Of a stretch of 64,000 nt of DNA, positions 1-64,000 are shown in pieces (within the stretch, counting starts at the first letter, position 1; each line of letters starts with the position of its first letter). This stretch comes from Cliona cf. orientalis (taxonomy: Eukaryota > Porifera > Demospongiae > Clionaida > Clionaidae). The translations under genes were made by a program, and so were the position numbers. Location of the stretch: assembly GCA_963930775.1 (NCBI GenBank), contig OZ005693.1, positions 4,712,001-4,776,000 on the forward strand. The letters run 5' to 3'. The notes under the pieces were generated by a model. That model saw only the letters and a program-made list of their open reading frames with translations. It was not told the origin of the DNA and did no database searches.

Positions 1-772
1 AAGAATCGGCAAAATAATGAAAGCAATTCTAACTCTAACTTGTAATTTTGGACATCGAAGTAGTGTTCCATCAATGCCCATAATGGTTGATCCCAAAACA
101 TTTGCCCAAACTGCCAAGTGAATAAAGATGCTGAAAGTACTATTAAATTTGAAATATCCATAAGTTGGTCTAGCCCCAACTGAATGAAGTTTGCCTGAAA
201 AGTTACAATACCAAATACTGACAGACAAAATGTCCCAAAGGCAACAAAGTAGATTGGAGCACCTTCTTTAAAAGTGTATTCAATTTCTTGAAGGAGGGGT
301 TTTAAATTATGATGACCAACTTTGTTACAGTACCGAGCCAAGTAAGAACAACAATAAAGAGAATGTAAGAAAGTCAAGACCGATCATGACCGTCTTGAAT
401 CGTCCACGATACACATCCGATTCAGCTAGAAAACCACCAAGTGGATGAAACATCGCAATCACTGCTAGTAGCTATAGCATAGACAAAAGCTAATGGAGAT
501 GATACTGAATTAACAAAGTATTTATTCCCATTATTACTAAATGGTACATATAGCTATCAATAAGTCCCCCAATCAGTAATTGCTCAAAAGCAAGTAGCTC
601 ACCAACAATCATTGTCCACACCAGAATGAGAACAACAGCTTTATGCTGTAGAAAAATTTGTCTACAGCAGAATCTGATATCACTGCAGTACTTGCAATGA
701 GAAACTTGAAAATTTATGCCACTCTTGCGTAATGTTGAAAGCAATTAATGGTTGAGTCTCACGATCCACCAT
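1..772 (-). pseudogene. POT/SLC15-like transporter, copy A (5' part, broken)
   Basis: This is the N-terminal part of a proton-dependent oligopeptide transporter-like (POT/SLC15, major facilitator) gene, read leftward and cut by the window edge. It aligns by eye with the intact copy at 20276-22132, base for base over long stretches: the start MVDRETQPL, the first membrane segment with ILVWTMIVGELLAFEQLL, and the blocks around QANFIQLGLDQLM. It is not intact. A four-base insertion near 745-750 shifts the frame after MVDRETQPL, further small insertions occur near 465-480, and the segment after the second membrane helix is rearranged. Just upstream of the ATG (770-772) the normal 5' flank is replaced by LINE sequence. 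Identity to copy B is seen directly; transport function is inferred from the family and is unlikely to persist here. Confidence 0.75.
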
Positions 773-775
773 TAT

Positions 776-1895
776 TAGCTTCGTCCAGCATGTTCCAGGT
801 GGAGGAGGTATGTGGAAAGAAAGAGTAAAAGTAAGAATTAGTGTGAGCCAAAGGGATATAGAGCTGCTGGGAGTGTGAACTCCTACCACTGGAGAAACTG
901 CAGTATTCCACTGAGCCTTCTGGAAAGAAACACAAGTTGTGTAGAATTTTGAATAGTAATCCAAGTCTGAGCTCTGTACGTCTCTCTTCAAGGGGTTTCA
1001 AGTTAGCAAGTTCTAACAGCTCGTCATAACTACTGTCCCACTGTGCGGTTACTACTTTCAGAGCAATCCTCTGGACACTTTCAATTGCTTTCTTGTCTTT
1101 CACCAAATGAGGGTCCCATACTTGACATGCATACTCCATGCGGGGTCTAACTAGGGACAGATACAGCTGTTTCAGTGAACTCTGCGAGGTCTGCCCATAA
1201 AACCTCCTGTAGAGGAGACCCAGTACACAGCGTGCCTTAGTGCAAATGTTGCCAACATGAGAAGACCAAGATAGATCGCTTGTAAGCAGCACACCCAAGT
1301 ATTTATAGCTGTTGACTCGCTCCAGTTCATTCCCAAGCAATTCCAAGGGCGTTTCTGGAAGTGTGGGTGCCCTCTTACGAGAGACAATCATATACTTGCA
1401 TTTCATTGGATGGAGATAAAGGTAGTTATTAGTTGACCATTGCTCAATGGAACTCACCATCTCTTGCAGTACAGTATAGTCTTCTGCGGAAGAAATTACA
1501 TGATACAGCAGAACATCATCAGCAAAGAGATTCACATAGCCAGATACAGCACTTGGGAGATCATTAATATAAAGAAGAAATAAGAGAGGACCAAGCACTG
1601 AACCCTGGGGTACTCCAGAAACAACAGGTAGTGGATCAGATGTTTCGCCACCAACAACAACTGTTTGACTCCTGTAAGAGAGATAATCCTGCAGCCAGCA
1701 AAGAATGGTATGATCTAGCTCAAGACCTGTAAGCTTAGCCATTAGTGGCTGGTGAGGTACGGTATCAAAGGCCTTCCGGTAATCAAAGAATACTGCACAT
1801 ATCTCTCTACCTTCTTCCATCACCTTCAGCCAGTCATCAACACACTTTATGAGAGCTGTCACTGTTGATCTTCCCACTGTTGTATTGCAACACTC
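776..1895 (-). mobile_element. Non-LTR retrotransposon (LINE) reverse transcriptase fragment 1
   Basis: A 370-residue open frame encodes most of a LINE reverse transcriptase. Visible motifs are FFDYRKAFDTVPH (RT block with the first catalytic Asp), SGVPQGSVLGPLLFLLYINDLP, FADDVLLY (the catalytic FADD box) and the C-terminal thumb/connection ending FFPHTSSTWNMLDE. The pattern fits the CR1/L2/Jockey-like group. The element is 5'-truncated near 1895 inside the RT domain, so the endonuclease is missing. Its 3' end is also cut: the last codons run into the 5' flank of POT copy A, and roughly 30 C-terminal residues seen in the sister fragment at 18180-18690 are absent. It cannot mobilise on its own. 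The open frame suggests a fairly recent insertion. Confidence 0.85.
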
Positions 1896-3320
1896 TATAT
1901 TTTATGACTTGATGACCCTTTCCAACACTGAGTTTGAGCATGCACAGTTGCATCAGCATACTATTATGAGCCTATTATCCCACCAATACTGATATCCATA
2001 TTGATGCTGCAAAGACTGCAATACAGTTATCAAAATTCGATCAGATTAGTATGAAGGCTTCGTATGAAGAGTGGACTAAATCATCTAGACCAGGGAAGTA
2101 CTTTTTTTGCCTGTACATAAAAAGGGAATCCACACCCGACCAAGTTCCATCTCTGGGTAAGGAAGTAATTCTAGGGTCTACCGAAACTACAGCAGTACCC
2201 AGTACAGAGTCTACATCACCTACCCTGCCTTCAATTTCAGAAAAGTGTTCTCTTCGGATGGGATGACGGCTGGATAGGAGGTTCCTGCCCAGCCATCATC
2301 CCATCCAGAGACACCTACTAAACATTCCACAGGCTTGTCACAACCTGACTCATCTCCGCCTGCATGACTCCAACCATCAGTTTTCACAGACTTTCTTGTG
2401 GATCCATTAGGAAGAATGGCAACAAAATCTAATGATAAGATATGGAATTAGACTATGGTATGCATAATATGCTTTGATCTTTTGAATTTAATGAGGTATT
2501 TAAAATAGTGTAGATACTCAGAATGGAGTAGTTAAATTTCGTTAGAAGACCTGTCATGAATTTGAATTTTAATTTATTAAACAAAATGCATCAAAAAGGG
2601 AGAAACCAATGATGGGCAGAAATTGAGTTTTAATTATTGTCTGCATGATTGATTTACGGATTGATGGTAAAATTTGTAGCTCTATCAAGGTTTAAATTAG
2701 CAAAAACTTTGCTTTCTGGGAAAATTCAAATTGGGGACTGAGCCGAGCCCACTGACACGCGGCACGAGTGCTAGTATTGGTGGCTCTTTTGAGCGCCATG
2801 TAGTCTCTCCTACCACTAAAAACTGTTGTGAGACGAGTCTCGCACGCGTAGAAGGGGGTGTCACATGAGACCCGGCTGAGACAGTTGCTCCTCAGCTGCT
2901 TGAAGCATAGAATCACCTTCATTCCCAGCGCAGTCCAAATCTCACGGTCAAAAGGTCCTAGAAAATTTCCTCTGGCTTTATAGCCAAGCGTTGGGTGTCA
3001 CAAACAGCTTTAGTAGCAAATAGGAGACCATACGTGGCGGTCAATAGATCTACAGAGCCACCAGCACTAGCACTACGTACACAGGCATTGCATACTGAAT
3101 AACGCACATGGCTGCCTTGTTAGCTTATATACGTGAAGGAAGTGTGACATCATTGCTGCATACTTCCTGCTCTGCAACATGAATCTGATTGGTCACTTTT
3201 CAATGCAGCACGGTTACTAAGCAACTACCCACAAAACCACGCTCACACAGCTGATTGGTAACCTAGCAACAGGATGCACTAAAGCAGACCACAAATGCAC
3301 AGCGCCGCGCGCCCCATAGT
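1896..3320. other. Intergenic, no supported gene
   Basis: No family is recognised. Two short open frames were looked at: 2051-2266 (+), Ser/Thr/Pro-rich, and 2692-2922 (-), 76 residues, Cys/Arg-rich. Neither has a recognisable domain or clear splice context. The 3150-3330 stretch is GC-richer with two ATTGG (CCAAT-type) motifs and could belong to a promoter, but no transcript start can be fixed. Confidence 0.4.
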
Positions 3321-3324
3321 CTAA

Positions 3325-3470
3325 GCCGGTTATCGCCCACGCCTCGGCTCTACGGCTATTAGAAACCACTCGGGATGTTGCATAATCGCCTCGGGCTCCG
3401 CCCTCGGCGATTATGCAACATCCCTCGGGTTTCTAAAACGCCGTAGAGCCTCGGCTTAGGGCAATAACCT
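3325..3470. repeat. CpG-rich fold-back palindrome
   Basis: Arms of about 62 bp (3328-3390 and 3405-3470) are near-perfect reverse complements around a 14-bp centre. Both arms carry the CTCGG, TCTACGG and GATGTTGCATAATCGCC blocks. This is a fold-back element or non-autonomous transposon, not a coding region. Confidence 0.85.
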
Positions 3471-3604
3471 ATACATAAATGTCTTTAATAGACGCCACAT
3501 ACAAGACTACGAAATATGATCTTTTGGTTTTCTTTGTAACAGTTCGAACGAATATAGGATACATGGTAGTTGCTCATTTTATTATTCAATCAGAGACAAC
3601 AGAA

Positions 3605-3644
3605 CAGAGGGGTAGGAGCAGGGGGGGGGCAGGGGGAGCAATCG

Positions 3645-3677
<33 letters not shown>

Positions 3678-4038
3678 ACTTTTCTAGGAGGGGGGGCATA
3701 GCCCCTCCACTTTTTGAGTCTGATACTAATTAGCTAATTTAGGAATTCATAATGGCTTGTGTAATTAAAAGTTTTCATCATCAAATAGCGATTTTTCCTT
3801 GTGTGATTTTATAGCTACCATGCATTGTTGAGGTAAATTTCCTTACTGCCTGAACGAGCCTAATTACACAGTTCAAAATGCCTCAGAAAGCATCTGGTAA
3901 TACCTAAAATCTCAAAATTTTCTGGGGGAGCATGCCCCCAGACCCCCCTAGGAGAGGAGAGCTGCAAGCAGCAGGGACCTTCGGCCCCAACGTATTCTGC
4001 GTCGCCCACCTACTTTTTTATTGCTTCCTACCCCTCTG
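3605..4038. mobile_element. MITE with CAGAGGGGTAGGA ends, poly-C core
   Basis: Terminal inverted repeats CAGAGGGGTAGGAGCA (3605-3620) and TGCTTCCTACCCCTCTG (4022-4038) enclose about 430 bp. A CAGAA target-site duplication lies on each side (3600-3604 and 4039-4043). A run of 9 G is followed by 33 consecutive C at 3645-3677. No transposase is encoded. Same end type as the elements at 38360, 41749, 54677 and 62069. Confidence 0.75.
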
Positions 4039-4985
4039 CAGAATAGATCCTTGAAGCACTCAATATGCTCAGGAATTGGAATAAAGACTGGTAGCCACCA
4101 TTCTTTCTATGTAACTATTCTGAGACTGAATTCTCTGCAATAGAACAGGCGCTTCCTGGGATTACTGTCTATATTTGTGATTTCCATCGCGAGCAAGCAC
4201 GGACTAGATGGTTATTGGAAACTTACGTGCTTGTGCATGGGCACCATCCACAACCAGATAGTGGAGTATCACACGATGCTTATTATCAAGAAGCAGTCAC
4301 CTGGGACCATCCTTAAGCAATCACCTAAGTGGCAAAACAGGCAGGCGGAGGTGTTCACGAGAAAGGTCAATGAAAGGTCATTGTGTGCATGTAAACAAAC
4401 TTGGGATGAGAGGAGATAAAAGACAGAAAACAAGATACAGTGCTCTGGTACATGTCTTACGCACATGCGCAAAACCAATATCGATCACATGCTACCCCTT
4501 GCATCATGCAGCAAACAGGTCAATAATTGTGCATGCATGACTCCCACTTCCCTCTTGCTTCCCAAAGACATGGCTGTTGGATCCAATTTCCTGTCTGATG
4601 AGCAGTCAAGATTCACTGTCTGCATGTGTCTGCTCGATCTCACATTGAGAAAGGTTGGAGTGTGCTCTGTCTGAATGGTGAGTATTCTCTCCGGATGCAT
4701 ACACCATAATATTATAGCCAAATTACATTGACAGGTCTATGTCATCCTTGCAATTCACTGCTGCATATGGTACATATTAATTTTTCGATCAAACTTGAAA
4801 AAAAATGAATTATAATTGTAGCGCCATAATAATAATAATATAGCTTGCAAAAATTAATGTTACCGTTAGAGCTAGAAAGGCTACTATAAATTCTTTTATG
4901 GTGGTCCTGTATGACATTGTGTTTCCATCAATTTTGAGATGACAACTTTCATGCAGAAACTTCAAGTACCCACTTCAACGTAGTA
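4039..4985. other. Intergenic, no supported gene
   Basis: Short open frames occur on both strands at 4177-4721 but overlap each other antisense and show no domain. The 4780-4860 part is AT-rich with (AAT)n. Nothing further is recognised. Confidence 0.4.
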
Positions 4986-4989
4986 CTTC

Positions 4990-5240
4990 ACTTACTGTAA
5001 TGATGAAAGACCATCTAGAATAGACTTTGCTAGGTAAAGGTATGGAGGACCTTTCACAACTGAACAAGTGGAAGATGTCAAGACATTTTTAAGGATTTGA
5101 AACTGCTTCTCTATTTTGGTGTAATTTTTGTAGTCGAGATTCCCATTTCATTTGTCATAATATTTAACACATTTGGAGCACACACTGGTTACAAAGCAGA
5201 TTTTATTAGCTGCTGCACAGTTTGGGCAATTCTTGCAGAC
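4990..5240 (+). pseudogene. POT/SLC15-like relic (central segment)
   Basis: The + strand carries a decayed copy of the segment of the POT-like family between membrane helices 6 and 8. The run DERPSRIDFA, a stop, then RYGGPFTTEQVEDVK and FLRI matches the intact copy at 20276-22132 (RYGGPFTTEQVEDVKAFLRIL). Several stops and frame breaks follow. Orientation is opposite to the main POT copies, so the fragment has been inverted or transposed. Confidence 0.7.
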
Positions 5241-5340
5241 ATTAGCTAGCTCAGAAAACACAAGTACAGTATCTACCAACTTTGAACAGATTTTACAAGT
5301 ACACTGACTTCTGAGATGACACCACCTTCTGAAATGTCTC

Positions 5341-5606
5341 TCCTTAATTGTTGTAGTTGCTGCCACTCTCCTGCTTCTAGCCATCTTCGTTCTGACCTTC
5401 ATTCTAGCTGTGTGTTGTCTACTTTGCAACAGAAAAAAGAAGGTCCTCAACCAACCAATGCTCACAATGAGAGGAAATCAAGATGATAGACTAAGTACTT
5501 CTGAATCACAATCTCAACAGATTAGGAGTAATCCTGCCTATATGATATTTATGATGGCATACGCCTCATGGATAACAATCCAGCATACAATAATAATACG
5601 CAGTAA
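5341..5606 (+). pseudogene. Single-pass receptor TM and cytoplasmic tail relic with NPAY motifs
   Basis: The + strand frame from 5341 gives a hydrophobic helix (LIVVVAATLLLLAIFVLTFI), a short Cys stretch, the stop-transfer sequence CNRKKK and a hydrophilic tail with SNPAY. After the first NPAY a two-base insertion (ATAT near 5539-5543) shifts the frame. Read past it, the tail continues DIYDGIRLMDNNPAYNNNTQ and stops at 5604-5606, giving a second NPAY. Upstream, the frame is also broken at about 5335. NPxY motifs bind PTB domains and endocytic adaptors. I infer the membrane anchor and tail exon of a type I receptor, probably decayed; the ectodomain was not found here. Confidence 0.55.
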
Positions 5607-5706
5607 TTATTTATTAATAGTAACTCGGCTTACAACATCAGTGGAGATCAGACTGAGACTGAACCATGCATACGATAATACTATAATATGTAGCTAGGAA
5701 GGGGAG

Positions 5707-6577
5707 TGAATATGTGTTTAGCTACCCTGATGTGTGCTTTGATATCTCATGCTCCCTTTCATCGAAAACTCTAAGATTCTCAGGATTACACCAGTTAAAG
5801 ACCAGACTAGAGCAGGGGATAAGGATGCTGCTGAGCTACAGGCTCTGCCAACTTCAACGGAGACCAATGTTGACATTTGTATATTCCACATAAAACAGTA
5901 TGCAATGGTAGTTGTTCTCATTAGCGGACCACAAGTTTACCAACTGTGCCATAATTATTATCTCTCTAGCTAATATTTTCTCCACTAACAACTCACAAAT
6001 GAATTCACATGTGAAGTGCCTTGAATAAACTGTGCGTGTGTATATAATTACAGATCAATATCTATACTAGCCTATAATTATAGTTTGTTCCAGGTACTTC
6101 AAAATCATACTATGGTTTGGGCGAATACAAGTCAAACCACACACTGTGTGCTTTGATTTCTCAAAAAACAAGATTAGATAACTGTACTCTCATTAGGGAT
6201 TACAAAGTGTTTTCAAATGGCTTTGTGTCGATCGATATCGTTCTAAAATCTGTTTGCGACTTTCAGTACATGGCTGCATATATTATGTTGATGTCCATAT
6301 CATTATCACACTATAGCTGATATGATCACTAATTTAAAAGGTGTCGCAAACACCAATAAGGCATACTCACAGTGGGAATAATTTTGCAAAACTACGATAC
6401 TGCATGCAGCTACATTACCTGTGTAGCTACCTATAAAAAGATCACTTATTACATGCCCAGTAGAAATTTACTTTTCTGCGGTTATTAGGTAATAATAGTA
6501 ATTTATCATAAACAAAGTCAGAATCTTGAAGTTTACCATAATAGATAAAGAAAGTATCATAATTTAATTCTGATAGT
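5707..6577. other. Intergenic, upstream of the beta-helix gene
   Basis: No domain-bearing frame is seen. The 5720-5970 stretch is open on both strands without recognisable similarity. The last 250 bp are AT-rich and should contain the promoter of the gene starting at 6578; no clear TATA or initiator could be fixed. Confidence 0.35.
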
Positions 6578-9500
6578 ATGGAGCAGCCATTAAGGATAGT
6601 AATTGTGATGTCATTTCTCTTATTCTTTACCAAGATAACTTCTTCAATGATGGTGAATTATGTGAAACCATTTGCAAGAGCTTCACCATGTTCTGCTGTG
6701 CAAAGGCCCTGCCTTACTCTCAATGAGTACGCAAATGATTCAAATGAGTATTTTGTCAACAATACAAGATTCTATTTTTATCCCGGCATTCATAGGCTAG
6801 AATACAGCTTACTATTAGTGAATCTGCACAATGTTTCATTTCTGAACTGGCCTAACGACGATCAGGCAGTCACTATTGCAGTAGATTCTTCAGCTAGTAT
6901 TATTTGGAGCGAGTCATGGAATATTGAAATATCTTCTATTAGGCTCACTTTGTATGGCAATTTCACTTTTATCATGAGATTTAAACATTCACAAATGGTA
7001 CGGCTGTCCAACATATCTGTTTATGGAAATGGTTATTGGGGATGTAGCTCGATTATCAGTGAAGAAAGTATAATTGAGTTCAATGATTCCATGTTCATTG
7101 GAATAAATGGATTTCATGGTGCAGCACTATTGATTTTCGCATCCAATATTACTCTTGCGGGTAGTATTTTGGCTAACAATACAGCAGCTTCTGGAGGCAG
7201 CATCTACTTGACTGATAATAGTACATTATCTTTGAATGGAACCAGTCTTTTCCTGAATAATACTTCCAGCGAAGAGGTGTTGAGTAGGAAAATTCTATCA
7301 TGTAACAATATCAACTCAATGACGAAAATAAAACATACTAGTAGTTACTATAGTAGTAACCATAGTGGTGGTGCAATAGTTTGCAATAATTCATACCTGG
7401 ATATCTATTATTATTCAAACTTCACTGATAACATTGCTGGACGACACGGTGGTGCAATGATGTTAAATACTTGTATCCTTAACATTCAAGGTATTGCTTC
7501 ATTTGTTGGGAACAAAGCGTATTATGGCAGTGGTGGAGCTATGCTACTTCAAAACACGAATTCAAGCATTAATGGAACTGTGTATTTCAATGAAAATAGT
7601 GACAGTGCAATTGGTAGCTACAGCTGCAATATGACATTCATTGGAACTACATATTTTTACAGAAATAATGCCGCGCAGTTTGGTGGTGCCATAATGAGTT
7701 CTTTTAGCAACATAATGTTCTCAGGAACAGCATTTTTTAAAGAAAATGTGGCAAAATATGGTGGAGCAATAGCATCAGGAAGAGCCTCCAAATTAATCTT
7801 TAAACCAAATCTCAATATCTTTTTCATTTCAAACAATGCAAATGAAGGTGGTGCACTCTATATTGCAAGTTTTGAATGTTCTTTGGGATTTTCTTGTTTC
7901 ATCATCATAGACGGTCCTTTTACTTCAACAACCAATATTTCATTACATTTTAAAAACAACACAGCACGTACCACAGGCAGTATTCTGTATGGAGGACAAC
8001 TTGATCAGTGTAGGCTGTATTTCATTACTACTGATGAAGAGCCTGATCTATGTGACTGCCAAGCTCATAGCTCTAGTGACAATGCACTTAAATTTTTCAT
8101 GAATATATCAAATATCACTCAGAATGAAGTATCAGACATATCTTCAGAAGCAAAGGCAATCATATTTTGTGAAAATAAGTCACCAGAACAACTAGTACTA
8201 AATGTATATCCTGGACAGCAATTTACCATTCCATTAAAAGCACTCGGACAAGCAAACTCCACAGTACCAACAACAGTATTTTGGGAGAAAATGTATCCAC
8301 GACTACGTGGTGAATATCGTCTCAGTCCATCAAGCAGAAAGATAAATGATTCATGTACAAACGTTTCTTTTTGGCTGTACTATGATTCATCAGATTTCGA
8401 GCTACAATACTTCAAACTGCATCCGGAAAATCCATGTCAAAATCTGGTTGAAGGACTGACTTTGCGTATACGTGTACTACTTTGTCCTGTTGGCTTTAAT
8501 CTTTCACGGAGCGATTCTAAATGTGTTTGTGCTATGGTACTCAAAAAGCTGAGTGTACAAAACTGTTACATAGACAGCAAGTCTGGGTCAGTTGAGCGAA
8601 TGAAGAATAACTTTTGGATTTCTAAACAAAGCAAAGAAACCTTAATTCTTTATAAATTCCCTTGTCCTCTGGATTATTGCACTAGTAACCCTTTGAATGT
8701 GACTCTTAGTGATCCATCGGTTCAGTGTGACTTCAATAGGACTGGAATTGTGTGTGGACAATGTCAGGAGAATTTCAGTTTAGCCCTCGGAAGTCTACAT
8801 TGTATTCCATGTGATAATACTCACATTGCTTTAATTGTGCCCTTTGCATTGACTGGTATAGCTTTAGTGGTTATTATTTTTATTCTTCGATTGACAGTAT
8901 CAGTTGGAACACTGAATGGCCTCTTCTTTTATGTGAATGTCATCCAAGCAAACAGCCAGGCCTATTTTCCAAGAGCAACTATAAACGTTTTCACCGTTTT
9001 CACATCATAGTTAAATCTTGACCTTGGAATTAAAATTTGCTTCTATGATGGCATGGACATCTACACATACAGCTGGCTTCAGTTCCTATTTCCCTTTTAT
9101 GTCTGGTTTCTAGTTGGGTGTATCACCCTGGCTTGTCGTTACTCTCAGTCAATTGCTAAACGTCTTGGCAAGAATCCTGTGGCAGTTTTGGCAACACTTC
9201 TACTCATGTCTTACAGTAAAATATTTAGTGCAATTATTATTCCACTCACTTGGATATCTTTAACGTACTATACTGCTTCAAATGAAACTCAAAGCGTAGT
9301 TTGGATGTACGATGCCAGCATGCAATATTTTGGAGAACCTAAGCATATCGCTCTTGGATTATTTGCTATCTTATGTATTGCAGTATTCATCTTACCTTAC
9401 ATTTTACTTCTTTTCTTTGGGCACTGGCTTCAAGGTTGCTCTAACTGGTGGATTTTCTCATGGCTGAACAAAATTAAGCCATTCATGGATGCTTATCATG

Positions 9501-10069
9501 CTCCATACAGGAAGCACACTCGCTACTGGACTGGACTGCTCTTGCTCTCACGACTGGGCCTATTTCTCACTTTTGCAATCAATGCAAATGGTAGTGAGGG
9601 TGTTAATCTCTTAGCTGTATCTTCTGTCAGTATTTCACTACTTGCTATACATAGGAGTGTCTATGAGAAAAGGTGGAAAGATCTTCTGGAGTCATCTTAT
9701 ATCCTCAACTTGGGAATATTTTCTGTGGCAACATTTTATCTCAAAGAAGAATCTGACGATGATAAAAATCAGCTCATCCTTTTAAGTGTCTCTGTTGGAA
9801 TTGCTTTTATAACTTTCTTTGGAGTCTTACTCTTTCATATCAGCCTTGTATTCAAATCATTAAACATTTGGAAAGAACATATGATTCCTTACATTCAAAG
9901 GTCTTCATTTCTCAGTAAGATTCTGGCGGTTACTGTGATCAACGATAATACTACAGTAAGGAATGTAGAAGCTACTGTGCTACGTCCCATACAGAAGCTT
10001 CTTGCAAGATCTTGTAAGAATCTTACAGAATTCATGCAAGTTGTATCTTGCACCTACTTACCCCTCTGA
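6578..10069 (+). CDS. Pmp-like beta-helix ectodomain plus multipass membrane protein, with one in-frame TAG
   Basis: One frame of 1,163 sense codons runs from 6578 to 10069, interrupted only by TAG at 9008-9010 where the context (FTVFTS-stop-LNLDLGIKICFYDG) suggests a Trp codon. Residues 1-24 form a signal peptide (IVIVMSFLLFF). Residues ~30-130 contain a Cys-rich cap (CSAVQRPCLTLNEYA). Residues ~170-470 hold parallel beta-helix repeats with GGAI/GGAM and FxxN motifs like those of chlamydial Pmp proteins, plus many N-glycosylation sites. Next come a Cys-rich neck (CGQCQENFSLALGSLHCIPC) and about eight membrane helices from residue ~750. It is probably a cell-surface receptor or adhesion-type protein; ligand and signalling are unknown. 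The last ~25 residues are encoded by a CTTGCAAG-type repeat, so the natural C-terminus may be lost. Without readthrough or correction only the ectodomain and first helix would be made. Confidence 0.7.
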
Positions 10070-10210
10070 AATCTTGCAAGATTTTGCAGGATTTATACAT
10101 GGGCATCAAGAATCTTGCATTCTACAGCAAAATCTTGCAGTTAGAGGACTTCAAAAATAAAGATCCAAGAATTCTTGCAAGAAAGTGCTAGGCATCTTGC
10201 AAGATTCAAC
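10025..10210. repeat. CTTGCAAG-rich degenerate array 1
   Basis: Repeated AATCTTGCAAGATT-type words, about 10-20 bp apart, start inside the end of the preceding reading frame and continue past its stop. The same words form a longer array at 15400-15670. Confidence 0.7.
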
Positions 10211-10668
10211 TGAAGTACATGCAGTAGCACGATGACGACCCCGTACCCACCAAGGATTACCAAAAGACCGACCTCCGTCTCCAAACTAGCATGGGCGACC
10301 CTTACCCATTAACGTTGTAACAACACCATCAAAACCTCATCATCATAATAATAATTATTATTATTATAGCAATAATTAATATTCTTGTAGCTAAGCGAAG
10401 TCAAGAGTATACTTTTGGTGAAGTCCACACTGCACTTTTGACGTTATAGAATCCTACAATAATATAATAATGTTATATTGGTATTTCTCTCTCTCTCTTT
10501 CTCATACACACACACAAAGTATAATATGATTGTACACAATGTCATGGATTATGGATGGGCCATCCTAATTCTTTAATTGAGATTGTGGATCATTGCTCCA
10601 GGGTGCCTTGAGCTTACAACCTCACTACAGCAGGGCCTGTCACAACAAATTTGGACCCCCGCTTTTTT

Positions 10669-10700
<32 letters not shown>

Positions 10701-11319
10701 AGCCCTTATAAAACTATTTCCGAAATAAGGACCCCCATGCATGATATCAACTTTCACCAGAGATTCAGAAGGGTCAGGGTCTGGGTTCTAGGTATAAAAT
10801 TAATGGTTAGCAGGGTTCTGTATGGCAGGGTTAGTCTTCAGGGTCTGCATGGGGGGTCCGAATATTTCGGGGATCCAAATATCAGGTGATAGGCTAGTGA
10901 CTGCAGGGGACACTAGCTGACTGTGGAAAGGCCATGACCCCACAAAGGCCACAGCCACATTCTCACCAACAATGATCATGGCTACCCCATTGCAAGGTCA
11001 GGTATATACCTTTTTTACGGATGGATTTGGATACAGATAAAGAGGATTGGGAACCAGACCTTAACAACTACACCAAGCTCTCCCTCCCACACACACAGTC
11101 ACATTTGTATAGTTATATCCCTTACCTCACAAATTGAGAAATCAAGTGACTGAGCCACAATCAATCTTGTCTCAGGACACCAATACATGATCTTCACCTA
11201 ACACATAAGCGTAATACTGTTCTCTCAATCTCATGGTACCTACAAGTAACAAAATCAGATCAAAACTAAAAAATTTCATCATAAGTTGTGACACAATGAG
11301 CATACTGTCTAACATATGG
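10211..11319. other. Intergenic with poly-C tract
   Basis: AT-rich DNA with ATTATT microsatellite runs near 10340-10370. A 30-base C homopolymer lies at 10671-10700. A proline-rich open frame across it is a by-product of the C run. No gene is seen. Confidence 0.5.
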
Positions 11320-12262
11320 CTAAGTCGACTGACCAGTGTCTCTGTATGTACGTAACTGACCAATGTAACTGCTGATAAACAGCTAAGTCGACTGAACAGT
11401 GTGTCTCTGTATGTACGTAACTGACCAGTGTAACTGCTGATAAACAGCTAAGTCGACTGACCAGTACTAGTGTGTCATGTCCGTAACTGAACAGTGTAAC
11501 TGCTGATAAACAGCTAAGTCGACTGAACAGTGTGTCTCTGTATGTACGTAACTGAACAGTGTAACTGCTGATAAACAGCTAAGTCGACTGACCAGTGTGT
11601 CTCCGTATGTACGTAACTGAACAGTGTAACTGCTGATAAACAGCTAAGTTGACTGACCAGTGTGTCATGTCCGTAACTGAACAGTGTAACTGCTGATAAA
11701 CAGCTAAGTCGACTGAACAGTGTGCCTCTGTATGTACGTAACTGAACAGTGTAACTGCTGATAAACAGCTAAGTCGACTGACCAGTGTGTCTCTGTATGT
11801 ACGTAACTGACCAGTGTAACTGCTGATAAACAGCTAAGTCGACTGACCAGTGTGTCATGTCCGTAACTGAACAGTGTAACTGCTGATAAACAGCTAAGTC
11901 GACTGAACAGTGTGCCTCTGTATGTACGTAACTGAACAGTGTAACTGCTGATAAACAGCTAAGTCGACTGACCAGTGTGTCTCTGTATGTACGTAACTGA
12001 ACAGTGTAACTGCTGATAAACAGCTTAGTCGCCTGACCAGTGTGTCTCTGTATGTACGTAACTGACCAGTGTAACTGCTGATAAACAGCTAAGTCGACTG
12101 ACCAGTGTGTCATGTCCGTAACTGAACAGTGTAACTGCTGATAAACAGCTAAGTCGACTGAACAGTGTGTCTCTGTATGTACGTAACTGAACAGTGTAAC
12201 TGCTGATAAACAGCTAAGTCGACTGAACAGTGTGTCTCTGTATGTCCGTAACTGACCAGTGT
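11320..12262. repeat. 65/60-bp minisatellite, about 15 units
   Basis: Direct tandem repeats share CTGATAAACAGCTAAGTCGA and GTAACTGA(A/C)CAGTGTAACTG. Most units are 65 bp, containing GTGTCTCTGTATGTAC. A shorter 60-bp variant with GTGTCATGTCC recurs every third or fourth unit (near 11470, 11660, 11850, 12105). Units differ at a few positions, mainly GACCAG versus GAACAG. The open frame on the minus strand (11769-12113) is an artefact of the repeat, since 65 is not a multiple of 3. Confidence 0.93.
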
Positions 12263-13180
12263 ATTAAACGCTGGTCCCAGGCTGCTACGAAGCTTAGCGG
12301 CCAGAGTGATTAATTTTTTTTTTGTATTTACTCCCTGCAGTCACAACTTATCTTTCTTCCATTCTGAAGATAATATTATAATAAAGTTTCCATAGCATCT
12401 AGTTCAGATACCTGACAGAAGGAGAGAGAGATATAGATGTATAATGTACGTGTATTATTGTATTTACCGAAAGGAGGTGTGGTCAACTCGATCTAGCTCG
12501 AAGGAGTGTATCTCTAAGAGGACACGGGTCGTTTGTACGTTTGTCATCCTTCAGTTTGCAGGCTCTTCTCCTGGTGAGCATCAAAGACAAGAATGAACAC
12601 GAAGTCAGCTCTGCTCGATCGAATGCTCGCACTAGTATCCCGCCGGCGCCACGACCGCGCTCTGCTTGCGCAATTGCATTTGATTGGTCGTTTCAAGTCA
12701 CATGATGCGCGGGCCGCCGTATCGCAGCTGAGTTTCAGTTGCCTGCAGCTGCACAGAAGAGCGAACTCTCACTGGGTATGAACCAAAAAAGTTTTCTACA
12801 AAAGCTCCATTGAAGAGTTTAATACAGTTCGAGTCAGAAGAAGGTCTGGCATAGTTTTGAACTTACTTGGTATGATATTTAATATTTCAAATGATGGGGG
12901 AGCATAGCTAAAGGTGCTAGCTGCTATCTAATAGCAGGAGCAACCCACTTTAATTTTGTCAACTTTTACTGCACCTATTCTACATTGACGGTAAATACCT
13001 CTTTCCTTCATAATTCAGTTCTGAAAGAGAGGGTCCACCAGACTGAGGACACTATAAGAGCTAGCTATGTAATTCTGGACAAACGCAAATTATGTCATGA
13101 CAGTTGGACTTTTCTGCTGCATTTTAAGGTAATTTTGAATAATATAAAATTTCTAGTATTTATCATATTTGGAGGGGCCA
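12263..13180. other. Intergenic with CpG-rich island
   Basis: 12560-12780 is markedly richer in CpG than its surroundings (CCGCCGGCGCC, GATGCGCGGGCCGCC) and holds ATTGGTCG, a CCAAT-type motif. A 62-residue frame (12593-12781, +) begins there and could be a 5' exon, but no partner exon is recognised. It is a possible promoter of an unannotated transcript. Confidence 0.35.
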
Positions 13181-13189
13181 GGTGGTGAG

Positions 13190-13444
13190 TAGTCTCATCC
13201 CCAGGCCTTCTGAGGAAAGGGGAAGACCTGGTATCCACTGCATGTGCATGCACTACGTTTTCCATATTATAGCTAATTTACTGTAAAATTAAAGTGTCCG
13301 TAAACTAATTACTACCATGTGCTAACAAGTGAAACAGTCCATTTGTCTAAAGAATACCTTTGTACTAGTGATCGTGGTGCTGTTTAGGCCTTCCTTCCCC
13401 CCCCCCCCCCCCCCCCCCCCCCAGAAGGCCTGGGGACGAGATTA
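13190..13444. mobile_element. MULE-like MITE with 9-bp target duplication
   Basis: Ends TAGTCTCATCCCCAGGCC (13190-) and GGCCTGGGGACGAGATTA (-13444) are inverted repeats, and the intact direct repeat GGTGGTGAG flanks both sides (13181-13189 and 13445-13453). A 9-bp duplication is typical of Mutator-like transposons. A 26-base C run (13397-13422) abuts the right terminal repeat. No transposase. A relative lies at 58108-58457. Confidence 0.85.
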
Positions 13445-13453
13445 GGTGGTGAG

Positions 13454-13920
13454 GGGCATCCCACTTGTTTATTTTGCTTCCGGAGCAAATTCCTTTACTT
13501 GCCCAATGTCTTTCTGCTATATGGTATGTGGTCGGCTAGAGCTGTGGTTGATACAGGTGTGCATGACCAATGCTAAATGCCTTAGTGGCCAGTCCCCTCA
13601 GCTTCTCCTCCCCCTCCAGATTCAATGTAAATTTATTGTGTTGCTTATAGGACCACTAATCAATTTATGCTTTAACTTTGTGCATGCACGTCACCCCCCC
13701 CCCCCCCACACCCACCCCCTCAGGCAGCCCATTGTCCCGTCCCCCCTCCCCCCAATGGGTCTCATCAATTTCAGATTATGCATGTTATACCTCTTGGACA
13801 TTGCACAGTATCTTTTCGTATTGGCATTTCGGTCTCAGGTTATACAATGATGTTGTATGTCTGGATAATGATGACGACAGATAGACAAATAGATTACATG
13901 TACATTACCCCTTGCGCATG
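13454..13920. other. Intergenic, C-rich
   Basis: Contains short C-runs (13693-13706, 13740-13754). Proline-rich frames here are low-complexity and unsupported. No gene recognised. Confidence 0.4.
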
Positions 13921-13924
13921 CATG

Positions 13925-14178
13925 CAAACAGAATACCCCAAGAAAACTTGGGGTGCCGCAAACAACCGTATGCTTTTTCGCTCTCCTCCCGTGTGTAGGG
14001 TACGAAGCGATGTCACATTGGTGTAGCCTTGAACCCTATAGGCCACAGCAAGAGGGCAATAAAGCGTACAATCATTCATAGTACCCCAGGTTTTCTTGGG
14101 ATAGTTGGCGCATGGGTGTGCAATAGGTACCAGGTCCTTTCTCCTCCCCCTCAAAGGGCCTGGGTTCAAGGCTAGTCA
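13925..14178. repeat. Nested inverted repeats
   Basis: Two inverted-repeat pairs overlap. ACCCCAAGAAAACTTGGGGT (about 13934) pairs with ACCCCAGGTTTTCTTGGGA near 14082-14100. TAGCCTTGAACCC (14024-14036) pairs exactly with GGGTTCAAGGCTA (14162-14174). These look like non-autonomous DNA elements inserted into one another. Confidence 0.65.
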
Positions 14179-14249
14179 TAAACCTAACAGAAGAGGTATA
14201 GGATACGACACAGCATTTCTATTCAGTTCAGCTGTTACAATAATTATTA

Positions 14250-14600
14250 TTAACCCTCGACGCATGCGCGAGGGTTACGGTAGTCGTTCTGTGTGTGTGT
14301 GTGTCTGTCTGTCTGTCTGTCTGTTACCACGCTAACTGCTACATACCTCGTTTGCGAGTCCAAATTTCGATGTTATAAGGTTCCTTATGGCGTTCCAAAC
14401 TCATGATTTGTGTGGATTTCGTAGAGAACGCTTTGTTCGCTAGTTTTGGAGTCATTTGCTGATTCTAAGCTTCTTGACTTCTCCGATCTCGGCCAGCTAA
14501 CTTTTCGTATAAATAGAACGCTGGGTCTGTCACGCTATATACGGTATAGGCCTAATAGTTATAGGCATGCGCAAGGGTTACGAAGGCGGGGTCAGGGGAC
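14250..14600. repeat. TAACCCTCG/CGAGGGTTACGG repeat with GT/CTGT microsatellite
   Basis: CCCTCGACGCATGCGCGAGGG is a short palindrome, followed by TTACGGTAGTCGTTCT and a (GT)n(CTGT)n run at 14289-14324. GCATGCGCAAGGGTTACG recurs at 14567. The inverted relative at about 23590-23690 (GACGGACGG run then TAACCCTCC) is the same repeat family. Confidence 0.6.
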
Positions 14601-14652
14601 ATATTATGGATGAGATGTATTAAGTTAGCAAAAAACAACAACCAGCACCATT

Positions 14653-14740
14653 GAGTTGGGTTGGCTGAGTGGACTAGCTGGTGCTGGTGAAGAGGTGGTC
14701 ATGGGTTCAAATCCCACTTGATCTTCGAATTTTTTTTTTC
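14653..14740 (+). repeat. tRNA-derived (SINE-like) head
   Basis: TTGGCTGAGTGG resembles a pol III A box (Ser/Leu tRNA type) and GGGTTCAAATCCCAC, 30 bp downstream, a B box/T-arm. No acceptor stem pairs and a T-run follows (14731-14740). It therefore looks like a tRNA-derived SINE or tRNA pseudogene rather than a working tRNA. Confidence 0.55.
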
Positions 14741-15395
14741 TTCCACTTTCGAAATTATTTTCTAAGCTTTTTTGGTGGGCTAGTTTTCCGGTACTCAAAG
14801 CGCTAAATTTTAGACCCAGCCTAATATTATATATTCATCTTTTTACCTACCTGCATAGTACAATAATATTATCATTACTATAAATCTGATAGCGCTGAGG
14901 GTTTAGCACCACCAGTGGTGTTCATTGTCAATAGGAATTAACATTTTCATAGCGCAATATACAATAGGTGATATTTCTACTTTTCTTGAAGTGTTGTGTT
15001 ATGTATCCCAGCGTTCATCCCTGCACGCATGCACCTTACATAAGCATACCTCGATGAAACACAATGTCATAATAATAAATAATATTGTTATCGTAATCAT
15101 CAGATAATATTATTATTGTAATAATATATTATGTTATTATTCAGGTAGCTGATCTGGAGAACAAGCACCTTGAACCCCACAAGAATTTTCTGATAAACAC
15201 TGGCTACCTGATTGTCTACTATAATATTCTAAACATATCAGTGACCACAAATGCACAATTATTATTTGTACTATAATAATAATTATTATTGTAGTGTGTA
15301 TGTGATCTTATTATTGTGTAGAATAACCGTAGACTGAACGGATATGGGTGGAGCACCTGGTTTCCATAGCAACAATCCATGTGCATGCAGTATAG
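14741..15395. other. Intergenic, AT-rich
   Basis: Long runs of AATAATATTATT words (15070-15140, 15260-15300). No coding signal. Confidence 0.4.
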
Positions 15396-15399
15396 TAGT

Positions 15400-15670
15400 C
15401 ATGCAAGATTCCCTTTTGCATCTTGCAAGATTCCTGTAGAAATCTTGCATGACTCTTGTAAGATTCTTGCTTGAAAGATTAAGGTCTTGCATGGCTGCAA
15501 GGCTTGCAAGAAGTCTTGCAAGCCAGTGCTTGTAAGATTCTTGCAAGTTCTTGTAAGATTGTGGCCATTTCTCTTGCAATTTGCAAGATTTTTGAGCAAG
15601 CATACAAGATTTTCAGGCAAGATGTGTAAGATTTTGCTGCAAGCCTGACATGCAAGGTTCTTGCAAGAAC
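15400..15670. repeat. CTTGCAAG-rich degenerate array 2
   Basis: About 20 imperfect copies of CTTGCAAGATT/TCTTGTAAGATT. Two overlapping minus-strand open frames (15286-15701) with recurring CKNL words are generated by the repeat and are not taken as genes. Same sequence class as 10025-10210. Confidence 0.8.
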
Positions 15671-16315
15671 CTAATGTATGGGGTACATGCTCTGCCAACA
15701 ACTACTGAGGTTGCCATTGACCTTAATAAACCACTGCTGTTAGAGATTAGTGCAGATGCTGCTACCTACAACTAATAGAGGACTCCTGGACTAAGCTTTA
15801 CGCATTGAATGTACAAAATTTCCATTTTTATCCATTTACGAACATCATACTCTGTTCATTTAGTTTAACGTATTAGAAGTAGCCATTGAACTAGTTGTTT
15901 GAAACGCTCTGCATAATATTATTATAAAATTACATCTAGTGGGCAGATTATGGCTAGCACATTATAATATTATAAAGAGTTTGTCATAATCGTTATTTTA
16001 ATCTTCTCAAGTACCCTCTGAAGGGACTATAACACTGGATCCAGAATCATGTTCAGCTGAGCTAGAGGTTCCAGTTGATAAAAATGTTCCCCGTACACAA
16101 TATCATAGGCAATAGCTACTTTGCTTTGAGTTTCAACATAAAAACATGAAATGATGAAGAAGGGTGCACTTTTCTAATAAACCTGTGAACATTAATAATT
16201 GACATATAGCTACATGGCTATAAATTAATGCATAATGTGTGCTTGTTTCTAGTCAATTGCTACAACAATACAATTATTAGATCCTAAGTTTAGAGTAGCT
16301 AGCTACCAATGACGA
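15671..16315. other. Intergenic, nothing recognised
   Basis: AT-rich, no domain-bearing frame. Confidence 0.4.
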
Positions 16316-16319
16316 GCCA

Positions 16320-16770
16320 ACTAAGATCAAACCATTCATAGATGCTTATCATGCTCCATACAGGAAACATACTCGCTACTCGACTGGACTACTTTCGCTC
16401 ACACGCGGTTGGGCATATATTTCTCACTTCGCTATTAATATGAATGGCAATGAGAGTGTCAATCTTGTAGCTGTACCTTCCGTCAGTCTTGCACTACTTT
16501 CTATCCAAAGAAGAGTCTATGAGCATATAGATGGAAGGATCTCCTCAAATTGATACTTCTTTATTTTCAACCTGGGAATTTTTCAGCTCAAGCTTTTATC
16601 TCAAAGAAGAATCCAAAGATGGCAGTCAGTTTATCATTCCTTTTCATTACCTTTATAGGAATTTTATTTATCACATCTGCTGTCTTCAAATCAGCATCCA
16701 GCCTCTGCAAATTTCACTTGTCCAGAAATCACACAGAAGTTTTAAGTCTACATCACGATCAGTGAAGGTG
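16320..16770 (+). pseudogene. Relic of the Pmp-like gene's membrane region
   Basis: The + strand repeats, in the same order, the blocks found at 9470-9890 of the Pmp-like gene: KPFMDAYHAPYRKHTRY, GLLLLSRLGLF, SVSISLLAI, the run before LKEES, and the last helix. Base identity is obvious by eye, but the reading frame is broken repeatedly. Only the C-terminal membrane half is present. It lies directly upstream of a POT relic in the same orientation. Confidence 0.75.
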
Positions 16771-16829
16771 AAGGAGTAGGCTAGCAGAGAGTAAGGAGAA
16801 AATACTTTGGAACAGTGGAACCCTCTAAT

Positions 16830-17115
16830 GATCATGAGTTTCTTTCAGCTGATCAGCTCCATTGCCGTTGTTCCCATTTCTTCAGACAGTATTTGGTCTC
16901 GCCCTCCAGTTACTAACTGTTGCTTTACCTACTTCCTATTCACTATAGTGTTCACAGTGTTTGGTCTTGCATTGTTTTCAATGGTGGTTAAGCAGTACAA
17001 GTATAGAGAGAGTGATGACAGACCGTATGATCAGAGTGTGATAGAAGAAATATTTCATCGATGTGAAATCTGATGAGATCACGAACTCCAGATTATGATG
17101 ATCTTGATGCGTAAA
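16830..17115 (+). pseudogene. POT/SLC15-like relic (C-terminal segment)
   Basis: From FFQLISSIAVVPISSDSIW through the last membrane helix to YKYRESDDRPYDQSVIEEIFHR, this matches the C-terminus of the intact copy at 20276-22132, in the opposite orientation. It lacks the KGGIREH stretch of the parent (a small deletion) and stops early by frame change after HRCEI, although the parental ending RSPTPDYEDLD is still legible in another frame (17078-17112). Confidence 0.8.
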
Positions 17116-17622
17116 TTTAACAGAGATTAGCATTAGTCATGAAGATACGAATCTCAAGCTCTGAATTATGATAATCTTGACGAGGTTGTTTGTTGAAATT
17201 GTAAGCATTATTATAGCTATAATATTATTATTGTTTTGTTTTATGCATAATATTTCAGCTGTGAGTTTTTTCAATGTTTCATGACAAGGAAGATAAACAG
17301 TGAAACGGTCATAGTTAGTGCATAAATCTTCAGCTATCGTATTCAGCTGTCCTGTAGTTGATCACTTAGTCTAATACTGAGTGGAGGCCTTTACATTCAT
17401 TCATTCATATCAGATTCTGTCATGGAATCAACTTTTGATATCATCACCTAGGTCTCTCTCAACACAGACCCTGTCCCTCTCTCACTGTTCTGAAGCTCAT
17501 GCGCAGTGCTGAGCACTTTTATATTGTACCAAGAAATTTTGCAACAATTAGATTGACTATATAAGAACATTGAGGTTCTTGGTTGAGCAAGAAATCTAGT
17601 ATGCATATAGCAACTGCATTCA

Positions 17623-17723
17623 TTCTTTTTATATCAACACTGGCAGAATAAGAATGATAAAATTCTTGCCATAATTTTGTCTTTTATCATTCTTATTCTG
17701 CCAGTGTTGGTATATAAAAAGAA
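17623..17723. repeat. Near-perfect 40-bp-arm hairpin
   Basis: The left arm starts TTCTTTTTATATCAACACTG (17623-) and the right arm ends at 17723. The arms pair over about 40 bp with a single two-base bulge, around a ~20-base loop. It could be a tiny fold-back element or a small-RNA precursor; the sequence alone does not decide. Confidence 0.8.
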
Positions 17724-18150
17724 CAAGTGCACTTGCTATGTGCACTGAATTAGATTGACATTCAAAATTAATATCTCAAGGAGGAATAGCTGTACCAGTA
17801 CACAGCCACAGTAAACATCAGTGGCTTGGACGCACAGACTCAAACACCGAATAGGACAGTATCCATTAATAGTAGCTAAGTTGTGGAAACTAATTAAGTG
17901 TGTAGTCCGATCTATCAAATTTTTTATAGTTCCATCTCCTGAAATTTCAATGTTTAGCCATAATTACTCATACAATGGTAGAGTCTTCACTTTGATCAGT
18001 AGAGTCGAATTGGATCCAAATGTGGATACAAAATTAATATCACAGTTTTGGGGTTGTAGCCATTTTTTTTACTCATAACACTTTATGCAATAATATGCAA
18101 TGGACACACAATAGCTACTAAAGCTAATACAGGTGGTTAAACTGTATATA
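17724..18150. other. Intergenic, nothing recognised
   Basis: AT-rich. An 85-residue + frame at 17821-18078 has no recognisable similarity. Confidence 0.35.
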
Positions 18151-18174
18151 TGTATAATATAACAAAACGAGAGC

Positions 18175-18690
18175 AGTTAAAATTAATTGGTTACTAACAG
18201 TTTGCATGAAGGACTTGTATGATGATGCTGTTACAGCATTATTGTCCAACAGATTCCAGTTTGCCACAGTGTGGGGGAAGAAGGAGGCCATATAGGCATT
18301 AGTACGAGCAAAATTATGGTCTCGACAACTGCAAGGAGTTGGAGTTCCTATTGCACCTGCTATTAGTACGGAAAGACCACGAGTTATCCGGGAAGAAGCA
18401 GAGATTGTGAACCAATTTGAACAGCAGTCCTAGTTTAGATTCTAACCTTCTGTCCTGGGGGGGCTTTAAATCTGTCAAATCCAGCAGCTCCTCATAACTG
18501 CTATTCCATTTAGAAGTAGCCAGTTTGCAGGCGAATTTTTGCATTTTTTCCAAGGCATTTCTATCTTTGGCGAGGTGAGGATCCCACACCTGGCTAGCAT
18601 ACTCTAAATGCGGTCGTACAAGAGATAGACATAGGTGTTTTAACGAATCCTGGGATGCTTGACCATAAAATCTTCTATAGTAGCCATGCA
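18175..18690 (-). mobile_element. LINE fragment 2 (C-terminal RT region)
   Basis: The minus strand encodes YYRRFYGQASQDSLKHL, RPHLEYASQVWDPHLAKDR and LLFKLVHNLCFFP, close to the LINE at 776-1895. After a frame break near 18320 it continues MASFFPHTVANWNLLDNNAV...YKSFMQTVSNQLI. It is 5'-truncated near 18690 and contains only the RT thumb and C-terminal tail. It shows what the first LINE copy has lost at its 3' end. Confidence 0.85.
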
Positions 18691-18724
18691 TACTCAACCA
18701 GCTCAGTACTACTCCAATCATAAA

Positions 18725-20270
18725 CTACCAATAGCTCAGAAGTATACACATTGTCATGCACATCTACAGCAGGTATTAGACACTATCCATTGAATATAAT
18801 TATGGGGGTAGTGGCATCAATAACTTCAGTCTTTATAAAAGTGAAATGTAAGTTATAAATGTATTGAGTTTTGTTAATTTTATCAGATAGTTAATCTTCT
18901 AACTTGAGATTTTGCAATGTTTACAACACTTGTGGACTTTATCAAAAGAATATAAAGTTTTTCAATTACTTTGATTGATTCATTGTGCTTATTAGTCACT
19001 CAGGTATCTAGATCTCGAGATCTGGCGATTTTTGTGCTGACAACAACAACAGAAGACAGGCAAAACTGAAACTCCTAAATTGCTGCATACATGTGCTCTG
19101 GGTAATAAACAATAATAATGTTGAATCCAAACAATTATGAAATACAAGAACAGATAAAAATGCATATTTGTAAATTATTTTGTATGACATTGTAGCCTTT
19201 CAATCGCAAGCAGCAAAAAAAATCAAAGATTGTTTACTTGCCCTAAAACTACTCCATTGCAGTATACATAATACATATATACCACAATAGAGACAACGTA
19301 TCTACCAACATATATAGAATTATTATGCCGCTGTGGTACATCTGTTACAAACTTCATATGATAATGTTCATACATGATTGTATATATCTGTTTGGTATAC
19401 ACAGTACAAACTGAAAGTATTTGTTAGAGTGTTGTGTACTAAAATATCACCAGATGTCCACTCAAGAGCTACATTGCACGTAAACTGTATTATACATTAA
19501 TTGTACTAGGGCCAAAAAGTGAGCATTGCTCTTTGGCTATTGTCAAAACCACAGTCAGCATCTTAGAAATCTGATTTATTACATCTGTCTTGGAAATGCA
19601 CAAATGAAGAGCACTCACATGCACCATAAGCCACATCACACATATTTGGTATAAGAATGCTCATGGATGGACTTTACTGAAGTTGTAATAACTATTATTA
19701 ATTTTATGTATAGTGCCAAAGGCTTATAGACCCCAAAGGGGGAGAGGGCATGTAACTGCCATACAAGATAGTGTAGCTACCTAGCAAAATTCAAATCAAA
19801 CAGTGGTTCATAACTAATTATAGTAACAGCTGCTGTCTGGACTGCATTAGTGCTATGGACTGATAATGTGGCCTGGATTTCACTATTTTTAGCCTATGGA
19901 TTTGAATTTTGCCAGGTGCCAGTTACATGCCCTCTCCCCCTTTGGGGTCTATAAGCCCTTGACAGTGTCAATATATTGTATACTGTGGCTCATGCTGTGT
20001 CTGGATTGGGTAGTTACAAAATTATTATTATTATTTGTTTTTTAAGGTCTGCCAAACATGAGACATGATTCTTGCCAACTTGAATGCAAAGTACAGGATC
20101 AATAAACAATGATCACACATTCACACTGCTTAATGATGAAAACTTTCAACACAGCTAGAAAATCTAATAGTAAATAAAAAAATTTTAATATGTCTTGAGA
20201 TAAAGTATAACGATATATAATTATAATACAGCATAGCAGCTAGACTAGGTATTAATTTTGTTAATAACCT
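18725..20270. other. Intergenic, 3' side of POT copy B
   Basis: No gene is seen. AT-rich, with the MITE at 19711-19968 in the middle. Confidence 0.4.
19711..19968. mobile_element. Fold-back MITE (GGCTTATAGACCCCAAAGGG arms)
   Basis: The left arm (about 19713-19758) and right arm (about 19919-19964) are inverted copies over ~45 bp, including GGCTTATAGACCCCAAAGGG and GGGCATGTAACTG. A second inverted pair (CAAAATTCAAATC and GATTTGAATTTTG) lies inside. No coding capacity. Confidence 0.8.
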
Positions 20271-20275
20271 TAAAT

Positions 20276-22132
20276 TTATGAATCAAGATCTTCATAATCT
20301 GGAGTTGGTGATCTCATCAAATTTCGTCGGTGAAATATTTCCTCTACCACACTTTGATCATAAGGTCTGTCATCTCTCTCTCTGTATTTGTATCGCTTAG
20401 CCATGATGGAAAACACAATGAAGCCAAATAGAGCGACAACAATTGTGAACAAAAAGTAGATGAAACAACAGTTAGTAACTGGAGGGTGCTCTCTTATGCC
20501 ACCTTTAGACCAAATACTGTCCAAAGAAATGGGAACAAGGGCAATGGAGCTGATCAGCTGAAAGAAACCTTTAATGGCAAAGAAGGCTCCAATGAGGAGA
20601 CCTTTCATAGAGTGAGGGCTTTGAGCTGAGATGAACTCAAGAACTGTAGCCATGATAATTGGTGGACCCATAGCAAGAAGAATGTTTGGAGCAATGAGCA
20701 CTCCCCAATGCATCTTAAGAATAGGGTATGTCAAAGCATGCGCACTATTCACCCTTGTGTATGTGAACATGCAGTGGCTACCAGTGCCTAGATCATCCAC
20801 AGAGTGAAGGTGACCTGCTAGGTCAATGGCCAGCATAGACACAGTGCCAAGGATATAAAGAACTAAGCCTGCATGCAAGCGTGTGATTATTGATATCCTG
20901 TAGCTACGCAATACTATGAAAGTGTAAATAGGTAAGAAGATGGATGCAATTGTGTATCTCAGAGCACTGCTCTCAAAGATTGCCCAAATTTTACAGCGGT
21001 ATTTAAAGTCTTCCCTATTACCAGTATGAAGTCCAAACGTTTTGAATCCAATGTAAGAGGTAGGAACTTCCATCACAAAAGTTGTACCAAGGCTGAGAAG
21101 CAATGTCAAGATCCGTAAAAATGCTTTAACATCTTCTACTTGTTCAGTTGTGAATGGTCCTCCATACCTTGACTTAGCAAAGTCTATTCTAGATGGTCTT
21201 TCATCATCACAGTAGGTAAAAGCACTACGTTGAAGTGGGTACTTGTACTTTCTGGCAAAGTTGAGCACCTTAAGCACATTCTGGTACGGATTACGATGAC
21301 CGGGCTCAGTGTAGAACCATTGCCGCTTACAACAAGTTATGATTAATAGAAATGGAATACTAAATACAATTAGAATCGGTAATACATTCCAAGCAATTCT
21401 AACGGTAATTTGTAATGTTGCACACTCAAGTAGTGCTCCACCAACATCCATAAAGGTTGTTCCCAAAACATTTGCCCAAACTGCCAAGTGAATAAAGATG
21501 CTAAGACCTCTACTCGGGGTGTCCATAAGTTGGTCTAGCCCCAACTGAATGAAGTTTGCCTGAAAGGCTACAACACCGAATGCTGACAGACACAATGTGC
21601 CAAAGCCAATGAAGTAGACAGGAGCAACTTTTTTAAAAGCATATTCTTGAAGGAGGGGTTTTAAATTATGATGATCAAGTATTGTTATAGTACCGAGCCA
21701 AATAAGAATAACAATTAAGGTGGAAAAAGAGAATACAAGAAAGCCAAGACCAATCATGACCATCTTGAATCGTCCACAATACACATCAGCTAGAAAACCA
21801 CCAAGTGGATAAAACATAGCAATCACTGCTAGTATAGCATAGAAAAAAGCTAATGGAGATGATACTGAATTGGCAAATTGAGAACTTCCTTTACTACTAA
21901 AATTTAATGGTACATAATTTTCAATAAATCCCCCAATCAATAATTGCTCGAAAGCAAGTAGCTCACCAACAATCATTGTCCACACCAGAATGAGTACAAC
22001 AGCTTTGTGCTGTAGATAAACTTGTCTGCAACAGAATATGATATGATCATAGTATTTGTGATGAGGAACCTTCGAATTTGTGTCACTCTTGCATAATTTT
22101 GAAAGCAATGGTTGAGTCTCACGATCCACCAT
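20276..22132 (-). CDS. POT/SLC15-like transporter, copy B (intact)
   Basis: A single uninterrupted frame of 618 residues with about 12 predicted membrane helices (first ILVWTMIVGELLAFEQLLIGGF; last CCFIYFLFTIVVALFGFIVFS). A long hydrophilic loop lies between helices 6 and 7. The line EFISAQSPHSMKGLLIGAFF matches the late-helix region of the POT/PTR2 family, and length fits SLC15A4-like proteins. The family couples proton flow to uptake of di-/tripeptides or histidine. The canonical ExxER motif of helix 1 is replaced by GELLAFEQLL, so mechanism and substrate are uncertain. The N-terminus has RETQPLL, an acidic dileucine sorting motif that suggests a lysosomal or endosomal location. The conserved C-terminal tail YRERDDRPYDQSVVEEIF is cytoplasmic. 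The gene is intronless with a TATA-like box about 120 bp upstream. Start chosen at MVDRETQPL because copies A and C share it. Confidence 0.8.
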   Translation of the reverse strand: MVDRETQPLLSKLCKSDTNSKVPHHKYYDHIIFCCRQVYLQHKAVVLILVWTMIVGELLAFEQLLIGGFIENYVPLNFSSKGSSQFANSVSSPLAFFYAILAVIAMFYPLGGFLADVYCGRFKMVMIGLGFLVFSFSTLIVILIWLGTITILDHHNLKPLLQEYAFKKVAPVYFIGFGTLCLSAFGVVAFQANFIQLGLDQLMDTPSRGLSIFIHLAVWANVLGTTFMDVGGALLECATLQITVRIAWNVLPILIVFSIPFLLIITCCKRQWFYTEPGHRNPYQNVLKVLNFARKYKYPLQRSAFTYCDDERPSRIDFAKSRYGGPFTTEQVEDVKAFLRILTLLLSLGTTFVMEVPTSYIGFKTFGLHTGNREDFKYRCKIWAIFESSALRYTIASIFLPIYTFIVLRSYRISIITRLHAGLVLYILGTVSMLAIDLAGHLHSVDDLGTGSHCMFTYTRVNSAHALTYPILKMHWGVLIAPNILLAMGPPIIMATVLEFISAQSPHSMKGLLIGAFFAIKGFFQLISSIALVPISLDSIWSKGGIREHPPVTNCCFIYFLFTIVVALFGFIVFSIMAKRYKYRERDDRPYDQSVVEEIFHRRNLMRSPTPDYEDLDS

Positions 22133-22620
22133 TATTAGCTACTATTGATAAACTTCAGTGATAAGTGAACAATGTCATGACAACTGCTACAATGGTTGAA
22201 AGAGCTAAACAACGTTCCTAATACTCTGGAGGTCCCATAGCGTTGATTCATTCATTTATATAGAATATGAAAAAACAACAACAGAAAGGTCCCTGTGTGG
22301 AAAGTATGTTTAGAAGCCATATAAATCAAAGCCAGCACCACACAATGTCATGTGATTTTATGTACACAATGCATATAACTGAAAATAACTGCGCGTAGGT
22401 ATAGTAGACTAGTTACAATGCTTTACTATGCATGAACAATGTAATTTTATGAAGTCCCTAAAATTTCCCAACAGGCTGTTTGTGTTAGCTGTAGTGGTAA
22501 AGATGGCATTCTCAAATGGGAGGACTAGAGAGATCGATCTATGGGCTCTACATCAACCTGAAGTTGATCACCAAGTTCTGCTACCTAGCAGAGCCATCAT
22601 AATTATAAATATTTGCCGTG
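22133..22620. repeat. 5' flank duplicated with copy C
   Basis: This flank aligns with 25602-26010 upstream of POT copy C. Shared blocks include CATAGCGTTGATTCATTCAT, the GGCACCACACA region and the AACAGGCTGTTTGT/GGGAGGACTAGAGAGATC stretch near 22470-22535. The two genes and their flanks are therefore one segmental duplication. Confidence 0.8.
22255..22262 (-). promoter_or_regulatory. Candidate TATA box of POT copy B
   Basis: TATATAAA on the minus strand, about 123 bp upstream of the ATG at 22132. It sits inside a 38-bp block (22236-22274) that is identical in the 5' flank of pseudogene copy C (25680-25718), while surrounding sequence has diverged. Confidence 0.4.
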
Positions 22621-22739
22621 CTTCGATACATTAAAATTATATGTTGCCAAGGTTGCGTTGCTCCTGGATACACACGCACTGTAACTCCAGTGGTGAGTAC
22701 AATAGGCTACCGTCAATAAAAACTATTAATACAGCCATT

Positions 22740-23118
22740 CACTAAAGTGTATTTTTACTCTCATTCCAATACAGTAACACTTCTGCTCTCACGCCTACTA
22801 CCACGTCATATCAAGTAAATGGTCACGTAGTAACCCCCAAATCTCAGCATAGGGATCTTGGAGTTGTGATGTCCCATAATCTTTCATGGACTGGTCATCT
22901 TTTACTAATTGTAAAACAAGCTTACAAAAAGCTTGGTCTACTACGTCAGCTGATCCTTCTCTGCAACTACCAGTACAAGTGCAAAAAATCTCTATACTTA
23001 TAATTAGTCCGGTCTCAACTTGTCTACTGCTCTCAAGTTTGGCGTCCACATCTTGTCAAGGACATTAAGCTCGATCCTCGAGGATATCCAACGTCGGGCA
23101 TCTAAATTCATTTTAAAT
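22740..23118 (+). mobile_element. LINE fragment 3, first part
   Basis: The + strand shows a decayed RT C-terminal region: TPKSQHRDLGVVMSHNLSW, KQAYKKLGLLRQ, then LVRSQLVYCSQVWRPHLVKDI and QRRASKFILN. Several frame breaks. It continues at 23695 after a nested insertion. The sequence type (HRDLGV, YCSQVWRPHL) differs from LINE fragments 1 and 2, so it is a second CR1/L2-like family. Confidence 0.8.
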
Positions 23119-23694
23119 GAATGCACAGGAGTGCAGAACCCTCACCGCTATACGTGCATGCATATAACATGGCTCACTCTGTGCATGTTCAATATCAGGA
23201 GTATTGAACTACATACCCTACACCTGAACAGGGTACTGGTATACTATTGACTACATACCCTGCACCTAAACTGGGTTCTAATACTAGAGTCAGTGATCTA
23301 AGAGTTGGGGGAAGGCACCTGGCTATGTCACAATATAAAATGAAAGCCTCTGTGACATACTTCAACTGAATTATGCACTTGAGAGCCACAGCCTTTTTAT
23401 ACTGTCACTGCATTAACAACTGACCAGCAAAGCACAGAATTGCAATCAGTTATGTAGTTGAGGTAGGTGCCATGTAAACACAGACTGGTAAGTTGCAACA
23501 GCTGCACACTCACTCCACTGGGCAGGACTTAACATGACCACTCTTCACGTATACCTAGGAATGCGTACTTTCTCTATAACGACCCTTACCATTTAGCAAA
23601 AGAGGGACGGACGGGTCGACGGACGGACGGACGGACAGACAAAAATCGCCAAACGATTGCAGTAACCCTCCACCTACGCTTTGCGGCGAAGGTT
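23119..23694. mobile_element. Insertion nested in LINE fragment 3
   Basis: About 575 bp separate the LINE codons for KFILN from those for DYTSDYKTR. The insert ends with the TAACCCTCC/GAAGGTTA-type repeat and carries a (GACG)n microsatellite at 23605-23640. Short imperfect direct repeats (CATACCCT(A/G)CACCT) lie at 23210-23275. No coding region seen. Confidence 0.6.
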
Positions 23695-24405
23695 AATGAC
23701 TACACATCTGACTACAAGACACGTTTATTGCAACTCAGCCTTTTGCCTCTCTTCATGATTTATGAACTTAATGATATATGTTTCTTTGTTAAATCCATCA
23801 AACAGCCATCCAGCTCCTTTAATATCCTGAATTATGTGTCTTTTAGCTGCAATAACACCAGATCCGGCTCCTTAAAACTAGTGCAACCCTTGGTACTAAA
23901 CAATCGCCACAAGCAGCCACTTCTTTTTCATCAGAATTGTTCGTCTATGGAACTCCTTAGCTACCCCCAATTGAAATTCATTCCAGCAGCTACAGCAGTA
24001 TTGTGGCTAGCTTCAAGTCCATACTATGGGATCATTTCGTTGCAGTATTTGACCCAGCAAACTCATGTACCTACCACTTTTGCTATCCCTATCCCAAATG
24101 TCAACCCCTAGTCGAAGCATCCTTCCAAATCAGTTAAGAGAGAGACTGTCATTGCAATCCTGAACATAGTCATTCTTATTCTGTATTCAATTTATTTAGT
24201 TAAATGTTATCTTAATAATTATTGTCATAACATAGCTACTTCATGTCAGTTAATTAGTTTAATTGTGTCCAGGCTGCCAGTTTGATCTGGCTGTCCTTCA
24301 GTCTGCACTTGCCTCAACACTACTTATCCCTGCCAGCCCCATTTCTATTCTGTTTCCTCTTTGTGCATTCTAGCAATAATAATAATAATAATAATAATAA
24401 TTGTG
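23695..24405 (+). mobile_element. LINE fragment 3, 3' end with (AAT)n tail
   Basis: The frame resumes with DYTSDYKTR, then LLQLSLLPLFMIYELNDI, FFVKSIKQPSSSFNILNYVSF and NTRSGSLKLV, the usual end of a CR1/L2-like RT. After its stop a ~290-bp 3' UTR leads to (AAT)n at 24374-24401. Such microsatellite tails are normal 3' ends of these LINEs. The tail abuts POT copy C exactly, marking the insertion point. Confidence 0.8.
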
Positions 24406-25601
24406 TATCTCAGAGCACTACCTCAAAGATTGCCCAAATTTTACAGCGGTTGATAAAGTCTTCTCCATTACCAGTATGAAGTCCAAATGTTTTGAATCCA
24501 ATGTAAGAAGTAGGAACTTCCATCACAAAAATTGCACCAAGGCTGAGACTTAAGTAGCTAACGTAAACTTCGGATCCGTAAAAATACTTTAACATCTTCT
24601 ACTTTTTCAGTTGTGAAGGGTCTTCCATATCTTGACTTAGCAAAGTCTATTCTAGATGATCTTTCATCATCACAGTATTAAAGTGAAGGCACTGCGTTGA
24701 AGTGGGTACTTGTGCTTTCTGGCAAAGTTGAGCACCTTAAGCACATTCCGGTACGGATTATGATGACCGGGCTCAGTGTAGAGAACCATTGCCGCTTACA
24801 ACAAGTTATGATTAATAGAAATGGAATGCTAAATATGATTAGGATTGGAAAAACACTGAAAGTAATTCTAACTGTAATTTGTGATTTTGGACACTCAAGC
24901 AGTGCTCCACCAATGCCCATAAAGGTTGTTCCCAAAACATTTGCCCAAACTGCCAAGTGAATAAAGATGCAAAGATCTCTACTCGGGGTATCCATAAGTT
25001 GGTCTAGCCCCAACCGAATGAAGTTTGCCTGAAAAGCTACAATACCAAATACTGACAGACATAATGTGCCAAAGCCAACGAAGTAGACAGGAGCAACTTC
25101 TTTAAAAGGATATTCTTGAAGGAGAGGTTTAAATTATTAATTTTATGATAGATAAATTTTGTTACAATACCGAGCCAAACAAGAATAATAATTAAGGTGG
25201 AAAAGAGAATACAAGAAAGCCAAGACCAATCATGACCATCTTGAATCGTCCACAATACACATCAGCTAGAAAACCACCGAGTGGATAAAACATAGCAATC
25301 ACTGCTAGTATAGCACAGACGAAGGCCAAGGGAGATGATACTGAATTAACAAAGTGATAATGTTTCTTTTTACTAAAGGCACGTAGCTTTTAATAAATCC
25401 GCCAAACAGTAATTGCATGAAAGCAAGTAGCTCACCAACAATCATTGTCCACACCAGAATAAGCACAACAGCTTTGTACTGTAGATAAACCTGTCTGCAA
25501 CAGAATCTGATATCATCACAGTGTGTGCGATGAGGAGCCTTCGAATTTGTGTCACTCTTGCATAATTTTGAAAGCAATGGTTGAGTCTCATGATCCACCA
25601 T
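24405..25601 (-). pseudogene. POT/SLC15-like transporter, copy C (truncated)
   Basis: It starts MVDHETQPLLSKLCKSDTNSK and follows copy B closely through helix 8, then ends abruptly at the LINE tail (24405), so the C-terminal ~250 residues are gone. Frame breaks lie near 24545-24580 (an inserted ~25 bp), 24675, 24770, 25120-25150 and 25370. Nucleotide identity to copy B is very high by eye over most of the length. No product is expected. Confidence 0.85.
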
Positions 25602-26009
25602 AATTAGCAAACTTCAATGATAAGTGAACATGACAACTATTACAAAACCAATATTCCTAATTAAAAATACTCATGAAGTTCCATAGCGTTGATTCATTCA
25701 TTTATATAGAATATGAAAAAATCCAGAAGGTATCTGTGTGCAAATTCGGTTAGAAGCCGTACAAATCAAAACCGGCACCACACATGATTTATGTACACAA
25801 TCCATACAAAAATGGAACTAAAAATAACTTCACGTAGATAACATTGACCATGCATGGTAAAGCAGTTAGACTACTGGCCACGAACTACTATTAATAATGA
25901 AGTCCTTAAAACTTCCCAACAGGCTGTTTGTATTAGTAATGAAGAAGGCAATCTCAAATGGGAGGACTAGAGAGATCAATTTATGGGCCCTACATCAATT
26001 AACCTGAAT

Positions 26010-26719
26010 GAGTTCTCATAATCACATTTGTAGTGCTCCAGACCAAGGGGTGAGTATAGGAGGGGTATATAATATAATATTATTATGTCACATCACATAT
26101 GGAGTGCAAAGCTGAAGATAACAATAATTAAGTGTTATAGCAAACATCCGATGTAGATAGGTTTTTTTTTCTCAAGTGGGATATTATTTTGCTTAAATTA
26201 TGCACTTCTACATGGCTATCTTCCGGTTTCAAATAATGCATTCACTCGATCATGGATCCCAGCTGGTCAGAATAGCTACTTGCTTCCTTGGTGGTCATTA
26301 TTATTTGGAGTTCCTTCATTATCATTATCGACAACAAATAGTAAAAAAAAATACACAACTGACCTACCCTACTTTTGTGGTCACGTTATTTCAATAATTA
26401 ATTTATTCTGTGTGGCCAATAGCCAGTCTGAGAGAGATATATACCCTTATATCTCGAGATCAAAACATTTACCTGACCTCCTTATATGACAATGCTCTTA
26501 TGCAGTACCTCATTACCATAGCTGATCACACAATTTAAATAAGTCACAATAAATTAATGATTCAGTGCATCAAAGTAGCTAAACCGTAAATAAAATTAAT
26601 GTTTATCTAATTATCAAATAATATAGTAACATTATACAAAATGGTTACAGCTATATGTCGTAATAAAAAACATAATAGCACTACTAATTAAAATTAATAT
26701 GCATCACCTTGCATATTAA
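26010..26719. other. Intergenic between POT copies C and D
   Basis: AT-rich; no gene. Weak open frames at 26200-26489 have no similarity that I recognise. Confidence 0.4.
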
Positions 26720-28562
26720 TTAACTACTAATTGAGTAATCGTCATAGTCTGGAGATGGAGGTCGCATGCGGTTACGTCGATCGAAGATATCCTCCACAAT
26801 ATAGTAATCATAGGGTCTGTCATCTCTTTCCCTGTACTTGTATCGCCTGGCAACAAAAGCAAACAAGATTAGGCCAATCATTGCTATAACAGATGTTGAA
26901 AGAAGATAACCAAAGCCACAGTTTATCACTGAAGGATTAGTTTTCATGTATCCTTCACTCCAAATTCTATCAGAAGAGAATGGAAAAAGAATCAGTGAGC
27001 TAATTAGTTGAAAGATACCTCTGATAGCAAAGAAGACCCCAATGAGAAAACCTTTCATCAAAGAAGGGCTTTGAGCTGAGATGAACTCAAATGTAGTAGC
27101 TACAACAATTGGGGGTCCTATTCCAAGCAGAATATTTGGAGCAATGAGAACAGCCCAATGCATCTCAAGGACAGGATACAGCAGTGCATGAGCATTATTT
27201 TCCCTTGAATACTTAAACATACAGGAACTACCTAAACCTTGATTGTTCACTGAGTGAAAATGACCTACTAGATCAATAGCCAGCATAGAGAGGGAACCAA
27301 GAATCCACAATATTATACCAATAAATAATCGAGTAAATATTCTTGAAGCTGCGGACCACTTAAGAAGAGAAAACTGAACATACATGTACACTGGAATAAA
27401 TATAGATCCTATCACATACCTAAGCATGCCACTTTCTAAAAGTGCCCAAATAGAGCAACGATGAAGAAAGTCCTCTGAGTAGCCAGTATGTAATCCAAAT
27501 GCAATAAAGCCCATGCTACCAGTTGGTATCTCCAAACTAAAAACTGGTCCAATAATAGCAAGCAATAATATGATTCTAAGAAATGCCTTCACATCTTCAA
27601 CTTGCTCTGTTGTGTAAGGTCCTCCAAACCTCTGCTTAGCAAAGTCTATTCTAGATGGACAATCAACATCACTGTATGTAAAGGCACTGCGATAAAGTGG
27701 ACGTTTATGCTTTCTGACAAAATTAAGTATGCTGATTACCATTTTATAAGAATTCCTCAAATTAGGCTCTATATAAAACCAATGACGTTTCCAACAAGCA
27801 AAGATAAGTAGGGCAGGTAAGCAGAGAAGAGGAAAAAGAGGCGCAACTAAAAAGGGATACTTTATCTTGGCACTAACAAGTGGGCAGGACACAACAGCAG
27901 CAGCAAAGGTCACAAGAGTTGCTCCCAGTGTGTCAGCCCATATTTGCCCAATGAATAAAAACACTCAGACTCGTGCTTGGGGCCTCCATAAGCTGGTCAA
28001 GTCCAAACTGGATGAAATTGGCCTGGTAGGCTGCGTAGCCTAGAATAATAAAGAAAGCAGCACTAAATCCAGTAATATAAAGTGGAATTCTTTCTTTAAG
28101 CATTACAAATACGATACTTTCGTGGCCGTCATCCAAACTGAACCAGATTGCAATGGTCATCGCCACAATTATGGTACAAAACAGAATAGTTGTCATACTA
28201 ATAATAATGATCTTGAATTTCCCACACCAAACATCCGCTATGAAACCACTGAGTGGATAAAATATAGCAATAGCTGCTAGTATAGCACTAACCAAGCCAA
28301 GAGGAGAAGATACAGCATTGACAAGATGGCTCACACCCACGGGCACATAACTGCCAATAAATGCAGCAATTACTGCATGAACTGCAGTGTACACCTCACC
28401 AACAATCATTGTCCATACCAGAATCATGAGAATGGCCTTTGAGAGCGGACTTTGCTGGCAACAGATCCGGGAAGACAGGTTGGCATGCCGATGATCGTGT
28501 GATGGAATTAGAGGAGTACCTTCTTCTTCGCGTCCAGAGCCTGTTGAATGTGACTGGATCAT
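26720..28562 (-). CDS. POT/SLC15-like transporter, copy D (diverged, one frame break)
   Basis: Two overlapping frames (27933-28601 and 26720-27964) together make one full-length POT-like protein of about 610-620 residues. The change of frame falls at about 27945-27955, inside helix 5. The first frame gives SLSVFIH and the next GQIWADTLGATL, which lines up residue for residue with FIHLAVWANVLGTT of copy B if one base is removed. It keeps an acidic-Leu-Ile motif (EEGTPLI), the late-helix line EFISAQSPSLMKGFLIG and the tail YRERDDRPYDYYIVEDIF. Helix 1 has GEVYTAVHAVIAAF instead of ExxER. It is clearly older than the A-C duplication. Start assumed at MIQSHSTGSGREEE (28560-28562); 28601 is a non-ATG alternative. 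Either a sequencing slip or a recent pseudogene. Confidence 0.7.
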
Positions 28563-28601
28563 TTCTGAGTGACTCAAAATCTTATGGATGTATCCTATCA
28601 A

Positions 28602-29385
28602 ATATTCAGCAATCAGTAAAATTTGTGTACACAGTCAAAAGTTGGAAACACTTCTTTTGAATCATTAATTTCCAATCCTGCAAATAAGTCATGATACCGT
28701 GAAGACCTGACTTTATGAAACCACGAGTGATGTGCAGCTAGTAGGGAAACTATACTATGTTGATTCAGAAACAATTGAAACACAATATTGATAGTATAAA
28801 CCTTAAACTTCCTTTTCAACTACTTTTTTAGCCACACTGGCATAATAATACTTTATATTTTATGTTGTAGCAAATACTGTTATGGCTACATCATCGTTAT
28901 AATATGTAAAACAGCTGTTGCATACACAACTTTTCACTATGGGTGATGAAAACAAGTGCATGTCTTGAGCACTTACATGTAGCTATTGGTTTGGTGAGAG
29001 TGTGATGATTCAGATTGAAATGAGAATCACACTATGATTAAATTTTGAAACAAAAATCTTATTTGGACGTTCTTACTATAATTATTACTGAACCACTGGG
29101 CTGCCCTAGGTGGTTTACTAAACAAGTGTTACGGTAGGAATAATACTGGTCACAGATGTGAGCTAGCCTAGCGGAAATGCTGTTGAGGAATTAGTTAATA
29201 CATAATTCGTAACTAGTGTTGCCAAGAGTGCCACACCACTTTGTGGCTCTTATATGCTCCTAGTGTTATACTCAAGGTGGCCATGCAACTCTCACAGTGT
29301 CTGGGAAGATGTACTCCACTTCAGACACGTTCGGAGACTTGAGGAATGCTTGTGCAGTGTGTGTATGAGTGTGTGAGTGTGTACT
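28602..29385. other. Intergenic upstream of POT copy D
   Basis: No gene recognised. Short GT-rich run at 29355-29385. Confidence 0.4.
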
Positions 29386-29387
29386 TA

Positions 29388-29645
29388 TGGGAACAGCTTG
29401 GCTCCCAATCCCAACCTCCATGGGCCTTGGTGTTGTGACTTTGAGCAAGTTGCTTTTATCCCCACTGCTCCAACGTAGTTAGCTACCTTGCTGTAACATA
29501 GGGACCTAGCTTCGGCTGGGATGGCAAAAACACTTGTCCCATCAAGTTGAACCTGGTTGGACTCTTCGGGTGCCAACACCTGACACTATTGACCAGGTGT
29601 GGTCCGGCAAGTCAGACTTCAGGTGCCAACACCACACCAGTGCAT
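29388..29645. repeat. Possible SINE with CORE-like central block
   Basis: TTGTGACTTTGAGCAAGTTGC (29431-29451) resembles the central block shared by MIR/CORE-type SINEs. Downstream are short direct repeats (GGTGCCAACACC twice) . No pol III boxes could be placed with confidence, so family assignment is tentative. Confidence 0.35.
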
Positions 29646-29805
29646 GGTGCAATCGTGGCTTTTCTGTCTAGAATCACATATTATGTGCATGTGCTCTCAA
29701 AGTAGCTAGCTACTTGTATTATCTCAAACATTTAGCTATGCAACTTTATTAATCTATAGCAAAATGAGCAAGCGGGGAACCCTGCCAGAGAGAGGATTTA
29801 TCGGA

Positions 29806-29875
29806 TTAGCTTCGTACCGGCCCAGGCCATTCTCCTCTTCTTCAAAGGGTCTGGGTACGATGCTAATAGAGGATA
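29806..29875. repeat. Short inverted repeat, MULE-end-like
   Basis: TTAGCTTCGTACCGGCCCAGGCC and GGTCTGGGTACGATGCTAA are imperfect inverted copies about 25 bp apart. Sequence resembles the TAGCCTCGTCCCCAGGC ends of the elements at 13190 and 58108. Confidence 0.5.
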
Positions 29876-29969
29876 GGCACTTTTGTTGTCATTCAGTGGC
29901 TGAGTCATAATATAAAGCTCACTATTCCTATACCTACATATTTGGTTTGCAACACTCCAGGATCAGAGC

Positions 29970-30590
29970 ATGGATAAGGCCATTAGAGAGGGAAGACTAA
30001 ATGAAGTGAAAGAGATTTTGTACAAAGGAGATTACAATGTCAATGAAGTATCAAAGGTAGCTAGTGGACTTGTCCATAATAAAAATTTAATTACTCATGA
30101 TCAATATAATTCAATCACCTGCCGTGGTTCGAGCCTGCTGTGTAATCGTGGCTCAGCCATGTGGCTTTTGAGTCCAATCTCAGTTCTGGAGATTTCATGA
30201 CTGAAGAAGTTGGGCTAACGCTGATTATAATTCATTCCAGTCAGCACATGAGATGGACAAAAAGTAGCTACATGACTAGCTACAAACAAGTCACCTCCCA
30301 GTGACTATAATTATTGCATCCATGCAGGACTAATCTGCTCAAAGTCTCTTTAGTCCAGAACTCATAATAAATTATTATGCCTATTAGTTTACAGCATACC
30401 CTCAGACTCTGTCTCTCTCTCTCACTCGTTCTCTTTCACTGGGTAGTCTCTCTCGCTCTCTCTGTAAAACATACACATTTCATAGACAGGAATAACAGTT
30501 ACTGCTCTTCATTTTGCTGCATACAGTGGTAATGTGGACGTGGAAAAAGTCATTATAGATGGTGGAGCAAACATTGATGCCCAGGAAGAG
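29970..30590 (+). CDS. Ankyrin-repeat protein, first two exons
   Basis: Exon 1 is 29970-30056: MDKAIREGRLNEVKEILYKG... ending NEVSK, followed by donor GTAGCT. Exon 2 is 30486-30590, after an acceptor CATAG: TGITVTALHFAAYSGNVDVEKVIIDGGANIDAQEE, followed by donor GTGCAT. Both joins are phase 0. ALHFAAYSGNVDVEKVIIDGGANID is a full ankyrin repeat, and exon 1 is a typical capping half-repeat. The next repeat downstream appears decayed, so the gene may be a fragment or continue with exons I cannot place. Binding partner unknown. Confidence 0.6.
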
Positions 30591-30699
30591 GTGCATCAAT
30601 AATTACATTAACCTTCGAAAAAAAATGGCATGCAACTCTTTTGTCTGTAGTATAATTACTGTTAAAACAAATAATATGATGCTAAATAACTATTGTTAA

Positions 30700-30850
30700 G
30701 GAGTCATGTTTCAAAGTAATGATGCCATTCAGTTACTAAAAGTTGCACATAATAGCTACAATTATGTCAGTATGCTAATTCAAGGACCCCAGTGGTATAC
30801 GCTGCTTTCAATAACCATGTTGCTATTGCAGAGCTTCTTCTTAAATAATT
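30700..30850 (+). pseudogene. Ankyrin-repeat relic
   Basis: RTPVVYAAFNNHVAIAELLLK followed at once by TAA (30780-30848) is an ankyrin repeat in a frame with no clear acceptor and a stop where the next loop should begin. It is probably the third repeat of the gene starting at 29970, now broken. Confidence 0.5.
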
Positions 30851-31536
30851 ATAGTGCATGCATAGATTCAAAAAAGAAAGTATGTACAGTAGATCTATGT
30901 AGAAAGTGATTATAAATGTATACTGGTAAATGTTGCCCCCACTGGTATGGCTACCATTAATTTCAGCCTTGCTGAAGTGCGGCTACTAATCAAGGGCTGC
31001 TTATTATTAGTTTTGGAGCGATACCTCTTGGTGTCATTAGCTCGATAGACTAGTTTTCAGGACTGCTTTTCAAATAGATAGTCGAGATACCGTACATTTT
31101 ACATGTGCTTATAGTGCATGATAAACGGAATGGTAGTCTATGTATCTATACTAAAGAGTATTTGCTCATAAGACACACAACCATGCCCATAAACATTTGG
31201 GCACGTGATGCAAGGCTAGCATAATAGGTTTACAGCTAGGTATGAATCAAGATCAAGATGACGAGTGGTGACGATTAATTTTATCTGAAGAATCTAATGG
31301 TGAGAAGAGAGCTAGTAGCTATGCACTTAATAAAAAAAGTGTACGTAATAACCAGAGTTTACGGTAGCTATGATAAAAAAAAAACAAACAACAGAACCAT
31401 GGCCAAGCCAAGGACGTGTTAGTCATACTTTTGGCTCGAATTATCGATTGTCCACTCTTGCGATCATGGTCACACCCACTTAATTGTATTTGTGCATGCA
31501 TGCGGCTACAAGCTAGTACCACTTATCAAGCTACTG
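30851..31536. other. Intergenic, nothing recognised
   Basis: AT-rich. AGCCTTGCTGAAGTGCGG near 30965 is repeated as AGCCTTGCTGGAGTACGG near 32408, a dispersed repeat. Confidence 0.35.
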
Positions 31537-31684
31537 TGTTTATGGCAATAAAATGTAAGATCTAATTAGTGCAAGAAGATTCGGATCCAGGACTTCATGA
31601 TTATATTTTAATGTAGAGTGTGACGACCTTTACCAGAAATTGTGTGACAGTTATTTTTTAGTTTTCATTCTATTAGCAAAAGCA
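31537..31684. mobile_element. Small MITE, TGTTTATGSCAATA family, copy 1
   Basis: Ends TGTTTATGGCAATA and TATTAGCAAAAGCA, 148 bp. Internal blocks (GACGACCTTTACCAGAAA, CATTCTATTAGCA) match the copy at 46570-46734, whose 14-bp ends are perfect inverted repeats. Confidence 0.75.
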
Positions 31685-31954
31685 CGGTAAATAATAATAT
31701 TATTATATTATCGAATAAAATTGATCTTCCTGACTGATCGGGAAAAAAGGTGTCAAAAACTCTAAATTTTGAATGACATTGTAAGTTCAGAGGTCATCAC
31801 TAGCTACTGCTATATATTATAGTGGTGAAATAATATAGCAAAATCCCGTATGCCACGTTTTCTCATAGACGATCACAAAATTTAATGATTGTCTATATGT
31901 ATACTCTAAGAATGTACTGTAATTGTATTAGTTACTTGCGTTTGTGCTTGTATT

Positions 31955-32350
31955 TTGATCTTGTGGTGGAGTTCCTTCAACTATGGAAAACACAGAAGAC
32001 GTTTCAGTCTGGCAACTCAGATTACAAGCCTGCACTGCTTTAATATCCTTGATCTCGGCAGAAATAGGATAGATATTCTTCCTAATGTTTTCAACAACAT
32101 GCCAAATTTACAGATCTTCATTCTTCATTCGTGCCTAGCTCATTCTCGGAATTATGCAATTTGAATACACTATCACTTGCAGACAAAAATTATGCTCAAA
32201 GATTTTCCCTCCCCACTCGTAGGTTTAAACCCTTAACCTTCACTACAATCAAATTCAGCACATACCTGATGTGGTGTATCCCCTCATTCAGAGATTACAA
32301 GAAATAACACTTCACGATAATCCAATACAGTTGTGTGGTGGGAGGAGGAT
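31955..32350 (+). pseudogene. Leucine-rich-repeat relic
   Basis: Two LRR-type stretches lie on the + strand: NILDLGRNRIDILPNVFNNMPNLQIF (32041-32120) and, in another frame, YNQIQHIPDVVYPLIQRLQEITLHDNPIQLCGG (32245-32343). The second has the usual form of the last LRR before a C-terminal cap. Stops and frame changes separate them and no exon borders fit. It is probably the remains of an LRR receptor or NLR-type gene. Confidence 0.55.
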
Positions 32351-33327
32351 AAATCTAAGTGTTACACCTCTCCTCCTGTACTCATAGCTACCATGTATTA
32401 TAATTTCAGCCTTGCTGGAGTACGGATACCAATTAAGGGCGGCTTTTAAAAATTTTGTAAAGTGGTACTGCTTGCAGTCGTGGCCTCATCCACTTATTGT
32501 GTTCACGCATGCGGGCAATAGAAGGATCAAACATACTGAACCCACATGGACCTCGCTCTCTGCCTCCTTAATTGGGAAAGTGATGAGGCAAAAGCTACAT
32601 CGAACCCTGCTGAGGCCCTCGTATGTGTGTAACAATTAATTTGAGTGAGCACGAAGGAAACCAACAACAATATTATCGAGCCATTGATCAGGTGCCTCAA
32701 AGTCCACAGACGGACACTCCTCTACCAGTTGAGCTATACTATGAATCTGCTCGCCAAGGAGATGGGGGACCGGAAGGATATCATCTGTCTTATAATATTA
32801 TATATACTCATGCAGCTCTCACCACCAAATACATGTACAATTTTATTAGCATAATAGGAAAGATTGAACCCAGGTTGGGATCTGGAGAAGACACATACAA
32901 ACCAGTCTCTATTGATTTGTTTGCTGTTAGGCGATCGATGGAAAATTTAAATATTTATACTACATAAGATGTATCAAGAATATAGCTGCTGTATTTTGGC
33001 AGATAACTGATTATGAGTCTTACTATAGAGAATCAGAATGGCAAAAAAAATCGTACCATGTCTCTTAAATAGTGCTGTTTAGCAAATTGCACACATGCAT
33101 GCCAATTATACAAATCTTTGGAGGAGCCCACAATCAACCCTATGACATCTCAGTTGACAAACCATAATAATAGTGTAATGTACGCAACCTATTAAAATAA
33201 TTTTTTCACTATACTCTTGCACTGTTATCTCCTAACAAAAATTAATAACTACAATACTGAAATATTTATACAAGTACAAAGTAGTGTGCTATATATCTAT
33301 AGTTAGAGTTACACTACATGCATAATA
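32351..33327. other. Intergenic, 3' side of the large minus-strand gene
   Basis: A 114-residue + frame (32623-32967) has no recognised similarity. A degenerate tRNA A-box-like word on the minus strand near 32720-32736 has no convincing B box. The polyadenylation signal of the NO VEIN-like gene could not be fixed. Confidence 0.35.
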
Positions 33328-36300
33328 TTATAATATAAAAGAAAATCTGATGTGGTGATCTTTGATGTAACCATACAAGTTTTCAAGCATGCAAAGACGA
33401 CTTTGTTTTTTCCCGGCACTGTACACACGGTAAAGATGAAAATTTCCACCGTGATCTTCAGCGAATTTTAATTGTGTCCATGAGATCGAGACGAGCTCCT
33501 TCTCATCTGCCGCTGTGCTCTTTACTTCGATGTATACGGTTCGGAATTGCTGCAATGAACTATCTGATTCCAATTCAACAACAATGTCATATGGCTTATC
33601 GGTTTCTTCATCTTCATTAAGCCACGAGATGGACTTGATACGACTTCCATCAGGCAAATATCCTTTCTTCTGCAGTATGATGAATACATACTGTTCACCC
33701 CATCGGCCTACCTTAAACCTAGATTCCTCATCATCCGATGAAACAGCCTCCATTAGCTCCATTAAAGGCACAGCATCAGCTCTTTCACTATTTCGGACAA
33801 ATTCCTGAATATCAGTTAATTCAATCTCAGAATCAAGACGTTGCATTGCTCTCCATTTTGAATCTTCAGGATAACTACGGTGAGTTTGAGAATCATTACT
33901 ATGAAATTTCTGTCTAAGTTGATCACGATTTTGCTCAAACTGAATTTCATTTGCTTTCATTTCTGGTACAGTATCTTGTAAAGTGCTTATTAAATACTGT
34001 GATGATTTGGAGGTAGCTCCACTTTGCTTAAGTTCACTACACATTCTTGATTCATCAGGAAATGATTGAGTACCTTGTATCGTGGAACTTGTATGAGGAG
34101 AGCAAACAGTTTCAGAATTCGTAACAGTATCAGATGGAGTGGCAAACTGTTCTATTCTAGGAATTTTCCGAGGCTTCTCCTCTGGATCCACACTTGAATC
34201 AGCATATCCCTGAAGGTGCTTTTTCCTTGCCTCACGCAGTTCTTCTTCACCGATTACACTACTCGACAAGTCTGGACTAACACCAAACTCTCCAGATGGG
34301 GTAGAAATTCGTTTTACATTATGTGGGGCATTATATGAGGGATCAGCAGATGCTTTGGGTGGCCAACTGGTTAGTCTTCTCTCTTCTTCCACAATCTCCA
34401 TGCCTCCAGAATCAGGCTTTGCTTTATCATCCTCTTCTTCTGCTGATATATCGGTTTCATCATCAGTAGTGTTCTCCTCGGTCTCTACACTTTGCTGATG
34501 CTTTGGAAGAGGTATTTCCCATACTGGTTCATCATCTGGCAAACACTCTAAGCTATATTGTTTAGCTACATCCTCCAGTTCATCTTTTGTCGTTGGGCAT
34601 TCAAGCAATAGGTCTTTAAAAAAGCCTTCAATAATGTTGAACTCTTCTCCAGAAGAACTTTGAGCAAAGAGCTTCATCAGCGCTGGAAGCAGACATTTTG
34701 GCTTTTCAATTTTATCTGCCGCAATAAAAATTGTTGATGTACATGCGTTAACATCGTAACTGTATTCACAAGATTTTTTGATAGTATCAGGACCAGGTAT
34801 TTGATAAATGGAATGGTCAATGAAGTATCGACAGCTCAGTGACATGACAGAGAGTACTTGAAGCCTGCATAGCTTATCTTGTATATTACTTTCCTTAAGG
34901 TTGGTATACAGATCTTCACAGTTAGTTGCGATAAACTGTTGGATGATGGATATCCAATTGCTAAGCTGAAGTTTAACATTGTGCACTGGTCTTGCTTCAC
35001 CTCCATAGTCTACTTTAGGTGTGGCTACAGCACTGAGCTTTGGAATCTTGCACATGCTGATGAAACTTTCTCTAGCTTCTTGATTGGCTAGGATTTGTTG
35101 CTTACTAGTATCTCTAGCCTTTCTATTGCTAACAATGTTATCAGGCCAAAGAATAAAGAACACCTTATCCGATTTTTGAAAGCACTTAGCAATATGTTTA
35201 TCATCATTTTCAAGTAGGCATTCTTGGAGAGATACCCACATACGGTTTTCCGTTGGAAAAATTTTGGCATTTCTTAGATTGCTATAAACAAAATCTGGAT
35301 TAACGTTAGAATCTTCCTTGCACAGTCGCACAAGCTCAAAAGCAATACTAGTAAAATCTTTTACATGTTCAGGCTCTGGATGATGAGAGAGTGTACTGAT
35401 AAACTTTAGTAGGGTTAGATACGAAGCTACCCGAGGAGCTTCAGGAACCCCAAAATGAAGGAATGCTTGTTGAACTTGACTGCTCATACTTTGGTCATTC
35501 CTTGTAATGTAATAGAGTGAGAGAACTTTGGGAAGGTGAGCAGAGAGTGGAAGAGAAAATCTCTGTCTGGTATACAGAACACTGGAAGGATCTTTCCAGC
35601 ACACTGTATGAATTGTTTCAAAATGACCTGGTACATCAACATTGACAGAGTTTTCTTCAAATCTCTCAGGAACATAGATGAGTTTCTCCTCACGAAATTT
35701 CTCAATCAGATCTGAATCTCCTTTTTTAAATGCATGCATCGCATCATAACCTTCACTTTCTCGCTTCAAAAATGCATATACATGGGACATATGCTCAATA
35801 CTGGTACAGAAGGGAGTGTTTTTATCGCTAGATTCTTGTGACCACTCTGTGAGATGCTTAATCACATCATTTTTGCTCACATTTCTCTTAATTCCTAGAC
35901 GACTGATAAAATCTTCATTCTTTAAGTCAGCTCCAATGTATGGCACATGTGAGTGAAGCAAAGTTTGAATATGGCGTGCACTATCAAAGAGCTCACAGCC
36001 AGAAAAAAGGGATTTTGAACCACTGATATGGCCTAATTGATCACACGGAAGCCATGCTTGCTGTACAAGAAATTGTTGAAAAGTAGAGGCTGTAGTTGAG
36101 TCAAGATACGTTTCATTCTTTCCATCATATATCTGAGCTTCAAGGTAATGCTTGTACTCAGTTTCCCAGTATTTATCAAGAACCTCAGCTAGTTTCTTCA
36201 TCTGGCTTTGCTGGTAGGAAGGAGGCTTGCCTACAACCGATTTAATGATCTGCTCGAATTCTTCTGATTTCCAGTCCCTCAGTGTAAGATCACCAGGAGG

Positions 36301-36354
36301 GAGTCTGCTCCAGTGTCTCTCGTGATCATGAAGCCGTTTCCATTCAGGTGAATC
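33328..36354 (-). CDS. NO VEIN-like gene, exon 18 (terminal)
   Basis: Opens after acceptor GCATAG with DSPEWKRLHDHERHW and runs 1,008 codons to TAA at 33328. Contains the post-ATPase helical region, an acidic disordered stretch (EENTTDDETDISAEEEDDK) and, in the last ~125 residues, the DUF3883-like domain: KVGRWGEQYVF, a Trp-Leu-Asn turn, DIVVELE, YIEVKST, SWTQLKFAEDHGGNFHLYRVY. The D...ExK spacing resembles PD-(D/E)XK nuclease-like folds. Confidence 0.85.
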   Translation of the reverse strand, partial: DSPEWKRLHDHERHWSRLPPGDLTLRDWKSEEFEQIIKSVVGKPPSYQQSQMKKLAEVLDKYWETEYKHYLEAQIYDGKNETYLDSTTASTFQQFLVQQAWLPCDQLGHISGSKSLFSGCELFDSARHIQTLLHSHVPYIGADLKNEDFISRLGIKRNVSKNDVIKHLTEWSQESSDKNTPFCTSIEHMSHVYAFLKRESEGYDAMHAFKKGDSDLIEKFREEKLIYVPERFEENSVNVDVPGHFETIHTVCWKDPSSVLYTRQRFSLPLSAHLPKVLSLYYITRNDQSMSSQVQQAFLHFGVPEAPRVASYLTLLKFISTLSHHPEPEHVKDFTSIAFELVRLCKEDSNVNPDFVYSNLRNAKIFPTENRMWVSLQECLLENDDKHIAKCFQKSDKVFFILWPDNIVSNRKARDTSKQQILANQEARESFISMCKIPKLSAVATPKVDYGGEARPVHNVKLQLSNWISIIQQFIATNCEDLYTNLKESNIQDKLCRLQVLSVMSLSCRYFIDHSIYQIPGPDTIKKSCEYSYDVNACTSTIFIAADKIEKPKCLLPALMKLFAQSSSGEEFNIIEGFFKDLLLECPTTKDELEDVAKQYSLECLPDDEPVWEIPLPKHQQSVETEENTTDDETDISAEEEDDKAKPDSGGMEIVEEERRLTSWPPKASADPSYNAPHNVKRISTPSGEFGVSPDLSSSVIGEEELREARKKHLQGYADSSVDPEEKPRKIPRIEQFATPSDTVTNSETVCSPHTSSTIQGTQSFPDESRMCSELKQSGATSKSSQYLISTLQDTVPEMKANEIQFEQNRDQLRQKFHSNDSQTHRSYPEDSKWRAMQRLDSEIELTDIQEFVRNSERADAVPLMELMEAVSSDDEESRFKVGRWGEQYVFIILQKKGYLPDGSRIKSISWLNEDEETDKPYDIVVELESDSSLQQFRTVYIEVKSTAADEKELVSISWTQLKFAEDHGGNFHLYRVYSAGKKQSRLCMLENLYGYIKDHHIRFSFIL

Positions 36355-39300
36355 CTATGCATGCACAGCAATTATAAAGCATCCTTTGAAGGGAGTTCAT
36401 CACAATAATAATTTGTGCCCGGCCCTTTTGCATAATATAATAATTATGATATAATAATATACCAGATCATGTATTATCACAAGAAAGTGCATGCTGTAAA
36501 GCTCTAGCTCTATCGTACACGTACATGTTGTGTATACAGAAAATAGCTAGTGTTCACTATATAGTAGCTAATGCCTTGTAGTGTGTCACCTGTGACTTTA
36601 AACGAACTACAATATAATTATTATATATTATTATGTCCTATAATGGACTAAAGTTACCATGCATAGACTCTGAGGTGATATGGTGCCCTTTGAGTCCTGT
36701 GTAATTGCTTCAGTTCCATACTGAGGTGCCTTTGCATGCATATACCAATTAAGACAGCACCTATTTCAATTGGAATGGATATCACCACATGCAACACCGT
36801 CCAATGAGTTAAGCTGTCGAGCTTCAATGATAGAATTCAGATATCAACCTAACCAGTATCTTATATGCATATGTGAGCACTTATCTAGTGAGCAATCACG
36901 GTGAATCTTCCAATGAAAAAACAATCATGAACAGCAAAACTAGTAACATATTATAATTTATTGTTTTTACTGCTAAATTAGGTTGAACTACATGTATATG
37001 TATCACTAGTGAATTATCGGATTGCACTTGTGCTCTGGCAAAAATCCAGAATTATTCTAATTGTAGTTTTCATAGGCACCGCTCTATATATGTTAGGTGC
37101 CTCTAGTAGAGATACAATCCTCCACACACATTGTCACTGATTATTTACCTCTATGGTACATGCATGCATCATAGGATAAGGAAGATTGAATACTTATTTC
37201 TTATTGTATTAAGAAATTTTTTGTCCATTATATATGGATGTGACAAAATATGTTTAACCAGTATATAAAACATTGATGCATATAATATAGGCGTCATAAT
37301 TACTCTGGATGTTGCATGCCAATGAAATTTACCATGCATGCACACTTAAAGATGTACAGCCTTCCGTGATTCATAGAGAATCACCAACTTTTATGATAGT
37401 AAGTAGATGGAGCACCTAGCTGATGCCTTTGGGGTGGGAAACTATAATATTATTACCGTACCCTCGTGAAAGAGGGCCCACTACGGAATGTCGGCCCACC
37501 CCCCCACTTTGCGCTCAATTTCCTGCTAAGGTCTAGTGTTTTCTCGAATATGCGCCCATGTGTGGCTGCCCTTGAAAACATAGCTCAAATGGGTGGTTTA
37601 TGAAGACTGCATGAACTTCGAATAGTCTATGTAAAATCGATAAGTAACGTGTGTAACAGCCGTAAAACTAAGCCTAGCTAGCTTCATGCCACATTTCAGC
37701 AGAAATAAACGATCGTACAAAGCTAGCAATTGTAGCCATGCCCACTTAATAAGGCTGCACTCAATGACACATGGTGAAGTATCGCGGCCGCCCTTGCTCG
37801 GGATTGGTAACCGTGCTCGAATAAGGCTGAAATCAATAGTAGCTGCTGCTACTATTCAAATTATGAAGCTAGCGTGGGTAACTTACCTGGGCGCTCTTTC
37901 GTGTATAAATGCGATACTGATACCTCAAATATCGGCCCATCCCCCAATCTTGGCCCAATGTAAGGTGCACCGCCCATGGGCCCTCTTTCGCGAGGGTACG
38001 TTAATACTAGAGTCAGAAAGTTTGAGAAGGGAAATCTGAGTTAGGGATGGGAACCAGGGCATGCATCGCATGCACCCTCCTGGTCTTTATTCATTTACCT
38101 CTACAACACTGATATTATCTCGCTGAACTGCTATTCCTTGCTTTACTCCAAGTTTTCTTAGAAATCGAACCCAGGATAAGATATTGTCTTTCTTGGTTGA
38201 TCCTTTTAAGTAGTCACGTTTTATAACAGTCCATTTTACATCTATAAAAAATCAATTCTCATCATTATACAATACCAATCATGATCAATGAAAGTTCACG
38301 TTCTGTATTCCTAGTAATGCTAATATTACAGTGTATATACTAAATCTTGTTATGCATGTCATAGGTGTAGGAACCGGGGGGGGAGGGGGACAGAGCTCCC
38401 TTTATTCTCCAGCCCAGTATTGTTCCAACACAGATTTCTAAAGTTTACCAAGCCTGCTTATGAGTAAATGTGCCTCAATAGCTGCCAAATCTATTCCATT
38501 TGACGTACAGTTCATTTTTTCACTGAGAAACTCATGATAGCAACCTCAATCGTACAAAATGAGCATGGTCGTAAAAGTTTCGCACACACTTCGTGCACAA
38601 TTGGATATTCAGCCCCTCCAACCTTCAATATCTTCCTACGCCTGTACATGTATTTCATGCATGAAAACGTATTGTAGTGGTAAGTATATAGTAACAGAGA
38701 TATACTATGATAATCACTATCCTCCCAGTATATATATCGCTACAGCCACCCGCATTACTTGCATATCCCTTTAACTAGTACCTGGAAATAGCTTCTCCAA
38801 ATCTGGATCTGGAATATACGATGAACTGTAGTGCACTACATCTTTGCTGGGCAGTTTTGGACCTTGGTTAGTGACTACCACAACAGAGTCCTTGAGAAGG
38901 TGGACAATCTCAGCCTCTGTTATTCCAGATCGTGGCTGCTCTATACACTCTTTGATGTATACTAGAAAATTACAGATTAGATCCATCTTCTTAGTCTAGA
39001 GAGAAATGATGATTCAGAAGTGATAATTGCATGTATGCATATACTACAGCCTAAGTATCACAATAGCAGGGTGTTTGCTGTATATAGAAGGATTCGAAAT
39101 TTATGGAGATACAATCCGGGTAATATCTGCTATAATATTATTGCAGGTGTCTCCTGTTGAGTGATGCCTGCATTAAGTGGTGTACCACTGTAGTAGCATT
39201 TTTAGGATGTACAAGCATAAATATGGTAAGGGTCATCCCCTAACTTGATAGTACATGTATACACACAATAATTATTAGAACGTGATAACACACTTGATAC

Positions 39301-42300
39301 TTCTACATGTACATGTACATGTAAGTGCGTATCTAATCACATGCTCAATAGAGGGGATATTGGCAGTATATATGTATACATGTACCTTCCAGGTCCCAGT
39401 TGTGAACTGTGGAAGGATATGGTGCTTGATGATATCCATAGGATAGAGATTTCTTACTCCTATGAGTTCGAGAACCTTGCGTACTCTAGACTGGATCAAA
39501 ACTTCGCCTTCCTCAAACAGAGCTGATTCCACTACTCTTATTTCCTTATAAATGGCTTTGAACTCACGAGAACTAGACCTGACTTCTCGTTCACCTACAA
39601 AAGATAATCATCACATACATGTATACAGTGTATGACATTTCCATAAGATACACATGTAGTTCTCAATGACGTTCAAAAGCATGTAGTGTCATAATTACCC
39701 AGCGCGCATGTGCAAGGGGTAAAGTAATCAGTCGTTTCGTCGTTGTTGTAGTTGTAGTTAGCACAAATATCGCCATATCTCGAGGTCTAGGCACCTGAGC
39801 GACTCGTAAGCATAATGATTCAGTCGCATTTGATGAAAAATGGGCTTCGGTGTGCTTCGAATCGAGGGACATGGTCCACGAGCATCACAAATAGTGCCTT
39901 TTTGTTAGCCTTCATAACCACGCCTATCAACAGTGCCCACTCAATGCATTACGCATGTGGCTCTGTGCTTTCTGCTCATGTGCGTAATGAATATTATGAG
40001 TTGGTAAAGGTCGTCAATAATGCTAGTGGCATAATAATGTTTGTCTGCTAGCTATACACAGACTGGAATGTAAAGCCCCATCGAATCAGAATGTAAGATA
40101 CATATATCTACCTAGTCTAGATCTGGTGCAGAGAGAGAGTCAGTGGCTTTTGGCTGCTATCACCAGGGGCCTATAATTATGCAACCAAGGGCTTATGGAG
40201 TCTATGAGCATTTTTTGTTTCCCCATACACGCAGAAGCAGATCTATAGATTGCGCAACGTGCGCGTGGGATATGTGCTCTATAGAGAGATTCACTCTATT
40301 ATCAGTCTAACAATCTACCAAAATGACCACTCAGAGAGGGCCAGTGATAATCAAAGATAGCTACTTCAGGATCGAGCTACTTTGAGCTGGTAAGGGTACA
40401 AACAAGAGCTTAATCTAGGATGTAGGTCATTTCGTGGAGCAAAAGTAACAATTAGTGGGTGTGGTCATCAAAATTAATGTCTTCACTCAAAAAATTTACA
40501 AGCATAGACCTACATGTATCTTAGCAGAATTTGTAATACTGTAGTATCCCAGGCAAGTGCCCACTCTCAGGAAAGCAAGCACTCATGTACCGCATTCCAA
40601 GGGGCCACTGTAGCAGCTTCATACAAACGTATGAGATTTTGATCCTGGACTAGCGACCATGCAGGCCAAATCACGAGTTACGTTTAAGCACCCATGGGTG
40701 CTTACCTGGGACACTATATGGTAAGTGCATACATGTACCCGTGCAATCAACATCTATCTCAATACTATCATTATACAGTAATATTATTACACGTACCTGT
40801 GCTGCTATCAGGAGGAAAGAATAAGCTTGTTTCACTCGTTGTGGCCATGGTACCATCTTCCAAGGGTAAGACAGCAAACTTTTTGAGCTTATCAATTGTC
40901 TCTGTACACATATCATTGCTATCCTCGATTACCATGTGTACACAAGCAAGCCAATTAGCAATCCAACGAACTAAAGCTTTCCTAAAATGCTTGGGCCTTT
41001 TGATGATTTGTGCTAACGTCTCGTCATCAGAACTCCCTTCAGAATCAGAATCACTGTCAGATGAATCATTTTTTCTATTAACAGGCTCTTTATAGAGCTT
41101 GATCACTACTTGAGCTATCTCCACTAGGTGATCAACAGTGATGCTACGCATTCCTAACTGATACTGGAGAGCTGAATTAATAAAAGGCAAAAGTGAAGAG
41201 TTTAGATAAGACAGTTTCAGTGAGACGGTCAGCAAGGCCTGAGGAATATAATCTCTAATAAATCCAAACTTTTCCTTGACAAATAAGAGCTGTGAAGGTT
41301 GCTTCCACATTATCTGATCACTGCTAACACTTTGCTCTGAAGCAGGAGTGACTAGGTCTATGAAAGAGTGCTGTGTAGAGGGAGAGTCCAGTGACAATGG
41401 GTCGGATGGCAGGCAGTTGGTCCCCTTATATCTGGCTAGTCACTGGCTGGAAGAAATCATGAAGCTCTCTTTCAAGGGGAACAAACTGAAGAAATTGTGC
41501 CACAGCTTGCATTAAGGATACACCTGGCAGCTCCTACAGTAATTAAAAATCAATTTCATGTATAATACAAACATTATTACAGTGAATTACCTCTTAAGCA
41601 GGGGAATCCCCCAATATACATGCACATACATGCCAACCGTCCCGAATTAAGCGGGACACGCACAATTTTTGACTGCTGTCCCACTGTTCTGCCTTGCTTT
41701 CAGTGTGTCAGGATTTTTGAAGTGGCTTGAAATATGTATAACTAAATACAGTGGCGTAGGAAACGAGGAGGCTCCAGGGGCTGGCGCCCCCCCCCCCCTT
41801 GTTAGTAGTATCAGTCCATATTCTTAGATTAGCAAAACTTGGGAAGTTCTCTCAGCCCAGTATTGTTATAACACAGATTTCTTACCTGGCCTGATAATGT
41901 GAGTAAAATGTGCCTCAATAGTATTCTACTTGATCTACAGTTCGTCATCATCGAGATAGCAGCCTCGATCGTGCAAAAATGGGCGTGGTTTGACACAAAG
42001 TAGGCGTGGTCGCAAAAATTTGCACGCGCTTCGCGTGCAATTATTTTTGAGCCCCCCCAGCCTTCAGTATCTTCCTACGCCTATGAAATGAGCACCAGCC
42101 ATGGATAAACCAAAGTAGCTAAGCAGTGAACATAGGCAAAGTTCTTTAGGAGCTTAGCATTAGACTATAAGCATCATACTTAACTGAACGTTTCATTTTG
42201 TGGATCTAGCTATTTGCCACGCCCACTCACAATTGCATGATGATCATTACCAAATTCTTGGTACTGCCCCGCTCCGTAGAGGCAAATCACGATTTTTGCC

Positions 42301-45300
42301 ATGCTCTGAAGTGAAATTGGTAGGTTGGCATGTACAACTGTATGCATGCAACTACTATCCCATATACCTTCATTTTGTCAAGTGCGTTAAGAAATAGTGG
42401 TGGTATCTCCTCCCTTAGCCACTGGTTCCAAGGACTATCACTGTTGACATCCTCACGGGAAGAGGGAAGGTCAAAGTCCCCTTGAAGAATGAAGCGAAAG
42501 CCATAGCTCCGCAGCGGAAGGAAAGCAAACACCTGCTGCTGTTGAAGATCCTGAAAGTACATGTACAGGGGTGTACGGCATGTTAACAAGCGTACAGATG
42601 GAGATTCTTGAAGGGCTCAATTTTATGAATTGGTGATCTTCAATGCTTCATAGGTTCAATTAATTTTATACAATGATATCATTACATATGAGTGCAAAGG
42701 TGATAATTATATTTATAAGTAAGCCCATTGTATACGTATGTATGTATGTATGTACGTGCATATGCAACTTCCCACTATACAGTTGGTAGACATGTACACA
42801 AAAGGTTATTGTAAGGGCACAGTCACTCACTACCCCCTGAGCCAAGAACATGAGAGATCAAGTTAAGGTTATGGGATAGTGTTCTGCCCACGCATGGTCA
42901 AAGTTCACATGAATAATAAAATTAATGAGACAGTTATATTCCAGTTTTTGTCCACGTTCTTTGTACAGTCAAGGCACAGGTAAGTACATGTAGCTCTCCT
43001 GATGCCAGCTCCATGGTCCACAAAAATGAAAAGCAAACCTGCCACTGTCTGTCTGCAAGCGCGGGTAAGTTTTGCAATTTTCTGCGTCAGTTTTTGCCAA
43101 GGTAAACAGCCTCTATGTAATGATATGCAACGAAATGATAGCTTACGAGTCTCTACAGGGCCAAGTATAGTGTTTGAACTCTGTCAAGTTATACGAACAG
43201 AAAGCGAACATAAAACTTACTGCTCAGCTGCCATGTGACTTGCTTAATGGCGGCCCTCCAGGACAAAACCTTGTCTGATGACTCACCATCTTAAGAGTTT
43301 TCGAAAAAGCTCTATACTTGGCCCTGCTCCGATCGATGGACTATCATAAACGACAGCGAAGTCAGTTCGTTCGAGTCTCTGGTCTTCAAAAGTTGACGCA
43401 GAAATTTGGACTTTTGTTTACATCTGGAAATGGTCGACATTCATTCGCGTTTCTGACAAAACCGCATTGAAACATATGTGAATTGTGTCCGTGCGCAATC
43501 ATTTATAAATTGCGCGTCGAATATTATCCCGTAACCTTAAATCACTAGTCTTATCAATATCCGTTATAGAGGAGTTCCACTGCAATAGGCTATAGGCAAT
43601 GGCAGTTGAGACAAAAACTGATCAATGCAATTGGCTATTCATCATTTCGGATCGTAACATCAAGCATGCAGCGTGTACATGTAGATAGTACTTTATAGAG
43701 AGCCCCAGTTAATGCTGGCTATGTATGCAAAATACATGCATGCACATACAGTATACGTGTACATGTACATGGACATGTACAACACATGTGAATTATTATG
43801 CTCAATGTATTGCATCTTACACACCACATTGCGCATAGAGGTCATAATACCTTTGCAAGGGTCATGTTAGTGAGATCTCGAGTTATTGGGAAGGCCAGAG
43901 CAAGCTCAGTTGCCTCAACATCAGGTTTAAACTGTAAAGAGGATATATGGATCATAGTGGTTAATATACATGTACTGCATAGCGGGAAACTTTCGTGGAT
44001 CGGTAGGAAGGGAGCATTTCCCAGAGAAAACTTTCGTGGAATGTTAAATTGATTGCATTGATGGGTATGGCATGCCTAAAATTTCTTGAAAAACTTTCGC
44101 AAGCGGCTGTAAAATTGTGAAATTCGTGAAGGTTTTCTCCCTCAAAAGTTTCCTACTATACAGTAAAAGTAATAAGAGGCACGTTTCTGGATGGGGATAA
44201 TTTAATGTGGAATTTATACATATAACTGTGTGTTTACTATGCAAACGTTTTATTCACATATGTCACCATAAAATATGAGCTTCACACCTAGAATAATATA
44301 ATCAATTTACTCTTAATATAATCATAACATGTTTTCGGAGGGAGAGAGTTTCAGTATGCTTTTCCCTCCCTTATACAGATGGATATACAAAGTACTCATT
44401 GACAATAGCAGTACTCATAATGATAGCGCCTGGTTACATCATAAGTTGGAATAAAATCTAATGCATGCTATTGTCAAGATGGTGTAGCGGTTAAGCTCTG
44501 TACTTTCCAAGCAATGTCAAATACGCACACCAGTTCGAATCCAGTCTGGACTCTTCCTTTTTTCACTGCCAGTGATGCTGCGAAATCTTGTTTACATGTA
44601 TTTTAAGGCTTTTTATACAGGGTTCAAGCATATAGGCAAAGCCACATTGTAGTTGGCTACTGCAATAATCGTAAGTGTTGGCAAAAACATTAATTATTAA
44701 TGACAAGTACACAGATAATTATAGCATTATTGTGCAATGCTGAGACTAAATTCCAGGGTTGCATAAACAATATCAGGGATGTGGTATGTGGTGTACAAGA
44801 CATGCAAGCACAGCTCACCTCACTGGCCTTATCTAGCAGTTTCTTCACCACCAGCCACCTATCCGTGGTCTGCATCATTCCGGCATTGGTATGCTCTATG
44901 TCAACAATTCCTCTTTGTTTATCTCTACGAACCATACATCGCTCAAGTCCGGACACCTACATGTACATGTATTCATCGTATATTGAACTTTGACCTGTAA
45001 TACAAACATATGGGAAACGCGTGGGTGGAAACACGTATGATAATTTCCCATATCAGTTGTGTTCGTCACATGATCGCCATATATACAGTGTTGAAACGTT
45101 GAACAATGGTTGAACGTTAAGCGCCAGAGAAGAAAGTGAGTTGCTGCTATCGGTCATTTTTGTTGCCCGAGTTAGATAAATGAGCCACAGGTGCCATTGC
45201 CCTTACCTTACTTAGCTATATGCCTTAGTCTTCGGTGCCTGAAATGACGGTGGCCATCGCCAAAACTTAAAGCAGTCCCTTCTTAGCTTTACCGCTCGAA

Positions 45301-48300
45301 CTACTAAAGCTCCAGTACAGAATAGGCTTCTTAAATATACGATAAATACCTTATTGCCATAGTAGAACGACGATACCTCGGAAATACCACTTGTTCATTG
45401 CCTTTTGCATTATTACTCGTGCTTCGCACTCGTAACAATACGCAGCAATGAACTCGTGATATTTCCCGGTATTGTCGTTCTACTATGGCAATAAGTATAT
45501 AGTATCATTATGGTACATTGTACCTACATATTATAATATGTGACCTGCTCTGAGAAAAGGGACCTTAGCACATAAAATTAATATTCATTTTCCAATAATG
45601 GCTGAAATGTGAAAAAATATGCTTTTCTTCAATTTTCTACTTTTTAGTGTATCAAAAAATTGAAGGTTCTGGCTTCATTTTGATATATTATGTTCATACA
45701 TTTGTATCAAATAAAATGTAGCTATGGGCGCATTTAATTGCTCCGATATATGCACCTTAATACAGAATTTAATAAAAAAACGCCTATTTTCAGAAAACGA
45801 CTGTGTCTACCCGAGTAAACAAAAATGGTCATAACTCCACATGTGATCAATATTTTTCCTTGCAACTTGCACCATTGTACTAAGCATAGACAGACCTATC
45901 TACCCATGCTAAAATCTCAATGTTCATAAAAATGTCCCTAAGGTCCCTTTTCTCAGAGCAGGTCACATATACTTAATATTCTCATCATTACCTTTATGTT
46001 TGTATTATTATAATGTACACTGTCATAGCATGCATGTGGTAACTTACAAGAGGAGGGAGCACATGTATGTAAAAAGCTATAGTGATAGTATTGTACATCT
46101 GCTAGTGTTTTACAGTAGTGGCTTGAGAGCGGTATACATGTAGTTTACTGTGTACACAAAAATTTTCGCTGAATAAAAAAAATTGGTGGAATTTTTTTGA
46201 GGTAAAGGTCGTCATATCTTCTATGCAATCTTTAACACAGGACAAAAAAATTAGCACGATCGAATATTTCCTGGCAAAAATTTGTAGGTACATGTAACGT
46301 GTATACGGTATTACAATTAAATGTAGACTTAATGTTCTCCTTTGGCTCTCATTTAGCTTTCATGCATGTAACACTCTCCAATGGCTTTGTACTGTGCATG
46401 TATCTACCTGATCCTGGACAGTGATGCTCCTGAGGCGATGAAGAAATAGCAGTAATGATGGCTGAATGTCATTAAACTTCTTGGCCATATTGCTGGTCAG
46501 ATGACTTTCCTTTAAGTTAAGAATAATCTTTGTTTGCCACCTGCACGACAATGTGAGCAGTGAATACCATGTTTATGCTAATAAAACACATGATCTAATT
46601 AGCGAAAGAAAATTTGCGTTCTAGGATTTTTCATAGTGTATCTTAATGGAGCACGTGACGATTTTTACCAGAAAATTGCGCAAAATTTAAAAATCGTAAT
46701 TATTTTTTTAGCTTGCATTCTATTAGCATAAACACGATATACATGTATCATAGATATACGCTTATCATAAGTCTCTTACATTTTGCCCTCCTCCTCTGAC
46801 TGATAGTTCTCTATCCAGTGGGGTAGAATGAAGCCTATGGGGTCAGCACTGGCATCAAAGCCAATGTGAAATCCATTGGAATGAATCTCTGGCTTGTCTG
46901 TTACTCGAAACACTGACTTAAATCCAATCCCTTTCTGTCCAATGTACCCTGAGCGATGGGCTCCCTTTGTGCTCTTACCAACATCACATATCGCTCGGAC
47001 GTTCTTCTCAGAGAATCCAACTTCATTGTTAAGCACCACTATAGTGCCGCTATTAATGACGAACTTTAACGAGGGAACTTCCCCACGAGCATCCCTCCCA
47101 CTGAGAAGGTGCGGGTGGTACTCATTGTCATCTGCATTTTGGATCAACTCCAGCACAAAGTGAGTGTCCTTGCTGTAGAGTTCAAGGGAGAGTCGTTTGA
47201 TGCCACGCCCTTCACGTTCTCGCTGTTTCTCAGCCACAAGCTGCTGCTGAGCATCAAGGTCAATTCCATCTCCAAATTCGTCATGTCTGATGGCTTCTAC
47301 AACCGCTTTACAACTATCCTCTCTCTCCTTTAATTCTTCAGTAGTCTAATAGACAAACAAATAAAAAAATAACTACATTGTATACCTACAAATGTACATG
47401 TACATCTGTACATTGTACGTCATCTAGATAGCCATGCAAGCCCCACTACTAAACAAACTGGCTTCAAGCCTATAACTTGCTTGGCTATATACATGTACAT
47501 ACATGTACATCACTATGACTACTACTACTACTACCATAGAATCTCGTGATTACACCCACACCCCCCCTAAGCCCCCCTGCATTTTTAGCTCAAGTTCCTG
47601 CATACATGTAGGTAGTTTTGTCTCGCGTATAAGCCCCCTCTCTGACTGTAAATACAGACATTACAGACCATAAGCTCAGTAAAAACAGTAGCCACAACTA
47701 CAAACTAGCTATTCGTGTCTTATTATGCCTAACGTTAAGGTTTTTCTTGAGTTTTGCCCACCAAACAGCTGGAGAAAGTACGGAGATCGCGCACCCATGT
47801 GGCATTTGACAGTCGGTAATGGTCGTCACACAGAAATGTTAGGCTCCCACGTATAAGCCCCCTCTCCACTTTTGCCCAATGCTAGCATGCGCACAGGGGG
47901 GCGTGATCGCAGGATTCTACGGTACTACTACTACTACTAAATGCATACATACCTTGGTACTATCTGCCACATATTCCTTCGTTACTAATTCTTCAGCTAT
48001 TTCAGAAATTTCCATTAGCTCTTCATCGTCTGTTGAAAGAGAGTTATCCAGTCCAGGAGTGACTGTAGACTGCACATCACCTGAGGCTCCCTATAGGATA
48101 AATATTTGAGTAAATACATGCATTTAATATTATCATACAGGTGCATACACCTTATGTAATCCAAATGCATTGATAGATGTAGGTGAAGCAATATCAGACG
48201 AAACTTCTCTCTTCTGGTGAGACTCAGTGAGCATTGTTTTGAAGTCGTCTGCCCATGATTTGATTCCAATGGCCATGCCCAGTGACTGGAAGAACCTCCG

Positions 48301-51300
48301 ATGCTCAGAGGTGGTGCAAAGCTTCACTAGTCCATCAACTGTTGCGCTGCTTGTTATCTTTCTCGAAGGATCAATAAAGAGCTATTATATTATAGAAAAA
48401 TAGATTAAAGATACAGAATATACTAATATTATAACATTAATATGAACACTGGGTTGTTCCCTCCCTTCTTGTGCCCTTCAAAATTACATTAGTGCAACAG
48501 TAAAGCCATACATATACATGTACATGTACATTCATGCATTTCATTATCACAGTCCCCTCTGATGAACCCCCTCACTCACCTCACTCGCTAACAGTTGGCA
48601 TATCTTGAAGGGTATTCGAACAAGAACTCGGTATACGAATTGAGCAACTTCATCGCTAGTCTCTTGCTCACCACAGACACCATTAGTTGCCATTTTCTCC
48701 AGGCAGGTGGTCACATGACTGGCTAGAAGCTGAAGAGATATATCCCGAATGCTTCCACGCTTCACTACCAGAGAGACTAGATGGCCAGCTGTGTTGATAG
48801 GATCTGAACTCTGCAAGGAATTGATAAAATCTGAAACAGAAGAGTTAGGGTTAATTCTTATCAGCCGCCCTGGAACCACCTCCAGAGCATGCACAGCACT
48901 GTTTGGCTGACTCTCCAACACTCGCTCTAGAAATGCATCAAGCGGACCATGCTCAGGCTGATAGACAAGTTCCCAATGAGACCACTGCTTCAAATCCTCC
49001 AGTAAGGGTGCTTTCTGTAGACAGCTCAGCGCATCATCACTGCTCTGGTGTCCAAGAACGCCAACTCCTTGCTTTGTGTCTTGAATGTTGGTACCGCCGT
49101 TGAGCAAAAGGGGGCAGAGATAGCTAATGGAAGGCGTCTGTGCTGTTATCTGAGAGTCCTTGCTCTCCAAGATGATCTTGTGGACACTGCCACAGCTGAG
49201 ATCTTCAAACGAGTTAACTCCAAATTGAGAAGTCACACAGGCAGACACAGCATCCTGTGAGGATATAATAAGTAAAGATAGTACTACAGGAAACCAGGAC
49301 TATAATATACATCATTCATGTACATTTATTCCCTTCATCAATAGACTCAATTGTTTAAGAACAATATGTACATGTATAGGATGTATATGCAGGTATACAC
49401 GTGCACAATGTCATAATATACATGTACATACATGTACACACACATGTACACGTGCACTTGTTGGTAGTTGCCTAGCAACCAAAGTCTTTATAGGGAATTT
49501 GCTGGCTATGGAAAGGGGTTGGGTCATCATAAAGTAGGTCAATGATGAATAGAGGTCAACTACCAACAAAATAGTTATCTGCCAGTAATTGGGGTGCATT
49601 CGACCATGCATCTCATGCACCCTAATTACTGGCAGATAACTATTATATACGTACACTCACACACACAGTCATCAATCCATCACAATAAATGCAATTACAT
49701 ACATGTATATGCACCTTACCTGGTCATCTCTTTTCTCTAAGTTGAGCTGTTGAATGATGCTCATCACCTTCTTCTTGACTCCAGCAATGTGTGACGAGCT
49801 GGAGTTGGTTCCAATCAGTCGTCCTCCGAGAGCCTCACACGCCTTATCATGTGACGCCACAAAGCCAAGAAACGAACCATTTCCAAGACTGTCAAAATTA
49901 GGAGCACCGTACTTGTCCACAATCATCGCTTCAACTCGAGCCAGAGATCCAAGGTCAATGGGAAACCGAGTCCTCTTCAAATGGGAGATCACCTCCCGTA
50001 ACACTTCACCTGATAATACAAACAAGAATAACAAAGTACAGTGCAACCTTGATTATCCGGCCCTCGGTTAACCGGCACCTCGATTATCCGGACTCCACTG
50101 ACAATTTCTTGAAAGGTCAAGGGTCGACAATTACAGTAACGCGCATGTGCATACGTAAATTTCACCCCTTTATTTTATCACAGGTATGCATGAGGCGCAT
50201 GCGCGTAATTAGCGCTCAAGCTCACATACACTCGTACTCAGCGGATCGAGATCGCTGCAGCCGAGGAATACTCAAAGTCACGGCTTCATGTCCGAGCACT
50301 GTTCAGTACGTGTCTATGTAATGAATTTGCGTGTGTGTGCATGCGCAAATCACAGTGCCGCGTATGTATGATGTCATATTCAGTTATCCGGACTATTCAC
50401 TTATCCGGCACTATCGCGCTGACCCTTGGGACAAAAGATGTCCGGATAATCGAGGTTGCACTGTACAGTATTTGCACAATAGTACATGTATATCAATTAA
50501 TTTTAAAGAAGTATGCTGGAGTGAGGGTACTGTAGAAATACATGTACATGTATATATAGTTATTGAAGGAGTCAGATACCTGTGTGTGCTCTTGGACGGA
50601 GGGGGGAGCGTCCAAGAGGCTAATGATCAAGCTGATAAAAAAATTAATCACTCCGTGCACTACACATACCTTGTGGTTGAAGGAAAATCTGTACATCTTG
50701 ATGAGGTGCACCAGATGCCTGTGCGGGACAGTGATTCTCCATAAACTTTGGCACTAGTGTGTCAGCCCCGTAGGCCCCCTCATAGATGGCCAGAAGGAAG
50801 AGATGACGCAGAGCTGGCTTCTCCGTGATCATTTGCATGAAGGTGCCCACCTTGGCTTGCTGAGGCCCCATAAAGTGCTTATTGCAAGCATCAAAGATGC
50901 TGAATAGTATCTGAACAGGATCTTTCCCGGCCAGGTCCCTGCGTATGGACAGGGGGTCATCAGCATGTGTTCCAGAGAGCTTCTTTCTCAGCTTCTCCGT
51001 CTCGTGCTGGAGTAGCACTTTCATTTCTTCCTCCAGGGCTACCTCCATCCTCCGCCTAGCCTGGATCTGACTCGAACGAAATCGAAAGTTGGTCTGGATT
51101 ATGTATAGAAAACCAAGAATACATCAGCACTATATCTAATCCTTCAATGTAAGTCCCCAACAGAATGAGCTATTAGACTTCTAGGAAGTGGTACCTTCCC
51201 ATTGCCAGGCTGGGGATTGTTATTGACCATAAACCACAATTACTGTTATTTATATAGTGGGTATGATTATTGGGAAGATAGTGATTCAAGAAGCAAAACC

Positions 51301-54300
51301 AGTATAAGAATTGTTCCCAGTAATATAGTAAAAGGTTCTCACTATGAGTGGGGAAGTTCCCATGCATAGTCTAAAAGTACAATACTAGGAAGACTACAGC
51401 ACACATTCTTGATATTATACACTACTCCATGCATCCACTAATGCCAAATAAGAGTATATTATTTCTTGCTAATGTATGTCCATACCTGAATGGCTAAGGG
51501 GAAGCTGGTTATCCTAATACAGAGATGATAGACACTCTCAGCAAACTCTCTTTCGCGAATATATTCAAGAAAACCTTCCAATGATTGCTTCTCTGATCTT
51601 TTCCTCTTGGATAGAAACTTCATTAGGTAGTTCTGGATCTTGTAGGCAGAAATGTCAGGAACAGTGTCCAGCGAGGCAGCATTTTGAAGCTTAAACAAGT
51701 CCATGACCTTAGGGTGCTTGATTATGGGTCCCAGGTGAAGTGCGTCGTAGTTATCGACCTTCTCAGATTCGATGATAGCTAGCTCCAGCTCATGGAGAGA
51801 GGTGACCGGAGAAAACCAACAGAATACCTTGATCAATTCTTCAATTCGACCATGCACTTTGGAATAATCTGCCATTGCAGTGATGTCCCGATAGACAATT
51901 CGGTCATATCGATCATAATTTTCTTTCCTTATTATTTCCAGAACGAGCCCTCTAACTTTGTCTGGCTGAAGGAACTTTCCTTGAGAAGACAAGTCACTGA
52001 TGAGCTCTTCAACTTTGGCATTGATGTTTTCAACAACTTTCTGCTTACTAATATCACTGGTAACACTTTTTCCTCTTTTCTTTTTGGACGATGACAGTTC
52101 AGTGGCACCTGGAGGTGTCTGGGGAACGGGCAAATCTGGACGAAACGAAGCATGACTTGGTAGGACCGTTTCCTGCCCAAGGGCCAAGTTAGGGTGAGGA
52201 AATTTAGCAACCACTTCATTCATTGGTGGAGGTTGATACGGCGGCAATAGAGACGGATGACCAACAATGGGAAATTGCCTGTGAGGTGTAATGACTTGTG
52301 GTGGGACAACGTGAGGCTGGGGGCCAGGTGACAGCGAGGGAGAGGAACCGGAAGAAACTCGTCTAGGAGTAGACCTCTGATCTGGTGATAAGGGAAGGTA
52401 TTCTGGAAGAGCATTGCCAGAATGTGGACTTGGAGTATGCCTGCCAGGGTCTACTGGGACAATCCCTCCTCCCATTGCTCCGTGGGGTCGTTGGTGACTA
52501 ATTAGGTGTGCTCCTCTCTCATGGTCGTGGTGTGGGGGACCGATTATCTGTTTGTGTGTGTGAGGGGGGTGTGCTATACCCAACTGCTGAGGAGGTGAAA
52601 TAGTACCTAGATTAACTGAAGGGAAAGCTTGTTGCGGAAGAGATTGTGTTGGAAACGGTTGTTGTGCTGGAGGTGGTCTTAGTACTTGTACTGGAGTTGG
52701 ACCACCAATCACCGTCTGAGTATGACTTGGCTGGGGGTTTGGTAGCAGTACTCTACCGGAGGATCTGGAAAGCAAAGGGTACTCGTCAACGTCCATTCTG
52801 GGAGGATCTCTGTGTACCGGACTGGCACTTTCAATGGCCTTGGCTTCCCGACGTCTCTTTCGGGAACTTTGAACCGATGAACCATCTTGTTGTAAAGATT
52901 CATTCTCCACTCTGGATCCCGGATCAGCATCACCATGGAGATGTTCATTTTTCCCCCCAGAGGCAGCGTGCACTTTAAGGTTATCTTGCTTAATAAGTAT
53001 CAAATCTGGAAGCAGTTCCTCTATACCGCTCACCTGCAGAACCGTGTAGATGGAGTCGATCTCGATTCCTGTACATGATTTAAAAGTGTGAGCTATGGCT
53101 CCAGGTGATCTCTATAGACCTGTAGTCTCTCCACATTGCTTCAAAATCGGGGTAAAGAAGAATTGTATAAATTTGGATTGACTGAGAGTTACTCTGCCAC
53201 TATCAATCCGGTGTCCTAACGATAAACGTCCCATCCAAATTACGTCCGGGGGACGTAAACGGGTTAATAAGCTACGTCCGGGGGGACGCATGTCGCCATC
53301 GAATATTGTCCGGTGGGACGCGATTCACCGTTGAACTGCGTCCCACAGCGTAGAGCGTAGAATGTCGTCCCCTTCGCAGACTTCCACTGCTCGCGGCTGC
53401 CGGCCCACTTGTAACAAACAGTAGCAAGAGTATGGTCTTGATCACTGATCAGTAGTAAGATAATGTTGTTGAATACTATCTTAGCATAATAGCTAATTAT
53501 ACTTTATAATGAACAAAAATGACTTATCATGATCTATGAATAATCAAAGATATTATACACATACCGGTATCACCAAGAATGGCAGTGCCATAGTTCTGCT
53601 CGAGGAACAGAGAAGAATCCAACACAGCGTATGATACCAATGCTCACACTTGTCCATTGAATCAAGTCTCCATGCAGTGATTCTGGCATTTGGCTGCATT
53701 TTCTTGCGGTTGGAAACCGCACAAGTCCTTTAAACACTGCAAGAGGTCATTTCTCATCTGAGTGGTACTGTGCATGGAAGTATAAAATATTATACTGACA
53801 TGTACTATTTCATTGTCATAATAATTATTTATTACATACCGTGCTCTTCTCTCCATCATTCTCATCATCTTGCTTCCCATCTAGCCCCTTCACAAGAGGG
53901 AGGAAGGGGCTGGGTATCCTATCAGTGCCTGTCTTCTCTCCACCACCTTTCTTTCCATCAGTGCCTAATTAATTAGCCCTTTGGCGCCTTTTTCACTGGG
54001 GCACTCGCGGCGGCGAGCGGACGTTATCCCGGCACGTATGGCACGCGGGACGGATATCGTTAATTGATGGCGTCCCCCCAGACGTATTCGAGTTTACGTC
54101 CCCCGGACGCGATTCTACGGGGGACGCTATACGGCATGACACCGGCTAAAAATCGGCAGTTCATCAACAAAATAGTCAAGGTTACGAGAGAATCCGAGTT
54201 TGCAGGGAGAAAAGTTCTTCCTGTATTTGGACTGGTAGGCCTGAGTCAGTCCTCGAACAGCAATGGGCTGGAACTGCTGGGACTGAAACACTTCACCAAA

Positions 54301-54348
54301 CTCCTTAGCCAGCAGAAAACGACGAACGTCGGGATCGGAAGATGCCAT
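33328..54348 (-). CDS. NO VEIN-like giant ATPase protein (multi-exon gene)
   Basis: A 21-kb gene. Sixteen exons (3-18) join with consistent phases and GT-AG sites; exons 1-2 are less certain; the product is about 3,000 residues. Order: possible LOTUS-like helical domain (exon 1), Pro/Gln-rich disordered segment then helical region (exon 3), helical middle (4-8), Hsp90/sacsin-type ATPase with ELIQNADDNEY and GYIGQKGIGFKSVF (9), the family line VFAFLPLRSYGFRFILQGDF...SSRE (13), SPEWKRLHDHE and a long variable region, and a DUF3883-like C-terminus with DIVVE...YIEVKS (18). This order matches plant NO VEIN and its animal relatives. Cellular role in animals is largely unknown; the fold suggests ATP-driven clamp/chaperone action. 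One frame break lies in exon 14. Introns are dense with MITEs. Confidence 0.8.
36355..38098. other. Intron 17 of the NO VEIN-like gene
   Basis: 1.7-kb intron, AT-rich, with the MITE at 37454-38003 next to exon 17. No other gene inside. Confidence 0.5.
37454..38003. mobile_element. MITE with CGTACCCTCGYGAAAGAGGG ends
   Basis: TIRs of about 27 bp (37454-37480 and 37977-38003) sharing GTACCCTCG and GAAAGAGGGCCCA with two mismatches. 550 bp, no transposase. Lies in intron 17, 95 bp from exon 17. Confidence 0.85.
38099..38241 (-). CDS. NO VEIN-like gene, exon 17
   Basis: Phase 1 in, phase 0 out. Encodes DVKWTVIKRDYLKGSTKK and SWVRFLRKLGVKQGI, the WxxFLxxLGV line common in NO VEIN-type proteins. 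Donor GAG|GTAAAT. Confidence 0.8.
38360..38646. mobile_element. CATAGGYGTAGGAA MITE, copy 1
   Basis: Ends CATAGGTGTAGGAA and TTCCTACGCCTGTA; CATGT duplicated on both sides (38355-38359, 38647-38651). Internal words (CCCAGTATTGTT, CACAGATTTCT, TGTGCCTCAATAG, TTCGTGCACAATT) match the copy at 41749-42085. Within intron 16. Confidence 0.8.
38782..38995 (-). CDS. NO VEIN-like gene, exon 16
   Basis: Phase 0 in, phase 1 out. Encodes TKKMDLICNFLVYIKECIEQ, EIVHLLKDSVVVVTNQG and YSSSYIPDPDLEKLFPG. Acceptor CTCTAG, donor CAG|GTACTA. Confidence 0.8.
39386..39594 (-). CDS. NO VEIN-like gene, exon 15
   Basis: Phase 1 in, phase 0 out. Encodes EREVRSSSREFKAIYKEIRV, VLIQSRVRKVLELIGVRNLY and IIKHHILPQF, a helical segment. 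Acceptor TTTGTAG, donor AAG|GTACAT. Confidence 0.8.
39595..40796. other. Intron 14 of the NO VEIN-like gene
   Basis: 1.2 kb without a coding signal; contains CpG-bearing stretches near 39700-39960 but no resolved element. Confidence 0.4.
40797..41533 (-). CDS. NO VEIN-like gene, exon 14 (contains a frame break)
   Basis: Opens ELPGVSLMQAVAQFLQFVPL..HDFFQPVTSQI and meets TAA at 41426-41428. The coding sense resumes at once in the neighbouring frame with KGTNCLPSDP, the expected family line, and runs to LPLEDGTMATTSETSLFFPPDSS. Exon length is 737; its phases require 736. One extra base in ATATAAGGGG (about 41422-41431) explains everything. Confidence 0.75.
41749..42085. mobile_element. CAGTGGCGTAGGAA MITE, copy 2
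   Basis: Ends CAGTGGCGTAGGAA and TTCCTACGCCTATG, flanked by AAATA and AAATG (imperfect 5-bp duplication). GC-rich 3' half with CTTCGCGTGCAATT. Sits in intron 13, between exons 13 and 14. Confidence 0.8.
42368..42550 (-). CDS. NO VEIN-like gene, exon 13
   Basis: Phase 0 both ends, 61 codons. Encodes DLQQQQVFAFLPLRSYGFRF, ILQGDFDLPSSREDVNSDSP and WNQWLREEIPPLF. This is the most conserved stretch of NO VEIN/sacsin-like proteins after the ATPase core. Confidence 0.87.
42551..43850. other. Intron 12 of the NO VEIN-like gene
   Basis: 1.3 kb. Contains a TATG microsatellite near 42735-42760 and an inverted pair GGGCCAAGTATAG/CTATACTTGGCCC (43157-43169, 43310-43322), probably another fold-back element. 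ACATGTACATG repeats near 43755. Confidence 0.45.
43851..43931 (-). CDS. NO VEIN-like gene, exon 12
   Basis: 81 bp, phase 0 both ends: FKPDVEATELALAFPITRDL, TNMTLAK. Matches the TELALAFP line that precedes VFAFLPLRSYG in the family. Acceptor TTTACAG, donor AAG|GTATTA. Confidence 0.8.
43932..44818. other. Intron 11 of the NO VEIN-like gene
   Basis: 887 bp with no coding signal; holds the tRNA-like sequence at 44473-44555. Confidence 0.45.
44473..44555 (+). repeat. tRNA-like sequence (pseudo-tRNA or SINE head)
   Basis: GGTGTAGCGGTTAAG resembles an A box and CAGTTCGAATCC a B box. The outer GTCAAGA and TCTGGAC pair 6 of 7, but the T stem pairs poorly and no clean anticodon stem forms. Inside intron 11, opposite to the host gene. 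Confidence 0.5.
44819..44956 (-). CDS. NO VEIN-like gene, exon 11
   Basis: 46 codons, phase 0 both ends: VSGLERCMVRRDKQRGIVDI and TTDRWLVVKKLLDKASE. Acceptor ATGTAG, donor GAG|GTGAGC. Confidence 0.8.
45350..45496. repeat. CpG-bearing fold-back palindrome
   Basis: Arms of ~65 bp meet at ACTCGTGCTTCGCACTCGT. The outer 20 bp (CTTATTGCCATAGTAGAACG) are perfectly inverted. Similar in size and build to 3325-3470. Confidence 0.85.
45537..45969. mobile_element. MITE with perfect 31-bp terminal inverted repeats
   Basis: The first and last 31 bases (start TATGTGACCTGCTCTGAGAA, end GCAGGTCACATA) are exact reverse complements. 433 bp. TA at both borders fits a Tc1/mariner-type target. The perfect ends suggest recent movement or selection for hairpin ends. 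Intron 10. Confidence 0.92.
46408..46540 (-). CDS. NO VEIN-like gene, exon 10
   Basis: Phase 2 in, phase 0 out. Encodes WQTKIILNLKESHL and PSLLLFLHRLRSITVQDQ, the LLFLxxLRxI line after the ATPase. Acceptor GTGCAG, donor CAG|GTAGAT. Confidence 0.8.
46570..46734. mobile_element. Small MITE, TGTTTATGCTAATA family, copy 2
   Basis: Perfect 14-bp inverted ends TGTTTATGCTAATA and TATTAGCATAAACA, 165 bp. It makes up most of the 239-bp intron 9 of the host gene. Homologous to 31537-31684. Confidence 0.88.
46780..47345 (-). CDS. NO VEIN-like gene, exon 9 (Hsp90-like ATPase)
   Basis: Encodes the GHKL ATP-binding core: FVLELIQNADDNEY (N box with the Mg-binding Asn), VVLNNEVGFSEKNVRAICDV (G1-like), STKGAHRSGYIGQKGIGFKS (glycine-rich lid). 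Sacsin and NO VEIN share this order. Phase 0 in, phase 2 out; donor AAAAT|GTAAGA. Confidence 0.9.
47532..47924. mobile_element. MITE in a (CTA)n target, TACCRTAGAATC ends
   Basis: Ends TACCATAGAATCTCGTGATT and ATCGCAGGATTCTACGGTA, 17 of 22 positions inverted-identical, flanked on both sides by CTACTACTACTA. GTATAAGCCCCCTCT occurs twice inside. Intron 8. Confidence 0.75.
47953..48090 (-). CDS. NO VEIN-like gene, exon 8
   Basis: 46 codons, phase 0 both ends, acidic: STDDEELMEISEIAEELVTK. Acceptor CCTATAG, donor AAG|GTATGT. Confidence 0.78.
48151..48381 (-). CDS. NO VEIN-like gene, exon 7
   Basis: 77 codons, phase 0 both ends: LFIDPSRKITSSATVDGLVK then RRFFQSLGMAIGIKSWADDF. Acceptor ATAATAG, donor AAG|GTGTAT. 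Confidence 0.78.
48580..49254 (-). CDS. NO VEIN-like gene, exon 6
   Basis: 225 codons, phase 0 both ends. Opens DAVSACVTSQFGVNSFEDLS and ends PFKICQLLASE. Mostly helical. Acceptor TCACAG, donor GAG|GTGAGT. Confidence 0.8.
49255..49719. other. Intron 5 of the NO VEIN-like gene
   Basis: 465 bp with ACATGTACATG repeats and the hairpin at 49570-49644. Confidence 0.45.
49570..49644. repeat. 29-bp-arm hairpin in intron 5
   Basis: The left arm starts AATAGTTATCTGCCAGTAAT. The arms (49570-49598, 49616-49644) pair 28 of 29 around a 17-base loop. Size and pairing would suit a small-RNA precursor or a minimal fold-back element. Confidence 0.85.
49720..50009 (-). CDS. NO VEIN-like gene, exon 5
   Basis: Phase 1 in, phase 0 out: GEVLREVISHLKRTRFPIDL, then FLGFVASHDKACEALGG and VMSIIQQLNLEKRDDQ. 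Acceptor TATCAG, donor CAG|GTAAGG. The acceptor lies 30 bp from a pogo-like MITE. Confidence 0.8.
50039..50463. mobile_element. pogo/Tigger-like MITE
   Basis: Ends CAGTGCAACCTTGATTATCC and GGATAATCGAGGTTGCACTG (22-bp TIR, one mismatch) with TA on both sides (50037-50038, 50464-50465). CAG...ACCTCGATTATCCGG is the usual end of pogo/Tigger transposons. 425 bp, no transposase. Intron 4, 30 bp from exon 5. Confidence 0.88.
50670..51093 (-). CDS. NO VEIN-like gene, exon 4
   Basis: Phase 0 in, phase 1 out: TNFRFRSSQIQARRRMEVAL, ILFSIFDACNKHFMGPQQ, FLLAIYEGAYGADTLVPKFM. Acceptor AATCCAG, donor AAG|GTATGT. Confidence 0.8.
51486..53068 (-). CDS. NO VEIN-like gene, exon 3 (long, Pro/Gln-rich then helical)
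   Basis: 1,583 bp, phase 1 in and phase 0 out. Opens GIEIDSIYTVLQVSGIEELL. Residues ~60-320 are disordered: Pro, His, Gln and Ser-rich, with a basic KRRREAK cluster that could be a nuclear signal. The last ~190 residues are helical (VEELISDLSSQGKFLQPDKV, ELIKVFCWFSPVTSLHELEL). Acceptor TGTACAG, donor CAG|GTATGG. Confidence 0.8.
53236..53300. repeat. ACGTCCGGGGGACG repeat, left partner
   Basis: TACGTCCGGGGGACGTAAAC and a second copy, TACGTCCGGGGGGACGCATG, 30 bp on. The same two units occur inverted at 54060-54110, making an ~870-bp-wide inverted pair around exon 2. Confidence 0.75.
53565..53964 (-). CDS. NO VEIN-like gene, exon 2 region (uncertain borders)
   Basis: Two candidate exons. 53840-53964 (GTDGKKGGGEKTGTDRIPSP to DGEKST, donor ACG|GTATGT) and 53565-53598 (QNYGTAILGDT, donor CCG|GTATGT). 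The second joins exon 3 in phase to read GDTGIEIDSIYTV. The join from exon 1 is not settled because its best donors do not match these phases. Confidence 0.45.
54060..54110. repeat. ACGTCCGGGGGACG repeat, right partner
   Basis: GGCGTCCCCCCAGACGTA and GTTTACGTCCCCCGGACG are the reverse complements of the units at 53236-53300. Just downstream of exon 1 in the gene's sense. Confidence 0.75.
54143..54348 (-). CDS. NO VEIN-like gene, exon 1 (candidate, LOTUS-like)
   Basis: ATG at 54346-54348: MASSDPDVRRFLLAKEFGEV, then FQPIAVRGLTQAYQSKYRKN and KLGFSRNLDYFVDELPIF. The pattern of helix, Tyr, Gly-Phe and Leu-Pro resembles OST-HTH/LOTUS domains, which bind RNA or Vasa-type helicases; this is family-pattern inference. 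End set at a weak donor (CCG|GTGTCA). Confidence 0.55.
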
Positions 54349-54469
54349 GATACTGACGGTGCTCTCTATTAAAAGTCGCTTTGAACGTGCGGAGTAACGG
54401 TGGCCTTCTATTTTAAGGCGCCTGGCAAAACATAATGGGTATAGGTCGTCACAAAACATACTCGGTGGG

Positions 54470-54530
54470 CGTGGTCATTCCACTATTCCACTCCATTCCA
54501 TTCCACCGTTCCATTCCGCTGAATAAAGAC
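54470..54530. repeat. CCATT-type simple repeat
   Basis: Imperfect CATTCCACTATTCCACTCCA words just upstream of the NO VEIN-like start codon. Possible promoter-proximal satellite. Confidence 0.6.
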
Positions 54531-54676
54531 ACCCCATACAGTCAGCCACTGACCTCAGTGATGCTGCAGAGAAAGCAGTCGCCTCTTTGAATTAGCTATC
54601 CGGTGAATATATTGAATCAGGAGAGTATTATTGTTCTTTTTCGCGCGCTATAAACAACGCATGCGCATTGAAAGAC

Positions 54677-54892
54677 CAGTGCCTCCAAGCTGCTCTCCTA
54701 CCTTTCAGTATAAATATTCCCATTTTTCAGTATTTTGCATGCATTTTCAGTATTTTTCAGTATTTTTCAAAGGGCTCCATATATGATGTATGTACTGAAT
54801 TCTCCCAGTTTTCAGTATTTTTGAAATTTTATCAGTATTTATGGTCAGAATTCAGTAAAAATACTGACAAATCCGTATACTTGGAGGCACTG
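54677..54892. mobile_element. CAGTGCCTCCAAG MITE with AAAGAC duplication
   Basis: Perfect 13-bp ends CAGTGCCTCCAAG/CTTGGAGGCACTG, flanked by AAAGAC on both sides (54671-54676, 54893-54898). Interior rich in TTTTCAGTATTT. 216 bp. Confidence 0.88.
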
Positions 54893-57007
54893 AAAGACGC
54901 GCGCTAGTCGTGCGCGTGACTTACGTGCGTGCATGACCACGTACGTCATCGCGTATATACCGAAAACTAGTATAATAGCTGCCCATTTAATTTCCTGCCC
55001 TTTTTAGTTTGGCTGTATGCGTCTAGATCTTGCTCGAGCCCGAGATTGCCTGTTTCGAAAGGTAAGAGCGAATAAGATCATAATAATTAGTTCTTGAAAA
55101 AAAAAAATTATATCATTCAATTTTTATTACCTTAATTAATGTTCAGGCGTGTATTTAAGGGGGCTATGCCTAGAACAATTTTGCAGAAAAGCTAAATGTC
55201 TATTTACTCGCCTATATATAGTAGCTAAGTTGATGTTATTATAATACAGCGAGTCAACGGAGCGATCAAAAGCTCTGCATGTACGTTTAGTTTATATGCT
55301 AATCTTCTCCCACTCAATTTCATTGCCTGTTGACACTGCACTGGTAGCTAAATCCTCCCACTTTCTTAGCATTGGTATGTTATGTGAGGTTAAATTTATA
55401 GTTAAAAGTATTCTATGCGATTTTTATTTATGTGATAATACCATGAACCAGACTCCACCCTCAAGGGTAGGGTCAGACTACCCATTCTAGTAGAGGAAAG
55501 AGCTATCAGCCCTTAGTAGAGGTGATTATGTAACACTGAAAATACTAACCAGTAGTCCGTAAATATCAGCAGCATATTTCTCTCTGGCTCTTTCCGACTC
55601 AAACTGTTGTACCGTTCGTGATTGGCCTAACAGACTAAGTGCTTACTAGAGCAGATTGATCGCGTGCAATATGACTGACCACATGTACTTGGTGCGCGTC
55701 TCAGCCGACCACCTTACTGCGCAATGTATGTAATGCGCATGTTTATTTTGCTATTTTTAATTGTGCAATTTCGATACTTGAAATTCGCACAATCGCATAA
55801 CTAAAAATACTGCATAACATACTAATGCTAGTAGGTAATGTAGGTAATATGTCAAAAACTGGGAGGATTTAGCACTGGTAGCTTAATCCTCCCACTCTTT
55901 GACATGGCAAAAAGCGGGAGGATTAACTCACAATGAATATCATAGTTGTGAATATCTTAAAAATTGAGTGGGAGAGGATTAGCATAATAATAGTACTAGC
56001 TATGTATACTTAATAAAAAATAATTGGTTCGTAAAGTATACTGGTATCCATTAGTGCAGTGCAAGAGTGTCACATATACCGATAAGTTTACGAACCAATT
56101 ATTTTTTACGTGGCTAGTAATAATAATTATTATTATTATGCTAATCCTCACCCACTCAATTTTTAAGATATTCACAACTTGATTCCTAATGATATCGATG
56201 TTCATTGCCTGTTGACACTGGTAGCCAAATCCTCCCACTTTTTTGACATGGCAACAAAGGGGAGGATTTATCGATTAAAGAACGGAAATTTTAATAATTC
56301 TACTTTATTCTTCACATTTCCTGTAGTGAGATCTTAATAATTCTGTTGATATGCTTTGAGATGTGGATAATATAGCTGCATGTATGCGTGCAGGTCTACA
56401 TAAGTGCATCTATGCAGCATGGGCTCATCGTAGCATGGCCAGCCGTGGCAGAAATCTGATTGCCTAAAACACACAGGCTGAGCACAAATGAACATTTGTT
56501 TCAGCTGCGGCACGTTTGGGGCAGCACACCCTTGCACGTGAATACAGGTGGCTTGAGTTGTGCATGCACACTACTGATTCAGGAAGAGGGCCGGCCATCT
56601 TGGTATCAACTTTGTCGAGCTACATTGTTGTGTACGGGGACGTCGGGGATCGAGCATGCAAATGTACTGCATTGTGTGTCAACAAAAAATAACTATTTGT
56701 TTCTTTACATATCATAATATGGCATCATAATATCATCAGCAATACATGAACTTATCTCTTTATACAGTTTTGTATTATAATAATCATCCAGCAAGTCTCC
56801 TCTGTATAATATAATTAATTTTGAATTAAGCGATAAAACTAACTGTAGTAGTAACTATCAGAGATCTATAGAGTCTGCTAACTACAAAGCTAGGTTGAGT
56901 GTGATCACGTGACTGCCAGTGGGTGATCGACTAGCACCCACACCACATCCACCCAAACCTTCGTCTAAAAAATTGACACAGCCAGTAGACCAATAACTGT
57001 CCGTGCC
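54893..57007. other. Intergenic, repeat-rich
   Basis: No supported gene. A possible tiny exon at 55016-55060 (MRLDLARARDCLFRK then GTAAGA) has no partner. Copies of the GCTAATCYTCTCCCACTCAA word occur at 55298 and in the fold-back at 55946-56177. Confidence 0.4.
55946..56177. repeat. Long fold-back with ~95-bp arms
   Basis: The left arm (55946-56040) and right arm (56076-56177) are inverted copies: TTGTGAATATCTTAAAAATT with TTTTTAAGATATTCACAA at the ends, AATAATTGGTTCGTAAA with TTTACGAACCAATTATT near a ~35-bp centre. Related AATCCTCCCACT words flank both sides (55890, 56230), suggesting a larger ~430-bp inverted structure. Confidence 0.88.
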
Positions 57008-57619
57008 ATGGCGGATGATATAATGGAATTCATTCATCCAGACATCTTCAGAGCAGCTGTTGAGGTTGTTCCAGCTCACAGAGCAACTCTCAACCAGCGA
57101 AAACAAAATGCCGCCATTCACAAGTTGCAGAAGTGTAGTGGACTACATTGGATCACACCGGAGACTTTCAGCTGCTTATCTGTTAACACTGTGTCCCTCT
57201 CGGGAGCACTTCTACTGATCTTCTTTTGCCAATGCCTCCTTGGCAGGTGGAGAAGGATCAAAGGAAATCACCCAGTGGCCTGTCGTCGCATCTCCCAATA
57301 TATGGCTCCCTGCCGTAGAGTAGCTCACAGGATAGACAAGGTCTTGAAACGATAAAACTGTAGAATGAGGAGATGGCTCTTTCGCTTGTGGTTGCTTTAC
57401 GTGATTCTCCGCTTCTTGGTGCGTCGGAAAGTGGCGAGGATTCGGAAGAAATGCAAGAACAGAGGAGTGTATTATTTTGAGCATATGAAAAATGCCTATA
57501 TCAAAGCAGCGCTATTCATTTATCGGTATTCACCCTTCATGCGTGTGTCAGCTGTGGTGATATTTCTGCACCTATTTTATGTCTGGAGATGTGGAGCTCC
57601 ATCCTGGGCCTCAAGGTGA
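57008..57619 (+). pseudogene. Membrane protein frame with in-frame TAA
   Basis: One frame from ATG 57008 (MADDIMEFIHPDIFRAAVEV) to 57619 with a single TAA at 57353-57355. The first part has one hydrophobic helix (SLSGALLLIFFCQCLLG). The second part (MRRWLFRLWLLYVILRFLV, YSPFMRVSAVVIFLHLFYV) has two and is Arg/Lys-rich. A donor AAG|GTGAGC follows near 57616. No family recognised. Likely an upstream part of the decayed Death-domain gene, though the phase does not fit its next exon. Confidence 0.4.
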
Positions 57620-57902
57620 GCATTACTTTTATCAGCCACATACACTACAATCACTTTAAGACTAGCTAGAATGCATGTAGTATTGTTTTTTATACAAAAT
57701 CTGCAAAATGCAGTGGTTACATGACTTTTTTAACTGTAATATAGATCAACTGACCATTAGAGATCTTAAGACTGTTAAGAAAGCCGCCTGGGATGCACGC
57801 ACAAAGTGGATGGATATAGGACTAGAGCTGGATATAATCCAACCTGACCTTGACGAGATAAATGCAGATAATCGTGGTGATACTAAGAAATGCTTTATCA
57901 TG

Positions 57903-58717
57903 CAGTGGCGGATCCAGGGGGGGGGGTTGCTGGGGTTGCAACCCCCCCCCAAACGATTTTGAGTAGCCCCTCCCACTTATATACAAGGCTTACTATAGCT
58001 TGGCATAGTAGCTGCCACTGTATGGTTAGCAGTAGACAAGCTGTGTAGAGTACATACTTGGCCTCAAACCAATAGGTGGTGAACGGTGGTTAATATAGTG
58101 GTACACCTAGCCTCGTCCCCAGGCTCTCTTGGGGGAGGGGAAAGAGAGCCTGGTAACGACTGCATGCGCATGCGCCAAAATCTCCGTATACTATCCGTGG
58201 ACTATTTGATCGTATACTACTAGTCAAGCTCAAAAGTCGCCCAAGCACTCGAAAAATATCTTGCCATCGGTTCGTGATGGTGTCTAGGAGAGTTAAATGA
58301 GGTAAATCACTCAAACGTTGGTTTTTGTACCCTCGAAAGGCCGTTTTGTTGTGAAAACTGGCTTACCATGTTTTGCTGGTAAGGGTTCGCGCATGCGCAT
58401 GCAGTCGTTACCAGGCTCTCTTTTCCCCTCCCCCAAGAGAGCGTGGGGACGAGGCTATAGTACACCCTGAACATGGCTTCAGCTATGAATAATCTACTGT
58501 AGACCACAAGAGTCAGCTGTGGTGCTAGGCGTGGTAAAGCTCTATACCTACAGTGTTATAGTACCTTACTAGGTCACAGTCACTCTCTGGGAAGCGAGAA
58601 GATGATTAAAAGTGGGCGTGGCTCATTAAAAGTGGGCGTGGTCGCAAAAATTTCGTGCGCTTCACGCACAATTATACTTACAACCCCACCATACTAAAAA
58701 TCCTAGATCTGCCCCTG
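57903..58717. mobile_element. CAGTGGCGGATCCAGG element, carrying a nested MULE-like MITE
   Basis: Left end CAGTGGCGGATCCAGG, right end CCTAGATCTGCCCCTG (imperfect TIR). A G-run and a C-run lie at 57917-57925 and 57942-57950. TTTAT before 57898 and after 58718 may be the target duplication. The MITE at 58108-58457 sits inside. Confidence 0.75.
58108..58457. mobile_element. MULE-like MITE with long TIRs and 9-bp duplication
   Basis: TIRs of about 70 bp, starting TAGCCTCGTCCCCAGGCTCT and ending GGGGACGAGGCTA, include GGGGGAGGGGAAAGAGAG and GCATGCGCATGCG blocks. Flanks TGGTACACC (58099-58107) and TAGTACACC (58458-58466) differ at one base. Same end type as 13190-13444. Confidence 0.88.
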
Positions 58718-58978
58718 ATTTATGGAGATGCTCACTCGATGGCTGAAATAAGTTGATCCACCCCCTACTTGGTCAGCACTGGTTGCCACTCTACAAGACC
58801 CTGCCATTGGGAAGGAGGTTTAGCTGAAGAAATAGAGAGCAAGTATGTGCACCAATGCAGCAAGACTTCAGCAATTCAGGTCCAGCAACTAAAAGCCAAG
58901 AAGGTGAGTTCATTGTAAGAGTTATGATAAAATTGAACCACAATAATAATTATATAATTATCTGACATAATTTTGCAG

Positions 58979-59323
58979 TTTCTTCAACTCGCTGTCTGAC
59001 AAAGCTAGAAGAGTATTATGCTGAGGAATTGAAATATCGGTGCAAAGCCAAGGCACGTGCTCCCTCTGACGATACTCAGTGGCCACCTCCGGTTGACGAT
59101 AAACACGAAGTATTCAGGCTAGAAATTGTTGAAGCAAAACGGAAAATTCGAAGAACTGACATTGAGAGTGACAGGGTACGATGTAAAATCATTGATGATA
59201 AGGTGGTGAAGTAGTTTGCCAAGGGGCTTCCATTGCACTAAAGGACATTTTCTCAAAAATTGAAGATCAGCCAAATGCGTTGATGGAGCCATATCCAGTT
59301 GCACAAGCTCGAGCTTGTGCATG
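58979..59323 (+). pseudogene. Exon downstream of the Death domain (decayed)
   Basis: After acceptor TTTGCAG: SSTRCLTKLEEYYAEELKYR, APSDDTQWPPPVDDKHEVFR, LEIVEAKRKIRRTDIESDR. The frame stops at 59212, but sense continues one base over with EVVCQGASIALKDIFSKIED to 59323. The WPPP-containing linker resembles the stretch that in sponge and cnidarian NLR-like proteins joins the Death domain to NACHT; this is inference, as no NACHT sequence follows. Confidence 0.5.
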
Positions 59324-59710
59324 AGTAGTGAGCTATCTTCGCTTCGATCGCCATTCCCATAGACGGCTGTACTAAACGCGAGTGTAGATTACGGAGACAT
59401 TTTACGGAGAAAATTTCTCCGTGTTCGCACATTTCTGGCAATGAAACACTTTACCTATTCCCTTGAAGTAGGATGTATAGTCACAGCCACAGCCAGTAGC
59501 TACATAAATGGGAAGGGGTCAAAGGTCACACCGGACTGGGGACACACCCACCTATCGCCATGTTCCTGTCATGCGCCCCACAAGTGAAGCGTGGGCCCGT
59601 AAAGCCATTCTTAACCGGAAGCAATATAACCTGCATTCACGCACACGGGATACGCCCACAAGCTTAATTGGGCCTTAATGGCCCCTTTTTTCTTTTTTTC
59701 AAGGAGACCA

Positions 59711-61316
59711 CACACTAAGCAGAAAAAATTGTCCAGAAACCACCACACAGTTGAGCTGGATGCGTAGTAGAACCATACAATGCAAGCAGGCAGCCTATAC
59801 ATCAATTTTGACCAAAGTGGGTGATGGTCGTTACGTTGATGTGTGCGCGTGGCCCCGCCCCTCACGTAGCGCGTGGGCGGAAAACATTGCAAATGCATGG
59901 CTTCCTATACAAACATATAGGAAAACTTCAAACGGCCATAACTTTAATTCTAAGGCGTGAATCAAAATTCTTTCAGGTCAAATCTCTAATTTCAACCCAT
60001 TCTGCGTGCCCATGTAAAAATTATCCCCCCAAGTGCTCCCAAACCCCCCATGAACTAGATTATTTAATTATTTAACTTTGCTTTTTTTTCAAGCGAGCCA
60101 ATACACTAAGCATAAAAAACAATTATCCAGAAAACACCACAAAGTACTGGTGGAATGCATGGAGAGCCATAAAATACAAGAAAACTCTTAGTAGAACCTT
60201 ACAATGCAAGGGGAGAGCCATAGGAGCAATATAAGTAATGTTCGGTAAAGGGTCGTCGACGTACCCCGCGCACCCGTAATTTTTTTATGGGCAAACATTG
60301 CAAATGCATGGCTTCCTATACAAACATATGGGAACTTTAAAGAGCCATAACTTTAATTCTAAGGTGTGAATCAAAATCCCATCCGGTCAAACCTGTTACT
60401 TTGACCCATTCTGCGTGCCCATATAAAAATTATGTCTGCAAGTGCTCTCAAATCCCCCATGAATTAGATTATTAAACTTTTTTTGTTTTTTTCGAGCTAG
60501 CGTGCACACTAAGCAGAAAATAATTGTCAAGAAAACCACATAATACACCTAGGATGCACAGTAGAGCCATACAAAGCAAGTAAACAACCTAGGATGCACA
60601 GTAGAGTCATACAAAGCCAGCAAACAACCTATACTCCAATTTTGAGAAATTTTCTAAATAACGCACACCACGGGTATTCCCCCGTTTTTCACGTAGCGCG
60701 TGGGCGGAAAACATTGTAAACTCATGGCTTCCCTATAGGAAAACTTTAAGGGTCCGTAACTTTAATTCTAAGGCATGAATCAAAATTCCCCAGGGTCAAA
60801 ACTCTAGTTTCGACCCATTCTGCGTGCCCATGTAAAAATTATCTCCCCAAGTGCTCCCAAACCCCCCGTGAATTTTTATATTTTTTCTACTTAGTGTGTA
60901 ACTACATAGTGTGTAACAAGAAGAGGATACACTAAGCAGAAAAAAACAGTCCAGAAATCACCACATATTTGAGCTGGATGCATTGTAGACCCATACAATG
61001 CAAGCAGGCAGCCTAAATTTCAATTTTGATCGAAGTGGGTAATGATCGTCACATTTATGTGCGCGTATAGCCCCGCCCCTAACGTAGCTCGTGGGCGGAA
61101 AACATTGCAAATGCATGGCTTCCTATACAAACATATGGGGATACGTCAAAGGGCCGTAACTTTAATTCTAAGGCGTGAATCAAAATTCTTTCAGGTCAAA
61201 TCCCTAGTTTCGACCCATTCTGCGTGCCCATGTAAAAATTATCCCCCCAAGTGTTCCCAAACCCCCCATGAATTAGATTTTTTATTTAATAGTTTGTTTT
61301 TTCTACTTAGTGTTCT
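59711..61316. repeat. Four-unit tandem array, ~400 bp per unit
   Basis: Units begin near 59711, 60102, 60504 and 60928 with ACACTAAGCAGAAAAA-type words and share GGGCGGAAAACATTGC, ATGGCTTCCTATACAAACAT, AACTTTAATTCTAAGG and GACCCATTCTGCGTGCCCAT. Units differ by 10-20% by eye. The last one ends TTTTTTCTACTTAGTGT, the reverse complement of the unit start. Small + frames inside are repeat by-products. Confidence 0.88.
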
Positions 61317-61335
61317 TAGTGTTTAATTAGTGTTT

Positions 61336-61705
61336 AACTACTTAGTGTGTAATAAGTGCCAGCGGTTAATAATTAAGAAAGAATGCTTTAATTTAGCTTT
61401 GATGTGGGCAATTACTGATCTTTTCTTCAGGGGCCATATCTACTTGCTAATTACACCCACATAATCATCCCTGGCTCTTCCTGGCCACTCCCACTTCTGA
61501 CTAAAAGTACTCGTATGGCTTCCTCGGCCACATCCTCTCATTAATCGCTAATTAGATTAGCATATCCTGCACCTCCCAAAATCCAATCAAGGTAATACCT
61601 TAATATCTGCTGAAAACACGAAGATTTATAAACATGCAAGGATTAAAGGTCAGTGGGTGTGGCTGGCCCAAACAATTTAGGTAGCAAATTACACACTAAG
61701 TAGTT
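61336..61705. mobile_element. MITE with perfect 17-bp AACTACTTAGTGTGTAA ends
   Basis: AACTACTTAGTGTGTAA (61336-61352) and TTACACACTAAGTAGTT (61689-61705) are exact inverted copies. 370 bp, no transposase. The same end motif caps the adjacent tandem units. Confidence 0.88.
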
Positions 61706-62068
61706 ATATCCAAAGTAGAAAATACTACCATGAATGTGATTCACTAAAAATTCATATAATATAATGTTTGCTTGGTTACCAGCCTCATTGCATAACAACC
61801 ATCCAGTCAGTTGGTACCTATCCACATTAATTTTGCAATCATATAGAATCTTACATTTTTATTTAAGGCCAAGATATCCTATGTTACTTATTTTCAAAGG
61901 CTCATATCAGTGGAGTGAATCAGCCATCCACCATCAAATTGTGAAGAAATGATGACAGACCTAACATCTATTGAGCTCCAAAGTTTCATTTTTGATATTA
62001 TGCTTAACTATTGTTTTGTAGTGGTTTATGTGTTGATGATGTCACAAAGCCAGTCAAGAATACCCATG
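61706..62068. other. Intergenic, nothing recognised
   Basis: AT-rich, short frames only. Confidence 0.35.
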
Positions 62069-62403
62069 CAGTGGCGGATCCAGGATTTCTAGAAGAGGGG
62101 TTCTGATTTACTGTTGCGTGTGAAGCGCGCGCGAATTTTTTAGAAGCCACGCCCACTTTCGGAAAAAACTACACCCATTTTCTATCGTTTTGAGACAAAA
62201 TATCAGCTCTACCAGTCCAATCGATCTGTTTTCGAACGAATTTCTTCTAAAGCATTCTAAGGTGAGCCATAGCAGCAGTTTTTTTAGTTCTGTAGCCAGA
62301 AAGGGGGATTCCATTTACCTAACATCAGTATACTTCTTAGCGTAGATGTAGCCAAAAGGGGGGTTCCTGTGCACCCCTAGATCCCCCTCTGGATCCGCCA
62401 CTG
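62069..62403. mobile_element. CAGTGGCGGATCCAG MITE with CCATG duplication
   Basis: Ends CAGTGGCGGATCCAGG and CTGGATCCGCCACTG are inverted over 15 bp. CCATG duplicated at 62064-62068 and 62404-62408. 335 bp. Same ends as the element splitting the Death-domain exon. Confidence 0.9.
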
Positions 62404-62901
62404 CCATGACGTCACTACAATACTATACATACCAAAGCATACACAGAGCATGATTTAGTATGCATGTGGTTATGTTATACTACAATGTACATGCGCAACA
62501 TCATTGATGCAGTATCTGGTATGTATACATGTATTATGATACATGCATGGGGCATGCATGCATAAGCGTCATCGGTGTGACAGGCGTGTCTGAGCTCGCT
62601 GACTGCCTATTAGACTACTACTGTACTCCATAAGCCCAGCCAGTAGTAGCCACCACGAACATGTCAACCCATGGAAGCCTCTACGATCGAGGACGCCTCA
62701 TGAACATTTAACAAACTTGTGGCTTGAGTTACTTCATGTGTACTTGGTCCTTTAGGTTGAACATTGTTGTCGATCCATCACAGTCAAACTCTCACTCTGA
62801 TATCAGGTAGAAAAGTTATAGACAGACTTTCACAACTTAGTGGAGCGAAGTATATACAGCAAAATAGCTAGATACACAGTGACAAGCACTAGTACATTAG
62901 T

Positions 62902-63628
62902 CTGGGGTACCAGCCCCTTCACAAGAGAGAAAGGGCCTGTTAACATCGCCTTACCCGCGTTGTGCCCATGTCTGGAATGTGGACATGACCATCAGATCAC
63001 AGTGTGGTCAATCCATAGATACTTTAGACTACGTGTGCATAGTCTCAAGTATCTATAGTCAATCGCATACATTTTTCCTGTTACATTTTTCCTTGTGCAG
63101 CGTGTAAATTTTATTCACCGCGTGCACTCAAGTGCAGTACAAGCATAGATACTTCAGAGTATCTATGGTACAAGCCAATGAAGATTGTAGACTATCGAGC
63201 CAACGGGGACTGCGAGTTGTTTATCAATGTTTCTGCCCATTGTTCGAGCTCTTGGCTATGACTTTTGATGTCATAAAAAGTGACGACACGGCTCTGCTGT
63301 CCCAGCCTCGATATCACTTTGTACCCCAGGCTGAACGACCAGGTATGTAATACGCTGCCTCTAGTACCAGCCGCCTTTGATTCCCTGACTCTAAGGATCC
63401 GCCACGAACATAGATATAATTGTTTCGCCATCGATTGAGAGACTCGAGTCGCTTCTTTTTTAAAATGGCTATGAATATTGGCACAAGCGCAATCGTTTTT
63501 GGTTAGCAGCCACTTGAGTTGCGGTCCACAACGTAGTAAAAATTACATTCACAACAATACACTAAAATAAGACTAGTGTAGCGATGTTACCAGACCCTTC
63601 CTCTTTTGTGAAGGGGCTGGTACCCCAA
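62902..63628. mobile_element. MITE with ~47-bp GGTACCAGCCCCTTCAC ends
   Basis: CTGGGGTACCAGCCCCTTCA (62902-) through GTTAACATCGC is inverted at 63581-63628 (GCGATGTTACCAGACCC to GGTACCCCA) with a few mismatches. About 727 bp, no domain seen. Contains ATAGATACTT/AGTATCTAT inverted words. Confidence 0.82.
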
Positions 63629-63756
63629 ACTGCTACTACAGCTCTTTAAAGTGTCCCTCTATTTGACGACCTTTACCAGATCTTTTTTCAAAGCTGCAAT
63701 ATAGGGGGCCGGCCTGCTTTACACTCTATGGCTCTACTATGAATGTAGCTACATCG

Positions 63757-63876
63757 TAAGCTTATCCCCAGGCCCTATTCCCAGCTTAGCAATGTTGCAC
63801 AGTGAAAAGCTTGCTTTCAGTATGCATTTCAGTGTGCTGCACTGCTAAGCTGGGAATAGGGCCTCCTGATAAGGCT
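63757..63876. repeat. Short fold-back with GGCCCTATTCCCAGCTTAGC arms
   Basis: GGCCCTATTCCCAGCTTAGC (63771-63790) is exactly inverted at 63844-63863. TATGAATGTAGCT and TATGAATCTAGCT lie outside each arm and may be a target duplication. Confidence 0.85.
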
Positions 63877-64000
63877 ATGAATCTAGCTGTACTATGACAT
63901 GACATTGTGGTGATTTGTGAGAATTTTTTTTCTGCTTATAGCTAATTAGTGTGTAGGTTCCTTGAAAAAAAAATTAACAGGGAAGTAGGGAAGGTAATAC

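What the first reader, a model, noticed from the sequence alone, without database searches (positions are those of the whole stretch)
33328..54348. Giant sponge NO VEIN-like protein: possible LOTUS, disordered, Hsp90-type ATPase and DUF3883-like parts in one chain
Seen: sixteen phase-consistent exons, a complete GHKL motif set in exon 9, the VFAFLPLRSYG line in exon 13 and a terminal D...EVK domain in exon 18. Known: plant NO VEIN and sacsin share the ATPase fold; DUF3883-type domains also occur in bacterial helicase and restriction-type proteins. Inferred: an ATP-driven clamp with a nuclease-like or nucleic-acid-binding tail, perhaps with RNA recruitment if the LOTUS-like exon is real. The function of animal members is largely open.
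Basis: partly seen in the sequence, partly recalled or inferred. Interest (0 to 1): 0.75.

Follow-up and report, generated by a model that had tools for sequence, protein, structure and literature searches.

The report
Animal NO VEIN-like protein, defence-gene relative
This is one large eukaryotic gene whose second half matches, from end to end, a bacterial anti-virus protein called TmtA, suggesting that the poorly understood NO VEIN proteins descend from a bacterial defence machine with an ATP-type switch and a DNA- or RNA-cutting tail.

Summary
The gene is real. Sixteen minus-strand exons (53068-33328) are GT-AG and phase-consistent and encode 2,857 aa. The GHKL exon matches Pfam SACS and the tail NOV_C, both above cut-off. 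The surprise: the C-terminal 1,755 aa match PADLOC's TmtA model at 428.8 bits (E. coli HtpG reaches 27.6, or 33.3 with another TmtA model). They span a profile of 14 prokaryotic relatives from 8 to 1514 of 1533 in three stretches (684 bits), which independently supports the ten exons from 47345 down. Relatives are scattered over bacteria and archaea, some near restriction or other defence genes. The tail keeps a D...ExK site and has a confident restriction-type model, so a nuclease is plausible. The N-terminal half has no detected relative. LOTUS is unproven (15.4 bits, cut-off 23.8; poor model; weak exon-1 splice). The GHKL set is not fully canonical: Hsp90's adenine-Asp position is Asn. Proposed mechanism, inferred: an ATP-gated, immune-like nuclease with an added targeting half. 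"Sponge" was not verified.

The parts
54142..54348 (-). Putative exon 1, ATG at 54348; weak LOTUS-like stretch; its 3' splice to exon 2 is unresolved
   Evidence: OST-HTH 15.4 bits, cut-off 23.8; single-sequence AlphaFold2 pLDDT 52; weak donors
51486..53068 (-). Exon 2: start of the supported chain; about 315 aa rich in Pro and Ser (probably disordered), then a helical-looking region
   Evidence: 527 codons open, CAG|GTATGG donor; 17% Pro, 11% Ser in chain residues 31-345
50670..51060 (-). Exon 3
   Evidence: GT-AG, phase
49720..50009 (-). Exon 4
   Evidence: GT-AG, phase; only sub-cut-off Pfam matches
48580..49254 (-). Exon 5
   Evidence: GT-AG, phase, 225 codons open
48151..48381 (-). Exon 6
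   Evidence: GT-AG, phase
47953..48090 (-). Exon 7; last exon of the half without detected prokaryotic counterpart
   Evidence: GT-AG, phase; N-half gives no PADLOC match and no tblastn match in 99 loci
46780..47345 (-). Exon 8: GHKL ATPase. N box ELIQNADDN 47150-47124, G1 NNEVGF 47030-47013, G2 GYIGQKGIGFKSVF 46949-46908
   Evidence: Pfam SACS 57 bits; TmtA 258.3 bits for exons 8-12; motif coordinates
46408..46540 (-). Exon 9
   Evidence: GT-AG, phase; 40 of 44 aa in match columns of the prokaryotic profile
44819..44956 (-). Exon 10
   Evidence: 44 of 46 aa in match columns; weak acceptor score -0.8
43851..43931 (-). Exon 11
   Evidence: 27 of 27 aa in match columns, 18 at posterior 0.7 or more
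42368..42550 (-). Exon 12: VFAFLPLRSYGFRFILQGDFDLPSSRED (post-GHKL middle region; its Arg is conserved in 93 of 93 other rows)
   Evidence: 57 of 61 aa in match columns
40797..41370 (-). Exon 13
   Evidence: 142 of 191 aa in match columns
39386..39594 (-). Exon 14
   Evidence: 59 of 69 aa in match columns
38782..38995 (-). Exon 15
   Evidence: 71 of 71 aa in match columns
38099..38241 (-). Exon 16
   Evidence: 47 of 47 aa in match columns
33328..36354 (-). Exon 17, terminal, with stop codon; contains the NOV_C domain
   Evidence: 1,008 codons open; NOV_C 52.3 bits, cut-off 22.1; 730 of 1,009 codons in match columns
33331..33723 (-). NOV_C (DUF3883) nuclease-like domain: E 33696-33694 (GRWGE), E 33606-33604 (WLNEDEE), D 33588-33586 (YDI), E 33528-33526 and K 33522-33520 (IEVK)
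   Evidence: coordinates; conservation in 23 other rows: GRWGE E 19, WLNEDEE E only 10, D 23, E 21 (Asp 2), K 23; AlphaFold2 pLDDT 86.1, pTM 0.81; Foldseek

Best explanation
It is a eukaryotic NO VEIN-like protein built as a TmtA-type prokaryotic defence protein (GHKL/sacsin-type ATPase, conserved middle region, C-terminal PD-(D/E)XK-type NOV_C nuclease) with a long N-terminal half added. Shown: one chain from 47345 down, full-length homology to TmtA, intact GHKL N and G2 boxes, intact D...ExK site. Inferred: nucleotide binding closes the GHKL-middle part as a clamp or switch, which licenses the tail to cut or grip foreign or aberrant nucleic acid, while the Pro/Ser-rich and helical N-terminal half supplies recognition, localisation or restraint in the eukaryotic cell. 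The most likely role is immune-like or surveillance nuclease activity kept from the prokaryotic ancestor; a developmental role as in plant NO VEIN could be secondary. My odds: homology and architecture of the C-half about 0.95; catalytically able nuclease about 0.65; defence-like biological role about 0.4.
For: PADLOC TmtA PDLC03972 428.8 bits, eight TmtA models in all for the C-half, none for the N-half; control E. coli HtpG 27.6 bits with that model and 33.3 with its best TmtA model. Profile of 14 prokaryotic relatives: 684 bits in three stretches spanning profile 8-1514 of 1533 and protein 10-1751 of 1755; HtpG 14.3, best of 20 shuffles 0.9. Relatives: 447 of 518 candidate stretches, best 80 kept; top hit 44% identical over about 320 aa. 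Tree places the protein inside a 19-row clade at 99/95. At the nuclease site Asp 23 of 23, Lys 23 of 23, Glu 21 of 23 with Asp in 2. AlphaFold2; Foldseek to SPARDA-complex chains, HinP1I and a Holliday-junction resolvase. Defence-type neighbours in 5 of 8 loci looked at and annotated qatABCD beside L002. DUF3883 is called a novel REase domain in PMC3710099 (passages).
Against: No activity of any kind is shown. Tiamat's mechanism is listed as unknown (PMC12926258 and PMC10482375, passages). The Hsp90 adenine-Asp position is Asn, so ATP use is not certain. No Foldseek match reached E 0.001, query TM-scores of the nuclease matches named are about 0.5 or less, and the top four matches by E-value are Rep15, not nucleases. 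The second acidic residue (WLNEDEE) is Glu in only 10 of 23 rows. Neighbour genes were picked by size without a background control; 3 of 8 loci showed no PADLOC match among those scanned, and UvrD-type matches are generic. Plant NO VEIN is known for a developmental phenotype (recalled; passage in PMC12289216).
Confidence: 0.6

Rival explanations
1. It is a sacsin-like chaperone: the Hsp90-like ATPase remodels client proteins and the NOV_C tail is a dead, protein-binding leftover.
For: Pfam SACS above cut-off; NCBIfam sacsin N-terminal ATP-binding-like domain 74.6 bits; PDB sequence matches to mitochondrial Hsp75/TRAP1 (best E 0.00015) and sacsin (best E 0.0013).
Against: Only one SACS stretch and no Ubl, DnaJ or HEPN match in the two halves scanned; TmtA scores 428.8 bits over the C-half against 55.9 for SACS, though the TmtA model is longer; the nuclease D, E and K are kept.
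Confidence: 0.2
2. It is a developmental or RNA-regulating factor: an N-terminal LOTUS domain recruits an RNA helicase or RNA, the ATPase clamps, the tail binds nucleic acid without cutting.
For: OST-HTH is the only Pfam match of exon 1 at E up to 5 (15.4 bits, E 0.017); plant NO VEIN is described as a nuclear factor needed for cell-fate decisions (PMC12289216, passage).
Against: Below the cut-off of 23.8 and partial (profile 20-47 of 71); an implausible family (EutA, also below its cut-off) scored better elsewhere in the same chain (E 0.0002); no LOTUS structure found by sequence; poor single-sequence model; exon 1 may not be joined.
Confidence: 0.15
3. Two adjacent genes: a separate N-terminal gene (exons 1-7) and a TmtA-like gene from exon 8 on.
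For: No homology bridges exons 7 and 8; the N-half has no prokaryotic counterpart among what was searched.
Against: Exons 7 and 8 are in phase with usable sites (AAG|GTATGT; TCTATTAG), and exon 8 has no Met before the ATP motifs, so it needs an upstream exon. A long N-terminal half in plant NO VEIN is recalled, not tested.
Confidence: 0.1

Closest known systems
TmtA (PADLOC PDLC03972), the protein of the Tiamat anti-phage system (the link of the name TmtA to Tiamat is recalled)
   Same: Full-length, in-order homology over the C-terminal 1,755 aa; GHKL plus middle region plus NOV_C tail
   Different: In 92 of 98 prokaryotic or viral-contig frames at most 80 aa precede the GHKL match; here about 1,100 aa do, and the gene has introns
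Plant NO VEIN (source of the Pfam NOV_C name)
   Same: NOV_C tail and Hsp90/sacsin-type ATPase in one long chain (the plant layout is recalled)
   Different: Plant sequence could not be fetched; identity of the N-terminal half not tested
Sacsin (SRR supradomain)
   Same: SACS/HATPase domain
   Different: No repeated SRR, Ubl, DnaJ or HEPN match
DUF3883 restriction-type nucleases
   Same: Conserved D, E, K and helix-three strands-helix-strand order
   Different: Here behind a GHKL ATPase; in PMC3710099 (passage) DUF3883 is fused to a SNF2 helicase

Membership tests
NO VEIN-like | NOV_C (PF13020) above gathering score | tested here: met
   52.3 bits, cut-off 22.1; 51.4 in the 1,755-aa half
NO VEIN-like | Hsp90/sacsin-type ATPase upstream in the same chain | tested here: met
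   SACS 55.9 bits, cut-off 32.8
NO VEIN-like | N-terminal half homologous to plant NO VEIN | not testable with these tools
   No eukaryote collection searchable
TmtA (Tiamat) | Match to TmtA model over its length, in order | tested here: met
   428.8 bits in 3 stretches; pieces at model 19-347 and 1086-1293 of 1302; separate prokaryotic profile 8-1514 of 1533
TmtA (Tiamat) | Chain starts near the ATPase | tested here: not met
   About 1,100 aa precede it, with no TmtA match; 92 of 98 prokaryotic or viral-contig frames have at most 80
TmtA (Tiamat) | Anti-virus activity | not testable with these tools
   Needs experiment
GHKL ATPase | N box E and N; G2 glycines | tested here: met
   E, N and three G are the same in 93 of 93 other rows and here
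GHKL ATPase | G1 Asp that reads adenine | tested here: not met
   Asn here; Asp in 0 of 93 other rows; a one-column alignment shift is not excluded
PD-(D/E)XK nuclease | D and E-x-K on a beta sheet with flanking helices | tested here: met
PD-(D/E)XK nuclease | Significant match to a solved nuclease structure | tested here: inconclusive
   SPARDA-complex chain at probability 1.00 but E 0.005, query TM 0.47; none at E 0.001
Sacsin | Several SRR copies, Ubl, DnaJ, HEPN | tested here: not met
   One SACS stretch and none of the others in a Pfam scan of both halves
LOTUS (OST-HTH) protein | OST-HTH above gathering score or winged-helix model | tested here: inconclusive
   15.4 bits, cut-off 23.8; single-sequence model pLDDT 52, pTM 0.21

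The most novel reading that the evidence does not exclude
The NO VEIN proteins of eukaryotes are Tiamat: a prokaryotic anti-phage ATPase-nuclease acquired whole, given a eukaryotic targeting half, and still working as a cell-autonomous immune nuclease in early animals. Plant NO VEIN would then be the same machine put to developmental use, or an immune protein whose loss mis-fires development.
Probability: 0.3. Interest if true: 0.85.

Novelty: new member of a known kind. Interest (0 to 1): 0.6.

Why it matters
NO VEIN is best known from a plant phenotype (recalled), and Tiamat is listed as of unknown mechanism in the passages seen; this gene ties the two together over 1,755 residues. That turns an open question (what do NO VEIN proteins do?) into direct tests: nucleotide binding, nuclease activity, response to viruses. 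It also offers an explanation for a report that 100% of Tiamat calls in plant-associated metagenomes lay on plant genome sequences (PMC12409356, passages): they may be NO VEIN.

Tried and rejected
De novo exon chaining with a hexamer model skipped short exons or invented weak ones; the model was partly trained on this gene's own long exons, so its coding scores are not independent evidence. The final chain was set by eye from splice sites and phase and only later checked against prokaryotic relatives. A stretch at 38635 (KILKVGGAEYPIVHE) was rejected: it fits no phase between its neighbours. LOTUS: three ways of ending exon 1 were scored, none reached the cut-off; PDB sequence searches of exon 1 and of a stretch around exon 4 gave nothing convincing at E up to 10. 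EutA and other sub-cut-off Pfam matches were judged chance. The N-terminal half: no tblastn match in the 99 loci held; a 377-aa part of it gave no confirmed relative in viral contigs. PDB sequence search with the last exon: none at E up to 1. No paralogue of the gene elsewhere in the window at E 0.001. A BLAST of intron 1 against the window did not run (its query file was never written), so nothing is claimed about copies of it. No eukaryote collection was available. Literature: no paper in the library holds both 'NO VEIN' and 'Tiamat' (0 papers) or the phrase 'protein NO VEIN-like' (0 papers); the lists (Tiamat with other terms) were seen as listings and only five Tiamat papers were opened for passages; subscription papers are mostly missing, so the link may be in print elsewhere.

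Full report
THE GENE. On the minus strand, sixteen exons from 53068 to 33328 form one open chain. All introns are GT-AG and every junction is in phase; the product is 2,857 aa. The open frames alone are unlikely by chance only for the long exons (for example 1.3e-15 for 53068-51486 and 3.1e-29 for the last, assuming independent bases at 40% GC). The short exons need other support. That support exists for the ten exons from 47345 down: a profile built from 14 prokaryotic proteins aligns to them in order, in three stretches spanning profile positions 8-1514 of 1533 and protein 10-1751 of 1755, 684 bits in all (the middle stretch scores only 2.8 bits). Exons 11, 15 and 16 have 27 of 27, 71 of 71 and 47 of 47 residues in match columns, with 18, 70 and 37 at posterior 0.7 or more. 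In the same kind of search E. coli HtpG scores 14.3 bits and the best of 20 shuffles 0.9. The six upstream exons rest on splice sites, phase and open frame. They are probably the same gene because the GHKL exon has no Met before its motifs and a stop just upstream.

Pfam SACS (57 bits for exon 8, 55.9 in the 1,755-aa half) and NOV_C (52.3 and 51.4 bits) exceed their cut-offs. The VFAFLPLRSYG exon is a conserved part of the post-GHKL region; its Arg in SSRED is present in 93 of 93 other aligned rows. The NOV_C tail keeps the nuclease residues: among 23 other rows Asp 23, Lys 23, Glu 21 with Asp in the other two, the GRWGE Glu 19; the Glu of WLNEDEE is Glu in only 10. AlphaFold2 with 24 aligned rows gives pLDDT 86.1, pTM 0.81 and the order helix, three strands, helix, two strands, helix. 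Foldseek against the PDB returns chains of a SPARDA complex (probability 1.00, E 0.005; that these are its nuclease subunit is recalled), HinP1I (E 0.014), a Holliday-junction resolvase (E 0.035) and MspJI (E 0.13); Rep15 takes the first four ranks (best E 0.0017) and nothing reaches E 0.001.

The GHKL set is not wholly canonical: in G1 the position that is Asp in Hsp90 (recalled) is Asn, and it is Asp in 0 of 93 other rows (68 Asn, 20 His, 4 Tyr, 1 Phe). The N box and G2 are intact. LOTUS is unproven: 15.4 bits with cut-off 23.8, while an implausible family (EutA) reached E 0.0002 in another stretch of the same chain; a single-sequence model has pLDDT 52; no sequence match to a solved LOTUS. 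Exon 1 itself lacks a good in-phase donor: 54296 (0.0), 54185 (-1.9) and 54140 (-4.6) are the best three. That the window is from a sponge was not tested.

THE MAIN RESULT. PADLOC scores the 1,755-aa half at 428.8 bits against TmtA model PDLC03972, with seven further TmtA models matching, and the N-terminal 1,102 aa at nothing up to E 0.1. HtpG gets 27.6 bits with that model and 33.3 with its best TmtA model, so the model does feel general Hsp90 kinship, but far more weakly. tblastn in plasmids found 26 records for the ATPase region, all under 60% identity, 8 of the 20 listed annotated as DUF3883 proteins. A scan of contigs of 84,980 prokaryote species gave 447 relatives among 518 candidate stretches; the best 80 were kept. 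The top hit is 44% identical over about 320 aa (Leptospiraceae L005), followed by cyanobacteria L006-L008; two short fragments show higher identity, 47 and 51%. BLASTP with L005 runs over 1,460 alignment columns at 26% (E 2e-112), plus a separate NOV_C piece at 34%. In a tree of 94 rows (the spliced protein plus 93 of 98 prokaryotic or viral-contig proteins; three short cut-off frames and two rows with under 60% of columns were dropped; a few rows are duplicates) the protein sits inside a clade of 19 rows at 99/95, next to five Pseudomonadota/Acidobacteriota rows at 96/87. This is an ATPase-domain tree with long branches and no other eukaryote, so the donor is not identified. Against a simple story, four of those five sister rows carry a more divergent tail than L005 or L006, whose NOV_C is closer to this one; the fifth, L010, is cut by its contig end.

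CONTEXT OF THE PROKARYOTIC RELATIVES. Ten neighbour genes in eight loci, picked by size, were scanned with PADLOC: six matched at E up to 1e-5, in five of the eight loci. These were a NERD-UvrD helicase directly behind TmtA in L012, a UvrD helicase in L016, a type I restriction subunit in L006 (about 5 kb away), a type III methyltransferase and JetC3 in L013, and LmuB in L017 (that JetC belongs to Wadjet and LmuB to Lamassu is recalled). The genes scanned in L005, L009 and L039 gave none; by Pfam, L005 has RmuC and a weak N6-methylase behind TmtA. The NERD-UvrD partner lies behind TmtA in L012, L016, L017 and L018 (57-67% identical pairwise), and relatives of it at about 39% are in three viral contigs. 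A plasmid relative, L002, lies between a NERD gene and qatABCD. There was no background control for neighbour content.

LITERATURE. PMC3710099 (passages) calls DUF3883 a novel REase domain. Tiamat's mechanism is listed as unknown in PMC12926258 and PMC10482375 (passages). PMC12409356 (passages) reports that 100% of Tiamat calls in plant-associated metagenomes lie on plant genome sequences, calls their high frequency surprising and asks for further work; plant NO VEIN is the obvious candidate given the present result, though I could not test a plant sequence. PMC12289216 (passages) calls NO VEIN a plant-specific nuclear factor while finding a NO VEIN-annotated gene in a coral symbiont, C. goreaui; the present gene also speaks against 'plant-specific' if the window is animal. 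No library paper holds both 'NO VEIN' and 'Tiamat'.

HOW IT MOST LIKELY WORKS. Shown: architecture, homology, nuclease signature. Inferred from the families: GHKL plus middle region acts as a nucleotide-driven clamp or switch; the NOV_C tail cuts or holds nucleic acid when the clamp closes; the added N-terminal half targets or restrains it. The immune-like role is inferred from TmtA and its neighbourhood, not shown.

Noticed in passing
2-780, 20948-22556, 24399-25998: Three copies of a segment at 81-84% identity (the first is cut by the window edge); two of them hold minus-strand frames that begin alike (MVD[RH]ETQPLLSKLCKSDTNSK). Looks like a tandem family of one protein; no Pfam match for the frames scanned.
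   Followed up: partly
6563-10066 (+): Two long frames (815 and 352 codons) in the same reading frame, parted by a single TAG at 9008-9010; no Pfam match. May be a gene end plus a second frame, a stop-carrying allele or an assembly error.
   Followed up: partly
762-1901 (-): Reverse transcriptase fragment (RVT_1, 92.1 bits), a retroelement remnant.
   Followed up: no
11319-12263: Tandem array of a 65-base unit, about 15 copies, 91% matches.
   Followed up: no
53200-54140: Intron 1 holds several short GC-rich palindrome-like motifs of the kind CGTCCCCCGGACG starting right behind exon 1 (seen by eye); perhaps a small mobile element that disturbs the exon-1 splice.
   Followed up: no
L012, L016, L017, L018: TmtA is followed, overlapping or within a few bases, by a conserved NERD-UvrD helicase gene (57-67% identical pairwise), suggesting a two-gene version of the system; relatives also in viral contigs L089, L091, L092.
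   Followed up: partly
L024, L025, L027, L030, L033, L036, L037, L040, L048: Poribacteria carry a diverse clade of TmtA-like proteins; their frames are short (about 1,070-1,260 aa, one cut by the contig end) and gave no NOV_C match by tblastn.
   Followed up: no
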